Shown here in pieces: positions 1-64,000 of a stretch of 64,000 nucleotides of DNA (the stretch's first letter is position 1; every line of letters starts with the position of its first letter). The notes beneath the pieces are model-generated. The model ran no database searches. It was not told where the DNA came from and was given only the letters and a program-made list of their open reading frames with translations. The position numbers and the translations under genes are program-made. Source of the stretch: Phytophthora colocasiae (lineage: Eukaryota; Oomycota; Peronosporomycetes; Peronosporales; Peronosporaceae); NCBI GenBank assembly GCA_018806915.1, contig JAGKQI010000093.1, positions 868,001 through 932,000 on the forward strand, given 5' to 3'.

Positions 1-549
1 AAGTGATTGAAAAACACTATAACGCGTGGAAAGCAAAAAAAAAAGTAAAAGAAAGCATACTTTGTTTACCTGTCTATCAGGGCCAAGAACCGGCAAAGTC
101 TCGAATACTCGATGAATTCTGGAACTTGTTAAAGGGCTCGATTTTAGTGTGGGTGTGGATTCCAAGATGACGGAGCTGTTAGAGGACGCCTATACTCTCA
201 AGATCACATTTGACGATGAATCTCTTGATGACTTGTTTTCTACGACAAGCAATCACTGGAATGCTATGTCAGCTTCAGTATGCTATGGATGAATATGACA
301 ACTTATCCGACTGTACTTTAAAATTGTATGTATTATCATTGACCAATCCTCGATTTTTACTGAAAGTAACCAATTTGACTGTTCTTACAATCTTTTTTTA
401 CCCAATCATGTTCAAGTAAAGGTAGGATGTCCTCTAAGCCAGCCGTTCCGACATATCGCGTCGGAGAGACTTAGGAAATATGTCTATCGCAATGCAAACT
501 TCTAGTATCACTTACATATTTGACAGCTCTCCGTCTTATCCGACCATGA
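1..549. other. Unassigned DNA upstream of the Crypton gene
   Basis: No recognisable gene. The only coding-like piece is a short + strand ORF at 167-292 (41 residues) with an acidic stretch (ITFDDESLDDLF). It could be an upstream exon or the N-terminus of the Crypton protein that follows, but the reading frame is broken before 550. The rest is AT-richer than the DNA to the right. Assignment to the Crypton is a guess from position only. Confidence 0.3.
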
Positions 550-1645
550 TGGGGGTTGGACGAGCTCAAACCTGGCAACACCAAGCGTGCCAGAGATACC
601 GCCATCAGTGCGTTCAATACATTCGTCAGAAGTGATAACATTGCCTCAAAAAATGCATTGAACACTACAGGTAAGTGTTTTGTGTCTGTATTGGATATGT
701 TTGGTATGTATCTAGCTTTTAATGAGAGTTAGAAAGGAAAGCCTCTTTCCAGGAATACCGCTATGCAGTATTTTAGACAGTCTAAAATGTGGTTGTTCGA
801 GGTCTTCCCTGTGCAGCGACACATTGTCGAAGCAAAGATGCTGAGCATGGGGAAGACGCTCGACAACTTTTGTATGAAAAGAGACGGAAAAGTTGTGAAC
901 AAAGCACCACCGTGCTCAAAGAAGGATTTAAAAAAGCTGATGTTGTATTTGTATAGCAATGCACGTTTCTCTAGTGACTATCAAGACGCAGCGTTGCTGT
1001 GTTTGCTGTGGGACCTCTTCGGACGAGCGTCCGACTTGGCGCTCGTCCGGAAACAGAACCTGTCAGTCGACGCGGCTGAGGTGTTCTTCATCCGCTTTAT
1101 CCGCATGAAGACAACCGAAGAGCAGGGGCTGTCTCTCTTCCCTGACGCCGACTTCGTCAGCTGCCCGCTACACACCATCGCCGTCGCGCTGATCACGCAG
1201 GACGTGCCCTGTGTCGACCTGATCGACAATTTTCCTGCAGTCCAAGTCGCCGCTTCTGTCAACTTAACCCCCGCCACACCTTTGCTGGAGATTTTGAACA
1301 ACTCTGAAGACTTCGCCACCCTTGCTGCTCCCGCTGCCCCTACTGCTTCTGACACTACTGCTCCAATGATCTGCGCGCACGTGAACCGGGTGTTAGTTCG
1401 AGAGATGGTCGCCGCCGGCGTTGCGGAAGCACTCACGTCGCATTCCTTTCGACGTGGTGGGGCACAGCACGTGAACGGCTGCGACGGGCTCACGCAACGC
1501 TGCATCTTCGACCGATGTGCCTGGAACATGAGCACCACTAGCAAAGGCTTCAACTCAATCTTCAACACAAGCAGAGCAGATCACAAGGTTAGCAAGGCAC
1601 TCATCGGATACGACACACAAAGCGAGGTGAAGGTGCTCAACCTTG
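550..1645 (+). pseudogene. Crypton-type tyrosine recombinase, 5' part (split by Gypsy-1)
   Basis: One frame is open from 550 to the Gypsy-1 insertion point, except for an in-frame TAG at 730-732. Downstream of that stop the frame reads from ATG 763. Tyrosine-recombinase landmarks are visible: a box I arginine in GRASDL (Arg codon 1024-1026), a lysine in FIRMKTTEE, and the box II H-x-x-R in HSFRRGG (His 1441-1443, Arg 1450-1452). A tryptophan in CAWNM lies before the expected nucleophile. In the segment where the catalytic tyrosine is expected (KGFNSIFN) this copy has a serine codon at 1555-1557. The layout matches oomycete Crypton transposons, which move as circular DNA by tyrosine recombinase. 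The gene continues at 15548 after the retrotransposon. The stop, the split and the missing tyrosine make it inactive. Confidence 0.8.
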
Positions 1646-3107
1646 TGTGGTGAAGCGCGAATAAGAAATCCGAGAAAAGGCAACGTCAGGCCCTAAGAGA
1701 GTCGGATCAAGCGACAGGGGCCTCTGGCGAAGCAAGATGTCAGTTGATGACCCCAGATTGCGCGAACGATGGCTGACGAATGGATCCAGATCGATGTTCG
1801 TCTGGATCTCGCCAGCGATGAATGGATGGCGTCTTGGTCAAGTGAGACTAAGTGATTGGAGAACCCGTCGTGCGGTCCCGCGTGGCGGCTCAGGGTCGGA
1901 GGAGAAAAGGGCGCCTTGCCTGAGGTCGCATGAGAAGGAGATCAAGGCGGCAGAGGGTCGGGATCGGTGTGATCTATGGTGGGCCGGTGACAACATAACC
2001 GTGAGATGCTGCCGAGGGGACCTGATGGCAGTGTTAGTCGCGTGGGGAGTGGTGATCAAGTCTGGGAAGCTCAAGACCTGGAATGTCGACGACGCAGGCA
2101 CGCGAGATCAAGTATGAAGGCTGCTGATCGGGATCATTGTTCAAGACGGTGGACCAAGATCGATGACCGAGATGGTTGATCGAGATCGGCTGATCGCCAG
2201 ATCGGCTGATCAGCTGATCGCCAGATCGACAGATCGGCTGATCGGCTGATCGCCAGATCGGCTGATCGGCTGATCGGCTGATCGCCAGATCGGCTGATCG
2301 CCTGATCGCCAGATCGCCAGATCGCCAGATCGGCTGATCGCCAGATCGGCAGATCGAGATCGCGATCAGGGGTTAGGTGAGATCAAGATCGAAGATCGGA
2401 AGGGCAGCTGTGTAGCCGGATGTCAGGTAATCGTAGGATAGCAGATGAGGATGGGGCTAGTAGACATAGGAATAACCATAAACAGAATCGAATTTGCTCT
2501 GGACATCACAAGTGCCTTCGTTCAAGACCGGAACTGGGAATTACATTGGCCCCCCGGCATCAAGAAGGTAAGGAGAAGAGATCTAGCATAGAGGTTAATT
2601 CTGGATAATACATTGGCCAGTTTTACCCTATCTAGTGATCTATCCTTTACGTGCGAACTACGGATCGGAAGGAATTGGCTGCTTGGCCTGACGATCTCGT
2701 TGACTCTCAACCCATCAAGACACCCGCTATAGAAAGCGGCAAGCATCGTAAAGGAAGGGATCAGATCCCCAACATTGGACCTTTGGAAGACCTGGATCGA
2801 AGACCAGGTGACCGGATCAAGGCTCGAGAACTCGCCTGTGACCCGGATCAACCCCTCCGAGGTAGAGTGAAGTATTCCCACGCTATCTCACACCCCCTAC
2901 GTCACCCAAGACATTCTTCTCGTCCCAAGACATCTTCAGAAGTCACCTGGAAGAGCGTAACCCGCCTACCGACGGGTACACAAGGTGAACACTACACGCA
3001 GCAAGATCACGGATCATCGGGGGACCCCCTCCGTTAGTCGGTGTCTGGGCGCAAGTGGCGATCGCGATCGGCCTCAACCAGATTTTGGCCAGATCCGCTC
3101 CACCACA
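1646..3107 (+). repeat. Gypsy-1 5' LTR
   Basis: 1462 bp, TG...CA ends. Outside the GATC minisatellite at 2184-2367 I saw no difference from the 3' LTR, so the insertion is recent. It should hold the Pol II promoter and polyadenylation signals, but I cannot place a TATA box with confidence. Several short ORFs in it occur identically in the other LTR and are not genes. Confidence 0.92.
2184..2367. repeat. 8-bp GATC minisatellite inside the 5' LTR
   Basis: Tandem octamers beginning GATC: mostly GATCGGCT and GATCGCCA, with GATCGCCT, GATCGACA and GATCAGCT variants. The copy in the 3' LTR (14648-14807) is shorter by 24 bp, exactly three units, and has a run of GATCGCCT. This is the main place where the two LTRs differ. 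Confidence 0.9.
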
Positions 3108-3108
3108 A

Positions 3109-3124
3109 TGGTGCGCGTGCCCGG
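3109..3124 (+). other. Putative primer-binding site of Gypsy-1
   Basis: One base after the 5' LTR the sequence reads TGGTGCGCGTGCCCGG. Read as the complement of a tRNA 3' end it fits tRNA anatomy: CCA, discriminator A, a 7-nt acceptor strand CACGCGC, then T-stem CCGGG. The isoacceptor is not identified. It is not the tRNA-Pro of the array, which would require TGGGGGCCTTG. Confidence 0.6.
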
Positions 3125-3196
3125 ATCTTCTGGTGACTTCGGATATCACCGTGAGTCCCAAGAAGATGTCAAGATTAAGGAAGAACAAGGGAAGAA

Positions 3197-4213
3197 GTGC
3201 CTACGAATGTTGGATCGGCGGAGGCACCACTGAAAACGGAAAGATCCACAGATCAGCAGAGTTCTGGGAGGATCTCTACTGACAGGCACGAGGCAGACCT
3301 GGATCGCAATCCAGATCTTGAAGAAAAACCTCGAATTCCTCCCAAGGCCCCTTCGAGGGCCACCGCGGATCTCGATGAGAATCGAGATCCGCACACGAGC
3401 GATAAGGAATCAGCAAAGCTGAAACCTAATCTGCTCACCAAGTCCACTGTTGCCTCAAGATCGACCAAGAAAAAGAAGATCAAGAGCACCCGGACGAAAT
3501 TGAAAGCTCCAGACTCAGAGCCAGAAGACATGATCAGCCCGGGATCGACGATTACCAAGGACGCGATCGAGCAGGCCTATTACAGGAAGATGCTAAGCGA
3601 GACCTTGCTTAACGACCCCGTTCTTACGATCATACAAGTCCGCCAGATCGGTAACCTCACCGGCCCAGTGTCGAAACCCCGGACTAGCTCGGACCGCCTG
3701 AACGCGGTGAAGATTCTACTTGATCTGCTCCAAGAGGCTGGTTTAGTGGCTGGAGAAATTGACCCAAACTCTCTATTTGACCTGGAACTGGAAGCGATTC
3801 AGTATGCAACCCATGACCTATTCAACTCTCTCAAAGTCTTGGTCGGCGAACGCCCACTGACGCCCGATCTAGGTTATCAGACTGGATCGTCATGCTACGC
3901 GTCAGCGACCTCGGAGCCAGATTCCGACAGCCCGAGAAGGCTGCAACGCATGTCGTTAGGCCCCTCCGGTGCCAAATTCCTGAAATCGCGTATGAAGAAA
4001 CAAGATACACGATCGATGGCCACGAAACTGGAGGCTAAGACACCTGATCAGCAAGAAAATCGCCGGACCCGGACAGACCAGACCGCGCCGACGACTAATT
4101 CCACGGGATCGAGCAACAAGCTGGTCGACTACTTTCAAATGGCGATGGATCGTTTCTTAAAGAACGGAATCTCGCGACACCCCGATCGCCGATCAAAGGG
4201 AGTTGGATGTTGA
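3197..4213 (+). CDS. Gypsy-1 charged ORF before gag
   Basis: 338-residue ORF in the leader between the 5' LTR and gag, overlapping the gag start by 11 bp in another frame. It has a highly charged N-terminal 130 residues with a lysine cluster (TKKKKIKSTRTK), a middle part (about 115-225) likely to be helical, and a charged tail. No known domain was recognised. It may be a matrix-like or RNA-binding Gag partner, or it may have been joined to gag. The ATG at 3197 is simply the first in frame. Function unknown. Confidence 0.5.
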   Translation: MPTNVGSAEAPLKTERSTDQQSSGRISTDRHEADLDRNPDLEEKPRIPPKAPSRATADLDENRDPHTSDKESAKLKPNLLTKSTVASRSTKKKKIKSTRTKLKAPDSEPEDMISPGSTITKDAIEQAYYRKMLSETLLNDPVLTIIQVRQIGNLTGPVSKPRTSSDRLNAVKILLDLLQEAGLVAGEIDPNSLFDLELEAIQYATHDLFNSLKVLVGERPLTPDLGYQTGSSCYASATSEPDSDSPRRLQRMSLGPSGAKFLKSRMKKQDTRSMATKLEAKTPDQQENRRTRTDQTAPTTNSTGSSNKLVDYFQMAMDRFLKNGISRHPDRRSKGVGC

Positions 4214-5435
4214 AATGGAGTCCGTTACGGCCTCGGATCCGGATGCATGGGAATACGATCCAGACGACATGGGCATACCAAGTTCCGGTGGACAGACGTC
4301 GAGCCGAGCAGCGATCGCATCCGCGGCGATCGGTCAAGGAGGATCGTCAATGATCCAGCGGGTCCGGATCTCAGCGATCTCGGATCTGAAAGATTTTGCG
4401 GGTAAAGATCTGGACGAAGATCGCGCTCGGGCCTGGATCAGTAAAGTCAAGTCAGCATTTCAGCGCGATCAGGCTACGGAAGAAGAAAAATGCCTCACAT
4501 TTGCAGATCTGATGGTGGGACCGGCAAAGAACTGGTACAGGCAGCTCAGTCGAACGACGAAAACCAAGTGGGCGGATCTGCTGGACAGTTTCCAGACCCA
4601 GTATTGTGGGTTGGGTATGTCGGTCGCGTGGCAATACTATCACGCTCGCAAGCGATCGGAAGAAACTCCCCTTGATTACCTCTACCGGCTCAACGTGGCG
4701 GCTTTACGTGCTAGACTGAAGATCAAGGATGGGAGCCCTAAGGCCCGCCGGGAACATGTAGACCACTACATCGAGACATTGGGAGATCCGGAGTTAGCTG
4801 ATCGGCTGACCCTACTCCGACTGAGCGACGTCGATGAACTGGAGGAGGTACTTCGTGCCCGGGAACGGGCGAAAAGCAGACAACGTAAATCTGCGTTCGG
4901 ATCGAAGTACAGACAAAAGGCACCGGCCAGTGCCCCGGCGGCACCCATTCGAGCGGTGGTACGGGCGATCCAAGCCCAAGATCCGAGCTCGGAATCAGAG
5001 GAAGTATCCGGATCGGACGGATCCGATTCTGAAGGCGATCTCCGGAGGATATATCTTACCGCGTCGGAAGACAAGCAGATCGGCACTGGGGGCGTTCCCC
5101 ACCAACAGGATCAGTCGCGATCGCAGGTGAACGCGCAAGATCGAGGCCGGATCGCGGATCGCAGGGGTACGTCAGACCACGATCGAGGTCGCTGTTCACA
5201 CTGTGGATCGCGGAAGCATACGGATCTGGACTGCTGGAGACGTCTAACTTGTGAAAAGTGCGGGAAGAGGGGTCATCCAACGGATCGCTGTCTGTATACC
5301 TGCCGTGGTTGTGGGGAGATCCATGAAGCTGGAGAATGCCCCATGGAAGAATTCTACAACCAGATCCGCAAGTGGTACGACCCGACCCGACATGCCGGAT
5401 TGTTCCCCGAGAAGGTGGAAAAGATGTTAAACTAG
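4203..5435 (+). CDS. gag: Gypsy-1 Gag (capsid and nucleocapsid)
   Basis: 410 residues. Residues ~60-230 resemble the gypsy capsid-type Gag domain: helical, with the conserved pattern ARAWISKVKSAF, then GPAKNWYRQL, then a stretch around FQTQYC. Residues ~270-330 are an acidic/serine linker. The C-terminus holds three zinc-knuckle-like motifs: CSHCGSRKHTDLDC (331-344) and CEKCGKRGHPTDRC (350-363) are standard C-x2-C-x4-H-x4-C, and CRGCGEIHEAGEC (367-379) is one residue short. It should assemble the virus-like particle and bind element RNA. The frame is intact and ends in TAG directly after a slippery heptamer, so the protease frame is reached by -1 frameshifting. Confidence 0.88.
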   Translation: MDVEMESVTASDPDAWEYDPDDMGIPSSGGQTSSRAAIASAAIGQGGSSMIQRVRISAISDLKDFAGKDLDEDRARAWISKVKSAFQRDQATEEEKCLTFADLMVGPAKNWYRQLSRTTKTKWADLLDSFQTQYCGLGMSVAWQYYHARKRSEETPLDYLYRLNVAALRARLKIKDGSPKARREHVDHYIETLGDPELADRLTLLRLSDVDELEEVLRARERAKSRQRKSAFGSKYRQKAPASAPAAPIRAVVRAIQAQDPSSESEEVSGSDGSDSEGDLRRIYLTASEDKQIGTGGVPHQQDQSRSQVNAQDRGRIADRRGTSDHDRGRCSHCGSRKHTDLDCWRRLTCEKCGKRGHPTDRCLYTCRGCGEIHEAGECPMEEFYNQIRKWYDPTRHAGLFPEKVEKMLN

Positions 5436-6838
5436 GACGCTCGCCGGTTTGGAAACCGGTACGAGCCGAGCGTTCTGAGTACTGCATCTATGCATATGTG
5501 AACAAGAAATCGAGAGATCAAGATAGGGAGAATTCGGATCTGCGCGGTAATACATGTAAGTTGCATTCGTATACTGCTAAGATCGCGAGTCTTCCCCGGA
5601 TCGATGAGTTCTCTCGATCTGGTGCGGAAGTGGCTCTGGATCTCAAGGAAGGAGAGTCCAGGGGGTATTGGAAATACCACGCACCCGGAAAATGGTTCCG
5701 CCAAGCCAAGATCTCAGGCAAGATCAATCACGAAAGAGCGATCTTGCTCCTGGACACTGGCGCCGAGGTATCCATCTTGGATACCGCCTTTGCTCGTAAG
5801 GTTGGGTGCCACTTTGACACTAGTCAGAGACAGGAGTGTGTTGGGATCGGTGATAATGTGTACACCACCGAGGGAAGAACGAGGATCAAGATCACGCTTG
5901 CAGGATACCTGGTCTACTTTTTCGATATTTGGATCGGGGATCTATCCGGGCAAGATGCGATCCTGGGTATGGATTTCATGATCCCGGCTGGGGTCCGGAT
6001 GGATCTTGCGAAGGGATCGATGTGCTTACCTAATGAAGTGGGGATCCCACTTAGTGGTCGCAAGAGATTATACGGGGAGAAGGTAAGATCGGTAAAATTG
6101 GAGGAAGATCTACATATCCCAGTTGGGGGATCTGAAGAGATCGCATCGAGAGTGAAATTATCGGCGACAGAAAAATTGTGGGTGACCAGAGGCGACCAAT
6201 GGGTACCTACAGTGGTGAATGGACCCGGCCGAACTCGGTACTTAGTGATCACGAATTTGAGCGAGAAGATTTTACGACTGGATCACAGATTACATGTTGG
6301 AATGGTACTTGATCAGGAAAAAGTGCCTCGATTCCCCGGGTTTGTGTCGATTGGATCCCGACGTTACATGGAGTGGCAGAATCTAGCTCTAGAAGCGACT
6401 GTGGACGCAAGACCAGAACCTCAGGAATCCGTGGAGATCCCCTTACCGTCGGTCGAACGGCCGACCTACGTTACGCCGCGATCCATACTCCGCCGAGGTG
6501 GGGCAACCAGGACCGACCCTGATCCTGCACCAATATCGACACCGGAACCGCGATCACCAACCGATACAGCCGAAGTCAAGGTCGCATTCATCGATCCCCA
6601 ACCGGATCCCATGGATACCCCACCGATCACGATCAGTTCCGACAAGACCCCGAGTGGCGAAGCTGGGGGCGGTGAGACTGAGACGAATGAGAGCTTGCCA
6701 GATCAGGCCCCAGATCGGACAGATCGGACATGCGAAGAAGAGATCGAGGAAAAACAGAAAAACCAGATTTTCAAATCGAGATCAAACATGAATCCGACGC
6801 CGATGCCGTCCCCAGGGTTAAAGACACCCCGATCTTGA
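5336..6838 (+). CDS. Gypsy-1 aspartic protease region (Gag-Pro extension)
   Basis: Open frame of 500 codons overlapping the end of gag by 100 bp in the -1 frame. Real translation probably enters at 5426-5432 by frameshift rather than at ATG 5336. The retropepsin signature LLLDTGAEVSILD has its catalytic Asp at codon 5753-5755, followed ~65 residues later by AILGMDF, the usual second landmark. The C-terminal ~150 residues are a proline/acidic low-complexity linker to RT. The frame ends at 6838, overlapping the RT frame, again one frame back. Confidence 0.85.
   Translation: MPHGRILQPDPQVVRPDPTCRIVPREGGKDVKLGRSPVWKPVRAERSEYCIYAYVNKKSRDQDRENSDLRGNTCKLHSYTAKIASLPRIDEFSRSGAEVALDLKEGESRGYWKYHAPGKWFRQAKISGKINHERAILLLDTGAEVSILDTAFARKVGCHFDTSQRQECVGIGDNVYTTEGRTRIKITLAGYLVYFFDIWIGDLSGQDAILGMDFMIPAGVRMDLAKGSMCLPNEVGIPLSGRKRLYGEKVRSVKLEEDLHIPVGGSEEIASRVKLSATEKLWVTRGDQWVPTVVNGPGRTRYLVITNLSEKILRLDHRLHVGMVLDQEKVPRFPGFVSIGSRRYMEWQNLALEATVDARPEPQESVEIPLPSVERPTYVTPRSILRRGGATRTDPDPAPISTPEPRSPTDTAEVKVAFIDPQPDPMDTPPITISSDKTPSGEAGGGETETNESLPDQAPDRTDRTCEEEIEEKQKNQIFKSRSNMNPTPMPSPGLKTPRS
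5426..5466 (+). promoter_or_regulatory. Programmed -1 ribosomal frameshift signal, gag to protease
   Basis: The heptamer GTTAAAC (5426-5432) lies in the gag zero frame as G TTA AAC, immediately before the gag stop TAG. Six bases downstream is a hairpin: GCTCG (5439-5443) pairs with CGAGC (5462-5466), and CCGGT(TT) (5444-5450) pairs with (AA)ACCGG (5453-5459). A -1 slip reads V-K-L-G-R-S and enters exactly the protease frame. Slippery site, spacer and structure fit the known pattern; function is inferred. Confidence 0.8.
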
Positions 6839-8104
6839 CAGCCAAGGACGATAGGCTGCGTGATCAATCAACGGATGAACCGGATCCGACATCTCCTGAA
6901 GGGATCGAGAACGCTGATCAGACCCACTTACACGAAAGTGGTGATTTTTCGACCGAAGATCTAGCCGATAATCTCGCAGTAGTACCAGAGATCCAGATCT
7001 CCACCACCGAAGAAGTCAGGATTGAAGATCTGCAAGTAGGGAATCCGGGATCGGCTACCCCGGAGGAGATCGAGAAACTTCGACAGATTATTTGGAAGAA
7101 GCGACATCTCCTGATCGGAAAGGGAAACGCACTTCCTCCAGCGGCCAAGGGTGTTATATGCGATATCGACGTGGGTGATGCAAAGCCGATCGCACAACGA
7201 GTCCGAAAGGTGGCGCCACAGTTTCGCGAGAAAGTATCGGATCTTATCAAAGGACTCCTAGCTGCCAAGATCATTCGGCCATCGACATCGCCATGGGCAT
7301 ATCCGATCGTGGTGATCATCAAGAAGAACGGTGTAGACATCCGACTATGTATCGATTATCGGCTGGTGAACGGTCTCACAAGGCTGATGATCTACCCGAT
7401 GCCTTTGATCAATGACCTGTTAGAAGATCTTGACAAGGTTCTGTGGTATTGTTCATTAGACATGGCGAGTGGATTCTGGGTCGTATCAATGACCGATCGA
7501 GCTCGCGCGATCTCGGCTTTCATCACTCCATTTGGCCTTTTCGAGTGGAATCGCATGCCGTTCCGGACTGAAGAACGCTCCTCAGATCTATCAACGCCTT
7601 GTGGACAATGCCCTATATGGATTTCTGAAGATCTCCCAGTCCGGAGATGTGGAAGGCTCTGCGGATGTGTTCGAATCAGGGATCCCGGAAGATCCCGGTC
7701 GTCCGTCGGTGCTAGGTCGGAGATCATACATCGACGATATCTTGATCACGGCTGGATCATGGGATCAAATGTGCGATCGGGTGGAAGGCCTATTGGAGGC
7801 CTGCGATAAGTGGAATCTCTCGATCAGTGTGGCAAAGAGCTTCTGGGGCATGGATAAGGTGGAATATCTCGGACACAAAGTGTCGATCGATGGATTGGAG
7901 GCAAACCCGAAGGACCTGAAGTCTCTGACGGATCTACCATTCCCTGGATCACTCCGATCCATGCAATCGTTCCTTGGAAGTTTGAATTACTATAGTCGGT
8001 TCATCGAGGATTATGCGATCTATGCATCGGTCCTATATGAACTACGTGAGGTGGAGTTCGCAGAACTGGAAGAAGCGACCAGATCTACGAAAGATCATGG
8101 ATAG
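6730..8104 (+). pseudogene. Gypsy-1 reverse transcriptase, frameshifted
   Basis: Ty3/gypsy-type RT. The frame from 6730 gives the N-terminal RT blocks: PIVVIIKKNG, RLCIDYRLVN, then the catalytic-Asp block WYCSLDMASGFW, then PFGLFEWNRMPF. An extra C at about 7563-7564 breaks the frame. The other frame resumes GLKNAPQIYQRLVDNAL and carries the active-site box YIDD at 7727-7738, followed by VEYLGHKVS and the thumb FLGSLNYYSRFI. A further frame change near 8075 links to RNase H. A possible -1 slip site GAAAAAC at 6757-6763 would join protease and RT. All catalytic residues are present, so the damage is limited to the indels. Confidence 0.87.
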
Positions 8105-8620
8105 CATGGACCTGATCACTCAAGATCCCGTCGCGCTTAAGTCGGATCGGGATAGATCGCTAGATATCCCGACTCAAAGAAGCGATAGTACAACGGATCC
8201 TGACTTGGGGGCGATGTCTTCACCCTGTTCAAGCGAGATCGGAACCAACCTGGGCCTAAAGACTGGTGACGAGAGGTGGGGTAGGGCATACAGGGCGTTT
8301 ACAGCCTTGAAGACCAAGATCGCGTCGACCCCGATCCTTCGCCACTTCGACACGACGAAGTTACCCGTGGTGATCGTGTACGCTAGTGACTGGGCGATTT
8401 CCGCCGCACTAATGCAGGAACACGACCAGATCTACCACCCGGTCGCGTTTGCCAGCCGAACCTTGAAGACCAACGAGCTGAATTATAATGTTGCCGAAAG
8501 GAGGTGTTAGCTCTACTTCGGATCTTGGATCTACACTACACCTTGTTGGTGGGACGTCGGATCAAGGTCCTAACCCGACACTCGACGCTTGCCTGGCTGT
8601 TCAAGTCTGCCGGCCTCCAA
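8076..8620 (+). pseudogene. Gypsy-1 native (first) RNase H, degenerate
   Basis: Follows RT directly and shows the gypsy RNase H pattern: VVIVYASDWAISAALMQ (first Asp), HPVAFASRTL, then ELNYNVAE and, after a one-base deletion near 8500, EVLALLRIL. The position that is normally T-D-H reads LTRHSTLAWL near 8575, so the third catalytic Asp is replaced by Arg. Loss of this site fits elements that carry a second, active RNase H downstream. Confidence 0.75.
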
Positions 8621-8835
8621 GGACGTCTGGGACAATGGTCTGCTCTTCTGTCCCCGTGGACACTCGAGATCACGAAGTGTACGAAGGGGGAGGATGAAAT
8701 ACTGGGGGCGATCGCAGCTAACATAACGCCCCGATCGGAGATCGACGAAGCTCTGATCGCGATCGCGCCGCGAAAGGAGCCAAAACGTCGGATCCAGATG
8801 CCGATCCCCACTGTAGACCCAGATGAGGAGTTGTG

Positions 8836-9276
8836 GGTTATAAGTTTCGACGGATCGGCACGCGTGAAACGAGGGGAGGCGCCTTCAGCGCGATCGTGTG
8901 GAGTTTACCAGAGTGGAAGGTGATCAAGGCTAGATCGGATTATGCTGAAAGCCTCACTGTCAATGAAGCGGAATACCGTGGACTCTTGCTAGGTCTTGGC
9001 ATGATCGCACAGTTAGAACGCCGCCGTTTGGTCGTTTGTGGCGATTCGAATCTGGTAATCCGACAAGTCCGGGGCGAGATCGACTGCAAGGCGCCAGGAT
9101 TGACGCTACTGAAACAGAAGGTGCTAGATCACTTGCGGAATTGGGGAGATCACGAGCTGGTCCATGTGAAGAGAGACTGGAATGGGAGCGCAGATAGCTT
9201 GGCGAGTGCCGCGCTGCAGCGAGGAAGCGGGATCGAAGTCCACGATGAGACAGATCGATGCGATCTGATCACCTGA
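8836..9276 (+). pseudogene. Gypsy-1 second RNase H (aRNH-like)
   Basis: A second RNase H fold between the degenerate one and integrase. The acidic residues are all visible: Asp in ISFDGSARVKRG, Glu in VNEAEYRGLLLGL, Asp in VCGDSNLVIRQVRG and Asp in RDWNGSADSLAS. A frame change near 8876 separates the first block from the rest. The form (FDGSA... GDS..V... N..AD.LA) is the archaeal-type RNase H known from plant Tat elements and from some oomycete gypsy elements. It presumably degrades the RNA strand of the RNA-DNA hybrid during reverse transcription. Confidence 0.8.
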
Positions 9277-11014
9277 ATCGGCTTAATGAGGTGTTGATCC
9301 CTCGAGTTGAAGATCGATCTGTGCAAGTGTCGGCAGTAGCCACGCGTGCAGCCCGAGCGCGACCTGGCGCCGCTGTCTTGCGAGAGGAACTGATCCGGGA
9401 GATGCGGGTTGATCGGATCAGGCGAGCCCAGGACGAGGAGGTCTGGATCGCAGGACTAAAGAAGTACCTGGCTGGGCAGATCGCGGATCTTACTCGAGCC
9501 GAATCCGGATCCTACGCCAAGATCGCCTCCGAGTACGAGGTAGATGAACAAGATCTGTTGTTTTACTGCCCACCAGGGCCGAGATCAAGAGGTGATCGCG
9601 ATCGCCTGATGAGACTTGTAGTTCCAGAAACGCTACAGCAGGATGTCCTCCACCACTATCATACGACTCTGGAAGGAGGACATCAGGGGATCGGACGCAC
9701 TTATCAGCGGATCCGAGATCATTTCCACTGGAGGATTATATCGGAGCGTGCAGCGATACGTAGGCGAGTGTGTAGATTGTGAGACCGGGAAGGGGAGACC
9801 CACGATCCGGGGCGAGTCGCCGGGGAATCTGCAGGCGACATACCCATTCCAGATCATAGCAATGGATCACATACCTTCTCTGCCCAGATCCAACAAAGGC
9901 AACACCGAACTACTGATCTGGGTCGATCTGTTCACGGGATATGTGATCGCAAAGGCCAGTTCCTCCCGATCGGCCCAGACCGTCGCGGAATCTTATGAAG
10001 AATGCGTGTTCCGCAGATTTGGTGCTAGCGAGATGATCAGGCACGATCGAGAACCGGGTTTCATGTCCGACTTCTTCAGATCGTTCACTAAGATCCTGGG
10101 GCAGCGACAACGGGCGACGATGGCCTACCGGCCGCAAGCCAACGGGACTGCGGAACGGATGGTGCAAACGGCGACTAGGGCGATCAAGATGTATGTTCAA
10201 GATCTCGATCAGAAGGACTGGGATGAATACGCGGAGAGACTGACGTTCGCCATTAATACGGCTCACGATCGGGTTCGGGGAGATACCCCTCATTACCTGG
10301 TACATGGATGGGATCCGAGATCGACGTTGGAGGCAACGATCCCGATCGGATCGACCAGACGCCACGATCGCGATCCAAGACGGTGGAGGTATCGGGTTCA
10401 GAGATACTACCAGCAGTCGCGAGAGCAGGTCAACGCTAGACTACGAGAGGCGATTGCAGATCGAGCCGATCGGCACAATCGATCCGCATCAGATCGAAGC
10501 TGAATCACGAGTTTGGCTATACCTAGATCGTGTGAAGGAAGGGTATGCACGTAAACTCGCTCACCTTTGGCACGGCCCGTTCCGTGTTGCAGAGAAGCTC
10601 AACGAATTCACGATCAAGCTGGAGATCGCGGGATCTGATTACCATATCTTTCCAGTGGTCCATGTTTCTAAGCTAAAGCTGGTGCGGAATTTTCCGGATC
10701 GACCGCGGGTCGAGTTGACTGTGGATGAAGCAGATCGGCTAGATTTCGATGAGATCCTCCTTCCGGAGGACAGTTGGGTCCCAGATCTGGATGCCGACGA
10801 GTACGAGGTCGAACGGATCTCGGACATGCGAAGTGGGAAACGGACTCGCTACGGCCGGATCTATCGTGAATTCCTGGTGCACTGGGTCGGTTATGATGAA
10901 CCAACTTGGGTCGACGAAGCTGATCTTAACTGTGGAGCCATACTGGGCGCGTTCCTACGTGATCATGCTAACCGAAATCGGTTTGGCGTGATGCAGTCGC
11001 ACGAAGAGGTGTAG
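9258..11014 (+). pseudogene. Gypsy-1 integrase with C-terminal chromodomain, frameshifted
   Basis: N-terminal zinc-binding HHCC region: HHYHTTLEGGHQGIG, then, after a frame change near 9745, GECVDC. Catalytic core: first Asp in IAMDHIPSLP, second Asp in IRHDREPGF, Glu in RPQANGTAERMVQ. After another frame change near 10490 come the GPF-type segment (LWHGPFRVAEKL ... VVHVSKLKL) and a chromodomain near 10803-10970 (DEYEVERISDMR, then FLVHWVGYDEPTWVDE). Chromodomain integrases target particular chromatin. The frame ends TAG at 11012-11014. The catalytic triad is intact; the two frame changes break the protein as read. Confidence 0.88.
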
Positions 11015-11378
11015 ACGCAGAGAAGGCGACGTGACCGGGTAGATCGCGGATGCTGATCTGGATGTCTATCTGGCTCGGATGTGGAGATTTTATATTTTTC
11101 GTGGAGATTTTATATTTTTCTTGTATATGCATGTGAAACCGGAGTGATTGGATGGAAGGTGTGGAGATTTCGAAGATGCTAAGTGGGATCGAAACTGTGG
11201 AGTAAGTATGGAGAAGAACGCTGGTTTTTGAAGCTGGAAAGATTACGTGGAATTGAAAAGAGGCTAGGCTGGAGTCAGGATCGCGTGGCGAAGTACCGGA
11301 TCGTGATAGAGGATATGTAAGCGTGCTGACCGACTCCGGGCTCAGCTGATCACCTCCGGACTGGTCGAGATCGCGGGA
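11015..11378. other. Short non-coding spacer after pol, with a 20-bp tandem duplication
   Basis: No ORF of note. It lies between the pol stop and the end of the antisense ORFs. The 20-mer GTGGAGATTTTATATTTTTC occurs twice head to tail at 11081-11100 and 11101-11120; GTGGAGATTT recurs at 11160. The AT-rich repeat could be a polyadenylation region for the convergent sense and antisense transcripts, but this is only positional inference. Confidence 0.6.
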
Positions 11379-13044
11379 TCAGGGAGTCCCAGGAGGTGTA
11401 GGTGGAGCAGGCGGGTTAAACTTGTTTTCGAGCCGTGGGATCTGCCGGGACGGGTGATCTGCCGGCCGATCGCGGTAATGGTTGCGCCAAGGGTCCTCCT
11501 GATCGCATTCTGCCAACGCAGAGATCAGATCGGTGGGCTCCGGTCGGTTCAGAGTCGGCTGGGCCAGGTTAGCCATTCGGGAGGCCGATCCGGGGTACCA
11601 GTATACCCGATCACGGATAGTAGGGAAGTGCAGGAAGTAGGGATCGAGCAGAAGATCGATGTCCGCCCACATCGCCCTCATCATGGGCAGGAATCGTCCC
11701 AACAGCAGCCGCCAACGTTCTCCGGTACGGCTACGCCGTTGCCGACGCTCGAGGTAATACCGACGGAGATCAGGATCAGCTTCATACATCGCCTTCGTGA
11801 TCTCGAGATAATGGGTCGATTCCCAGTAGGCCTGCAGGTGATCTGACTCGAAGGCGGCGTAGGCATCCGCGATCTGCCCCAGCATGGTTCCAGCACGACG
11901 ATGTAGACCGAGATCGAAGGTGAGGGGGGCCGGTCGGTTGCGGAGCACCTCCCAAGGTCGGGTAGCAAGTAGGGCCTGCACGTTGGGCCCAGTGATCAGG
12001 CTAGCCAACCAACCGACCCCGGCTCGGGAAGGGCGATTAGCCGGTGATCTCGCGGGGTAGAGGAATCCGGGAGGTAGCAGCAGCCTCTTGGACAATGTGG
12101 AGAGGATCATACCGACGATCGCCAAAGTTCCGACGAACATCAGATCCCACGGGAAGACATCACCAGCCGCAAACTGCCGGACGTTCGCATACCCGGGAAT
12201 AGACGAGCTGATCGCGAACAGGGGAGGGTGCAGCTGGGGGCGTGGCGAGCCGCCGGGAGAGCCGCCACCCGGAGATCCCCCACCGGGAGGGCTCCCGCCA
12301 GCTGGACTACCCTCGGGGACCCCTGAGGAGAAGTGATCGGAGTCTGTGGGGAACTGCCGCCCGGAGGTGTCGGCTGCGCCGGAGGCGTCGATGGAGCAGG
12401 CCCCCCTTGATCGCCGGATGCTGGAGGAGGATTTCCATGCCGGCGGTGCCACGACAGCGATCGGAGTATCGTAGCCCGAAGAGCGTCGTCGGATCCAGCG
12501 CCAGAATCCTCCGCGTCATCGTCATGCTCTGGATCGGGTTTACGTTTGGACCGATCCGAGCCACCCTTCTTCGGGGAAGGTGCTTCCACGGTCACTTGCG
12601 AGGTCGCCTGGGTGCGATCTGCTTCCTCCGCATCCGGCCCAGTCGGGATCGCGGGTTCAGGACCCAGATCGAAGGGGTCTGGGCTTTCCTCGTGCTTTTC
12701 TTCGAGCTCGGTCGCCTGGGCCTGGCCACCGGGTTGGTCTCCAGCAGGAACATCAGGTGGGGCCGCGTCGTGATCGGCCGGGGAGGCTCCGTCCGCGAGG
12801 TCTTGTGCGGGGGCGATGTAGCAGGAGATGGGGGCGGACTGAGAGCACGTTTGACCCCCCGTTCATCTTGAGCAGCGCGGAGCCGAGACACCATTTCGGT
12901 CAGGACGTTGGTGGTCGCCATTACGTCACCTTCTGCCTGATCGTAGTTCTCCTGCAATGCCTGAAGACTCGCTTCTAACTCCTGCACTTCGGCATGGGTA
13001 CCGATCAGATCATCCTCTACGACAAACAGAATATGAGTGATCAT
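11379..13044 (-). pseudogene. Gypsy-1 antisense ORF B (low complexity plus helical domain)
   Basis: Reads on the - strand from ATG at 13044. N-terminal ~70 residues form a helix/coiled coil (AEVQELEASLQALQENYDQA). After a frame change near 12820 comes a proline/acidic region with a nuclear-signal-like patch (SPKKGGSDRSKRKPDPEHDD). After a second change near 12315 comes a glycine/proline repeat (GGSPGG units). A hydrophobic segment LMFVGTLAIVGMILSTL near 12100-12150 could cross a membrane, and ~200 residues of helical domain end at 11379. No known family was recognised. The coherent composition on both sides of each frame change argues that it was once one ORF. Confidence 0.55.
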
Positions 13045-13062
13045 GGTCAGGTGGAGGGGGAT

Positions 13063-13983
13063 CTAGACTATATGCGCACCTAGACGAGTGGATCGTTGTC
13101 GCTCGGCGCTGAGATCCGCCTGTGCTCTGTCACGATCTGCGAACGCTTGGTCTCGTTCCACGAGTAGGCGATTCCGCTCCGAAGTGACTCGGTTCAGTTC
13201 GGAGTTAGCGTGGGCGAGTTGATCGGTGGCTAGGTCACGTTCACCAGCGATACTGGTCAGGGAAGCGATCGCTCGGGCGGAGTCCGCCAAGGCTCGATCT
13301 CGCTCAGCCAGGGCCAATCGGGTGGGAGCCCCTGTCGAAGGCGTGGGGCTGGAATCAAGTTGGAGATGTGCAAGATCAGCCGAGATCCGGTTGTAGCTGG
13401 CCTTGGCAGTGATGGAGTCTTGCTTCGCCTCAGCCAGATCGCAAGCATGGATCCGGGCTTCCGCCTGGAGATCCTGGATCTCGTTGGTGGCTTGTTCCCC
13501 CTCTTCGGTCAGACGATCCCTGTCCTCTGTAGCTCGATCTAGGTCTGCCTGGGCAGAGTTGAGACGCCGCGCGAACTCGTCGCGTTCCGATCGGAGCTGG
13601 TGAACCTGCATACGCAATCCATCGAGATCAGAGGCTTCCTCCGCGAGATCAGCGATCTCGCGCTCCAGACGCGCAATCTCGCCCTGCTGGTCTGCCCGGA
13701 ACCGCTCCATGGCGTCGACATGCGCCCGAAGTTCCATGGCTTCACGACTTAGTTGATCACGTTCGCGCACCAGGCGATCCCACCCTGGACTGCCCGGCAT
13801 CGGCCCAGCCTCATCGGATGAGAGCGGGCGTGCGTGGTCTGGAGCCGGACCCGACGAACGTCGCGAGATGTCGGAATGGGGAGATGGCGGACCGTCGGGG
13901 GATCTTGGGGAATCGGGGGATCTTGGGGAATCGGGAGGTGTAGGCAAATAATCGCTCCCGGGATCACTTCCTTGCTGGCTCAT
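13063..13983 (-). CDS. Gypsy-1 antisense ORF A: long coiled-coil protein
   Basis: 306 residues from ATG 13983 (MSQQGSDPGSDYLP), intact. Residues ~15-60 are SP-rich with repeated SPRSPD units. From ~75 to the end it is almost one continuous coiled coil (LEREIADLAEEASDL, AERDRALADSARAIASL and similar). The frame stays open upstream into the LTR, but the chosen Met is the first one inside the internal region. It lies ~125 bp inside the 3' LTR and 19 bp before ORF B, so the two may share an antisense transcript started in or near the 3' LTR. It could be a structural or chromatin partner of the element. Function unknown. Confidence 0.62.
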   Translation of the reverse strand: MSQQGSDPGSDYLPTPPDSPRSPDSPRSPDGPPSPHSDISRRSSGPAPDHARPLSSDEAGPMPGSPGWDRLVRERDQLSREAMELRAHVDAMERFRADQQGEIARLEREIADLAEEASDLDGLRMQVHQLRSERDEFARRLNSAQADLDRATEDRDRLTEEGEQATNEIQDLQAEARIHACDLAEAKQDSITAKASYNRISADLAHLQLDSSPTPSTGAPTRLALAERDRALADSARAIASLTSIAGERDLATDQLAHANSELNRVTSERNRLLVERDQAFADRDRAQADLSAERQRSTRLGAHIV

Positions 13984-14095
13984 GGAGACTGGAAGGGATC
14001 CGTTGGTGGTGGTCGAAGTGTTGTCGGGGTGACTTGTGCCTTGGGCTGAAGATTGGAGAATGAGACCTGAAGTGGACCGAGACGGACCAACTTGC

Positions 14096-14109
14096 AGGCT
14101 GGGGGCGGA
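14096..14109 (+). other. Polypurine tract of Gypsy-1
   Basis: GGCTGGGGGCGGA runs into the TG of the 3' LTR, the expected place for the plus-strand primer. It is not fully purine. Confidence 0.6.
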
Positions 14110-15547
14110 TGTGGTGAAGCGCGAATAAGAAATCCGAGAAAAGGCAACGTCAGGCCCTAAGAGAGTCGGATCAAGCGACAGGGGCCTCTGGCGAAGCAAG
14201 ATGTCAGTTGATGACCCCAGATTGCGCGAACGATGGCTGACGAATGGATCCAGATCGATGTTCGTCTGGATCTCGCCAGCGATGAATGGATGGCGTCTTG
14301 GTCAAGTGAGACTAAGTGATTGGAGAACCCGTCGTGCGGTCCCGCGTGGCGGCTCAGGGTCGGAGGAGAAAAGGGCGCCTTGCCTGAGGTCGCATGAGAA
14401 GGAGATCAAGGCGGCAGAGGGTCGGGATCGGTGTGATCTATGGTGGGCCGGTGACAACATAACCGTGAGATGCTGCCGAGGGGACCTGATGGCAGTGTTA
14501 GTCGCGTGGGGAGTGGTGATCAAGTCTGGGAAGCTCAAGACCTGGAATGTCGACGACGCAGGCACGCGAGATCAAGTATGAAGGCTGCTGATCGGGATCA
14601 TTGTTCAAGACGGTGGACCAAGATCGATGACCGAGATGGTTGATCGAGATCGGCTGATCGCCAGATCGGCTGATCAGCTGATCGCCAGATCGACAGATCG
14701 GCTGATCGGCTGATCGCCAGATCGCCTGATCGCCTGATCGCCTGATCGCCAGATCGCCAGATCGCCAGATCGGCTGATCGCCAGATCGGCAGATCGAGAT
14801 CGCGATCAGGGGTTAGGTGAGATCAAGATCGAAGATCGGAAGGGCAGCTGTGTAGCCGGATGTCAGGTAATCGTAGGATAGCAGATGAGGATGGGGCTAG
14901 TAGACATAGGAATAACCATAAACAGAATCGAATTTGCTCTGGACATCACAAGTGCCTTCGTTCAAGACCGGAACTGGGAATTACATTGGCCCCCCGGCAT
15001 CAAGAAGGTAAGGAGAAGAGATCTAGCATAGAGGTTAATTCTGGATAATACATTGGCCAGTTTTACCCTATCTAGTGATCTATCCTTTACGTGCGAACTA
15101 CGGATCGGAAGGAATTGGCTGCTTGGCCTGACGATCTCGTTGACTCTCAACCCATCAAGACACCCGCTATAGAAAGCGGCAAGCATCGTAAAGGAAGGGA
15201 TCAGATCCCCAACATTGGACCTTTGGAAGACCTGGATCGAAGACCAGGTGACCGGATCAAGGCTCGAGAACTCGCCTGTGACCCGGATCAACCCCTCCGA
15301 GGTAGAGTGAAGTATTCCCACGCTATCTCACACCCCCTACGTCACCCAAGACATTCTTCTCGTCCCAAGACATCTTCAGAAGTCACCTGGAAGAGCGTAA
15401 CCCGCCTACCGACGGGTACACAAGGTGAACACTACACGCAGCAAGATCACGGATCATCGGGGGACCCCCTCCGTTAGTCGGTGTCTGGGCGCAAGTGGCG
15501 ATCGCGATCGGCCTCAACCAGATTTTGGCCAGATCCGCTCCACCACA
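14110..15547 (+). repeat. Gypsy-1 3' LTR
   Basis: 1438 bp, matching the 5' LTR at an offset of 12464 bp until the GATC minisatellite, then at 12440 after three octamers are lost. It ends CACCACA and is followed by the CTTG target duplication and the Crypton 3' fragment. Confidence 0.92.
14648..14807. repeat. 8-bp GATC minisatellite inside the 3' LTR
   Basis: Same octamer array as at 2184-2367, three units shorter and with consecutive GATCGCCT units in place of GATCGGCT. Confidence 0.9.
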
Positions 15548-15808
15548 CTTGCACCGTTCGACGCAGAGACGCAGCCCAAGATCGGTGGTGTCCAGCGAAT
15601 ACTATTCACAGCCTGCTATAATCTGGAAAGCTCCAAGTACAACATAAGTCAGCAAGTGGCAGACGTTCTGACAGCTTACCTGATCATGCACTACTCGCTT
15701 ATAAAGAAGCTTCGCGAAGATGGACTTGCTGCCCGACGCATGGAAGATGCTGTTGAACACGCGGGATCATCGGTCGCTGAACAGCTAGCTTGGTCGCAAA
15801 AGCAGTGA
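15548..15808 (+). pseudogene. Crypton recombinase, 3' part, truncated at the tRNA array
   Basis: Continues the Crypton frame after the duplicated CTTG: the joined codons read L-A-P-F-D-A, followed by a helical segment (ACYNLESSKYNISQQVADV, then LIKKLREDGLAARRMEDAVE). The reading ends QLAWSQKQ at 15808, where the last codons already belong to the tRNA repeat, which starts at GCAAAAGCAG (15796). The recombinase is thus cut off at the array border, by array growth or by a recombination event there. Confidence 0.75.
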
Positions 15809-15908
15809 GGTGCGAGGAGAAGCGTGTGCAGAGAGCAGTGATGTGTGTGGGAGCTGCGTGGGGAGCGTGCTGGCGGCGCGACAAGTGGGCGTGAAATGTG
15901 GTTTGCGT

Positions 15909-15980
15909 GGCCTTGTGGTCTAGTGGTATGATTCTCGCTTAGGGTGCGAGAGGTCCCGGATTCGATCTCCGGCAAGGCCC
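15909..15980 (+). tRNA. tRNA-Pro(AGG), array copy 1
   Basis: Reference copy. Acceptor stem GGCCTTG pairs with CAAGGCC (15973-15979), with discriminator C. The anticodon stem CTCGC/GCGAG closes the 7-base loop TTAGGGT, giving anticodon AGG (decodes CCU, and CCC/CCA if A34 becomes inosine). The T-arm is CCGGA-TTCGATC-TCCGG. The internal Pol III promoter is intact: A box TGGTCTAGTGG and B box GATTCGATCTC. No intron and no encoded CCA, as expected for a eukaryotic nuclear gene. It closely resembles animal tRNA-Pro(AGG) in the D and anticodon arms. The next copy starts 385 bp on. Confidence 0.96.
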
Positions 15981-16013
15981 TGCTCTTTGCTCGTCGTTTC
16001 GGACACCCGTTTG

Positions 16014-16027
16014 TTTTTGCCGTTTTT
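16014..16027 (+). terminator. Pol III T-run terminators of array copy 1 (representative)
   Basis: The first run of four or more T after the gene is TTTTT at 16014-16018, then TTTTT at 16023-16027. The nearest terminator is therefore ~34 nt past the tRNA end; the bases between hold only TTT runs. The same arrangement recurs in every unit, with runs of 4 or 5 T and sometimes three TTTTTGCCG copies (near 39490, 44215 and 46970). Confidence 0.7.
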
Positions 16028-16293
16028 GCCGTCTTCGAGCCGTTGTATTGTCCGTTGGCACGGCAGCAGTGTCGTCGAGCGTGTGACATACGAGTGTACC
16101 GGCCAGATCCCCCCAAAACCCCCGTTGAGTGTCGGGTTGTGATTGTAGCTGGTTGAGAAGGCATGTTTGGGCGTGGAGAGTGGCAAAAGCAGCGAGGTGC
16201 GAGGAGAAGCGTGTGCAGAGAGCAGTGATGTGTGGGAGCTGCGTGGGGAGCGTGCTGGCGGCGCGACAAGTGGGCGTGAAATGTGGTTTGCGT

Positions 16294-16365
16294 GGCCTTG
16301 TGGTCTAGTGGTATGATTCTCGCTTAGGGTGCGAGAGGTCCCGGATTCGATCTCCGGCAAGGCCC
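16294..16365 (+). tRNA. tRNA-Pro(AGG), array copy 2
   Basis: Identical to copy 1; next copy 387 bp on. Confidence 0.95.
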
Positions 16366-16680
16366 TGCTCTTTGCTCGTCGTTTCGGACACCCGTTTGTT
16401 TTTGCCGTTTTTGCCGTCTTCGAGCCGTTGTATTGTCCGTTGGCACGGCAGCAGTGTCGTCGAGCGTGTGACATACGAGTGTACCGGCCAGATCCCCCCA
16501 AAAAACCCGTTGAGTGTCGGGTTGTGATTGTAGCTGGTTGAGAAGGCATGTTTGGGCGTGGAGAGTGGCAAAAGCAGCGAGGTGCGAGGAGAAGCGTGTG
16601 CAGAGAGCAGTGATGTGTGTGGGAGCTGCGTGGGGAGCGTGCTGGCGGCGCGACAAGTGGGCGTGAAATGTGGTTTGCGT

Positions 16681-16752
16681 GGCCTTGTGGTCTAGTGGTA
16701 TGATTCTCGCTTAGGGTGCGAGAGGTCCCGGATTCGATCTCCGGCAAGGCCC
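16681..16752 (+). tRNA. tRNA-Pro(AGG), array copy 3
   Basis: Identical to copy 1; next copy 386 bp on. Confidence 0.95.
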
Positions 16753-17066
16753 TACTCTTTGCTCGTCGTTTCGGACACCCGTTTGTTTTGCCGTTTTGCC
16801 GTCTTCGAGCCGTTGTATTGTCCGTTGGCACGGCAGCAGTGTCGTCGAGCGTGTGACATACGAGTGTACCGGCCAGATCCCCAAAACCCGTTGAGTGTCG
16901 AAAATGGTAGTTGTGATTGTAGCTGGTTGAGAAGGCATGTTTGGGCGTGGAAGTGGCAAAAGCAGCGAGGTGCGAGGAGAAGCGTGTGCAGAGAGCAGTG
17001 ATGTGTGGGAGCTGCGTGGGGAGCGTGCTGGCGGCGCGACAAGTGGGCGTGAAATGTGGTTTGCGT

Positions 17067-17138
17067 GGCCTTGTGGTCTAGTGGTATGATTCTCGCTTAG
17101 GGTGCGAGAGGTCCCGGATTCGATCTCCGGCAAGGCCC
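17067..17138 (+). tRNA. tRNA-Pro(AGG), array copy 4
   Basis: Identical to copy 1; its 3' spacer is diverged at 17180-17232; next copy 392 bp on. Confidence 0.95.
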
Positions 17139-17458
17139 TGCTCTTTGCTCGTCGTTTCGGACACCCGTTTGTTTTTGCCGTATTTCGCCACATCGAGCCT
17201 TTGAATTGACCGATGGCACGGAAGAAGAGTTGTCGAGCGTGTGACATACGAGTGTACCGGCCAGATCCCCAAACCCCCGTTAAGTGTCGAAAATGGTAGT
17301 TGTGATTGTAGCTGGTTGAGAAGGCATGTTTGGGCGTGGAGAGTGGCAAAAGCAGCGAGGTGCGAGGAGAAGCGTGTGCAGAGAGCAGTGATGTGTGTGG
17401 GAGCTGCGTGGGGAGCGTGCTGGCGGCGCGACAAGTGGGCGTGAAATGTGGTTTGCGT

Positions 17459-17530
17459 GGCCTTGTGGTCTAGTGGTATGATTCTCGCTTAGGGTGCGAG
17501 AGGTCCCGGATTCGATCTCCGGCAAGGCCC
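17459..17530 (+). tRNA. tRNA-Pro(AGG), array copy 5
   Basis: Identical to copy 1; next copy 395 bp on. Confidence 0.95.
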
Positions 17531-17853
17531 TGCTCTTTGCTCGTCGTTTCGGACACCCGTTTGTTTTTGCCGTTTTTGCCGTCTTCGAGCCTTTGTATTG
17601 TCCGTTGGCACGGCAGCAGTGTCGTCGAGCGTGTGACATACGAGTGTACCGGCCAGATCCCCCCAAAACCCCCGTTGAGTGTCGAAAATGGTAGTTGTGA
17701 TTGTAGCTGGTTGAGAAGGCATGTTTGGGCGTGGAGAGTGGCAAAAGCAGCGAGGTGCGAGGAGAAGCGTGTGCAGAGAGCAGTGATGTGTGTGGGAGCT
17801 GCGTGGGGAGCGTGCTGGCGGCGCGACAAGTGGGCGTGAAATGTGGTTTGCGT

Positions 17854-17925
17854 GGCCTTGTGGTCTAGTGGTATGATTCTCGCTTAGGGTGCGAGAGGTC
17901 CCGGATTCGATCTCCGGCAAGGCCC
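17854..17925 (+). tRNA. tRNA-Pro(AGG), array copy 6
   Basis: Identical to copy 1; next copy 395 bp on. Confidence 0.95.
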
Positions 17926-18248
17926 TGCTCTTTGCTCGTCGTTTCGGACACCCGTTTGTTTTTGCCGTTTTTGCCGTCTTCGAGCCGTTGTATTGTCCGT
18001 TGGCACGGCAGCAGTGTCGTCGAGCGTGTGACATACGAGTGTACCGGCCAGATCCCCCCAAAACCCCCGTTAAATGTCGAAAATGGTAGTTGTGATTGTA
18101 GCTGGTTGAGAAGGCATGTTTGGGCGTGGAGAGTGGCAAAAGCAGCGAGGTGCGAGGAGAAGCGTGTGCAGAGAGCAGTGATGTGTGTGGGAGCTGCGTG
18201 GGGAGCGTGCTGGCGGCGCGACAAGTGGGCGTGAAATGTGGTTTGCGT

Positions 18249-18320
18249 GGCCTTGTGGTCTAGTGGTATGATTCTCGCTTAGGGTGCGAGAGGTCCCGGA
18301 TTCGATCTCCGGCAAGGCCC
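18249..18320 (+). tRNA. tRNA-Pro(AGG), array copy 7
   Basis: Identical to copy 1; next copy 395 bp on. Confidence 0.95.
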
Positions 18321-18643
18321 TGCTCTTTGCTCGTCGTTTCGGACACCCGTTTGTTTTTGCCGTTTTTGCCGTCTTCGAGCCGTTGTATTGTCCGTTGGCA
18401 CGGCAGCAGTGTCGTCGAGCGTGTGACATACGAGTGTACCGGCCAGATCCCCCAAAAACCCCCGTTTACTGTCGAAAATGGTAGTTGTGATTGTAGCTGG
18501 TTGAGAAGGCATGTTTGGGCGTGGAGAGTGGCAAAAGCAGCGAGGTGCGAGGAGAAGCGTGTGAAGAGAGACCAGAGGTCTGTGGGAGCTGCGAGAGGAG
18601 CGTGCTGGCGGCGCGACAAGTGGGCGTGAAATGTGGTTTGCGT

Positions 18644-18715
18644 GGCCTTGTGGTCTAGTGGTATGATTCTCGCTTAGGGTGCGAGAGGTCCCGGATTCGA
18701 TCTCCGGCAAGGCCC
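18644..18715 (+). tRNA. tRNA-Pro(AGG), array copy 8
   Basis: Identical to copy 1; next copy 391 bp on. Confidence 0.95.
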
Positions 18716-19034
18716 TGCTCTTTGCTCGTCGTTTCGGTCACCCGTTTGTTTTGCCGTTTTTGCCGTCTTCGAGCCGTTGTATTGTCCGTTGGCACGGCAG
18801 CAGTGTCGTCGAGCGTGTGACATACGAGTGTACCAGCCAGATCCCCAAAACCCCGTTGAGTGTCTAAACTGGTAGTTGTGATTGTAGCTGGTTGAGAAGG
18901 CATGTTTGGGCGTGGAGAGTGGCAAAAGCAGCGAGGTGCGAGGAGAAGCGTGTGCAGAGAGCAGTGATGTGTGTGGGAGCTGCGTGGGGAGCGTGCTGGC
19001 GGCGCGACAAGTGGGCGTGAAATGTGGTTTGCGT

Positions 19035-19105
19035 GGCCTTGTGGTCTAGTGGTATGATTCTCGCTTAGGTGCGAGAGGTCCCGGATTCGATCTCCGGCAA
19101 GGCCC
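19035..19105 (+). tRNA. tRNA-Pro variant, array copy 9 (one G missing in anticodon loop)
   Basis: 71 nt. The loop reads TTAGGT instead of TTAGGGT, a 6-base anticodon loop between intact stems, so it is probably non-functional as a normal Pro tRNA. Next copy 392 bp on. Confidence 0.85.
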
Positions 19106-19426
19106 TGCTCTTTGCTCGTCGTTTCGGACACCCGTTTGTTTTTGCCGTTTTGCCGTCTTCGAGCCGTTGTATTGTCCGTTGGCACGGCAGCAGTGTCGTC
19201 GAGCGTGTGACATACGAGTGTACCGGCCAGATCCCCCCAAAAACCCCGTTGAGTGTCTAAAATGGTAGTTGTGATTGTATCTGGTTGAGAAGGCATGTTT
19301 GGGCGTGCAGATTGTCAAAAGCAGCGAGGTGCGAGGAGAAGCGTGTGCAGAGAGCAGTGATGTGTGTGGAGCTGCGTGGGGAGCGTGCTGGCGGCGCGAC
19401 AAGTGGGCGTGAAATGTGGTTTGCGT

Positions 19427-19498
19427 GGCCTTGTGGTCTAGTGGTATGATTCTCGCTTAGGGTGCGAGAGGTCCCGGATTCGATCTCCGGCAAGGCCC
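19427..19498 (+). tRNA. tRNA-Pro(AGG), array copy 10
   Basis: Identical to copy 1; next copy 394 bp on. Confidence 0.95.
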
Positions 19499-19820
19499 TG
19501 CTCTTTGCTCGTCGTTTCGGACACCCGTTTGTTTTTGCCGTTTTGCCGTCTTCGAGCCGTTGTATTGTCCGTTGGCACGGCAGCAGTGTCGGCTAGCGTG
19601 TGACATACGAGTGTACCGGCCAGATCCCCCCAAAACCCCCGTTGAGTGTCGAAAATGGTAGTTGTGATTGTAGCTGGTTGAGAAGGCATGTTTGGGCGTG
19701 GAGAGTGGCAAAAGCAGCGAGGTGCGAGGAGAAGCGTGTGCAGAGAGCAGTGATGTGTGTGGGAGCTGCGTGGGGAGCGTGCTGGCGGCGCGACAAGTGG
19801 GCGTGAAATGTGGTTTGCGT

Positions 19821-19892
19821 GGCCTTGTGGTCTAGTGGTATGATTCTCGCTTAGGGTGCGAGAGGTCCCGGATTCGATCTCCGGCAAGGCCC
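19821..19892 (+). tRNA. tRNA-Pro(AGG), array copy 11
   Basis: Identical to copy 1; next copy 395 bp on. Confidence 0.95.
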
Positions 19893-20215
19893 TGCTCTTT
19901 GCTCGTCGTTTCGGACACCCGTTTGTTTTTGCCGTTTTTGCCGTCTTCGAGCCGTTGTATTGTCCGTTGGCACGGCAGCAGTGTCGTCGAGCGTGTGACA
20001 TACGAGTGTACCGGCCAGATCCCCCCAAAAACCCCGTTGAGTGTCGAAAATGGTAGTTGTGATTGTAGCTGGTTGAGAAGGCATGTTTGGGCGTGGAGAG
20101 TGGCAAAAGCAGCGAGGTGCGAGGAGAAGCGTGTGCAGAGAGCAGTGATGTGTGTGGGAGCTGCGTGGGGAGCGTGCTGGCGGCGCGACAAGTGGGCGTG
20201 AAATGTGGTTTGCGT

Positions 20216-20287
20216 GGCCTTGTGGTCTAGTGGTATGATTCTCGCTTAGGGTGCGAGAGGTCCCGGATTCGATCTCCGGCAAGGCCC
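20216..20287 (+). tRNA. tRNA-Pro(AGG), array copy 12
   Basis: Identical to copy 1; next copy 393 bp on. Confidence 0.95.
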
Positions 20288-20608
20288 TGCTCTTTGCTCG
20301 TCGTTTCGGACACCCGTTTGTTTTTGCCGTTTTTGCCGTCTTCGAGCCGTTGTATTGTCCGTTGGCACGGCAGCAGTGTCGTCGAGCGTGTGACATACGA
20401 GTGTACCGGCCAGATCCCCCCAAAAACCCCGTTGAGTGTCGAAAATGGTAGTTGTGATTGTAGCTGGTTGAGAAGGCATGTTTGGGCGTGGAGAGTGGCA
20501 AAAGCAGCGAGGTGCGAGGAGAAGCGTGTGCAGAGAGCAGTGATGTGTGGGAGCTGCGTGGGGAGCGTGCTGGCGGCGCGACAAGTGGGCGTGAAATGTG
20601 GTTTGCGT

Positions 20609-20680
20609 GGCCTTGTGGTCTAGTGGTATGATTCTCGCTTAGGGTGCGAGAGGTCCCGGATTCGATCTCCGGCAAGGCCC
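20609..20680 (+). tRNA. tRNA-Pro(AGG), array copy 13
   Basis: Identical to copy 1; next copy 391 bp on. Confidence 0.95.
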
Positions 20681-20999
20681 TGCTCTTTGCTCGTCGTTTC
20701 GGACACCCGTTTGTTTTGCCGTTTTGCCGTCTTCGAGCCGTTGTATTGTCCGTTGGCACGGCAGCAGTGTCGTCGAGCGTGTGACATACGAGTGTACCGG
20801 CCAGATCCCCCCAAAAACCCCGTTGAGTGTCGAAAATGGTAGTTGTGATTGTAGCTGGTTGAGAAGGCATGTTTGGGCGTGGAGAGTGGCAAAAGCAGCG
20901 AGGTGCGAGGAGAAGCGTGTGCAGAGAGCAGTGATGTGTGGGAGCTGCGTGGGGAGCGTGCTGGCGGCGCGACAAGTGGGCGTGAAATGTGGTTTGCGT

Positions 21000-21071
21000 G
21001 GCGGTGTGGTCTAGTGGGATGAGTCTAGCTTAGGGTGCGAGAGGTCCCGGATTCGATCTCCGGCAAGGCCC
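21000..21071 (+). pseudogene. tRNA-Pro pseudogene, array copy 14
   Basis: Five or more substitutions in the 5' half: acceptor GGCGGTG instead of GGCCTTG, GTGGGATGAG in the D arm, and CTAGC in the anticodon stem. The 3' half and anticodon AGG are normal. The acceptor stem cannot pair properly. Next copy 394 bp on. Confidence 0.85.
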
Positions 21072-21393
21072 TGCTCTTTGCTCGGCGTTTCGGACACCCG
21101 TTTGTTTTGCCGTTTTTGCCGTCTTCGAGCCGTTGTATTGTCCGTTGGCACGGCAGCAGTGTCGTCGAGCGTGTGACATACGAGTGTACCGGCCAGATCC
21201 CCCCAAAAACCCCGTTGAGTGTCGAAAATGGTAGTTGTGATTGTATCTGGTTGAGAAGGCATGTTTGGGCGTGGAGAGTGGCAAAAGCAGCGAGGTGCGA
21301 GGAGAAGCGTGTGCAGAGAGCAGTTCAGGGCGCTCGAGCGGCGTGGGGAGCGTGCTGGCGGCGCGACAAGTGGGCGTGAAATGTGGTTTGCGT

Positions 21394-21465
21394 GGCCTTG
21401 TGGTCTAGTGGTATGATTCTCGCTTAGGGTGCGAGAGGTCCCGGATTCGATCTCCGGCAAGGCCC
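21394..21465 (+). tRNA. tRNA-Pro(AGG), array copy 15
   Basis: Identical to copy 1; next copy 393 bp on. Confidence 0.95.
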
Positions 21466-21786
21466 TGCTCTTTGCTCGTCGTTTCGGACACCCGTTTGTT
21501 TTTGCCGTTTTTGCCGTCTTCGAGCCGTTGTATTGTCCGTTGGCACGGCAGCAGTGTCGTCGAGCGTGTGACATACGAGTGTACCGGCCAGATCCCCCCA
21601 AAACCCCCGTTGAGTGTCGAAAATGGTAGTTGTGATTGTAGCTGGTTGAGAAGGCATGTTTGGGCGTGGAGAGTGGCAAAAGCAGCGAGGTGCGAGGAGA
21701 AGCGTGTGCAGAGAGCAGTGATGTGTGGGAGCTGCGTGGGGAGCGTGCTGGCGGCGCGACAAGTGGGCGTGAAATGTGGTTTGCGT

Positions 21787-21858
21787 GGCCTTGTGGTCTA
21801 GTGGTATGATTCTCGCTTAGGGTGCGAGAGGTCCCGGATTCGATCTCCGGCAAGGCCC
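21787..21858 (+). tRNA. tRNA-Pro(AGG), array copy 16
   Basis: Identical to copy 1; next copy 387 bp on. Confidence 0.95.
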
Positions 21859-22173
21859 TGCTCTTTGCTCGTCGTTTCGGACACCCGTTTGTTTTTGCCG
21901 TTTTTGCCGTCTTCGAGCCGTTGTATTGTCCGTTGGCACGGCAGCAGTGTCGTCGAGCGTGTGACATACGAGTGTACCGGCCAGATCCCCCCAAAACCCC
22001 CGTTGAGTGTCGGGTTGTGATTGTAGCTGGTTGAGAAGGCATGTTTGGGCGTGGAGAGTGGCAAAAGCAGCGAGGTGCGAGGAGAAGCGTGTGCAGAGAG
22101 CAGTGATGTGTGTGGGAGCTGCGTGGGGAGCGTGCTGGCGGCGCGACAAGTGGGCGTGAAATGTGGTTTGCGT

Positions 22174-22245
22174 GGCCTTGTGGTCTAGTGGTATGATTCT
22201 CGCTTAGGGTGCGAGAGGTCCCGGATTCGATCTCCGGCAAGGCCC
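22174..22245 (+). tRNA. tRNA-Pro(AGG), array copy 17
   Basis: Identical to copy 1; next copy 395 bp on. Confidence 0.95.
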
Positions 22246-22568
22246 TGCTCTTTGCTCGTCGTTTCGGACACCCGTTTGTTTTTGCCGTTTTTGCCGTCTT
22301 CGAGCCGTTGTATTGTCCGTTGGCACGGCAGCAGTGTCGTCGAGCGTGTGACATACGAGTGTACCGGCCAGATCCCCCCAAAAAACCCGTTGAGTGTCGA
22401 AAATGGTAGTTGTGATTGTAGCTGGTTGAGAAGGCATGTTTGGGCGTGGAGAGTGGCAAAAGCAGCGAGGTGCGAGGAGAAGCGTGTGCAGAGAGCAGTG
22501 ATGTGTGTGGGAGCTGCGTGGGGAGCGTGCTGGCGGCGCGACAAGTGGGCGTGAAATGTGGTTTGCGT

Positions 22569-22640
22569 GGCCTTGTGGTCTAGTGGTATGATTCTCGCTT
22601 AGGGTGCGAGAGGTCCCGGATTCGATCTCCGGCAAGGCCC
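22569..22640 (+). tRNA. tRNA-Pro(AGG), array copy 18
   Basis: Identical to copy 1; next copy 395 bp on. Confidence 0.95.
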
Positions 22641-22963
22641 TGCTCTTTGCTCGTCGTTTCGGACACCCGTTTGTTTTTGCCGTTTTTGCCGTCTTCGAGC
22701 CGTTGTATTGTCCGTTGGCACGGCAGCAGTGTCGTCGAGCGTGTGACATACGAGTGTACCGGCCAGATCCCCCCAAAAACCCCGTTGAGTGTCGAAAATG
22801 GTAGTTGTGATTGTAGCTGGTTGAGAAGGCATGTTTGGGCGTGGAGAGTGGCAAAAGCAGCGAGGTGCGAGGAGAAGCGTGTGCAGAGAGCAGTGATGTG
22901 TGTGGGAGCTGCGTGGGGAGCGTGCTGGCGGCGCGACAAGTGGGCGTGAAATGTGGTTTGCGT

Positions 22964-23035
22964 GGCCTTGTGGTCTAGTGGTATGATTCTCGCTTAGGGT
23001 GCGAGAGGTCCCGGATTCGATCTCCGGCAAGGCCC
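22964..23035 (+). tRNA. tRNA-Pro(AGG), array copy 19
   Basis: Identical to copy 1; next copy 390 bp on. Confidence 0.95.
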
Positions 23036-23353
23036 TGCTCTTTGCTCGTCGTTTCGGACACCCGTTTGTTTTTGCCGTTTTTGCCGTCTTCGAGCCGTTG
23101 TATTGTCCGTTGGCACGGCAGCAGTGTCGTCGAGCGTGTGACATACGAGTGTACCGGCCAGATCCCCAAAACCCCGTTGAGTGTCGAAAATGGTAGTTGT
23201 GATTGTAGCTGGTTGAGAAGGCATGTTTGGGCGTGGAGAGTGGCAAAAGCAGCGAGGTGCGAGGAGAAGCGTGTGCAGAGAGCAGTGATGTGTGGGAGCT
23301 GCGTGGGGAGCGTGCTGGCGGCGCGACAAGTGGGCGTGAAATGTGGTTTGCGT

Positions 23354-23425
23354 GGCCTTGTGGTCTAGTGGTATGATTCTCGCTTAGGGTGCGAGAGGTC
23401 CCGGATTCGATCTCCGGCAAGGCCC
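23354..23425 (+). tRNA. tRNA-Pro(AGG), array copy 20
   Basis: Identical to copy 1; next copy 390 bp on. Confidence 0.95.
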
Positions 23426-23743
23426 TGCTCTTTGCTCGTCGTTTCGGACACCCGTTTGTTTTTGCCGTTTTGCCGTCTTCGAGCCGTTGTATTGTCCGTT
23501 GGCACGGCAGCAGTGTCGTCGAGCGTGTGACATACGAGTGTACCGGCCAGATCCCCAAAACCCCGTTGAGTGTCGAAAATGGTAGTTGTGGATTGTAGCT
23601 GGTTGAGAAGGCATGTTTGGGCGTGGAGAGTGGCAAAAGCAGCGAGGTGCGAGGAGAAGCGTGTGCAGAGAGCAGTGATGTGTGGGAGCTGCGTGGGGAG
23701 CGTGCTGGCGGCGCGACAAGTGGGCGTGAAATGTGGTTTGCGT

Positions 23744-23815
23744 GGCCTTGTGGTCTAGTGGTATGATTCTCGCTTAGGGTGCGAGAGGTCCCGGATTCGA
23801 TCTCCGGCAAGGCCC
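23744..23815 (+). tRNA. tRNA-Pro(AGG), array copy 21
   Basis: Identical to copy 1; next copy 395 bp on. Confidence 0.95.
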
Positions 23816-24138
23816 TGCTCTTTGCTCGTCGTTTCGGACACCCGTTTGTTGTTGCCGTGTTTGCCGTCTTCGAGCCGTGGTAGTGTCCGTTGGCACGGCA
23901 GCAGTGTCGTCGAGCGTGTGACATACGAGTGTACCGGCCAGATCCCCCCAAAAAACCCGTTAAATGTCGAAAATGGTAGTTGTGATTGTAGCTGGTTGAG
24001 AAGGCAGGTTTGGGCGGGGCGAGTGGCAAAAGCAGCGAGGTGCGAGGAGACGCGTGTGCAGAGAGCAGTGATGTGTGCGCGAGCTGCGTGGGGAGCGTGC
24101 TGGCGGCGCGACAAGTGGGCGTGAAATGTGGTTTGCGT

Positions 24139-24210
24139 GGCCTTGTGGTCTAGTGGTATGATTCTCGCTTAGGGTGCGAGAGGTCCCGGATTCGATCTCC
24201 GGCAAGGCCC
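24139..24210 (+). tRNA. tRNA-Pro(AGG), array copy 22
   Basis: Identical to copy 1; next copy 395 bp on. Confidence 0.95.
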
Positions 24211-24533
24211 TGCTCTTTGCTCGTCGTTTCGGACACCCGTTTGTTTTTGCCGTTTTTGCCGTCTTCGAGCCGTTGTATTGTCCGTTGGCACGGCAGCAGT
24301 GTCGTCGAGCGTGTGACATACGAGTGTACCGGCCAGATCCCCCCAAAAACCCCGTTGAGTGTCGAAAATGGTAGTTGTGATTGTAGCTGGTTGAGAAGGC
24401 ATGTTTGGGCGTGGAGAGTGGCAAAAGCAGCGAGGTGCGAGGAGAAGCGTGTGCAGAGAGCAGTGATGTGTGTGGGAGCTGCGTGGGGAGCGTGCTGGCG
24501 GCGCGACAAGTGGGCGTGAAATGTGGTTTGCGT

Positions 24534-24605
24534 GGCCTTGTGGTCTAGTGGTATGATTCTCGCTTAGGGTGCGAGAGGTCCCGGATTCGATCTCCGGCAA
24601 GGCCC
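24534..24605 (+). tRNA. tRNA-Pro(AGG), array copy 23
   Basis: Identical to copy 1; next copy 394 bp on. Confidence 0.95.
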
Positions 24606-24927
24606 TGCTCTTTGCTCGTCGTTTCGGACACCCGTTTGTTTTTGCCGTTTTGCCGTCTTCGAGCCGTTGTATTGTCCGTTGGCACGGCAGCAGTGTCGTC
24701 GAGCGTGTGACATACGAGTGTACCGGCCAGATCCCCCCAAAAACCCCGTTGAGTGTCGAAAATGGTAGTTGTGATTGTAGCTGGTTGAGAAGGCATGTTT
24801 GGGCGTGGAGAGTGGCAAAAGCAGCGAGGTGCGAGGAGAAGCGTGTGCAGAGAGCAGTGATGTGTGTGGGAGCTGCGTGGGGAGCGTGCTGGCGGCGCGA
24901 CAAGTGGGCGTGAAATGTGGTTTGCGT

Positions 24928-24999
24928 GGCCTTGTGGTCTAGTGGTATGATTCTCGCTTAGGGTGCGAGAGGTCCCGGATTCGATCTCCGGCAAGGCCC
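24928..24999 (+). tRNA. tRNA-Pro(AGG), array copy 24
   Basis: Identical to copy 1; next copy 392 bp on. Confidence 0.95.
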
Positions 25000-25319
25000 T
25001 GCTCTTTGCTCGTCGTTTCGGAAAGCCCGTTCTTGTTGGCGTTTTTGCGGGGTTAGAGCCGTGGTAGTGTCCGTTGGCACGGCAGCAGTGTCGTCGAGCG
25101 TGTGACATACGAGTGTACCGGCCAGATCCCCAAAACCCCGTTGAGTGTCGAAAATGGTAGTTGTGATTGTAGCTGGTTGAGAAGGCATGTTTGGGCGTGG
25201 AGAGTGGCAAAAGCAGCGAGGTGCGAGGAGAAGCGTGTGCAGAGAGCAGTGATGTGTGTGGGAGCTGCGTGGGGAGCGTGCTGGCGGCGCGACAAGTGGG
25301 CGTGAAATGTGGTTTGCGT

Positions 25320-25391
25320 GGCCTTGTGGTCTAGTGGTATGATTCTCGCTTAGGGTGCGAGAGGTCCCGGATTCGATCTCCGGCAAGGCCC
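25320..25391 (+). tRNA. tRNA-Pro(AGG), array copy 25
   Basis: Identical to copy 1; next copy 392 bp on. Confidence 0.95.
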
Positions 25392-25711
25392 TGCTCTTTG
25401 CTCGTCGTTTCGGACACCCGTTTGTTTTTGCCGTTTTTGCCGTCTTCGAGCCGTTGTATTGTCCGTTGGCACGGCAGCAGTGTCGTCGAGCGTGTGACAT
25501 ACGAGTGTACCGGCCAGATCCCCAAAACCCCGTTGAGTGTCGAAAATGGTAGTTGTGATTGTAGCTGGTTGAGAAGGCATGTTTGGGCGTGGAGAGTGGC
25601 AAAAGCAGCGAGGTGCGAGGAGAAGCGTGTGCAGAGAGCAGTGATGTGTGTGGGAGCTGCGTGGGGAGCGTGCTGGCGGCGCGACAAGTGGGCGTGAAAT
25701 GTGGTTTGCGT

Positions 25712-25783
25712 GGCCTTGTGGTCTAGTGGTATGATTCTCGCTTAGGGTGCGAGAGGTCCCGGATTCGATCTCCGGCAAGGCCC
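25712..25783 (+). tRNA. tRNA-Pro(AGG), array copy 26
   Basis: Identical to copy 1; next copy 384 bp on. Confidence 0.95.
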
Positions 25784-26095
25784 TGCTCTTTGCTCGTCGT
25801 TTCGGACACCCGTTTGTTTTGCCGTTTTTGCCGTCTTCGAGCCGTTGTATTGTCCGTTGGCACGGCAGCAGTGTCGTCGAGCGTGTGACATACGAGTGTA
25901 CCGGCCAGATCCCCAAAACCCCGTTGAGTGTCGTTGTTGTGATTGTAGCTGGTTGAGAAGGCATGTTTGGGCGTGGAGAGTGGCAAAAGCAGCGAGGTGC
26001 GAGGAGAAGCGTGTGCAGAGAGCAGTGATGTGTCAGGGAGCTGCGTGGGGAGCGTGCTGGCGGCGCGACAAGTGGGCGTGAAATGTGGTTTGCGT

Positions 26096-26167
26096 GGCCT
26101 TGTGGTCTAGTGGTATGATTCTCGCTTAGGGTGCGAGAGGTCCCGGATTCGATCTCCGGCAAGGCCC
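26096..26167 (+). tRNA. tRNA-Pro(AGG), array copy 27
   Basis: Identical to copy 1; next copy 395 bp on. Confidence 0.95.
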
Positions 26168-26490
26168 TGCTCTTTGCTCGTCGTTTCGGACACCCGTTTG
26201 TTTTTGCCGTTTTTGCCGTCTTCGAGCCGTTGTATTGTCCGTTGGCACGGCAGCAGTGTCGTCGAGCGTGTGACATACGAGTGTACCGGCCAGATCCCCC
26301 CAAAACCCCCGTTGAGTGTCGAAAATGGTAGTTGTGATTGTAGCTGGTTGAGAAGGCATGTTTGGGCGTGGAGAGTGGCAAAAGCAGCGAGGTGCGAGGA
26401 GAAGCGTGTGCAGAGAGCAGTGATGTGTGTGGGAGCTGCGTGGGGAGCGTGCTGGCGGCGCGACAAGTGGGCGTGAAATGTGGTTTGCGT

Positions 26491-26562
26491 GGCCTTGTGG
26501 TCTAGTGGTATGATTCTCGCTTAGGGTGCGAGAGGTCCCGGATTCGATCTCCGGCAAGGCCC
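26491..26562 (+). tRNA. tRNA-Pro(AGG), array copy 28
   Basis: Identical to copy 1; next copy 395 bp on. Confidence 0.95.
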
Positions 26563-26885
26563 TGCTCTTTGCTCGTCGTTTCGGACACCCGTTTGTTTTT
26601 GCCGTTTTTGCCGTCTTCGAGCCGTTGTATTGTCCGTTGGCACGGCAGCAGTGTCGTCGAGCGTGTGACATACGAGTGTACCGGCCAGATCCCCCCCAAA
26701 AACCCGTTGAGTGTCGAAAATGGTAGTTGTGATTGTAGCTGGTTGAGAAGGCATGTTTGGGCGTGGAGAGTGGCAAAAGCAGCGAGGTGCGAGGAGAAGC
26801 GTGTGCAGAGAGCAGTGATGTGTGTGGGAGCTGCGTGGGGAGCGTGCTGGCGGCGCGACAAGTGGGCGTGAAATGTGGTTTGCGT

Positions 26886-26957
26886 GGCCTTGTGGTCTAG
26901 TGGTATGATTCTCGCTTAGGGTGCGAGAGGTCCCGGATTCGATCTCCGGCAAGGCCC
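26886..26957 (+). tRNA. tRNA-Pro(AGG), array copy 29
   Basis: Identical to copy 1; next copy 387 bp on. Confidence 0.95.
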
Positions 26958-27272
26958 TGCTCTTTGCTCGTCGTTTCGGACACCCGTTTGTTTTTGCCGT
27001 TTTTGCCGTCTTCGAGCCGTTGTATTGTCCGTTGGCACGGCAGCAGTGTCGTCGAGCGTGTGACATACGAGTGTACCGGCCAGATCCCCCCAAAACCCCC
27101 GTTGAGTGTCGGGTTGTGATTGTAGCTGGTTGAGAAGGCATGTTTGGGCGTGGAGAGTGGCAAAAGCAGCGAGGTGCGAGGAGAAGCGTGTGCAGAGAGC
27201 AGTGATGTGTGTGGGAGCTGCGTGGGGAGCGTGCTGGCGGCGCGACAAGTGGGCGTGAAATGTGGTTTGCGT

Positions 27273-27344
27273 GGCCTTGTGGTCTAGTGGTATGATTCTC
27301 GCTTAGGGTGCGAGAGGTCCCGGATTCGATCTCCGGCAAGGCCC
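27273..27344 (+). tRNA. tRNA-Pro(AGG), array copy 30
   Basis: Identical to copy 1; next copy 394 bp on. Confidence 0.95.
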
Positions 27345-27666
27345 TGCTCTTTGCTCGTCGTTTCGGACACCCGTTTGTTTTTGCCGTTTTGCCGTCTTCG
27401 AGCCGTTGTATTGCCCGTTGGCACGGCAGCAGTGTCGTCGAGCGTGTGACATACGAGTGTACCGGCCAGATCCCCCCAAAACCCCCGTTGAGTGTCGAAA
27501 ATGGTAGTTGTGATTGTAGCTGGTTGAGAAGGCATGTTTGGGCGTGGAGAGTGGCAAAAGCAGCGAGGTGCGAGGAGAAGCGTGTGCAGAGAGCAGTGAT
27601 GTGTGTGGGAGCTGCGTGGGGAGCGTGCTGGCGGCGCGACAAGTGGGCGTGAAATGTGGTTTGCGT

Positions 27667-27738
27667 GGCCTTGTGGTCTAGTGGTATGATTCTCGCTTAG
27701 GGTGCGAGAGGTCCCGGATTCGATCTCCGGCAAGGCCC
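27667..27738 (+). tRNA. tRNA-Pro(AGG), array copy 31
   Basis: Identical to copy 1; next copy 395 bp on. Confidence 0.95.
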
Positions 27739-28061
27739 TGCTCTTTGCTCGTCGTTTCGGACACCCGTTTGTTTTTGCCGTTTTTGCCGTCTTCGAGCCG
27801 TTGTATTGTCCGTTGGCACGGCAGCAGTGTCGTCGAGCGTGTGACATACGAGTGTACCGGCCAGATCCCCCCAAAACCCCCGTTGAGTGTCGAAAATGGT
27901 AGTTGTGATTGTAGCTGGTTGAGAAGGCATGTTTGGGCGTGGAGAGTGGCAAAAGCAGCGAGGTGCGAGGAGAAGCGTGTGCAGAGAGCAGTGATGTGTG
28001 TGGGAGCTGCGTGGGGAGCGTGCTGGCGGCGCGACAAGTGGGCGTGAAATGTGGTTTGCGT

Positions 28062-28133
28062 GGCCTTGTGGTCTAGTGGTATGATTCTCGCTTAGGGTGC
28101 GAGAGGTCCCGGATTCGATCTCCGGCAAGGCCC
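28062..28133 (+). tRNA. tRNA-Pro(AGG), array copy 32
   Basis: Identical to copy 1; next copy 389 bp on. Confidence 0.95.
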
Positions 28134-28450
28134 TGCTCTTTGCTCGTCGTTTCGGACACCCGTTTGTTTTTGCCGTTTTTGCCGTCTTCGAGCCGTTGTA
28201 TTGTCCGTTGGCACGGCAGCAGTGTCGTCGAGCGTGTGACATACGAGTGTACCGGCCAGATCCCCAAAACCCCGTTGAGTGTCGAAAATGGTAGTTGTGA
28301 TTGTAGCTGGTTGAGAAGGCATGTTTGGGCGTGGAAGTGGCAAAAGCAGCGAGGTGCGAGGAGAAGCGTGTGCAGAGAGCAGTGATGTGTGGGAGCTGCG
28401 TGGGGAGCGTGCTGGCGGCGCGACAAGTGGGCGTGAAATGTGGTTTGCGT

Positions 28451-28522
28451 GGCCTTGTGGTCTAGTGGTATGATTCTCGCTTAGGGTGCGAGAGGTCCCG
28501 GATTCGATCTCCGGCAAGGCCC
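28451..28522 (+). tRNA. tRNA-Pro(AGG), array copy 33
   Basis: Identical to copy 1; next copy 390 bp on. Confidence 0.95.
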
Positions 28523-28840
28523 TGCTCTTTGCTCGTCGTTTCGGACACCCGTTTGTTTTTGCCGTTTTGCCGTCTTCGAGCCGTTGTATTGTCCGTTGGC
28601 ACGGCAGCAGTGTCGTCGAGCGTGTGACATACGAGTGTACCGGCCAGATCCCCAAAACCCCGTTGAGTGTCGAAAATGGTAGTTGTGATTGTAGCTGGTT
28701 GAGAAGGCATGTTTGGGCGTGGAGAGTGGCAAAAGCAGCGAGGTGCGAGGAGAAGCGTGTGCAGAGAGCAGTGATGTGTGTGGGAGCTGCGTGGGAGCGT
28801 GCTGGCGGCGCGACAAGTGGGCGTGAAATGTGGTTTGCGT

Positions 28841-28912
28841 GGCCTTGTGGTCTAGTGGTATGATTCTCGCTTAGGGTGCGAGAGGTCCCGGATTCGATCT
28901 CCGGCAAGGCCC
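28841..28912 (+). tRNA. tRNA-Pro(AGG), array copy 34
   Basis: Identical to copy 1; next copy 387 bp on. Confidence 0.95.
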
Positions 28913-29227
28913 TGCTCTTTGCTCGTCGTTTCGGACACCCGTTTGTTTTGCCGTTTTTGCCGTCTTCGAGCCGTTGTATTGTCCGTTGGCACGGCAGCAG
29001 TGTCGTCGAGCGTGTGACATACGAGTGTACCGGCCAGATCCCCAAAACCCCGTTGAGTGTCGAAAATGGTAGTTGTGATTGTAGCTGGTTGAAGGCATGT
29101 TTGGGCGTGGAGAGTGGCAAAAGCAGCGAGGTGCGAGGAGAAGCGTGTGCAGAGAGCAGTGATGTGTGGGAGCTGCGTGGGGAGCGTGCTGGCGGCGCGA
29201 CAAGTGGGCGTGAAATGTGGTTTGCGT

Positions 29228-29299
29228 GGCCTTGTGGTCTAGTGGTATGATTCTCGCTTAGGGTGCGAGAGGTCCCGGATTCGATCTCCGGCAAGGCCC
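29228..29299 (+). tRNA. tRNA-Pro(AGG), array copy 35
   Basis: Identical to copy 1; next copy 387 bp on. Confidence 0.95.
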
Positions 29300-29614
29300 T
29301 GCTCTTTGCTCGTCGTTTCGGACACCCGTTTGTTTTGCCGTTTTGCCGTCTTCGAGCCGTTGTATTGTCCGTTGGCACGGCAGCAGTGTCGTCGAGCGTG
29401 TGACATACGAGTGTACCGGCCAGATCCCCAAAACCCCGTTGAGTGTCGAAAATGGTAGTTGTGATTGTAGCTGGTTGAGAAGGCATGTTTGGGCGTAGAG
29501 TGGCAAAAGCAGCGAGGTGCGAGGAGAAGCGTGTGCAGAGAGCAGTGATGTGTGTGGAGCTGCGTGGGGAGCGTGCTGGCGGCGCGACAAGTGGGCGTGA
29601 AATGTGGTTTGCGT

Positions 29615-29686
29615 GGGCTTGTGGTCTAGTGGTATGATTCTCGCTTAGGGTGCGAGAGGTCCCGGATTCGATCTCCGGCAAGGCCC
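29615..29686 (+). tRNA. tRNA-Pro(AGG) variant, array copy 36
   Basis: Acceptor strand reads GGGCTTG: base 3 is G, opposite G in the 3' strand, giving one mismatch. Otherwise as copy 1. Next copy 385 bp on. Confidence 0.88.
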
Positions 29687-29999
29687 TGCTCTTTGCTCGT
29701 CGTTTCGGACACCCGTTTGTTTTGCCGTTTTGCCGTCTTCGAGCCGTGGGATGGTCCGTTGGCACGGCAGCAGTGTCGTCGAGCGTGTGACATACGAGTG
29801 TCCCGGCCAGATCCCCCCAAAACCCCCGTTGAGTGTCGAAAATGGTAGTTGTGATTGTAGCTGGTTGAGAAGGCATGTTTGGGCGTGCAAAAGCAGCGAG
29901 GTGCGAGGAGAAGCGTGTGCAGAGAGCAGTGATGTGTGTGGGAGCTGCGTGGGGAGCGTGCTGGCGGCGCGACAAGTGGGCGTGAAATGTGGTTTGCGT

Positions 30000-30071
30000 G
30001 GCCTTGTGGTCTAGTGGTATGATTCTCGCTTAGGGTGCGAGAGGTCCCGGATTCGATCTCCGGCAAGGCCC
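30000..30071 (+). tRNA. tRNA-Pro(AGG), array copy 37
   Basis: Identical to copy 1; next copy 393 bp on. Confidence 0.95.
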
Positions 30072-30392
30072 TGCTCTTTGCTCGTCGTTTCGGACACCCG
30101 TTTGTTTTTGCCGTTTTTGCCGTCTTCGAGCCGTTGTATTGTCCGTTGGCACGGCAGCAGTGTCGTCGAGCGTGTGACATACGAGTGTACCGGCCAGATC
30201 CCCCCAAAACCCCCGTTGAGTGTCGAAAATGGTAGTTGTGATTGTAGCTGGTTGAGAAGGCATGTTTGGGCGTGGAGAGTGGCAAAAGCAGCGAGGTGCG
30301 AGGAGAAGCGTGTGCAGAGAGCAGTGATGTGTGGGAGCTGCGTGGGGAGCGTGCTGGCGGCGCGACAAGTGGGCGTGAAATGTGGTTTGCGT

Positions 30393-30464
30393 GGCCTTGT
30401 GGTCTAGTGGTATGATTCTCGCTTAGGGTGCGAGAGGTCCCGGATTCGATCTCCGGCAAGGCCC
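30393..30464 (+). tRNA. tRNA-Pro(AGG), array copy 38
   Basis: Identical to copy 1; next copy 392 bp on. Confidence 0.95.
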
Positions 30465-30784
30465 TGCTCTTTGCTCGTCGTTTCGGACACCCGTTTGTTT
30501 TTGCCGTTTTTGCCGTCTTCGAGCCGTTGTATTGTCCGTTGGCACGGCAGCAGTGTCGTCGAGCGTGTGACATACGAGTGTACCGGCCAGATCCCCAAAA
30601 CCCCGTTGAGTGTCGAAAATGGTAGTTGTGATTGTAGCTGGTTGAGAAGGCATGTTTGGGCGTGGAGAGTGGCAAAAGCAGCGAGGTGCGAGGAGAAGCG
30701 TGTGCAGAGAGCAGTGATGTCCCTGGGAGCCGCGCGGGGAGCTCGCGGGCGGCGCGACAAGTGGGCGTGAAATGTGGTTTGCGT

Positions 30785-30856
30785 GGCCTTGTGGTCTAGT
30801 GGTATGATTCTCGCTTAGGGTGCGAGAGGTCCCGGTGTCGATCTCCGGCAAGGCCC
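30785..30856 (+). tRNA. tRNA-Pro(AGG) variant, array copy 39
   Basis: T arm reads CCGGTGTCGATC instead of CCGGATTCGATC: the last T-stem pair and T54 are changed, and so is the B box. Transcription and folding are probably weakened. Next copy 393 bp on. Confidence 0.85.
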
Positions 30857-31177
30857 TGCTCTTTGCTCGTCGTTTCGGACACCCGTTTGTTTTGCCGTTT
30901 TGCCGTCTTCGAGCCGTTGTATTGTCCGTTGGCACGGCAGCAGTGTCGTCGAGCGTGTGACATACGGGTGGAACGGCCAGAACACACAAAAACCCACGAG
31001 GTGTGTCGAAAATGGTAGTTGTGATTGTAGCTGGTTGAGAAGGCATGTTTGGGCGTGGAGAGTGGCAAAAGCAGCGAGGTGCGAGGAGAAGCGTGTGCAG
31101 AGAGCAGTGATGTGTGTGGGAGCTGCGTGGGGAGCGTGCTGGCGGCGCGACAAGTGGGCGTGAAATGTGGTTTGCGT

Positions 31178-31249
31178 GGCCTTGTGGTCTAGTGGTATGA
31201 TTCTCGCTTAGGGTGCGAGAGGTCCCGGATTCGATCTCCGGCAAGGCCC
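31178..31249 (+). tRNA. tRNA-Pro(AGG), array copy 40
   Basis: Identical to copy 1; next copy 399 bp on. Confidence 0.95.
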
Positions 31250-31576
31250 TGCTCTTTGCTCGTCGTTTCGGACACCCGTTTGTTTTTGCCGTTTTGCCGT
31301 TTTGCCGTCTTCGAGCCGTTGTATTGTCCGTTGGCACGGCAGCAGTGTCGTCGAGCGTGTGACATACGAGTGTACCGGCCAGATCCCCAAAACCCCGTTG
31401 AGTCGAAAATGGTAGTTGTGTGATTGTAGCTGGTTGAGAAGGCATGTTTGGGCGTGGAGAGTGGCAAAAGCAGCGAGGTGCGAGGAGAAGCGTGTGCAGA
31501 GAGCAGTGATGTGTGTGGGAGCTGCGTGGGGAGCGTGCTGGCGGCGCGACAAGTGGGCGTGAAATGTGGTTTGCGT

Positions 31577-31648
31577 GGCCTTGTGGTCTAGTGGTATGAT
31601 TCTCGCTTAGGGTGCGAGAGGTCCCGGATTCGATCTCCGGCAAGGCCC
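31577..31648 (+). tRNA. tRNA-Pro(AGG), array copy 41
   Basis: Identical to copy 1; next copy 389 bp on. Confidence 0.95.
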
Positions 31649-31965
31649 TGCTCTTTGCTCGTCGTTTCGGACACCCGTTTGTTTTTGCCGTTTTTGCCGT
31701 CTTCGAGCCGTTGTATTGTCCGTTGGCACGGCAGCAGTGTCGTCGAGCGTGTGACATACGAGTGTACCGGCCAGATCCCCAAAACCCCGTGAGTCGAAAA
31801 TGGTAGTTGTGATTGTAGCTGGTTGAGAAGGCATGTTTGGGCGTGGAGAGTGGCAAAAGCAGCGAGGTGCGAGGAGAAGCGTGTGCAGAGAGCAGTGATG
31901 TGTGTGGGAGCTGCGTGGGGAGCGTGCTGGCGGCGCGACAAGTGGGCGTGAAATGTGGTTTGCGT

Positions 31966-32037
31966 GGCCTTGTGGTCTAGTGGTATGATTCTCGCTTAGG
32001 GTGCGAGAGGTCCCGGATTCGATCTCCGGCAAGGCCC
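31966..32037 (+). tRNA. tRNA-Pro(AGG), array copy 42
   Basis: Identical to copy 1; next copy 389 bp on. Confidence 0.95.
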
Positions 32038-32354
32038 TGCTCTTTGCTCGTCGTTTCGGACACCCGTTTGTTTTTGCCGTTTTTGCCGTCTTCGAGCCGT
32101 TGTATTGTCCGTTGGCACGGCAGCAGTGTCGTCGAGCGTGTGACATACGAGTGTACCGGCCAGATCCCCAAAACCCCGTTGAGTGTCGAAAATGGTAGTT
32201 GTGATTGTAGCTGGTTGAGAAGGCATGTTTGGGCGTGGAAGTGGCAAAAGCAGCGAGGTGCGAGGAGAAGCGTGTGCAGAGAGCAGTGATGTGTGGGAGC
32301 TGCGTGGGGAGCGTGCTGGCGGCGCGACAAGTGGGCGTGAAATGTGGTTTGCGT

Positions 32355-32426
32355 GGCCTTGTGGTCTAGTGGTATGATTCTCGCTTAGGGTGCGAGAGGT
32401 CCCGGATTCGATCTCCGGCAAGGCCC
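32355..32426 (+). tRNA. tRNA-Pro(AGG), array copy 43
   Basis: Identical to copy 1; next copy 390 bp on. Confidence 0.95.
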
Positions 32427-32744
32427 TGCTCTTTGCTCGTCGTTTCGGACACCCGTTTGTTTTGCCGTTTTGCCGTCTTCGAGCCGTTGTATTGTCCGTT
32501 GGCACGGCAGCAGTGTCGTCGAGCGTGTGACATACGAGTGTACCGGCCAGATCCCCAAAACCCCGTTGAGTGTCGAAAATGGTAGTTGTGATTGTAGCTG
32601 GTTGAGAAGGCATGTTTGGGCGTGGAGAGTGGCAAAAGCAGCGAGGTGCGAGGAGAAGCGTGTGCAGAGAGCAGTGATGTGTGTGGGAGCTGCGTGGGGA
32701 GCGTGCTGGCGGCGCGACAAGTGGGCGTGAAATGTGGTTTGCGT

Positions 32745-32816
32745 GGCCTTGTGGTCTAGTGGTATGATTCTCGCTTAGGGTGCGAGAGGTCCCGGATTCG
32801 ATCTCCGGCAAGGCCC
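32745..32816 (+). tRNA. tRNA-Pro(AGG), array copy 44
   Basis: Identical to copy 1; next copy 390 bp on. Confidence 0.95.
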
Positions 32817-33134
32817 TGCTCTTTGCTCGTCGTTTCGGACACCCGTTTGTTTTTGCCGTTTTTGCCGTCTTCGAGCCGTTGTATTGTCCGTTGGCACGGC
32901 AGCAGTGTCGTCGAGCGTGTGACATACGAGTGTACCGGCCAGATCCCCAAAACCCCGTTGAGTGTCGAAAATGGTAGTTGTGATTGTAGCTGGTTGAGAA
33001 GGCATGTTTGGGCGTGGAGAGTGGCAAAAGCAGCGAGGTGCGAGGAGAAGCGTGTGCAGAGAGCAGTGATGTGTGGGAGCTGCGTGGGGAGCGTGCTGGC
33101 GGCGCGACAAGTGGGCGTGAAATGTGGTTTGCGT

Positions 33135-33206
33135 GGCCTTGTGGTCTAGTGGTATGATTCTCGCTTAGGGTGCGAGAGGTCCCGGATTCGATCTCCGGCA
33201 AGGCCC
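33135..33206 (+). tRNA. tRNA-Pro(AGG), array copy 45
   Basis: Identical to copy 1; next copy 394 bp on. Confidence 0.95.
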
Positions 33207-33528
33207 TGCTCTTTGCTCGTCGTTTCGGACACCCGTTTGTTTTGCCGTTTTTGCCGTCTTCGAGCCGTTGTATTGTCCGTTGGCACGGCAGCAGTGTCGT
33301 CGAGCGTGTGACATACGAGTGTACCGGCCAGATCCCCCCAAAACCCCCGTTGAGTGTCGAAAATGGTAGTTGTGATTGTAGCTGGTTGAGAAGGCATGTT
33401 TGGGCGTGGAGAGTGGCAAAAGCAGCGAGGTGCGAGGAGAAGCGTGTGCAGAGAGCAGTGATGTGTGTGGGAGCTGCGTGGGGAGCGTGCTGGCGGCGCG
33501 ACAAGTGGGCGTGAAATGTGGTTTGCGT

Positions 33529-33600
33529 GGCCTTGTGGTCTAGTGGTATGATTCTCGCTTAGGGTGCGAGAGGTCCCGGATTCGATCTCCGGCAAGGCCC
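33529..33600 (+). tRNA. tRNA-Pro(AGG), array copy 46
   Basis: Identical to copy 1; its spacer has a local AGCTGG duplication and deletions near 33780-33815; next copy 392 bp on. Confidence 0.95.
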
Positions 33601-33920
33601 TGCTCTTTGCTCGTCGTTTCGGACACCCGTTTGTTTTTGCCGTTTTTGCCGTCTTCGAGCCGTTGTATTGTCCGTTGGCACGGCAGCAGTGTCGTCGAGC
33701 GTGTGACATACGAGTGTACCGGCCAGATCCCCCCAAAACCCCGTTGAGTGTCGAAAATGGTAGTTGTGATTGTAGCTGGAGCTGGTTGAGATGTTTGGGC
33801 GTGGAAGTGCAAAAGCAGCGAGGTGCGAGGAGAAGCGTGTGCAGAGAGCAGTGATGTGTGTGGGAGCTGCGTGGGAGCGTGCTGGCGGCGCGACAAGTGG
33901 GCGTGAAATGTGGTTTGCGT

Positions 33921-33992
33921 GGCCTTGTGGTCTAGTGGTATGATTCTCGCTTAGGGTGCGAGAGGTCCCGGATTCGATCTCCGGCAAGGCCC
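33921..33992 (+). tRNA. tRNA-Pro(AGG), array copy 47
   Basis: Identical to copy 1; next copy 394 bp on. Confidence 0.95.
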
Positions 33993-34314
33993 TGCTCTTT
34001 GCTCGTCGTTTCGGACACCCGTTTGTTTTTGCCGTTTTTGCCGTCTTCGAGCCGTTGTATTGTCCGTTGGCACGGCAGCAGTGTCGTCGAGCGTGTGACA
34101 TACGAGTGTACCGGCCAGATCCCCCAAAACCCCCGTTGAGTGTCGAAAATGGTAGTTGTGATTGTAGCTGGTTGAGAAGGCATGTTTGGGCGTGGAGAGT
34201 GGCAAAAGCAGCGAGGTGCGAGGAGAAGCGTGTGCAGAGAGCAGTGATGTGTGTGGGAGCTGCGTGGGGAGCGTGCTGGCGGCGCGACAAGTGGGCGTGA
34301 AATGTGGTTTGCGT

Positions 34315-34386
34315 GGCCTTGTGGTCTAGTGGTATGATTCTCGCTTAGGGTGCGAGAGGTCCCGGATTCGATCTCCGGCAAGGCCC
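34315..34386 (+). tRNA. tRNA-Pro(AGG), array copy 48
   Basis: Identical to copy 1; shortest unit (374 bp) because the C/A tract is deleted at 34509-34515. Confidence 0.95.
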
Positions 34387-34688
34387 TGCTCTTTGCTCGT
34401 CGTTTCGGACACCCGTTTGTTTTTGCCGTTTTGCCGTCTTCGAGCCGTTGTATTGTCCGTTGGCACGGCAGCAGTGTCGTCGAGCGTGTGACATACGAGT
34501 GTACCGGCCTGAGATGTCGAAAATGGTAGTTGTGATTGTAGCTGGTTGAGAAGGCATGTTTGGGCGTGGAGAGTGGCAAAAGCAGCGAGGTGCGAGGAGA
34601 AGCGTGTGCAGAGAGCAGTGATGTGTGTGGGAGCTGCGTGGGGAGCGTGCTGGCGGCGCGACAAGTGGGCGTGAAATGTGGTTTGCGT

Positions 34689-34760
34689 GGCCTTGTGGTC
34701 TAGTGGTATGATTCTCGCTTAGGGTGCGAGAGGTCCCGGATTCGATCTCCGGCAAGGCCC
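34689..34760 (+). tRNA. tRNA-Pro(AGG), array copy 49
   Basis: Identical to copy 1; next copy 394 bp on. Confidence 0.95.
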
Positions 34761-35082
34761 TGCTCTTTGCTCGTCGTTTCGGACACCCGTTTGTTTTTGC
34801 ATGTTATGCCGTCATCGAGCCGTTGTATTGTCCGTTGGCGCGGCAGCAGTGTCGTCGAGCGTGTGCCGTACGTGTGTACCGGGCGGATCCCCCCAAAAAC
34901 CCCGTTGAGTGTCGAAAATGGTAGTTGTGATTGTAGCTGGTTGAGAAGGCATGTTTGGGCGTGGAGAGTGGCAAAAGCAGCGAGGTGCGAGGAGAAGCGT
35001 GTGCAGAGAGCAGTGATGTGTGTGGAGCTGCGTGGGGAGCGTGCTGGCGGCGCGACAAGTGGGCGTGAAATGTGGTTTGCGT

Positions 35083-35154
35083 GGCCTTGTGGTCTAGTGG
35101 TATGATTCTCGCTTAGGGTGCGAGAGGTCCCGGATTCGATCTCCGGCAAGGCCC
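35083..35154 (+). tRNA. tRNA-Pro(AGG), array copy 50
   Basis: Identical to copy 1; next copy 395 bp on. Confidence 0.95.
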
Positions 35155-35477
35155 TGCTCTTTGCTCGTCGTTTCGGACACCCGTTTGTTTTTGCCGTTTT
35201 TGCCGTCTTCGAGCCGTTGTATTGTCCGTTGGCACGGCAGCAGTGTCGTCGAGCGTGTGACATACGAGTGTACCGGCCAGATCCCCCCAAAAACCCCGTT
35301 GAGTGTCGAAAATGGTAGTTGTGATTGTAGCTGGTTGAGAAGGCATGTTTGGGCGTGGAGAGTGGCAAAAGCAGCGAGGTGCGAGGAGAAGCGTGTGCAG
35401 AGAGCAGTGATGTGTGTGGGAGCTGCGTGGGGAGCGTGCTGGCGGCGCGACAAGTGGGCGTGAAATGTGGTTTGCGT

Positions 35478-35549
35478 GGCCTTGTGGTCTAGTGGTATGA
35501 TTCTCGCTTAGGGTGCGAGAGGTCCCGGATTCGATCTCCGGCAAGGCCC
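35478..35549 (+). tRNA. tRNA-Pro(AGG), array copy 51
   Basis: Identical to copy 1; next copy 394 bp on. Confidence 0.95.
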
Positions 35550-35871
35550 TGCTCTTTGCTCGTCGTTTCGGACACCCGTTTGTTTTTGCCGTTTTTGCCG
35601 TCTTCGAGCCGTTGTATTGTCCGTTGGCACGGCAGCAGTGTCGTCGAGCGTGTGACATACGAGTGTACCGGCCAGATCCCCCCAAAACCCCCGTTGCGTG
35701 TCGACAAGGGTAGGTGTGATTGTAGCTGGTTGAGTAGGCTTGTTTTGGCGTGTTGAGTTGATAAATCAGCGAGGTGCGAGGAGAAGCGTGTGCAGAGAGC
35801 AGTGATGTGTGTGGGAGCTGCGTGGGAGCGTGCTGGCGGCGCGACAAGTGGGCGTGAAATGTGGTTTGCGT

Positions 35872-35943
35872 GGCCTTGTGGTCAAGTGGTATGATTCTCG
35901 ATTAGGGTGCGAGAGGTCCCGGATTCGATCTCCGGCAAGGCCC
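35872..35943 (+). tRNA. tRNA-Pro(AGG) variant, array copy 52
   Basis: Two changes: GTCAAGTGG in the A box/D arm and CTCGA in the anticodon stem, which breaks the loop-closing pair. Probably weak or inactive. Next copy 391 bp on. Confidence 0.85.
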
Positions 35944-36262
35944 TGCTCTTTGCTCGTCGTTTCGGACACCCGTTTGTTTTTGCCGTTTTGCCGTCTTCGA
36001 GCCGTTGTATTGTCCGTTGGCACGGCAGCAGTGTCGTCGAGCGTGTGACATACGAGTGTACCGGCCAGATCCCCAAAACCCCGGTGAGTGTCGAAAATGG
36101 TAGTTGTGATTGTAGCTGGTTGAGAAGGCATGTTTGGGCGTGGAGAGTGGCAAAAGCAGCGAGGTGCGAGGAGAAGCGTGTGCAGAGAGCAGTGATGTGT
36201 GTGGGAGCTGCGTGGGGAGCGTGCTGGCGGCGCGACAAGTGGGCGTGAAATGTGGTTTGCGT

Positions 36263-36334
36263 GGCCTTGTGGTCTAGTGGTATGATTCTCGCTTAGGGTG
36301 CGAGAGGTCCCGGATTCGATCTCCGGCAAGGCCC
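36263..36334 (+). tRNA. tRNA-Pro(AGG), array copy 53
   Basis: Identical to copy 1; next copy 390 bp on. Confidence 0.95.
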
Positions 36335-36652
36335 TGCTCTTTGCTCGTCGTTTCGGACACCCGTTTGTGTTTGCAGTTGTTGCAGTGGTCGAGCAGTTGT
36401 ATTGTCAGTTGGCACGGCAGGAGTTTGGTCGAGGGTGTGACATACGAGTGTACCGGCCAGATCCCCAAAACCCCGTTGAGTGTCGAAAATGGTAGTTGTG
36501 ATTGTAGCTGGTTGAGAAGGCATGTTTGGGCGTGGAGAGTGGCAAAAGCAGCGAGGTGCGAGGAGAAGCGTGTGCAGAGAGCAGTGATGTGTGGGAGCTG
36601 CGTGGGGAGCGTGCTGGCGGCGCGACAAGTGGGCGTGAAATGTGGTTTGCGT

Positions 36653-36724
36653 GGCCTTGTGGTCTAGTGGTATGATTCTCGCTTAGGGTGCGAGAGGTCC
36701 CGGATTCGATCTCCGGCAAGGCCC
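36653..36724 (+). tRNA. tRNA-Pro(AGG), array copy 54
   Basis: Identical to copy 1; next copy 395 bp on. Confidence 0.95.
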
Positions 36725-37047
36725 TGCTCTTAGCTCGTCGTTTCGGACACCCGTTTGTTTTTGCTGCTGCCGTTTTTGCCGTCTTCGAGCCGTTGTATTG
36801 TCCGTTGGCACGGCAGCAGTGTCGTCGAGCGTGTGACATACGAGTGTACCGGCCAGATCCCCAAAACCCCGTTGAGTGTCGAAAATGGTAGTTGTGATTG
36901 TAGCTGGTTGAGAAGGCATGTTTGGGCGTGGAGAGTGGCAAAAGCAGCGAGGTGCGAGGAGAAGCGTGTGAGAGCAGTGATGTGTGTCGGAGCTGCGTGG
37001 GGAGCGTGCTGGCGGCGCGACAAGTGGGCGTGAAATGTGGTTTGCGT

Positions 37048-37119
37048 GGCCTTGTGGTCTAGTGGTATGATTCTCGCTTAGGGTGCGAGAGGTCCCGGAT
37101 TCGATCTCCGGCAAGGCCC
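37048..37119 (+). tRNA. tRNA-Pro(AGG), array copy 55
   Basis: Identical to copy 1; next copy 385 bp on. Confidence 0.95.
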
Positions 37120-37432
37120 TGCTCTTTGCTCGTCGTTTCGGACACCCGTTTGTTTTGCCGTTTTGCCGTCTTCGAGCCGTTGTATTGTCCGTTGGCACGG
37201 CAGCAGTGTCGTCGAGCGTGTGACATACGAGTGTACCGGCCAGATCCCCCAAAACCCCGTTGAGTGTCGAAAATGGTAGTTGTGATTGTAGCTGGTTGAG
37301 AAGGCATGTTTGGGCGTGGAAGTGGCAAAAGCAGCGAGGTGCGAGGAGAAGCGTGTGCGCAGAGATGTGTGTGGGAGCTGCGTGGGGAGCGTGCTGGCGG
37401 CGCGACAAGTGGGCGTGAAATGTGGTTTGCGT

Positions 37433-37504
37433 GGCCTTGTGGTCTAGTGGTATGATTCTCGCTTAGGGTGCGAGAGGTCCCGGATTCGATCTCCGGCAAG
37501 GCCC
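37433..37504 (+). tRNA. tRNA-Pro(AGG), array copy 56
   Basis: Identical to copy 1; next copy 395 bp on. Confidence 0.95.
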
Positions 37505-37827
37505 TGCTCTTTGCTCGTCGTTTCGGAGACCCGGTGGTTGTTGCCGTGTTTGCCGTCTTCGAGCCGTTGTATTGTCCGTTGGCACGGCAGCAGTGTCGTC
37601 GAGCGTGTGACATACGAGTGTACCGGCCAGATCCCCCCAAAACCCCCGTTGAGTGTCGAAAATGGTAGTTGTGATTGTAGCTGGTTGAGAAGGCATGTTT
37701 GGGCGTGGAGAGTGGCAAAAGCAGCGAGGTGCGAGGAGAAGCGTGTGCAGAGAGCAGTGATGTGTGTGGGAGCTGCGTGGGGAGCGTGCTGGCGGCGCGA
37801 CAAGTGGGCGTGAAATGTGGTTTGCGT

Positions 37828-37899
37828 GGCCTTGTGGTCTAGTGGTATGATTCTCGCTTAGGGTGCGAGAGGTCCCGGATTCGATCTCCGGCAAGGCCC
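37828..37899 (+). tRNA. tRNA-Pro(AGG), array copy 57
   Basis: Identical to copy 1; next copy 384 bp on. Confidence 0.95.
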
Positions 37900-38211
37900 T
37901 GCTCTTTGCTCGTCGTTTCGGACACCCGTTTGTTTTTGCCGTTTTTGCCGTCTTCGAGCCGTTGTATTGTCCGTTGGCACGGCAGCAGTGTCGTCGAGCG
38001 TGTGACATACGAGTGTACCGGCCAGATCCCCAAAACCCCGTTGAGTGTCGAAAATGGTAGTTGTGATTGTAGCTGGTTGAGAAGGCATGTTTGGGCGTGC
38101 AAAAGCAGCGAGGTGCGAGGAGAAGCGTGTGCAGAGAGCAGTGATGTGTGTGGGAGCTGCGTGGGGAGCGTGCTGGCGGCGCGACAAGTGGGCGTGAAAT
38201 GTGGTTTGCGT

Positions 38212-38283
38212 GGCCTTGTGGTCTAGTGGTATGATTCTCGCTTAGGGTGCGAGAGGTCCCGGATTCGATCTCCGGCAAGGCCC
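38212..38283 (+). tRNA. tRNA-Pro(AGG), array copy 58
   Basis: Identical to copy 1; next copy 394 bp on. Confidence 0.95.
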
Positions 38284-38605
38284 TGCTCTTTGCTCGTCGT
38301 TTCGGACACCCGTTTGTTTTTGCCGTTTTGCCGTCTTCGAGCCGTTGTATTGTCCGTTGGCACGGCAGCAGTGTCGTCGAGCGTGTGACATACGAGTGTA
38401 CCGGCCAGATCCCCCCAAAAACCCCGTTGAGTGTCGAAAATGGTAGTTGTGATTGTAGCTGGTTGAGAAGGCATGTTTGGGCGTGGAGAGTGGCAAAAGC
38501 AGCGAGGTGCGAGGAGAAGCGTGTGCAGAGAGCAGTGATGTGTGTGGGAGCTGCGTGGGGAGCGTGCTGGCGGCGCGACAAGTGGGCGTGAAATGTGGTT
38601 TGCGT

Positions 38606-38677
38606 GGCCTTGTGGTCTAGTGGTATGATTCTCGCTTAGGGTGCGAGAGGTCCCGGATTCGATCTCCGGCAAGGCCC
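38606..38677 (+). tRNA. tRNA-Pro(AGG), array copy 59
   Basis: Identical to copy 1; next copy 387 bp on. Confidence 0.95.
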
Positions 38678-38992
38678 TGCTCTTTGCTCGTCGTTTCGGA
38701 CACCCGTTTGTTTTTGCCGTTTTTGCCGTCTTCGAGCCGTTGTATTGTCCGTTGGCACGGCAGCAGTGTCGTCGAGCGTGTGACATACGAGTGTACCGGC
38801 CAGATCCCCCCAAAACCCCCGTTGAGTGTCGAAAATGGTAGTTGTGATTGTAGCTGGTTGAGAAGGCATGTTTGGGCGTGCAAAAGCAGCGAGGTGCGAG
38901 GAGAAGCGTGTGCAGAGAGCAGTGATGTGTGTGGGAGCTGCGTGGGGAGCGTGCTGGCGGCGCGACAAGTGGGCGTGAAATGTGGTTTGCGT

Positions 38993-39064
38993 GGCCTTGT
39001 GGTCTAGTGGTATGATTCTCGCTTAGGGTGCGAGAGGTCCCGGATTCGATCTCCGGCAAGGCCC
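38993..39064 (+). tRNA. tRNA-Pro(AGG), array copy 60
   Basis: Identical to copy 1; next copy 392 bp on. Confidence 0.95.
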
Positions 39065-39384
39065 TGCTCTTTGCTCGTCGTTTCGGACACCCGTTTGTTT
39101 TTGCCGTTTTTGCCGTCTTCGAGCCGTTGTATTGTCCGTTGGCACGGCAGCAGTGTCGTCGAGCGTGTGACATACGAGTGTACCGGCCAGATCCCAAAAC
39201 CCCCGTTGAGTGTCGAAAATGGTAGTTGTGATTGTAGCTGGTTGAGAAGGCATGTTTGGGCGTGGAGAGTGGCAAAAGCAGCGAGGTGCGAGGAGAAGCG
39301 TGTGCAGAGAGCAGTGATGTGTGTGGGAGCTGCGTGGGGAGCGTGCTGGCGGCGCGACAAGTGGGCGTGAAATGTGGTTTGCGT

Positions 39385-39456
39385 GGCCTTGTGGTCTAGT
39401 GGTATGATTCTCGCTTAGGGTGCGAGAGGTCCCGGATTCGATCTCCGGCAAGGCCC
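39385..39456 (+). tRNA. tRNA-Pro(AGG), array copy 61
   Basis: Identical to copy 1; unit of 403 bp with three TTTTTGCCG repeats. Confidence 0.95.
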
Positions 39457-39787
39457 TGCTCTTTGCTCGTCGTTTCGGACACCCGTTTGTTTTTGCCGTT
39501 TTTGCCGTTTTTGCCGTCTTCGAGCCGTTGTATTGTCCGTTGGCACGGCAGCAGTGTCGTCGAGCGTGTGACATACGAGTGTACCGGCCAGATCCCCCCA
39601 AAACCCCCGTTGAGTGTCGAAAATGGTAGTTGTGATTGTAGCTGGTTGAGAAGGCATGTTTGGGCGTGGAGAGTGGCAAAAGCAGCGAGGTGCGAGGAGA
39701 AGCGTGTGCAGAGAGCAGTGATGTGTGTGGAGCTGCGTGGGGAGCGTGCTGGCGGCGCGACAAGTGGGCGTGAAATGTGGTTTGCGT

Positions 39788-39859
39788 GGCCTTGTGGTCT
39801 AGTGGTATGATTCTCGCTTAGGGTGCGAGAGGTCCCGGATTCGATCTCCGGCAAGGCCC
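39788..39859 (+). tRNA. tRNA-Pro(AGG), array copy 62
   Basis: Identical to copy 1; next copy 394 bp on. Confidence 0.95.
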
Positions 39860-40181
39860 TGCTCTTTGCTCGTCGTTTCGGACACCCGTTTGTTTTGCCG
39901 TTTTTGCCGTCTTCGAGCCGTTGTATTGTCCGTTGGCACGGCAGCAGTGTCGTCGAGCGTGTGACATACGAGTGTACCGGCCAGATCCCCCCAAAACCCC
40001 CGTTGAGTGTCGAAAATGGTAGTTGTGATTGTAGCTGGTTGAGAAGGCATGTTTGGGCGTGGAGAGTGGCAAAAGCAGCGAGGTGCGAGGAGAAGCGTGT
40101 GCAGAGAGCAGTGATGTGTGTGGGAGCTGCGTGGGGAGCGTGCTGGCGGCGCGACAAGTGGGCGTGAAATGTGGTTTGCGT

Positions 40182-40253
40182 GGCCTTGTGGTCTAGTGGT
40201 ATGATTCTCGCTTAGGGTGCGAGAGGTCCCGGATTCGATCTCCGGCAAGGCCC
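40182..40253 (+). tRNA. tRNA-Pro(AGG), array copy 63
   Basis: Identical to copy 1; next copy 395 bp on. Confidence 0.95.
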
Positions 40254-40576
40254 TGCTCTTTGCTCGTCGTTTCGGACACCCGTTTGTTTTTGCCGTTCTG
40301 GCCGTCTCCGAGCCGTTGTATTGTCCGTTGGCACGGCAGCAGTGTCGTCGAGCGTGTGACATACGAGTGTACCGGCCAGATCCCCCCAAAACCCCCGTTG
40401 AGTGTCGAAAATGGTAGTTGTGATTGTAGCTGGTTGAGAAGGCATGTTTGGGCGTGGAGAGTGGCAAAAGCAGCGAGGTGCGAGGAGAAGCGTGTGCAGA
40501 GAGCAGTGATGTGTGTGGGAGCTGCGTGGGGAGCGTGCTGGCGGCGCGACAAGTGGGCGTGAAATGTGGTTTGCGT

Positions 40577-40648
40577 GGCCTTGTGGTCTAGTGGTATGAT
40601 TCTCGCTTAGGGTGCGAGAGGTCCCGGATTCGATCTCCGGCAAGGCCC
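40577..40648 (+). tRNA. tRNA-Pro(AGG), array copy 64
   Basis: Identical to copy 1; next copy 392 bp on. Confidence 0.95.
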
Positions 40649-40968
40649 TGCTCTTTGCTCGTCGTTTCGGACACCCGTTTGTTTTTGCCGTTTTTGCCGT
40701 CTTCGAGCCGTTGTATTGTCCGTTGGCACGGCAGCAGTGTCGTCGAGCGTGTGACATACGAGTGTACCGGCCAGATCCCCAAAACCCCGTTGAGTGTCGA
40801 AAATGGTAGTTGTGATTGTAGCTGGTTGAGAAGGCATGTTTGGGCGTGGAGAGTGGCAAAAGCAGCGAGGTGCGAGGAGAAGCGTGTGCAGAGAGCAGTG
40901 ATGTGTGTGGGAGCTGCGTGGGGAGCGTGCTGGCGGCGCGACAAGTGGGCGTGAAATGTGGTTTGCGT

Positions 40969-41040
40969 GGCCTTGTGGTCTAGTGGTATGATTCTCGCTT
41001 AGGGTGCGAGAGGTCCCGGATTCGATCTCCGGCAAGGCCC
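40969..41040 (+). tRNA. tRNA-Pro(AGG), array copy 65
   Basis: Identical to copy 1; next copy 391 bp on. Confidence 0.95.
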
Positions 41041-41359
41041 TGCTCTTTGCTCGTCGTTTCGGACACCCGTTTGTTTTTGCCGTTTTGCCGTCTTCGAGCC
41101 GTTGTATTGTCCGTTGGCACGGCAGCAGTGTCGTCGAGCGTGTGACATACGAGTGTACCGGCCAGATCCCCAAAACCCCGTTGAGTGTCGAAAATGGTAG
41201 TTGTGATTGTAGCTGGTTGAGAAGGCATGTTTGGGCGTGGAGAGTGGCAAAAGCAGCGAGGTGCGAGGAGAAGCGTGTGCAGAGAGCAGTGATGTGTGTG
41301 GGAGCTGCGTGGGGAGCGTGCTGGCGGCGCGACAAGTGGGCGTGAAATGTGGTTTGCGT

Positions 41360-41431
41360 GGCCTTGTGGTCTAGTGGTATGATTCTCGCTTAGGGTGCGA
41401 GAGGTCCCGGATTCGATCTCCGGCAAGGCCC
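41360..41431 (+). tRNA. tRNA-Pro(AGG), array copy 66
   Basis: Identical to copy 1; next copy 395 bp on. Confidence 0.95.
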
Positions 41432-41754
41432 TGCTCTTTGCTCGTCGTTTCGGACACCCGTTTGTTTTTGCCGTTTTTGCCGTCTTCGAGCCGTTGTATT
41501 GTCCGTTGGCACGGCAGCAGTGTCGTCGAGCGTGTGACATACGAGTGTACCGGCCAGATCCCCCCAAAAAACCCGTTGAGTGTCGAAAATGGTAGTTGTG
41601 ATTGTAGCTGGTTGAGAAGGCATGTTTGGGCGTGGAGAGTGGCAAAAGCAGCGAGGTGCGATGAGAAGCCAGAGCACAGAGCAGACGTCACTGTGGCAGC
41701 TGCGTGGGGAGCGTGCTGGCGGCGCGACAAGTGGGCGTGAAATGTGGTTTGCGT

Positions 41755-41826
41755 GGCCTTGTGGTCTAGTGGTATGATTCTCGCTTAGGGTGCGAGAGGT
41801 CCCGGATTCGATCTCCGGCAAGGCCC
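41755..41826 (+). tRNA. tRNA-Pro(AGG), array copy 67
   Basis: Identical to copy 1; next copy 395 bp on. Confidence 0.95.
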
Positions 41827-42149
41827 TGCTCTTTGCTCGTCGTTTCGGACACCCGTTTGTTTTTGCCGTTTTTGCCGTCTTCGAGCCGTTGTATTGTCCG
41901 TTGGCACGGCAGCAGTGTTGTCGAGCGTGTGACATACGAGTGTACCGGCCAGATCCCCCCAAAACCCTTGTTGAGTGTCGAAAATGGTAGTTGTGATTGT
42001 AGCTGGTTGAGAAGGCATGTTTGGGCGTGGAGAGTGGCAAAAGCAGCGAGGTGCGAGGAGAAGCGTGTGCAGAGAGCAGTGATGTGTGTGGGAGCTGCGT
42101 GGGGAGCGTGCTGGCGGCGCGACAAGTGGGCGTGAAATGTGGTTTGCGT

Positions 42150-42221
42150 GGCCTTGTGGTCTAGTGGTATGATTCTCGCTTAGGGTGCGAGAGGTCCCGG
42201 ATTCGATCTCCGGCAAGGCCC
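42150..42221 (+). tRNA. tRNA-Pro(AGG), array copy 68
   Basis: Identical to copy 1; next copy 395 bp on. Confidence 0.95.
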
Positions 42222-42544
42222 TGCTCTTTGCTCGTCGTTTCGGACACCCGTTTGTTTTTGCCGTTTTTGCCGTCTTCGAGCCGTTGTATTGTCCGTTGGC
42301 ACGGCAGCAGTGTCGTCGAGCGTGTGACATACGAGTGTACCGGCCAGATCCCCCCAAAAACCCCGTTGAGTGTCGAAAATGGTAGTTGTGATTGTAGCTG
42401 GTTGAGAAGGCATGTTTGGGCGTGGAGAGTGGCAAAAGCAGCGAGGTGCGAGGAGAAGCGTGTGCAGAGAGCAGTGATGTGTGTGGGAGCTGCGTGGGGA
42501 GCGTGCTGGCGGCGCGACAAGTGGGCGTGAAATGTGGTTTGCGT

Positions 42545-42616
42545 GGCCTTGTGGTCTAGTGGTATGATTCTCGCTTAGGGTGCGAGAGGTCCCGGATTCG
42601 ATCTCCGGCAAGGCCC
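42545..42616 (+). tRNA. tRNA-Pro(AGG), array copy 69
   Basis: Identical to copy 1; next copy 391 bp on. Confidence 0.95.
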
Positions 42617-42935
42617 TGCTCTTTGCTCGTCGTTTCGGACACCCGTTTGTTTTTGCCGTTTTGCCGTCTTCGAGCCGTTGTATTGTCCGTTGGCACGGCA
42701 GCAGTGTCGTCGAGCGTGTGACATACGAGTGTACCGGCCAGATCCCCAAAACCCCGTTGAGTGTCGAAAATGGTAGTTGTGATTGTAGCTGGTTGAGAAG
42801 GCATGTTTGGGCGTGGAGAGTGGCAAAAGCAGCGAGGTGCGAGGAGAAGCGTGTGCAGAGAGCAGTGATGTGTGTGGGAGCTGCGTGGGGAGCGTGCTGG
42901 CGGCGCGACAAGTGGGCGTGAAATGTGGTTTGCGT

Positions 42936-43007
42936 GGCCTTGTGGTCTAGTGGTATGATTCTCGCTTAGGGTGCGAGAGGTCCCGGATTCGATCTCCGGC
43001 AAGGCCC
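42936..43007 (+). tRNA. tRNA-Pro(AGG), array copy 70
   Basis: Identical to copy 1; next copy 392 bp on. Confidence 0.95.
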
Positions 43008-43327
43008 TGCTCTTTGCTCGTCGTTTCGGACACCCGTTTGTTTTTGCCGTTTTTGCCGTCTTCGAGCCGTTGTATTGTCCGTTGGCACGGCAGCAGTGTC
43101 GTCGAGCGTGTGACATACGAGTGTACCGGCCAGATCCCCAAAACCCCCGTGGAGTGTCGAAAATGGTAGTTGTGATTGTAGCTGGTTGAGAAGGCATGTT
43201 TGGGCGTGGAGAGTGGCAAAAGCAGCGAGGTGCGAGGAGAAGCGTGTGCAGAGAGCAGTGATGTGTGTGGAGCTGCGTGGGGAGCGTGCTGGCGGCGCGA
43301 CAAGTGGGCGTGAAATGTGGTTTGCGT

Positions 43328-43399
43328 GGCCTTGTGGTCTAGTGGTATGATTCTCGCTTAGGGTGCGAGAGGTCCCGGATTCGATCTCCGGCAAGGCCC
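43328..43399 (+). tRNA. tRNA-Pro(AGG), array copy 71
   Basis: Identical to copy 1; next copy 392 bp on. Confidence 0.95.
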
Positions 43400-43719
43400 T
43401 GCTCTTTGCTCGTCGTTTCGGACACCCGTTTGTTTTTGCCGTTTTGCCGTCTTCGAGCCGTTGTATTGTCCGTTGGCACGGCAGCAGTGTCGTCGAGCGT
43501 GTGACATACGAGTGTACCGGCCAGATCCCCCCAAAACCCCCGTTGAGTGTCGAAAATGGTAGTTGTGATTGTAGCTGGTTGAGAAGGCATGTTTGGGCGT
43601 GGAGAGTGGCAAAAGCAGCGAGGTGCGAGGAGAAGCGTGTGCAGAGAGCAGTGATGTGTGGGAGCTGCGTGGGGAGCGTGCTGGCGGCGCGACAAGTGGG
43701 CGTGAAATGTGGTTTGCGT

Positions 43720-43791
43720 GGCCTTGTGGTCTAGTGGTATGATTCTCGCTTAGGGTGCGAGAGGTCCCGGATTCGATCTCCGGCAAGGCCC
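43720..43791 (+). tRNA. tRNA-Pro(AGG), array copy 72
   Basis: Identical to copy 1; next copy 387 bp on. Confidence 0.95.
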
Positions 43792-44106
43792 TGCTCTTTG
43801 CTCGTCGTTTCGGACACCCGTTTGTTTTTGCCGTTTTTGCCGTCTTCGAGCCGTTGTATTGTCCGTTGGCACGGCAGCAGTGTCGTCGAGCGTGTGACAT
43901 ACGAGTGTACCGGCCAGATCCCCCCAAAACCCCCGGTGAGTGTCGAAAATGGTAGTTGTGATTGTAGCTGGTTGAGAAGGCATGTTTGGGCGTGCAAAAG
44001 CAGCGAGGTGCGAGGAGAAGCGTGTGCAGAGAGCAGTGATGTGTGTGGGAGCTGCGTGGGGAGCGTGCTGGCGGCGCGACAAGTGGGCGTGAAATGTGGT
44101 TTGCGT

Positions 44107-44178
44107 GGCCTTGTGGTCTAGTGGTATGATTCTCGCTTAGGGTGCGAGAGGTCCCGGATTCGATCTCCGGCAAGGCCC
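44107..44178 (+). tRNA. tRNA-Pro(AGG), array copy 73
   Basis: Identical to copy 1; unit of 404 bp with three TTTTTGCCG repeats. Confidence 0.95.
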
Positions 44179-44510
44179 TGCTCTTTGCTCGTCGTTTCGG
44201 ACACCCGTTTGTTTTTGCCGTTTTTGCCGTTTTTGCCGTCTTCGAGCCGTTGTATTGTCCGTTGGCACGGCAGCAGTGTCGTCGAGCGTGTGACATACGA
44301 GTGTACCGGCCAGATCCCCCCAAAACCCCCGTTGAGTGTCGAAAATGGTAGTTGTGATTGTAGCTGGTTGAGAAGGCATGTTTGGGCGTGGAGAGTGGCA
44401 AAAGCAGCGAGGTGCGAGGAGAAGCGTGTGCAGAGAGCAGTGATGTGTGTGGGAGCTGCGTGGGGAGCGTGCTGGCGGCGCGACAAGTGGGCGTGAAATG
44501 TGGTTTGCGT

Positions 44511-44582
44511 GGCCTTGTGGTCTAGTGGTATGATTCTCGCTTAGGGTGCGAGAGGTCCCGGATTCGATCTCCGGCAAGGCCC
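44511..44582 (+). tRNA. tRNA-Pro(AGG), array copy 74
   Basis: Identical to copy 1; next copy 390 bp on. Confidence 0.95.
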
Positions 44583-44900
44583 TGCTCTTTGCTCGTCGTT
44601 TCGGACACCCGTTTGTTTTGCCGTTTTGCCGTCTTCGAGCCGTTGTATTGTCCGTTGGCACGGCAGCAGTGTCGTCGAGCGTGTGACATACGAGTGTACC
44701 GGCCAGATCCCAAAACCCCCGTTGAGTGTCGAAAATGGTAGTTGTGATTGTAGCTGGTTGAGAAGGCATGTTTGGGCGTGGAGAGTGGCAAAAGCAGCGA
44801 GGTGCGAGGAGAAGCGTGTGCAGAGAGCAGTGATGTGTGTGGGAGCTGCGTGGGGAGCGTGCTGGCGGCGCGACAAGTGGGCGTGAAATGTGGTTTGCGT

Positions 44901-44972
44901 GGCCTTGTGGTCTAGTGGTATGATTCTCGCTTAGGGTGCGAGAGGTCCCGGATTCGATCTCCGGCAAGGCCC
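44901..44972 (+). tRNA. tRNA-Pro(AGG), array copy 75
   Basis: Identical to copy 1; next copy 395 bp on. Confidence 0.95.
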
Positions 44973-45295
44973 TGCTCTTTGCTCGTCGTTTCGGACACCC
45001 GTTTGTTTTTGCCGTTTTTGCCGTCTTCGAGCCGTTGTATTGTCCGTTGGCACGGCAGCAGTGTCGTCGAGCGTGTGACATACGAGTGTACCGGCCAGAT
45101 CCCCCCAAAACCCCCGTTGAGTGTCGAAAATGGTAGTTGTGATTGTAGCTGGTTGAGAAGGCATGTTTGGGCGTGGAGAGTGGCAAAAGCAGCGAGGTGC
45201 GAGGAGAAGCGTGTGCAGAGAGCAGTGATGTGTGTGGGAGCTGCGTGGGGAGCGTGCTGGCGGCGCGACAAGTGGGCGTGAAATGTGGTTTGCGT

Positions 45296-45367
45296 GGCCT
45301 TGTGGTCTAGTGGTATGATTCTCGCTTAGGGTGCGAGAGGTCCCGGATTCGATCTCCGGCAAGGCCC
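45296..45367 (+). tRNA. tRNA-Pro(AGG), array copy 76
   Basis: Identical to copy 1; next copy 391 bp on. Confidence 0.95.
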
Positions 45368-45686
45368 TGCTCTTTGCTCGTCGTTTCGGACACCCGTTTG
45401 TTTTTGCCGTTTTGCCGTCTTCGAGCCGTTGTATTGTCCGTTGGCACGGCAGCAGTGTCGTCGAGCGTGTGACATACGAGTGTACCGGCCAGATCCCCAA
45501 AACCCCGTTGAGTGTCGAAAATGGTAGTTGTGATTGTAGCTGGTTGAGAAGGCATGTTTGGGCGTGGAGAGTGGCAAAAGCAGCGAGGTGCGAGGAGAAG
45601 CGTGTGCAGAGAGCAGTGATGTGTGTGGGAGCTGCGTGGGGAGCGTGCTGGCGGCGCGACAAGTGGGCGTGAAATGTGGTTTGCGT

Positions 45687-45758
45687 GGCCTTGTGGTCTA
45701 GTGGTATGATTCTCGCTTAGGGTGCGAGAGGTCCCGGATTCGATCTCCGGCAAGGCCC
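45687..45758 (+). tRNA. tRNA-Pro(AGG), array copy 77
   Basis: Identical to copy 1; next copy 391 bp on. Confidence 0.95.
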
Positions 45759-46077
45759 TGCTCTTTGCTCGTCGTTTCGGACACCCGTTTGTTTTTGCCG
45801 TTTTGCCGTCTTCGAGCCGTTGTATTGTCCGTTGGCACGGCAGCAGTGTCGTCGAGCGTGTGACATACGAGTGTACCGGCCAGATCCCCAAAACCCCGTT
45901 GAGTGTCGAAAATGGTAGTTGTGATTGTAGCTGGTTGAGAAGGCATGTTTGGGCGTGGAGAGTGGCAAAAGCAGCGAGGTGCGAGGAGAAGCGTGTGCAG
46001 AGAGCAGTGATGTGTGTGGGAGCTGCGTGGGGAGCGTGCTGGCGGCGCGACAAGTGGGCGTGAAATGTGGTTTGCGT

Positions 46078-46149
46078 GGCCTTGTGGTCTAGTGGTATGA
46101 TTCTCGCTTAGGGTGCGAGAGGTCCCGGATTCGATCTCCGGCAAGGCCC
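46078..46149 (+). tRNA. tRNA-Pro(AGG), array copy 78
   Basis: Identical to copy 1; next copy 390 bp on. Confidence 0.95.
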
Positions 46150-46467
46150 TGCTCTTTGCTCGTCGTTTCGGACACCCGTTTGTTTTTGCCGTTTTTGCCG
46201 TCTTCGAGCCGTTGTATTGTCCGTTGGCACGGCAGCAGTGTCGTCGAGCGTGTGACATACGAGTGTACCGGCCAGATCCCCAAAACCCCGTTGAGTGTCG
46301 AAAATGGTAGTTGTGATTGTAGCTGGTTGAGAAGGCATGTTTGGGCGTGGAGAGTGGCAAAAGCAGCGAGGTGCGAGGAGAAGCGTGTGCAGAGAGCAGT
46401 GATGTGTGGGAGCTGCGTGGGGAGCGTGCTGGCGGCGCGACAAGTGGGCGTGAAATGTGGTTTGCGT

Positions 46468-46539
46468 GGCCTTGTGGTCTAGTGGTATGATTCTCGCTTA
46501 GGGTGCGAGAGGTCCCGGATTCGATCTCCGGCAAGGCCC
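46468..46539 (+). tRNA. tRNA-Pro(AGG), array copy 79
   Basis: Identical to copy 1; next copy 392 bp on. Confidence 0.95.
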
Positions 46540-46859
46540 TGCTCTTTGCTCGTCGTTTCGGACACCCGTTTGTTTTTGCCGTTTTTGCCGTCTTCGAGCC
46601 GTTGTATTGTCCGTTGGCACGGCAGCAGTGTCGTCGAGCGTGTGACATACGAGTGTACCGGCCAGATCCCCAAAACCCCGTTGAGTGTCGAAACTGGTAG
46701 TTGTGATTGTAGCTGGTTGAGAAGGCATGTTTGGGCGTGGAGAGCGCCAAACGCACCGAGGAGCGAGCAGAAGCGTGTGCAGAGAGCAGTGACGTCCGTG
46801 GGAGCTGCGTGGGGAGCGTGCTGGCGGCGCGACAAGTGGGCGTGAAATGTGGTTTGCGT

Positions 46860-46931
46860 GGCCTTGTGGTCTAGTGGTATGATTCTCGCTTAGGGTGCGA
46901 GAGGTCCCGGATTCGATCTCCGGCAAGGCCC
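46860..46931 (+). tRNA. tRNA-Pro(AGG), array copy 80
   Basis: Identical to copy 1; longest unit (405 bp), three TTTTTGCCG repeats. Confidence 0.95.
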
Positions 46932-47264
46932 TGCTCTTTGCTCGTCGTTTCGGACACCCGTTTGTTTTTGCCGTTTTTGCCGTTTTTGCCGTCTTCGAGC
47001 CGTTGTATTGTCCGTTGGCACGGCAGCAGTGTCGTCGAGCGTGTGACATACGAGTGTACCGGCCAGATCCCCCCAAAACCCCCGTTGAGTGTCGAAAATG
47101 GTAGTTGTGATTGTAGCTGGTTGAGAAGGCATGTTTGGGCGTGGAGAGTGGCAAAAGCAGCGAGGTGCGAGGAGAAGCGTGTGCAGAGAGCAGTGATGTG
47201 TGTGTGGAGCTGCGTGGGGAGCGTGCTGGCGGCGCGACAAGTGGGCGTGAAATGTGGTTTGCGT

Positions 47265-47335
47265 GGCCTTGTGGTCTAGTGGTATGATTCTCGCTTAGGT
47301 GCGAGAGGTCCCGGATTCGATCTCCGGCAAGGCCC
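47265..47335 (+). tRNA. tRNA-Pro variant, array copy 81 (one G missing in anticodon loop)
   Basis: 71 nt with the same 6-base loop TTAGGT as copy 9, 28 kb away. Next copy 388 bp on. Confidence 0.85.
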
Positions 47336-47652
47336 TGCTCTTTGCTCGTCGTTTCGGACACCCGTTTGTTTTTGCCGTTTTGCCGTCTTCGAGCCGTTGT
47401 ATTGTCCGTTGGCACGGCAGCAGTGTCGTCGAGCGTGTGACATACGAGTGTACCGGCCAGATCCCCAAAACCCCGTTGAGTGTCGAAAATGGTAGTTGTG
47501 ATTGTAGCTGGTTGAGAAGGCATGTTTGGGCGTGGAGAGTGGCAAAAGCAGCGAGGTGCGAGGAGAAGCGTGTGCAGAGAGCAGTGATGTGTGGGAGCTG
47601 CGTGGGGAGCGTGCTGGCGGCGCGACAAGTGGGCGTGAAATGTGGTTTGCGT

Positions 47653-47724
47653 GGCCTTGTGGTCTAGTGGTATGATTCTCGCTTAGGGTGCGAGAGGTCC
47701 CGGATTCGATCTCCGGCAAGGCCC
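47653..47724 (+). tRNA. tRNA-Pro(AGG), array copy 82
   Basis: Identical to copy 1; next copy 391 bp on. Confidence 0.95.
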
Positions 47725-48043
47725 TGCTCTTTGCTCGTCGTTTAGGACGCCCGTTTGTTTTGCCGTTTTTGCCGTCTTCGAGCCGTTGTATTGTCCGTTG
47801 GCACGGCAGCAGTGTCGTCGAGCGTGTGACATACGAGTGTACCGGCCAGATCCCCAAAACCCCGTTGAGTGTCGAAAATGGTAGTTGTGATTGTAGCTGG
47901 TTGAGAAGGCATGTTTGGGCGTGGAGAGTGGCAAAAGCAGCGAGGTGCGAGGAGAAGCGTGTGCAGAGAGCAGTGATGTGTGTGGGAGCTGCGTGGGGAG
48001 CGTGCTGGCGGCGCGACAAGTGGGCGTGAAATGTGGTTTGCGT

Positions 48044-48115
48044 GGCCTTGTGGTCTAGTGGTATGATTCTCGCTTAGGGTGCGAGAGGTCCCGGATTCGA
48101 TCTCCGGCAAGGCCC
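48044..48115 (+). tRNA. tRNA-Pro(AGG), array copy 83
   Basis: Identical to copy 1; next copy 393 bp on. Confidence 0.95.
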
Positions 48116-48436
48116 TGCTCTTTGCTCGTCGTTTCGGACACCCGTTTGTTTTGCCGTTTTTGCCGTCTTCGAGCCGTTGTATTGTCCGTTGGCACGGCAG
48201 CAGTGTCGTCGAGCGTGTGACATACGAGTGTACCGGCCAGATCCCCCCAAAAACCCCGTTGAGTGTCGAAAATGGTAGTTGTGATTGTAGCTGGTTGAGA
48301 AGGCATGTTTGGGCGTGGAGAGTGGCAAAAGCAGCGAGGTGCGAGGAGAAGCGTGTGCAGAGAGCAGTGATGTGTGTGGAGCTGCGTGGGGAGCGTGCTG
48401 GCGGCGCGACAAGTGGGCGTGAAATGTGGTTTGCGT

Positions 48437-48508
48437 GGCCTTGTGGTCTAGTGGTATGATTCTCGCTTAGGGTGCGAGAGGTCCCGGATTCGATCTCCGG
48501 CAAGGCCC
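48437..48508 (+). tRNA. tRNA-Pro(AGG), array copy 84
   Basis: Identical to copy 1; next copy 393 bp on. Confidence 0.95.
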
Positions 48509-48829
48509 TGCTCTTTGCTCGTCGTTTCGGACACCCGTTTGTTTTGCCGTTTTGCCGTCTTCGAGCCGTTGGATTGTCCGTTGGCACGGCAGCAGTGTCG
48601 TCGAGCGTGTGACATACGAGGGGACGTGCCATATCGCCCCCAAACCCCCGTTGAGTGTCGAAAATGGTAGTTGTGATTGTAGCTGGTTGAGAAGGCATGT
48701 TTGGGCGTGGAGAGTGGCAAAAGCAGCGAGGTGCGAGGAGAAGCGTGTGCAGAGAGCAGTGATGTGTGTGGGAGCTGCGTGGGGAGCGTGCTGGCGGCGC
48801 GACAAGTGGGCGTGAAATGTGGTTTGCGT

Positions 48830-48901
48830 GGCCTTGTGGTCTAGTGGTATGATTCTCGCTTAGGGTGCGAGAGGTCCCGGATTCGATCTCCGGCAAGGCC
48901 C
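48830..48901 (+). tRNA. tRNA-Pro(AGG), array copy 85
   Basis: Identical to copy 1; next copy 391 bp on. Confidence 0.95.
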
Positions 48902-49220
48902 TGCTCTTTGCTCGTCGTTTCGGACACCCGTTTGTTTTTGCCGTTTTGCCGTCTTCGAGCCGTTGTATTGTCCGTTGGCACGGCAGCAGTGTCGTCGAGC
49001 GTGTGACATACGAGTGTACCGGCCAGATCCCCAAAACCCCGTTGAGTGTCGAAAATGGTAGTTGTGATTGTAGCTGGTTGAGAAGGCATGTTTGGGCGTG
49101 GAGAGTGGCAAAAGCAGCGAGGTGCGAGGAGAAGCGTGTGCAGAGAGCAGTGATGTGTGTGGGAGCTGCGTGGGGAGCGTGCTGGCGGCGCGACAAGTGG
49201 GCGTGAAATGTGGTTTGCGT

Positions 49221-49292
49221 GGCCTTGTGGTCTAGTGGTATGATTCTCGCTTAGGGTGCGAGAGGTCCCGGATTCGATCTCCGGCAAGGCCC
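49221..49292 (+). tRNA. tRNA-Pro(AGG), array copy 86
   Basis: Identical to copy 1; next copy 393 bp on. Confidence 0.95.
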
Positions 49293-49613
49293 TGCTCTTT
49301 GCTCGTCGTTTCGGACACCCGTTTGTTTTTGCCGTTTTTGCCGTCTTCGAGCCGTTGTATTGTCCGTTGGCACGGCAGCAGTGTCGTCGAGCGTGTGACA
49401 TACGAGTGTACCGGACAGTTCCCCCATAAGACCGGTTGAGTGTCGAAAATGGTAGTTGTGATTGTAGCTGGTTGAGAAGGCATGTTTGGGCGTGGAGAGT
49501 GGCAAAAAGCAGCGAGGTGCGAGGAGAAGCGTGTGCAGAGAGCAGTGATGTGTGGGAGCTGCGTGGGGAGCGTGCTGGCGGCGCGACAAGTGGGCGTGAA
49601 ATGTGGTTTGCGT

Positions 49614-49685
49614 GGCCTTGTGGTCTAGTGGTATGATTCTCGCTTAGGGTGCGAGAGGTCCCGGATTCGATCTCCGGCAAGGCCC
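49614..49685 (+). tRNA. tRNA-Pro(AGG), array copy 87
   Basis: Identical to copy 1; next copy 386 bp on. Confidence 0.95.
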
Positions 49686-49999
49686 TGCTCTTTGCTCGTC
49701 GTTTCGGACACCCGTTTGTTTTGCCGTTTTTGCCGTCTTCGAGCCGTTGTATTGTCCGTTGGCACGGCAGCAGTGTCGTCGAGCGTGTGACATACGAGTG
49801 TACCGGCCAGATCCCCCCAAAAACCCCGTTGAGTGTCAGGTTGTGATTGTAGCTGGTTGAGAAGGCATGTTTGGGCGTGGAGAGTGGCAAAAGCAGCGAG
49901 GTGCGAGGAGAAGCGTGTGCAGAGAGCAGTGATGTGTGGGGTAGCATCTAGGGGAGAGTGCTGGCGTCGCGACAAGTGGGCGTGAAATGTGGTTTGCGT

Positions 50000-50071
50000 G
50001 GCCTTGTGGTCTAGTGGTATGATTCTCGCTTAGGGTGCGAGAGGTCCCGGATTCGATCTCCGGCAAGGCCC
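50000..50071 (+). tRNA. tRNA-Pro(AGG), array copy 88
   Basis: Identical to copy 1; next copy 395 bp on. Confidence 0.95.
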
Positions 50072-50394
50072 TGCTCTTCGCTAGTCGTCTCGGTGACCGG
50101 TGTTATTTTGCGGTTTTTGCCGTCCTCGAGCCGTTGTATTGTCCGTTGGCACGGCAGCAGTGTCGTCGAGCGTGTGACATACGAGTGTACCGGCCAGATC
50201 CCCCCAAAAACCCCGTTGAGTGTCGAAAATGGTAGTTGTGATTGTAGCTGGTTGAGAAGGCATGTTTGGGCGTGGAGAGTGGCAAAAGCAGCGAGGTGCG
50301 AGGAGAAGCGTGTGCAGAGAGCAGTGATGTGTGTGGGAGCTGCGTGGGGAGCGTGCTGGCGGCGCGACAAGTGGGCGTGAAATGTGGTTTGCGT

Positions 50395-50466
50395 GGCCTT
50401 GTGGTCTAGTGGTATGATTCTCGCTTAGGGTGCGAGAGGTCCCGGATTCGATCTCCGGCAAGGCCC
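50395..50466 (+). tRNA. tRNA-Pro(AGG), array copy 89
   Basis: Identical to copy 1; next copy 391 bp on. Confidence 0.95.
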
Positions 50467-50785
50467 TGCTCTTTGCTCGTCGTTTCGGACACCCGTTTGT
50501 TTTGCCGTTTTTGCCGTCTTCGAGCCGTTGTATTGTCCGTTGGCACGGCAGCAGTGTCGTCGAGCGTGTGACATACGAGTGTACCGGCCAGATCCCCAAA
50601 ACCCCGTTGAGTGTCGAAAATGGTAGTTGTGATTGTAGCTGGTTGAGAAGGCATGTTTGGGCGTGGAGAGTGGCAAAAGCAGCGAGGTGCGAGGAGAATC
50701 GTGAGCAGAGATCAGAGAAGGTAGAGGTAGATGCGAGGGTAGCGAGCAGGCGGCGCGACAAGTGGGCGTGACATGTGGTTTGCGT

Positions 50786-50857
50786 GGCCTTGTGGTCTAG
50801 TGGTATGATTCTCGCTTAGGGTGCGAGAGGACCCGGATTCGATCTCCGGCAAGGCCC
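50786..50857 (+). tRNA. tRNA-Pro(AGG) variant, array copy 90
   Basis: A single T-to-A change in the variable region (GAGAGGACCCGG); stems intact, probably functional. Next copy 388 bp on. Confidence 0.92.
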
Positions 50858-51173
50858 TGCTCTTTGCTCGTCGTTTAGGACACCCGTTTGTTTTGCCGTT
50901 TTGCCGTCTTCGAGCCGTTGTATTGTCCGTTGGCACGGCAGCAGTGTCGTCGAGCGTGTGACATACGAGTGTACCGGCCAGATCCCCAAAACCCCGTTGA
51001 GTGTCGAAAATGGTAGTTGTGATTGTAGCTGGTTGAGAAGGCATGTTTGGGCGTGGAGAGTGGCAAAAGCAGCGAGGTGCGACGAGAAGCGTGTGCAGAG
51101 AGCAGTGATGTGTGGGAGCTGCGTGGGGAGCGTGCTGGCGGCGCGACAAGTGGGCGTGAAATGTGGTTTGCGT

Positions 51174-51245
51174 GGCCTTGTGGTCTAGTGGTATGATTCT
51201 CGCTTAGGGTGCGAGAGGTCCCGGATTCGATCTCCGGCAAGGCCC
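51174..51245 (+). tRNA. tRNA-Pro(AGG), array copy 91
   Basis: Identical to copy 1; next copy 395 bp on. Confidence 0.95.
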
Positions 51246-51568
51246 TGCTCTTTGCTCGTCGTTTCGGACACCCGTTTGTTTTTGCCGTTTTTGCCGTCTT
51301 CGAGCCGTTGTATTGTCCGTTGGCACGGCAGCAGTGTCGTCGAGCGTGTGACATACGAGTGTACCGGCCAGATCCCCCCCAAACCCCCGTTGAGTGTCGA
51401 AAATGGTAGTTGTGATTGTAGCTGGTTGAGAAGGCATGTTTGGGCGTGGAGAGTGGCAAAAGCAGCGAGGTGCGAGGAGAAGCGTGTGCAGAGAGCAGTG
51501 ATGTGTGTGGGAGCTGCGTGGGGAGCGTGCTGGCGGCGCGACAAGTGGGCGTGAAATGTGGTTTGCGT

Positions 51569-51640
51569 GGCCTTGTGGTCTAGTGGTATGATTCTCGCTT
51601 AGGGTGCGAGAGGTCCCGGATTCGATCTCCGGCAAGGCCC
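51569..51640 (+). tRNA. tRNA-Pro(AGG), array copy 92
   Basis: Identical to copy 1; next copy 387 bp on. Confidence 0.95.
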
Positions 51641-51955
51641 TGCTCTTTGCTCGTCGTTTCGGACACCCGTTTGTTTTTGCCGTTTTTGCCGTCTTCGAGC
51701 CGTTGTATTGTCCGTTGGCACGGCAGCAGTGTCGTCGAGCGTGTGACATACGAGTGTACCGGCCAGATCCCCCCAAAAACCCCGTTGAGTGTCGAAAATG
51801 GTAGTTGTGATTGTAGCTGGTTGAGAAGGCATGTTTGGGCGTGCAAAAGCAGCGAGGTGCGAGGAGAAGCGTGTGCAGAGAGCAGTGATGTGTGTGGGAG
51901 CTGCGTGGGGAGCGTGCTGGCGGCGCGACAAGTGGGCGTGAAATGTGGTTTGCGT

Positions 51956-52027
51956 GGCCTTGTGGTCTAGTGGTATGATTCTCGCTTAGGGTGCGAGAGG
52001 TCCCGGATTCGATCTCCGGCAAGGCCC
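51956..52027 (+). tRNA. tRNA-Pro(AGG), array copy 93
   Basis: Identical to copy 1; next copy 395 bp on. Confidence 0.95.
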
Positions 52028-52350
52028 TGCTCTTTGCTCGTCGTTTCGGACACCCGTTTGTTTTTGCCGTTTTTGCCGTCTTCGAGCCGTTGTATTGTCC
52101 GTTGGCACGGCAGCAGTGTCGTCGAGCGTGTGACATACGAGTGTACCGGCCAGATCCCCCCAAAAACCCCGTTGAGTGTCGAAAATGGTAGTTGTGATTG
52201 TAGCTGGTTGAGAAGGCATGTTTGGGCGTGGAGAGTGGCAAAAGCAGCGAGGTGCGAGGAGAAGCGTGTGCAGAGAGCAGTGATGTGTGTGGGAGCTGCG
52301 TGGGGAGCGTGCTGGCGGCGCGACAAGTGGGCGTGAAATGTGGTTTGCGT

Positions 52351-52422
52351 GGCCTTGTGGTCTAGTGGTATGATTCTCGCTTAGGGTGCGAGAGGTCCCG
52401 GATTCGATCTCCGGCAAGGCCC
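52351..52422 (+). tRNA. tRNA-Pro(AGG), array copy 94
   Basis: Identical to copy 1; next copy 392 bp on. Confidence 0.95.
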
Positions 52423-52742
52423 TGCTCTTTGCTCGTCGTTTCGGACACCCGTTTGTTTTTGCCGTTTTTGCCGTCTTCGAGCCGTTGTATTGTCCGTTGG
52501 CACGGCAGCAGTGTCGTCGAGCGTGTGACATACGAGTGTACCGGCCAGATCCCCCAAAACCCCCGTTGAGTGTCGAAAATGGTAGTTGTGATTGTAGCTG
52601 GTTGAGAAGGCATGTTTGGGCGTGGAGAGTGGCAAAAGCAGCGAGGTGCGAGGAGAAGCGTGTGCAGAGAGCAGTGATGTGTGGGAGCTGCGTGGGGAGC
52701 GTGCTGGCGGCGCGACAAGTGGGCGTGAAATGTGGTTTGCGT

Positions 52743-52814
52743 GGCCTTGTGGTCTAGTGGTATGATTCTCGCTTAGGGTGCGAGAGGTCCCGGATTCGAT
52801 CTCCGGCAAGGCCC
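52743..52814 (+). tRNA. tRNA-Pro(AGG), array copy 95
   Basis: Identical to copy 1; next copy 394 bp on. Confidence 0.95.
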
Positions 52815-53136
52815 TGCTCTTTGCTCGTCGTTTCGGACACCCGTTTGTTTTTGCCGTTTTTGCCGTCTTCGAGCCGTTGTATTGTCCGTTGGCACGGCAG
52901 CAGTGTCGTCGAGCGTGTGACATACGAGTGTACCGGCCAGATCCCCCAAAACCCCCGTTGAGTGTCGAAAATGGTAGTTGTGATTGTAGCTGGTTGAGAA
53001 GGCATGTTTGGGCGTGGAGAGTGGCAAAAGCAGCGAGGTGCGAGGAGAAGCGTGTGCAGAGAGCAGTGATGTGTGTGGGAGCTGCGTGGGGAGCGTGCTG
53101 GCGGCGCGACAAGTGGGCGTGAAATGTGGTTTGCGT

Positions 53137-53208
53137 GGCCTTGTGGTCTAGTGGTATGATTCTCGCTTAGGGTGCGAGAGGTCCCGGATTCGATCTCCGG
53201 CAAGGCCC
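53137..53208 (+). tRNA. tRNA-Pro(AGG), array copy 96
   Basis: Identical to copy 1; next copy 394 bp on. Confidence 0.95.
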
Positions 53209-53530
53209 TGCTCTTTGCTCGTCGTTTCGGACACCCGTTTGTTTTTGCCGTTTTTGCCGTCTTCGAGCCGTTGTATTGTCCGTTGGCACGGCAGCAGTGT
53301 CGTCGAGCGTGTGACATACGAGTGTACCGGCCAGATCCCCCAAAACCCCCGTTGAGTGTCGAAAATGGTAGTTGTGATTGTAGCTGGTTGAGAAGGCATG
53401 TTTGGGCGTGGAGAGTGGCAAAAGCAGCGAGGTGCGAGGAGAAGCGTGTGCAGAGAGCAGTGATGTGTGTGGGAGCTGCGTGGGGAGCGTGCTGGCGGCG
53501 CGACAAGTGGGCGTGAAATGTGGTTTGCGT

Positions 53531-53602
53531 GGCCTTGTGGTCTAGTGGTATGATTCTCGCTTAGGGTGCGAGAGGTCCCGGATTCGATCTCCGGCAAGGC
53601 CC
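53531..53602 (+). tRNA. tRNA-Pro(AGG), array copy 97
   Basis: Identical to copy 1; next copy 394 bp on. Confidence 0.95.
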
Positions 53603-53924
53603 TGCTCTTTGCTCGTCGTTTCGGACACCCGTTTGTTTTTGCCGTTTTGCCGCCTTCGAGCCGTTGTATGGGCCGTTGGCACGGCAGCAGTGTCGTCGAG
53701 CGTGTGACATACGAGTGTACCGGCCAGATCCCCCCAAAAACCCCGTTGAGTGTCGAAAATGGTAGTTGTGATTGTAGCTGGTTGAGAAGGCATGTTTGGG
53801 CGTGGAGAGTGGCAAAAGCAGCGAGGTGCGAGGAGAAGCGTGTGCAGAGAGCAGTGATGTGTGTGGGAGCTGCGTGGGGAGCGTGCTGGCGGCGCGACAA
53901 GTGGGCGTGAAATGTGGTTTGCGT

Positions 53925-53996
53925 GGCCTTGTGGTCTAGTGGTATGATTCTCGCTTAGGGTGCGAGAGGTCCCGGATTCGATCTCCGGCAAGGCCC
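53925..53996 (+). tRNA. tRNA-Pro(AGG), array copy 98
   Basis: Identical to copy 1; next copy 393 bp on. Confidence 0.95.
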
Positions 53997-54317
53997 TGCT
54001 CTTTGCTCGTCGTTTCGGACACCCGTTTGTTTTGCCGTTTTTGCCGTCTTCGAGCCGTTGTATTGTCCGTTGGCACGGCAGCAGTGTCGTCGAGCGTGTG
54101 ACATACGAGTGTACCGGCCAGATCCCCCCAAAAACCCCGTTGAGTGTCGAAAATGGTAGTTGTGATTGTAGCTGGTTGAGAAGGCATGTTTGGGCGTGGA
54201 GAGTGGCAAAAGCAGCGAGGTGCGAGGAGAAGCGTGTGCAGAGAGCAGTGATGTGTGTGGAGCTGCGTGGGGAGCGTGCTGGCGGCGCGACAAGTGGGCG
54301 TGAAATGTGGTTTGCGT

Positions 54318-54389
54318 GGCCTTGTGGTCTAGTGGTATGATTCTCGCTTAGGGTGCGAGAGGTCCCGGATTCGATCTCCGGCAAGGCCC
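54318..54389 (+). tRNA. tRNA-Pro(AGG), array copy 99
   Basis: Identical to copy 1; next copy 389 bp on. Confidence 0.95.
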
Positions 54390-54706
54390 TGCTCTTTGCT
54401 CGTCGTTTCGGACACCCGTTTGTTTTTGCCGTTTTGCCGTCTTCGAGCCGTTGTATTGTCCGTTGGCACGGCAGCAGTGTCGTCGAGCGTGTGACATACG
54501 AGTGTACCGGCCAGATCCCCAAAACCCCGTTGAGTGTCGAAAATGGTAGTTGTGATTGTAGCTGGTTGAGAAGGCATGTTTGGGCGTGGAGAGTGGCAAA
54601 AGCAGCGAGGTGCGAGGAGAAGCGTGTGCAGAGAGCAGTGATGTGTGGGAGCTGCGTGGGGAGCGTGCTGGCGGCGCGACAAGTGGGCGTGAAATGTGGT
54701 TTGCGT

Positions 54707-54778
54707 GGCCTTGTGGTCTAGTGGTATGATTCTCGCTTAGGGTGCGAGAGGTCCCGGATTCGATCTCCGGCAAGGCCC
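54707..54778 (+). tRNA. tRNA-Pro(AGG), array copy 100
   Basis: Identical to copy 1; next copy 395 bp on. Confidence 0.95.
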
Positions 54779-55101
54779 TGCTCTTTGCTCGTCGTTTCGG
54801 ACACCCGTTTGTTTTTGCCGTTTTTGCCGTCTTCGAGCCGTTGTATTGTCCGTTGGCACGGCAGCAGTGTCGTCGAGCGTGTGACATACGAGTGTACCGG
54901 CCAGATCCCCCCAAAACCCCCGTTGAGTGTCGAAAATGGTAGTTGTGATTGTAGCTGGTTGAGAAGGCATGTTTGGGCGTGGAGAGTGGCAAAAGCAGCG
55001 AGGTGCGAGGAGAAGCGTGTGCAGAGAGCAGTGATGTGTGTGGGAGCTGCGTGGGGAGCGTGCTGGCGGCGCGACAAGTGGGCGTGAAATGTGGTTTGCG
55101 T

Positions 55102-55173
55102 GGCCTTGTGGTCTAGTGGTATGATTCTCGCTTAGGGTGCGAGAGGTCCCGGATTCGATCTCCGGCAAGGCCC
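55102..55173 (+). tRNA. tRNA-Pro(AGG), array copy 101 (last)
   Basis: Identical to copy 1. Its T-run terminators are present, but its spacer stops after 97 bp at 55270. Confidence 0.95.
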
Positions 55174-55270
55174 TGCTCTTTGCTCGTCGTTTCGGACACC
55201 CGTTTGTTTTTGCCGTTTTTGCCGTCTTCGAGCCGTTGTATTGTCCGTTGGCACGGCAGCAGTGTCGTCG

Positions 55271-55561
55271 CGTACGAGAGCACTAATTTCCTTCGGGCAG
55301 TGTGTGCTATCCTTCGTTAAGAAATACTGCAAAATAGGGATGATGCTATATTATTGCTGGTTGCGGATCTAAAGTCGTTACTCTTTTGCCAGCGACATGT
55401 GTTTTCCTTGAAGATCATTGGTGTCGGCATTCATTTTTCCTGGTGCTCGTCTCATAGAGCCAGGCAGCGATCCAGAGCGCCTATGAGCTAGCACGTTCGC
55501 GGCCCAGGAACATCGATCCGGAAACTGATCGTTTAACGAGGTAATGTGCTAATGAGAAAGT
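55271..55561. other. Unassigned DNA between the array and the solo LTR
   Basis: About 290 bp with no gene recognised. The repeat breaks off sharply after AGTGTCGTCG. A + strand frame shows a short hydrophobic coding-like run with a stop in it, not enough to name. Confidence 0.5.
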
Positions 55562-57234
55562 TGTGTGGAGCGGATCTGCCAAAATCTGGTCGAGATCAAG
55601 CATTTATACTACAAGTTGAGATCAACATGTCAAGATCAGACATTTAGTACACCCCGTGTTCTTGGCGAGTCTGCCGGCGTGGAGGGAGCATGTTCACTTT
55701 TGGTCTTCGTGGCGTTTTCTCGGGAGGATTTTCATCCACCAGTTCACCTGAACGACCAGTCTTTCCGCAGTCTTTTTTTTGTATTTTTTGCAAAAGTTTA
55801 CCTACACCTGTGCAGTTCATGTAAAACAAGATGCTTTTTCATAACATGTTGTCATGTACAACATATGAGTGCGGGGGGGGGGGGGTTAAAGGATAGATCA
55901 CTGGATAGGGTAAAACTGGCCAATATATTATCCAGTCTTAACCTCTCTAGATCTCGTCTCCTTACCATCTTGATGCTGGTGGGCCAATAGATCTCCCGAT
56001 TCCAGACTTGAATGAAGATACTTGTGAGGGCCGTTCTTAACCGGGATCGCGACCCCAGAGTAGCTCTGTGATTGGTCGGTGTAATGTAAATTTTCGCGAT
56101 TGCATGACACACACGATCCGACTTTCGGGTCGCGACCTTTGTGGGATCGCGGGATCGCAGTACAGATCGAACGCGCTGCCAAGGCAGCGTACAAACAGAA
56201 CCATTAGCTCTTCGACATCACTAGCAAGCACGAAGTCATAAGCTACAAGTGTGTGCATCTGCTGTATTTTTAACGTTCTTTTTGCTGTTGAAAAGGACAG
56301 AAATGTGACTATTAAAAATATCATTGTTTTATCTTACTATTATCTTTTGAGTGGAGACTACAGCATCGCGATCCGGTTTGGAACGGCCGGATCGCGATCT
56401 TACAGAAAACTTGAAAATTTCCAGGTCGCGATCCCGGTTAAGAACAACCCTGAGGTCCAGGCAAATTCGATTCTGTTTACAGTTATTCCTACTTTCACTA
56501 GTCCCATCCCCTATCCTACGATCACCTGGAATCTGGCTACACAGCTGCTCTTCCGATCTCCCATCCCAATTTCGCCTAACCCCCTTGATCGCGATTCCGA
56601 TCACGATCCCGAAGTCGTCTTGGATTCCACATCTGCTTAGCCGATCTTGAACCACTACGACATAATCACCCCTGATCATAGATCCACTTGGCTGAACACT
56701 GTTGCCCACCGTGGCCTTCGGGCCCTAGTTCGGGCCGCGTCTTTCCACATGATCTTGGTTTAGGCGTCTTTCCCCACTTGATCGCATCCTCGAGTCGGCC
56801 TTCGAACCTCCAAGCACCCGGTGTGATGTGCAACGGTCACCCGTTTGGTGTGGTCACCTTCGATTTCCGGATCTTGACGTCCTTCGTGCCGTTCTACGGC
56901 TCGTTTAGAACTGATCAGCGCTGTTTTGACCTGTTGATTCCTTGATTGTCAACATCCATCTTCTGTGGGCAGGCATCATCCTTATCTCTCGTCGGTGCAT
57001 CCCGTCAGACCAATGTCCGGGGCTCCCTGACCGTTTGGTCCCACCCCGTCAAGTCCTCATCTATCCTTCTTCTGGAGAGACTCAGGCGATCACTTCAGAT
57101 TTGTCAATCATCTGTCTCACGCTTGGTCTGGGGTCGTCGATCTGACATCTTGGCTCGCCAGTGGCCCTGTTGCTCGGTCCGACTCTTGGGGCCGACGTTG
57201 CCTTTCTCGAAATTCTTATTCGTGCTTCACCACA
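55562..57234 (-). repeat. Diverged solo LTR related to Gypsy-1, inverted
   Basis: The right end (57190-57234) is the complement of the Gypsy-1 LTR 5' end (GACGTTGCC... CGTGCTTCACCACA). The left end (TGTGGAGCGGATCTGCC at 55562) is the complement of the LTR 3' end. Good matches in between lie at 55886-56027 (GGATAGATCACTGGATAGGG) and 56454-56640 (GCAAATTCGATTCTGTTTA, CACAGCTGCTCTTCCGATC). The region 55600-55870 is poorly related. No internal retrotransposon sequence and no clear target duplication are seen. A MITE interrupts it at 56028-56450, and a run of 13 G lies near 55873. Confidence 0.8.
56028..56450. mobile_element. 423-bp MITE with 27-bp TIRs inside the solo LTR
   Basis: Terminal inverted repeats 56028-56054 (starts GGGCCGTTCTTAACC) and 56424-56450 (ends GGTTAAGAACAACCC) match at 25 of 27 positions. 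The 3 bp on each side are TGA (56025-56027 and 56451-56453). The uninterrupted Gypsy-1 LTR has one TGA at this place (complement of LTR1 2500s), so the insertion is precise. A 3-bp duplication with GGG... ends suggests a PIF/Harbinger-type MITE. No coding capacity. Confidence 0.8.
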
Positions 57235-57415
57235 ATTGCATTTGAGTCACCCGGTTTACTTTTATTCTTGTTCGTTGTCAAAGATCGTCTTGCGATGCTC
57301 TTAGACCCCGAAGGCCGACGCCCCGTTCTGCTAGTGTCGCATCCGTTCATTATAACATCAGAGAGAGAGAGAGGGTATGTACACTCACACCAAAGTAACG
57401 CTTATAGTACTAATG

Positions 57416-57452
<37 letters not shown>

Positions 57453-57542
57453 CGGATTACAACGTCATGTAAAATATCGAATTATAGGAATCGTAAAAAG
57501 TATCATTACGTAAAAAGTCTTTACATGGTTGGATGGCTGTAA
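57235..57542. other. Intergenic DNA with microsatellites
   Basis: No gene seen. Contains (GA)n at 57361-57373 and a (CTA)n run of about 12 units at 57416-57452. Confidence 0.7.
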
Positions 57543-58350
57543 ATGAATTTGAACGCACTTCTACAGCTACCTACTATGAGAGATGCCATGCACACAAACG
57601 CTGAGCGGCTACGTGCTGTTGATACAGCGGCCGATGGCAACACAGCCGCCGCAGTCGCCTTAGAGAGCAAATGTCACCGGGTTACGCTCTACCGTTGGAC
57701 GGAACACCGTGACGAAATCGCAGATTCAATGCAGACTAGCGAGGACCATAAGTGGCATTTCCTGGGCTCGAAATATCGTAAGCATTGCTAATTCAGAATT
57801 ATTTATTTAATTGTTGTTAACTATTCGTTATAGGTTGCTTAAACCGCATCATTCACAAGGGTCGGCGGAAGCGCTCAGAGCTGCAGGTACATATTTGGGC
57901 TTTTTTTCCAAATTATTATGTATTAAATTTAATATTATATTCTTGTACAGTGTGTGGCAGATGACTTCGGGCATGCAATGCGTCACAATCTGGAGGTCAG
58001 TGGGATTCTCGCAAGTGTGTCTAATGACAACAAGCTAGATCATTTTTTCAACATGGATCAAACATCAATCTACATTGATATGAACCCCAAGACACCAATA
58101 ACGTTTCGTGGGAACATAACGTTGACGTCATTCAAGGTATACGAAATTAAATGTGTTTGAATTCAGAAATGATTGATTAACTTTTAACTCTAATGCAAGT
58201 GCTCGCCGCAGTCTCATTACAGCTATGCCGAGGCATGGGAGGCGGTGAATCCAGATACTATCCGGCGAGGCTTCATCAAGGCTGGTCTGGTACCGAGCGG
58301 GCCAAGAACTTCAAGCGGCGATAACTCAGCCACCGCCACCATATTTAACA
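57543..58350 (+). pseudogene. Pogo-like (DDE/CENP-B-type) transposase remnant
   Basis: Three pieces in shifting frames. 57543-57780: helix-turn-helix N-terminus (RLRAVDTAADGNTAAAVAL, then CHRVTLYRWTEHRDEI). 57950-58135: DDFGHAMRHNLEVSGIL, then FFNMDQTSIYIDMNPKT, the block holding the first catalytic Asp. 58215-58330: YAEAWEAVNPDTIRRGFIKAGL, the end of the DDE domain. The middle of the catalytic domain, with the second and third acidic residues, is missing between 58135 and 58215. Short intron-like AT stretches separate the pieces. Inactive. Confidence 0.72.
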
Positions 58351-58680
58351 GAAGCGTAATAAAAGAATTTATTTTTATTGTATATTGGCTTTTTGGGGAT
58401 GGAGGTTGGTTGGCTGAAGGGGTGAAGTTTTAGGAGATTGGTTGAATGCACTTTCTTTCACTTATGTTGCACCAAATCCGTGTGTTGCATGAAATACGTG
58501 TAATCCGGTACTAGTCGTAGCTCTACTAATTTATATTTATAATATGTGTTTGGTGCTGCAATATTATGAGGTGGATGACAAAGAGATACAAATAACGACG
58601 GAAAAAGACGACGTCACTGCATATTTTAGATACTTAACCTAATTTCATCCAATCAAAAGTGATGCGTTTGAATGGCGAGG
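58351..58680. other. AT-rich intergenic DNA
   Basis: No gene or repeat recognised. Confidence 0.5.
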
Positions 58681-58912
58681 AACACAGTTCTCAGCAGGCC
58701 GCCCATTGCTCCTTGCACTCCTGAAATGGGAAAGCAAGCAACGTAGAAAAGCGAGATGCCCTTGCTGTTGGTTGAGCGCGTCGGTGTCTGCCGTGCCGCC
58801 TGTGCTGTTGTTAGATAATTTCGATAGTCATGTATCTAGCGAAGGGCAAAGGATAATAGTTGAAGAAACTTTCTGCCCGGTTCCGAAAATGTTATTGTTA
58901 TTGGAATCCTAA
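58681..58912 (+). pseudogene. Second pogo-like transposase fragment
   Basis: A short frame ends with VLLLDNFDSHVSSEGQRIIV, the block of the second catalytic Asp of pogo-type DDE transposases. It lies downstream of the C-terminal piece at 58215-58330, so it is either out of order or part of another element. Confidence 0.6.
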
Positions 58913-59023
58913 AAAGTGCAATAAAAATAATTCTTCAAGTTGCACTGCAGGTGTGCCAGAAAATTATTGGGGTTATTGCAACGCAATATATAGACAAATG
59001 TACCAGAGGTGAATATTGGTATA

Positions 59024-60646
59024 TTATTGGGAAGATCCTCTAACGATCTTGCGAACTGTACTCGCATTCCACAGCTTGCGATTTACCTTCAGGAGCAAAA
59101 TGTGTTCCAGATGCAAAGGCGTCATTCCCTGGTGGTACGATCCGAGCACTGCTTTCGCTTGACCGAAGAATCGCCCGACTACGTTCCGATGCAGGAGACG
59201 TGACCGCGATATCGTGGCGCATTCTTGCGCTGGCGGCGTGATTTTCCAAGAGACACAGATGCAAAACCCTTCTCAACAGCAGCAAGAACTGCCGGTGCAA
59301 TTCCTCGCTTTGATCTCCCTACCACAAGAGGTTCTAGCATTGCCGCTTGCTCCCCTGAAAGATATGCTTCGAAGTACGCCAACGCAACCATCTTCGAAGT
59401 CACTGCTCTTGACGATTGGGGCTGTTGGAGCAAGATAGCGAGCTACTACAGGAACTTGACGGATTAACGCATCAAACAGATCACGTACATCAAGCAGAGT
59501 CAGGTTTTCACCGGACTGCAACTGCTTCGACGTCGACCCAAACATCTCGAGGTCGTCCAGCGCATCCATGAGCAGCATTTCCTCGCGTGGTGACGGCATC
59601 AAGGCCATCACATCCGCATCGTTCATTCCAACCAAGAATTCGCGCAGATCAAAGTAACGACGAACCACTGCAAAGGTCGACGAGCGTTTGTTGGCGCAAT
59701 ACTGGGCTGAGAAGGGTTACTCGTCTAAACAAATAAAAATAGGAACACAGATTAGAATAAAATAAAATAATAAAATAGAACAATTTTGAATAAACCTAAC
59801 TGTAGTTGGGCAGACAACAGTAGCGAGTTCTTGATCTTGACCATGAGAGCGTGTATCATATCAAGTAATGCTTCGTAGCCTGTCATGAGTAAGTTGACGG
59901 CCAGGTTCAGACGATGGCTGGCACAATCCACCATCGGAACGCCGATCCGGTCCGCGACTGCGCAGTTCACTGAACAGTTGTCCGCCACTATGTAGGCAAT
60001 GTTGCTAGTCGAACGGCCAAAGTAGGACAGGATGGTGTCAAGAAACTTGACATGGCTCAACGCCGTGTGATCGGTGACCTCGTCATCAATGAGGGGGGGG
60101 GCATTGCGACTAGAGAATTCATCGCCTTGTTGTCATGCTCGAACGACGCAAACACAACCACGAAATGTTCCGACCTAAAGGTCCACCCGTCAAATATTAT
60201 GCCAAACGCTTTCGGTAACAGGCCAGCAATCGTGTGTTCGACCTCACGACCATGTACTTGATCAAACTGCCCGTAGATAAGCTGTCGATCTTCACGTAGT
60301 CGATAGCAGCTTGCGACTCGCAAAACGAAAACGGAAGGTTGCAGGAGAGCGTCATGTCGATTCAAGAGTAAATCTTGAAAGCCTTGTCGTCGATGTAGCC
60401 CACAAGAGTGCCACTGTTGTTGCCGGCATTTGCCATTTCCGATAGAAAGGTTGAGTGCCACATGAAGACATGCTGAAGGAGGTTGGTGAGCCCCGTGTTC
60501 GCCTCCATCTTGCGCTGGACACAACGAGGTGCTAGGAAATGAACAAGTATTGGTTGTCCTCGTGCAGTGTCGGCTGGGATCGTCCTACATATGCTACATC
60601 TAACAATCACACAGTCCCTTACACAGTCTCGTTTACGCAGTCCCAT
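59024..60646 (-). pseudogene. hAT-like transposase with BED zinc finger, broken
   Basis: On the - strand, in several frames. From 60646: a BED-type finger (CSIC ... NLLQHVFMWH). Near 60170: FGIIFDGWT, the block with the first catalytic Asp. Near 59990: YIVADNCSVN, second Asp, followed by CASHRLNLAV. 59668-59300: a charged helical part. The C-terminal dimerisation domain is at 59220-59024 (RFFGQAKAVLGSYHQGMT, then PLHLEHILLLKVNRKLWN), ending at TAA 59024-59026. At least four frame changes. The order of blocks is complete, so this is one decayed gene rather than a mix of pieces. Confidence 0.78.
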
Positions 60647-60907
60647 GTAGGATATAACCTACACAAGTGTGTCAACATCCCACCCATCGTTTCGTAACGA
60701 ACACGCTAGATTTAGTTATAGTTTAACATAAGCTATATGATTGGCTAAATTTCGGATTAATTTATAAAACCTGGCAGTCGTGATATTTTTGATCACTATT
60801 TGACCCAAGAAAAGACATGCGCAGGAGTTGCGCACGAGTTGACCTGCGCAGAGTTTGACCCAAAAAAATGCATATCCAACTTGAGGCTGATTTTGGGCAA
60901 AACAATG
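60647..60907. other. AT-rich intergenic DNA
   Basis: Nothing recognised. It may include the hAT 5' end. Confidence 0.5.
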
Positions 60908-61366
60908 TGTAATGGGTCCACTTAGACCCACTAGGTGGCGTACACGTGCGCTTACGTGTATGAGGAAGCGTGTAAGTAGAATAGACTTAATTTAAGTATA
61001 CTTATTTAAATAAGTATAATTAAATCAAATATAACTAAATTAACTGCAAAATACCGTAAAATGAGAACTGTTATTGAATCTGGCATAAGCCAATTATGGA
61101 CCTCCTAAAACTGTTTGTTATCTATTTTTAAAGGGTATGCCAACGTGTGGTTGGCAGAAACTCTGCTCAGTGATTGGTAGAAATCCGTTACTTTCTACCA
61201 ATAATATGCACAAATGCACACGAACCACCCCATAATGTGGTTCGCCCATGTATCCATTGGTGTGTACAGCACACCAAGGTCTGAGGTCCGTTTCCAACCT
61301 CTAACAGTTATCGCAACTGTTAGAGTTACAAGTGGTACAACCACTTGAACGTGTAACCCCGTTACA
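60908..61366 (-). repeat. Gypsy-2 3' LTR
   Basis: 459 bp. On the + strand it begins TGTAATGG and ends CCGTTACA, imperfect inverted ends typical of LTRs. It is placed by these ends and by the polypurine tract next to it; the partner LTR is outside the window, so the borders are not checked by comparison. Confidence 0.68.
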
Positions 61367-61379
61367 CCATCCCCCCGTT
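61367..61379 (-). other. Gypsy-2 polypurine tract
   Basis: On the - strand ACGGGGGGATGG runs directly into the LTR. This sets the element's orientation as - strand. Confidence 0.7.
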
Positions 61380-61465
61380 AAGATTCGACGTATCGGTCTC
61401 GACACGTCAATCAACAAAACTTGACAAGACCGTCAAGTTCCCGAGAAATCCGAGTTTATTTCGCA

Positions 61466-63044
61466 ATGGACTCGCCAACGCTCACGTCTCCGTCCGCTTC
61501 TGCGGACGCGCAAGCCTCTGCTGCCTCCGCAGCAGGAGCAACAACTTCAGCAGCGCCCACAAGCACTTGCTGCTTCCAGCGGTTCGACAGAGAAGCTCTC
61601 TGTCACCATGTACCATGCTCTCCACAAGGAGAAGCACGGGAAGAAGAAGAAGGCTTCTTCCCTAGCAGAGATTAAGAATCCTGCTGTCCTTCTCAAAGAA
61701 CTCTTTGGAGAGGACTACGAAGACATAGTCGATTACGACGACGACGATGTCGAGGAGGGAGAGCTTGATGACAAGCCTCCCGCTCCCTTGTCTTCATCTG
61801 AAGACACGCCTGACCCACCTGTGGGGTCTCGACGACCTCGTAATGAGGCCTCGGACGCTTCAAGCTCGAAGTGTCCGCGCAGTGATGACAAAGCGTCCCC
61901 CATGTCGAGGGCGCTCACTGCCCCGCGCTTTGATCCGCCAGTGCGCGCACCATGGATGCCTACTGAGGCTGAGATCCATGACCGGTTTGGTGCTAGTTCA
62001 CCACCGAACCCGATACTGTTGTACGCATGCAACAGTATCAACGACGACGACGTCGCCGCTGAGGTTGTCCTTGAGTCTCCGACTCAAAGCCGCGACTACT
62101 ATATCGGACTCTTCCATGAGCTCCGATATTATGCAGCGAAGAAGACTTCGCGCAAAAGCAAAGTGCCAGAGTGGCAGGCACTTTGTCAGTCGTGGAACGC
62201 CTTTGTTGATAACTTCAACAAAGACCCGAAGGCGTATCGCGCGTCTCGACTCGCGATCGCTACTACACTTACACTATACATGGTAAATGTGAACGCCTCC
62301 ATGATTAGTCCATGGAAGCGGGGATCCCATGTGCCGTTCCGTTTGGCACATTCTGCCTGTGTTGCCAGCCCTTGGCAACACGTCTCACCGAAAGTGATCT
62401 CCTGGGGTACACGATTGTCCGTGTACCCGATCACATCAAGGAGCTCCGTGGTCGTATTGTGCCGCGCGAAGCTCCGAGTGCTGTGGCTAACCGCAGCACT
62501 CCTCGTGCAGGGTTTACCCCTGCAAGTTATGATGGGCTTCGTACGCCATCACTATTTCCGGAACGTCCTCCATCAGGACGTTCCCCGGCTCCCATGTATC
62601 TTGCTGGGGAGGAAATCCTCTCCAACGAATACGAAAACGAACCCCTTGAGAGTTCGTTCTCTTATGAGCCACGATCCGCTCCACAATCCAGCGGATCGCT
62701 CCACGCGCGTCGCGCAACGGCGGCGGAGGGGGTGTGAACACTCCCTCCGCATGATCAACGCTATGACCATGACGATCGTGCCCTGCACGATCGAGTTGCT
62801 GCGCTGGAGCAGACACAGAGCGCTGAGATAGCGGCTCTGAAGCAGGAGGTTCGTGTCCTCCGTGCTGAGGTCTGCGAGGCAGCTCAGACTGCCTCGAACC
62901 TCTCGTCCGGTCTCGGGACGAGTGAACCAGCTTGTCGACCGTGTCGACGGTCTCGAGAAGGCCTTCCAGGCCTCTCGCACTCCAGTCGGACTACCAACCC
63001 TAGGTAGTCCGTGCTGCACGTACGGCTTCAACCGCCCGACGTAG
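61466..63044 (+). pseudogene. Gypsy-2 antisense coding region (central domain plus coiled coil)
   Basis: Starts ATG 61466 (MDSPTLTSPSASADAQ), ~100 bp inside the LTR, and reads toward pol on the opposite strand. Ser/Ala-rich N-terminus. A frame change near 61560 leads to a lysine-rich patch (HKEKHGKKKKAS), an acidic stretch (YDDDDVEEGELDD), and a helical domain (RDYYIGLFHELRYYAAKK ... WNAFVDNFNKDP ... ISPWKRGSHVPF). After a frame change near 62330 it reads DLLGYTIVRVPDHIKELRG. A stop at 62735-62737 lies inside an otherwise open frame. The end is coiled coil (RVAALEQTQSAEIAALKQEV, then, one frame over, VNQLVDRVDGLEKAFQ), stopping at 63044. The last 500 bp overlap the chromodomain and linker coded on the other strand. 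Family not identified; I believe similar proteins are common in oomycete genomes, but this was not checked. Confidence 0.62.
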
Positions 63045-64000
63045 AAGGTCGGGTGGAGCCTCATGCTGGACGATATGTCCAGCCGGTACGCGTTGCTGTG
63101 CCGTTCAAGTACCTTGAACGGCCTAATGAATCTTGGAGCAAGCTTGCTTGCTCCAAAATCAGACACTGCATGTTTAGGCAGGTTTTGTGTAGCTAACAAA
63201 ACTAATGAACCCACTTTGAATTCATTTATGTTGCCCCTACCAACATTATCAGCGTTCAGCTTCTGTCGATCGACAGAAGCTGCGATAGCATCCTGGGCAT
63301 ACCGTTTGACGGCTTGTCTTCGCTGGACAAAGTCTAGCGCACCCGAGCTGAATCCTTTCAGCTTGTCGCAGCAGGCCCTGCCTGCTCACTATCATCTCTC
63401 ATGTCTGTGCCCGGCACAGACATCGCGCGCTCGTTCCTGCTCGAACGAGGCGTCGCACGCGTCACCGCAGCTGATATCGTGCTTCTATCAGATGCTTTCT
63501 GCGGTTGTTCGGACGCAACCGTAGATCCTCCCCCACTTAAGGAGGAAGCTACCCCACCGAGCATGCTCGGCAATCGTGAATGCCTCATGGCGTTCACGTA
63601 GAACGGTGTATGCCCTGTCGAGGCATGCACCGAGTTGTTGATGGCAAACTCTGCCATCGGCAAGCACTCGCCCCAGTGCGGGAACGAGTGAGCGTAGCTC
63701 TTCAGCGTGTCAACCATGACACGTTCGGTCTGCCCGTCCGTCTGCGGATGATCCGCAGTCGACATTGACAGTTGTGAACCAAAAAGTGTAAACACTTCTT
63801 GCTAGAACCGCGCTGTGAAGCGTGGATCACGATCCGACACAATGTCGAGCGGCATGCCATGGTGTTTGAACACCATGTCAACAAACAGTCGCGCAGTCTG
63901 CGCGGCTGTAACAGTAGCCGGGACGGCAGCATGATGAACCATCTTGCTGAATCTGTCCGCAAAGACAACGATGCCCGTCCTCCCTTGCTGTCAGGCGGAA
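62514..64000 (-). pseudogene. Gypsy-2 integrase and chromodomain (3' end of pol), broken, runs off the window
   Basis: Integrase core from the right edge: VVFADRFSKMVHHAAVPATV, the second catalytic Asp in IVSDRDPRF, and the Glu in HPQTDGQTERV (63750s). An in-frame TAG at 63802-63804 sits where the family has Trp (RF-stop-QEVF). Then FAINNSVHASTGHTPFYVN, a variable stretch, the GPF-like segment LAPRFIRPFKVLERHSNAYR near 63100, LHPTFYVGRLKPYV, and, after a frame change near 62800, a chromodomain (IRWIVERIVAHK, RFRIRWRGFPPQQDTWEP) near 62550-62740. The first catalytic Asp is at or beyond the window edge. Confidence 0.83.

Follow-up and report, generated by a model that had tools for sequence, protein, structure and literature searches.

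A tandem array of about 100 tRNA-Pro(AGG) genes in an oomycete, probably an rDNA-like tRNA locus

Contrary to the initial annotation, which knew of no description from an oomycete, the layout of the array reported here is already known from oomycete relatives, larger arrays included (Matson 2022, PMC9584435; Skiadas 2024, PMC11540230). Phytophthora infestans has direct single-gene arrays, for example 271 copies of tRNA-Cys with a 513-nt unit; the copies of its monomeric arrays are near-identical, about two-thirds of the families lie on one chromosome, and dimeric and trimeric units also occur (Matson 2022, PMC9584435). The clusters of Peronospora effusa comprise 10–970 near-identical tRNAs, termed SINE-like, with units exclusive to one region, inversions and ORFs in the spacers (Skiadas 2024, PMC11540230).

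Outside the oomycetes, most tRNA genes of Entamoeba lie in long tandem arrays with units of one to five tRNA types, and the units of E. histolytica and E. dispar hold complex short tandem repeats, as far as the passages of PMC2652664 on these arrays go. For Arabidopsis, passages of PMC11700998 and PMC12308677 describe tRNA-Pro and Tyr-Ser clusters, with tandem tRNA-Pro repeats (25–27), that are predominantly methylated and repressed. tRNA fragments have been reported in P. infestans, in passages of PMC4272539 on tRNAs other than proline.

The features that concern us lie in the window, the whole 64-kb stretch of DNA analysed.

1646–15547, plus strand: LTR element with protease, RT, integrase and chromodomain; LTRs at 1646–3107 and 14110–15547
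15796–55270, plus strand: tandem array of 100.7 units of about 392 bp (TRF consensus 395 bp, 97% matches), one tRNA-Pro(AGG) gene per unit
16294–16365, plus strand: typical tRNA-Pro(AGG) gene, 72 nt, CCA not encoded
16399–16412, plus strand: two runs of T5 that begin 34 and 43 nt past the gene, the nearest downstream candidates for Pol III termination
16646–16680, plus strand: the 35 nt preceding the next tRNA gene
19035–19105, plus strand: tRNA copy with an anticodon loop 1 nt short
30785–30856, plus strand: tRNA copy with two substitutions, undetected by ARAGORN
47265–47335, plus strand: tRNA copy with an anticodon loop 1 nt short

The units, each of a few hundred base pairs and all with the same isoacceptor, adjoin one another head to tail, with 374–405 bp from copy to copy. 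In the window ARAGORN called 100 tRNA genes, which all lie between 15909 and 55173 on the plus strand; 98 are tRNA-Pro(AGG), and two (19035 and 47265) are 71 nt long and without a called amino acid. As assembled, this interval holds 101 direct copies of tRNA-Pro(AGG): 94 share one 72-mer, five have substitutions and two have lost 1 nt. These counts bear out the initial annotation, which had counted 101 direct copies in units of about 392 bp, some 94 of them with the same 72-nt sequence. Its claim that the unit holds one isoacceptor and nothing else also stands: each of the first three units of the array, the only stretch scanned with Rfam, scored 52.8 bits against RF00005 (gathering 29), the typical gene included, and no other family was found in them. 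The gene has what we take to be an A53-U61 pair in place of the usual G53-C61. Over the tRNA, 93 of the 100 full units match the consensus, against a median of 58 for 72-nt windows. No 107-nt stretch of the unit varies less than the tRNA together with the 35 nt upstream, whose value is reached by nine of the 395 windows of that length.

Like the P. infestans arrays, this one repeats a single tRNA gene directly in near-identical copies, but the gene is tRNA-Pro(AGG) in a 392-bp unit, whereas the Pro family that the P. infestans text names as enlarged is UGG. With the P. effusa clusters it shares near-identical tRNAs, units exclusive to one region, an inversion and spacer ORFs. Entamoeba is a separate lineage, and the complex short tandem repeats between genes that its passages describe are absent here, where TRF finds short tandem repeats in four spacers only, with 2–3 copies. 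The tandem tRNA-Pro repeats are a likeness to Arabidopsis as those passages describe it; a difference is that no other intact gene for the AGG anticodon was found here.

The array lies within a 1.87-Mb contig, and its left and right flanks differ in sequence. The LTR element, which we take from its domain order to be of Ty3/gypsy type, ends 248 bp to the left and belongs to the flank, outside the array. Judged by the protein of a neighbouring gene, the genome belongs close to Phytophthora capsici and P. oleae, which confirms the oomycete host named by the initial annotation. A sister inverted array to the left of the window, suggested by one minus-strand copy, was rejected: apart from two Arg genes, ARAGORN calls only that copy in the 70 kb there. 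Long antisense ORFs spanning units (up to 627 aa) were taken as non-coding because single-base variation in unit length breaks the frame.

The host has many such arrays. Thirteen families were seen in its genome, tRNA-Pro(AGG) included, the others being Pro-CGG, Gly-GCC, Asp, Cys, Gln, Phe, Ala-His, Leu-TAA, Leu-CAG, Lys, Trp and Met. The tRNA-Phe arm pattern gave 113 matches, all on one strand; the 100 matches listed all lie on contig C10 and span 58.7 kb. In the Cys array an insert of 4.1–4.4 kb has been duplicated together with its unit.

An exact anticodon-arm pattern matched the whole assembly 99 times: 97 times in the array, once in a lone inverted unit 17 kb from it (C20:866762), with an intact 72-mer, and once on contig C22. 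The last match is a truncated fragment that begins at nt 9 of the tRNA (74 of 74 nt, of which 10 belong to the 3' flank); no gene is called there by ARAGORN. Hence 98 of the 99 matches are at the locus, and exact patterns, which diverged copies escape, found no intact tRNA-Pro(AGG) in the assembly beyond the array and the lone unit. As all the intact tRNA-Pro(AGG) genes detected lie at this locus, tRNA supply, the dosage role offered by the initial annotation, is the best-supported role.

This absence of any other intact gene argues against the units being repeats of SINE-like or selfish satellite type, with a tRNA sequence inside but dispensable for translation, a reading we consider unlikely. 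It was put forward for arrays of this kind in P. effusa, which expand and contract rapidly from isolate to isolate (Skiadas 2024, PMC11540230), and in three array samples of the present genome the tRNA body is at least as variable as the spacer. In contrast to what that reading implies, the only source found of this tRNA has no dispersed spacer copies. Dispersal was judged by the count of a spacer 18-mer, which has 94 exact matches genome-wide, 93 in the array and one in the lone unit, and none outside the locus in 92.5 Mb. A search with the 315-bp spacer, which skips words common in the genome, matched the lone unit only, the array itself being absent from its results. The tRNA-derived part of SINEs is usually degenerate; here three of three units reach 52.8 bits and 98 genes are called as Pro by ARAGORN. 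The dispersed B-box repeats of this genome also look different: among 20 lone places sampled, 15 resemble another sampled place, none has an ARAGORN tRNA and one has a weak Rfam tRNA.

It is improbable, too, that the assembly inflates or deflates the copy number and that the real array is much shorter or longer. Contigs C4 and C72 start within tRNA arrays, and the assembly is therefore incomplete at such places. Furthermore, the 174 singleton substitutions comprise 31 transitions and 143 transversions, and 145 of them fall in 18 of the 100 units, 65 units having none. This clustering suggests local consensus noise of the assembly, and every diversity argument is therefore weakened; copying of the neighbouring base was rejected as the cause of the odd singletons (80 of 174 observed, 76 expected). 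The array is nevertheless embedded in its contig between different sequences, and array copy numbers in P. infestans agree with read depth (Matson 2022, PMC9584435). Moreover, 77 of the 100 units are distinct; at no lag does a run of at least three identical units recur.

tRNA genes play structural roles in yeast, as insulators, condensin sites or sites of nuclear organisation. That the array is chiefly such a site with the tRNA as a side product, a role raised for P. infestans in passages of Matson 2022 (PMC9584435), is very improbable, since no other source of this tRNA was found, which already explains why the array is retained.

The distance between units is flat with separation, at 8.15 differences for lag 1 and 8.72 for lags 81–99, nor do rare shared variants cluster significantly (of 180 carrier pairs, a fraction of 0.094 at most three units apart versus 0.059 permuted, P 0.085); homogenisation from neighbour to neighbour was therefore rejected for this array. 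All four combinations occur in 70 of 98 pairs of common shared characters, which we read as exchange, recurrent indels in short runs being the alternative source. General purifying selection on array tRNAs is unsupported, because the tRNA part is undepleted in the other arrays with enough variants: it holds 12 of 47 in Asp L030, 7 of 50 in Asp L028 and 26 of 181 in Pro-CGG. Arrays with few variants gave 1 of 9 (Gly), 0 of 7 (Cys) and 0 of 14 (Gln). For these counts, five unit starts uncalled by ARAGORN were set by eye (one in L028, one in L030, three in L033).

The 150 bp upstream show a strong skew of G over C on the tRNA strand, mostly with T over A as well, in 13 of 13 array families and in none of seven lone tRNA genes, in a comparison that left out B-box repeats without an ARAGORN tRNA (L036, L041, L073, L074). 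A promoter common to all tRNA genes was rejected, as no lone gene carries the tract. The split between arrays and lone genes is new here. Tentatively, the tract could be an element or a scar of the process, be it recombination, R-loops or replication, by which the arrays grow and become homogeneous, a mechanism shared by the spacers of different arrays.

We consider it likely that the locus is rDNA-like, the organism's supply of tRNA-Pro(AGG) being held as about 100 head-to-tail copies in one place. The anatomy, the near-identical copies, the lack of another intact copy or of the spacer 18-mer elsewhere in these searches, and the twelve further families built alike point to it. Pol III would transcribe each unit from internal A and B boxes and stop at the T5 runs 34–43 nt downstream; editing of A34 to inosine would let the tRNA read CCU, CCC and CCA. 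The number of copies and the likeness of the units may both result from unequal exchange and gene conversion.

The two recent papers on such arrays disagree, one treating them as tRNA genes and the other as SINE-like repeats, and the present locus is relevant to that disagreement. If all intact genes for an anticodon sit in a single array, that array has to be translation machinery, managed in the way rDNA is. The upstream tract, with its strand asymmetry, provides a concrete handle on the upkeep of such arrays.

The tRNA-Pro(AGG) tandem array is real and ordinary for its lineage. ARAGORN found 100 tRNAs in the window (C20:868001-932000), comprising 98 Pro(AGG) genes and two of 71 nt, and a Hamming scan recovered one more copy, counting 94 exact and five substituted copies. 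TRF gave 100.7 copies of a 395-bp consensus with 97% matches. The features concerned are as follows.

15796-55270 (+), the array as delimited by TRF
15909-55173 (+), 101 direct copies of the 72-nt tRNA-Pro(AGG) gene (ARAGORN and Hamming scan of the window)
19035, 71-nt tRNA copy, one anticodon-loop base missing (ARAGORN)
47265, 71-nt tRNA copy, one anticodon-loop base missing (ARAGORN)
30785, tRNA copy additional to the ARAGORN list (Hamming scan)
C20:866522-866947 (minus strand; 8522-8947 of sampled locus L020), lone inverted Pro(AGG) unit on the same contig, 17 kb left of the array, anticodon-arm match at C20:866762

The initial annotation had described a 101-copy direct array with about 94 copies of the same sequence, and these methods agree with it. 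Its further statement that the unit holds nothing besides the tRNA stands for the three units scanned against Rfam, each of which matched the tRNA family (52.8 bits) and no other. Read from the sequence, the T-stem of this tRNA has an A53-U61 pair; a G-C pair is usual at 53-61.

Exact matches to the anticodon-arm pattern TCTCGCTTAGGGTGCGAGA across the whole assembly, a search that diverged copies escape, number 99: 97 in the array, one in the lone inverted unit, which has the intact 72-mer, and one on contig C22. The C22 match begins at nt 9 of the tRNA and includes 10 nt of 3' flank (74/74 identical), and ARAGORN called no gene there. A spacer 18-mer has 94 exact matches in the assembly: 93 belong to the array and the remaining one to the lone inverted unit. 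The array is best read as an rDNA-like source of one tRNA.

The assembly (92.5 Mb, 105 contigs) is placed among oomycetes by one protein, encoded ~18 kb to the left of the window: it has 68 matches, of which all those with a named organism are oomycetes. The top match is from P. oleae (89% identity across the full length); identity is 94% to a 294-residue Phyca11 model, a prefix that denotes P. capsici, and 76% to DVH05_002870, from a record named P. capsici. With the Pro(AGG) array, 13 array families were seen in the genome, the other 12 lying on these contigs.

tRNA-Cys, C4
tRNA-Asp, C4
tRNA-Gly-GCC, C100
tRNA-Gln-CTG/TTG, C101
tRNA-Pro-CGG, C22
tRNA-Phe, C10
Ala-His, C28
Leu-TAA, C58
Leu-CAG, C72
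Lys, C100
Trp, C95 and C96
Met, C22

Of 113 matches to the tRNA-Phe arm pattern, every one in the same orientation, the 100 listed lie on C10 and cover 58.7 kb, so that the Pro(AGG) array is exceeded in base-pair length by another locus. Elsewhere, C46:1100001-1103000 (L036) carries a B-box pattern at a regular ~709-bp spacing without an ARAGORN tRNA. Twenty lone GGTTCGAATCC places (L043-L062), taken from the first 24 listed among 351 matches, look like dispersed repeats: 15 resemble another sampled place and none has an ARAGORN tRNA.

The supposition that no such array had been described in an oomycete did not survive. The available text of Matson 2022 (PMC9584435) reports 11,056 tRNA genes in P. 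infestans, and that of Skiadas 2024 (PMC11540230) reports 33-39 clusters per isolate in P. effusa, each of 10-970 near-identical tRNAs and termed SINE-like. This kind of array is therefore already known. No title on an oomycete tRNA-Pro(AGG) array was found in literature coverage that excludes supplements and most subscription journals, and such an array may well already be within the figures of Matson 2022.

Per-site diversity among the 100 full units comes to 0.0031 for the tRNA as against 0.0182 for the spacer, and 93 units are consensus-identical over the tRNA. The median of the 395 circular 72-nt windows is 58 such units, and 47 windows reach 93. Variation is also low from -35 to +72, where 91 of 100 units are consensus-identical, level with the best 107-nt window, and where none of 43 shared substitutions falls. 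With gap states included, one of 82 shared characters falls inside, but 33 of 395 offsets are equally low, and so this footprint is suggestive only. Against it count the variants within the tRNA part of other array samples (Asp L030 12/47, Asp L028 7/50, Pro-CGG 26/181; with few variants, Gly 1/9, Cys 0/7, Gln 0/14).

The arrangement of the units is one of shuffling, not of local duplication: 77 are distinct, no run of three identical units recurs, unit distance stays flat with increasing separation and 70 of 98 character pairs show all four combinations, a pattern that recurrent indels or noise can imitate. In contrast, whole blocks can be copied in the Cys array (C4:1-40000, L024-L027), where three places share a 4.1-4.4-kb insert, each time at an identical site within the tRNA gene. 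Two of the three copies are 99.6% identical; the insert is accompanied by a 7-bp duplication and pieces of it match DUF659 (below cut-off) and a hAT dimerisation domain.

Of the 174 singletons in the Pro(AGG) array, 31 are transitions and 143 are transversions; 18 units account for 145 of them all told. Between 16000 and 55000 (units 4, 51 and 89, for example), clustered, mostly transversion singletons occupy ~50-75-bp tracts in otherwise standard units. These crowded tracts are probably consensus noise. Three duplicated flank pairs gave transitions to transversions of 0:2 (LTRs), 4:2 and 180:149, only the last being big enough for comparison. A transversion excess recurs in Asp L030 (11:34) and slightly in Pro-CGG (79:90), and there is no such lean in the Asp L028, Gly, Cys or Gln samples.

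On its left side the array is flanked by a 13.9-kb LTR element that has matches to protease, reverse transcriptase (below the Pfam cut-off), integrase and chromodomain, its LTRs two substitutions and one indel apart. It interrupts an ORF (763-1650 and 15548-15796) that appears tyrosine-recombinase-like from the names of some relatives, e.g. 'Tyr recombinase domain-containing'; a Pfam search of 763-1650 gave no family. The protein P0069 aligns with 763-1650 through its residues 36-331 and, through residues 331-366, with the frame that starts at 15548 and extends to the array edge. ORFs antisense to the element (11379-14199, minus strand) have one weak spectrin-like match, below cut-off.

GC skew over the 150 bp that precede the gene (e.g. 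16531-16680), read on the strand of the tRNA, was measured at array loci L026, L030-L035, L037-L039, L068, L069 and L072. It lies between +0.47 and +0.93 in all of 11 arrays, one unit each, and is +0.47 in Trp and +0.52 to +0.72 in Met (the gene at +0.52 lies in an array and is counted there), giving strong G over C in 13/13 families; T exceeds A in 12, Pro-AGG being at 0.00. A second Gln place gave +0.44 and +0.63, and a Gly-CCC group on C48, outside the 13 as its spacing is not established, +0.69 and +0.75. Arrays on either strand are included, and oppositely oriented Asp copies on C4 are each skewed in their own sense. The lone inverted Pro unit, whose sequence is that of an array unit, has +0.51. 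Seven lone tRNA genes, four of them two pairs sharing an isoacceptor, range from -0.33 to +0.13, arrays and lone genes alike having been picked by convenience and non-blind. Among 528 control windows, each 150 bp long, 5 reach 0.38 in either sense, with extremes of +0.38 and -0.49, so that one control is larger in size than the weakest arrays. Recombination, R-loops or replication may lie behind this upstream asymmetry, which is the part worth following.
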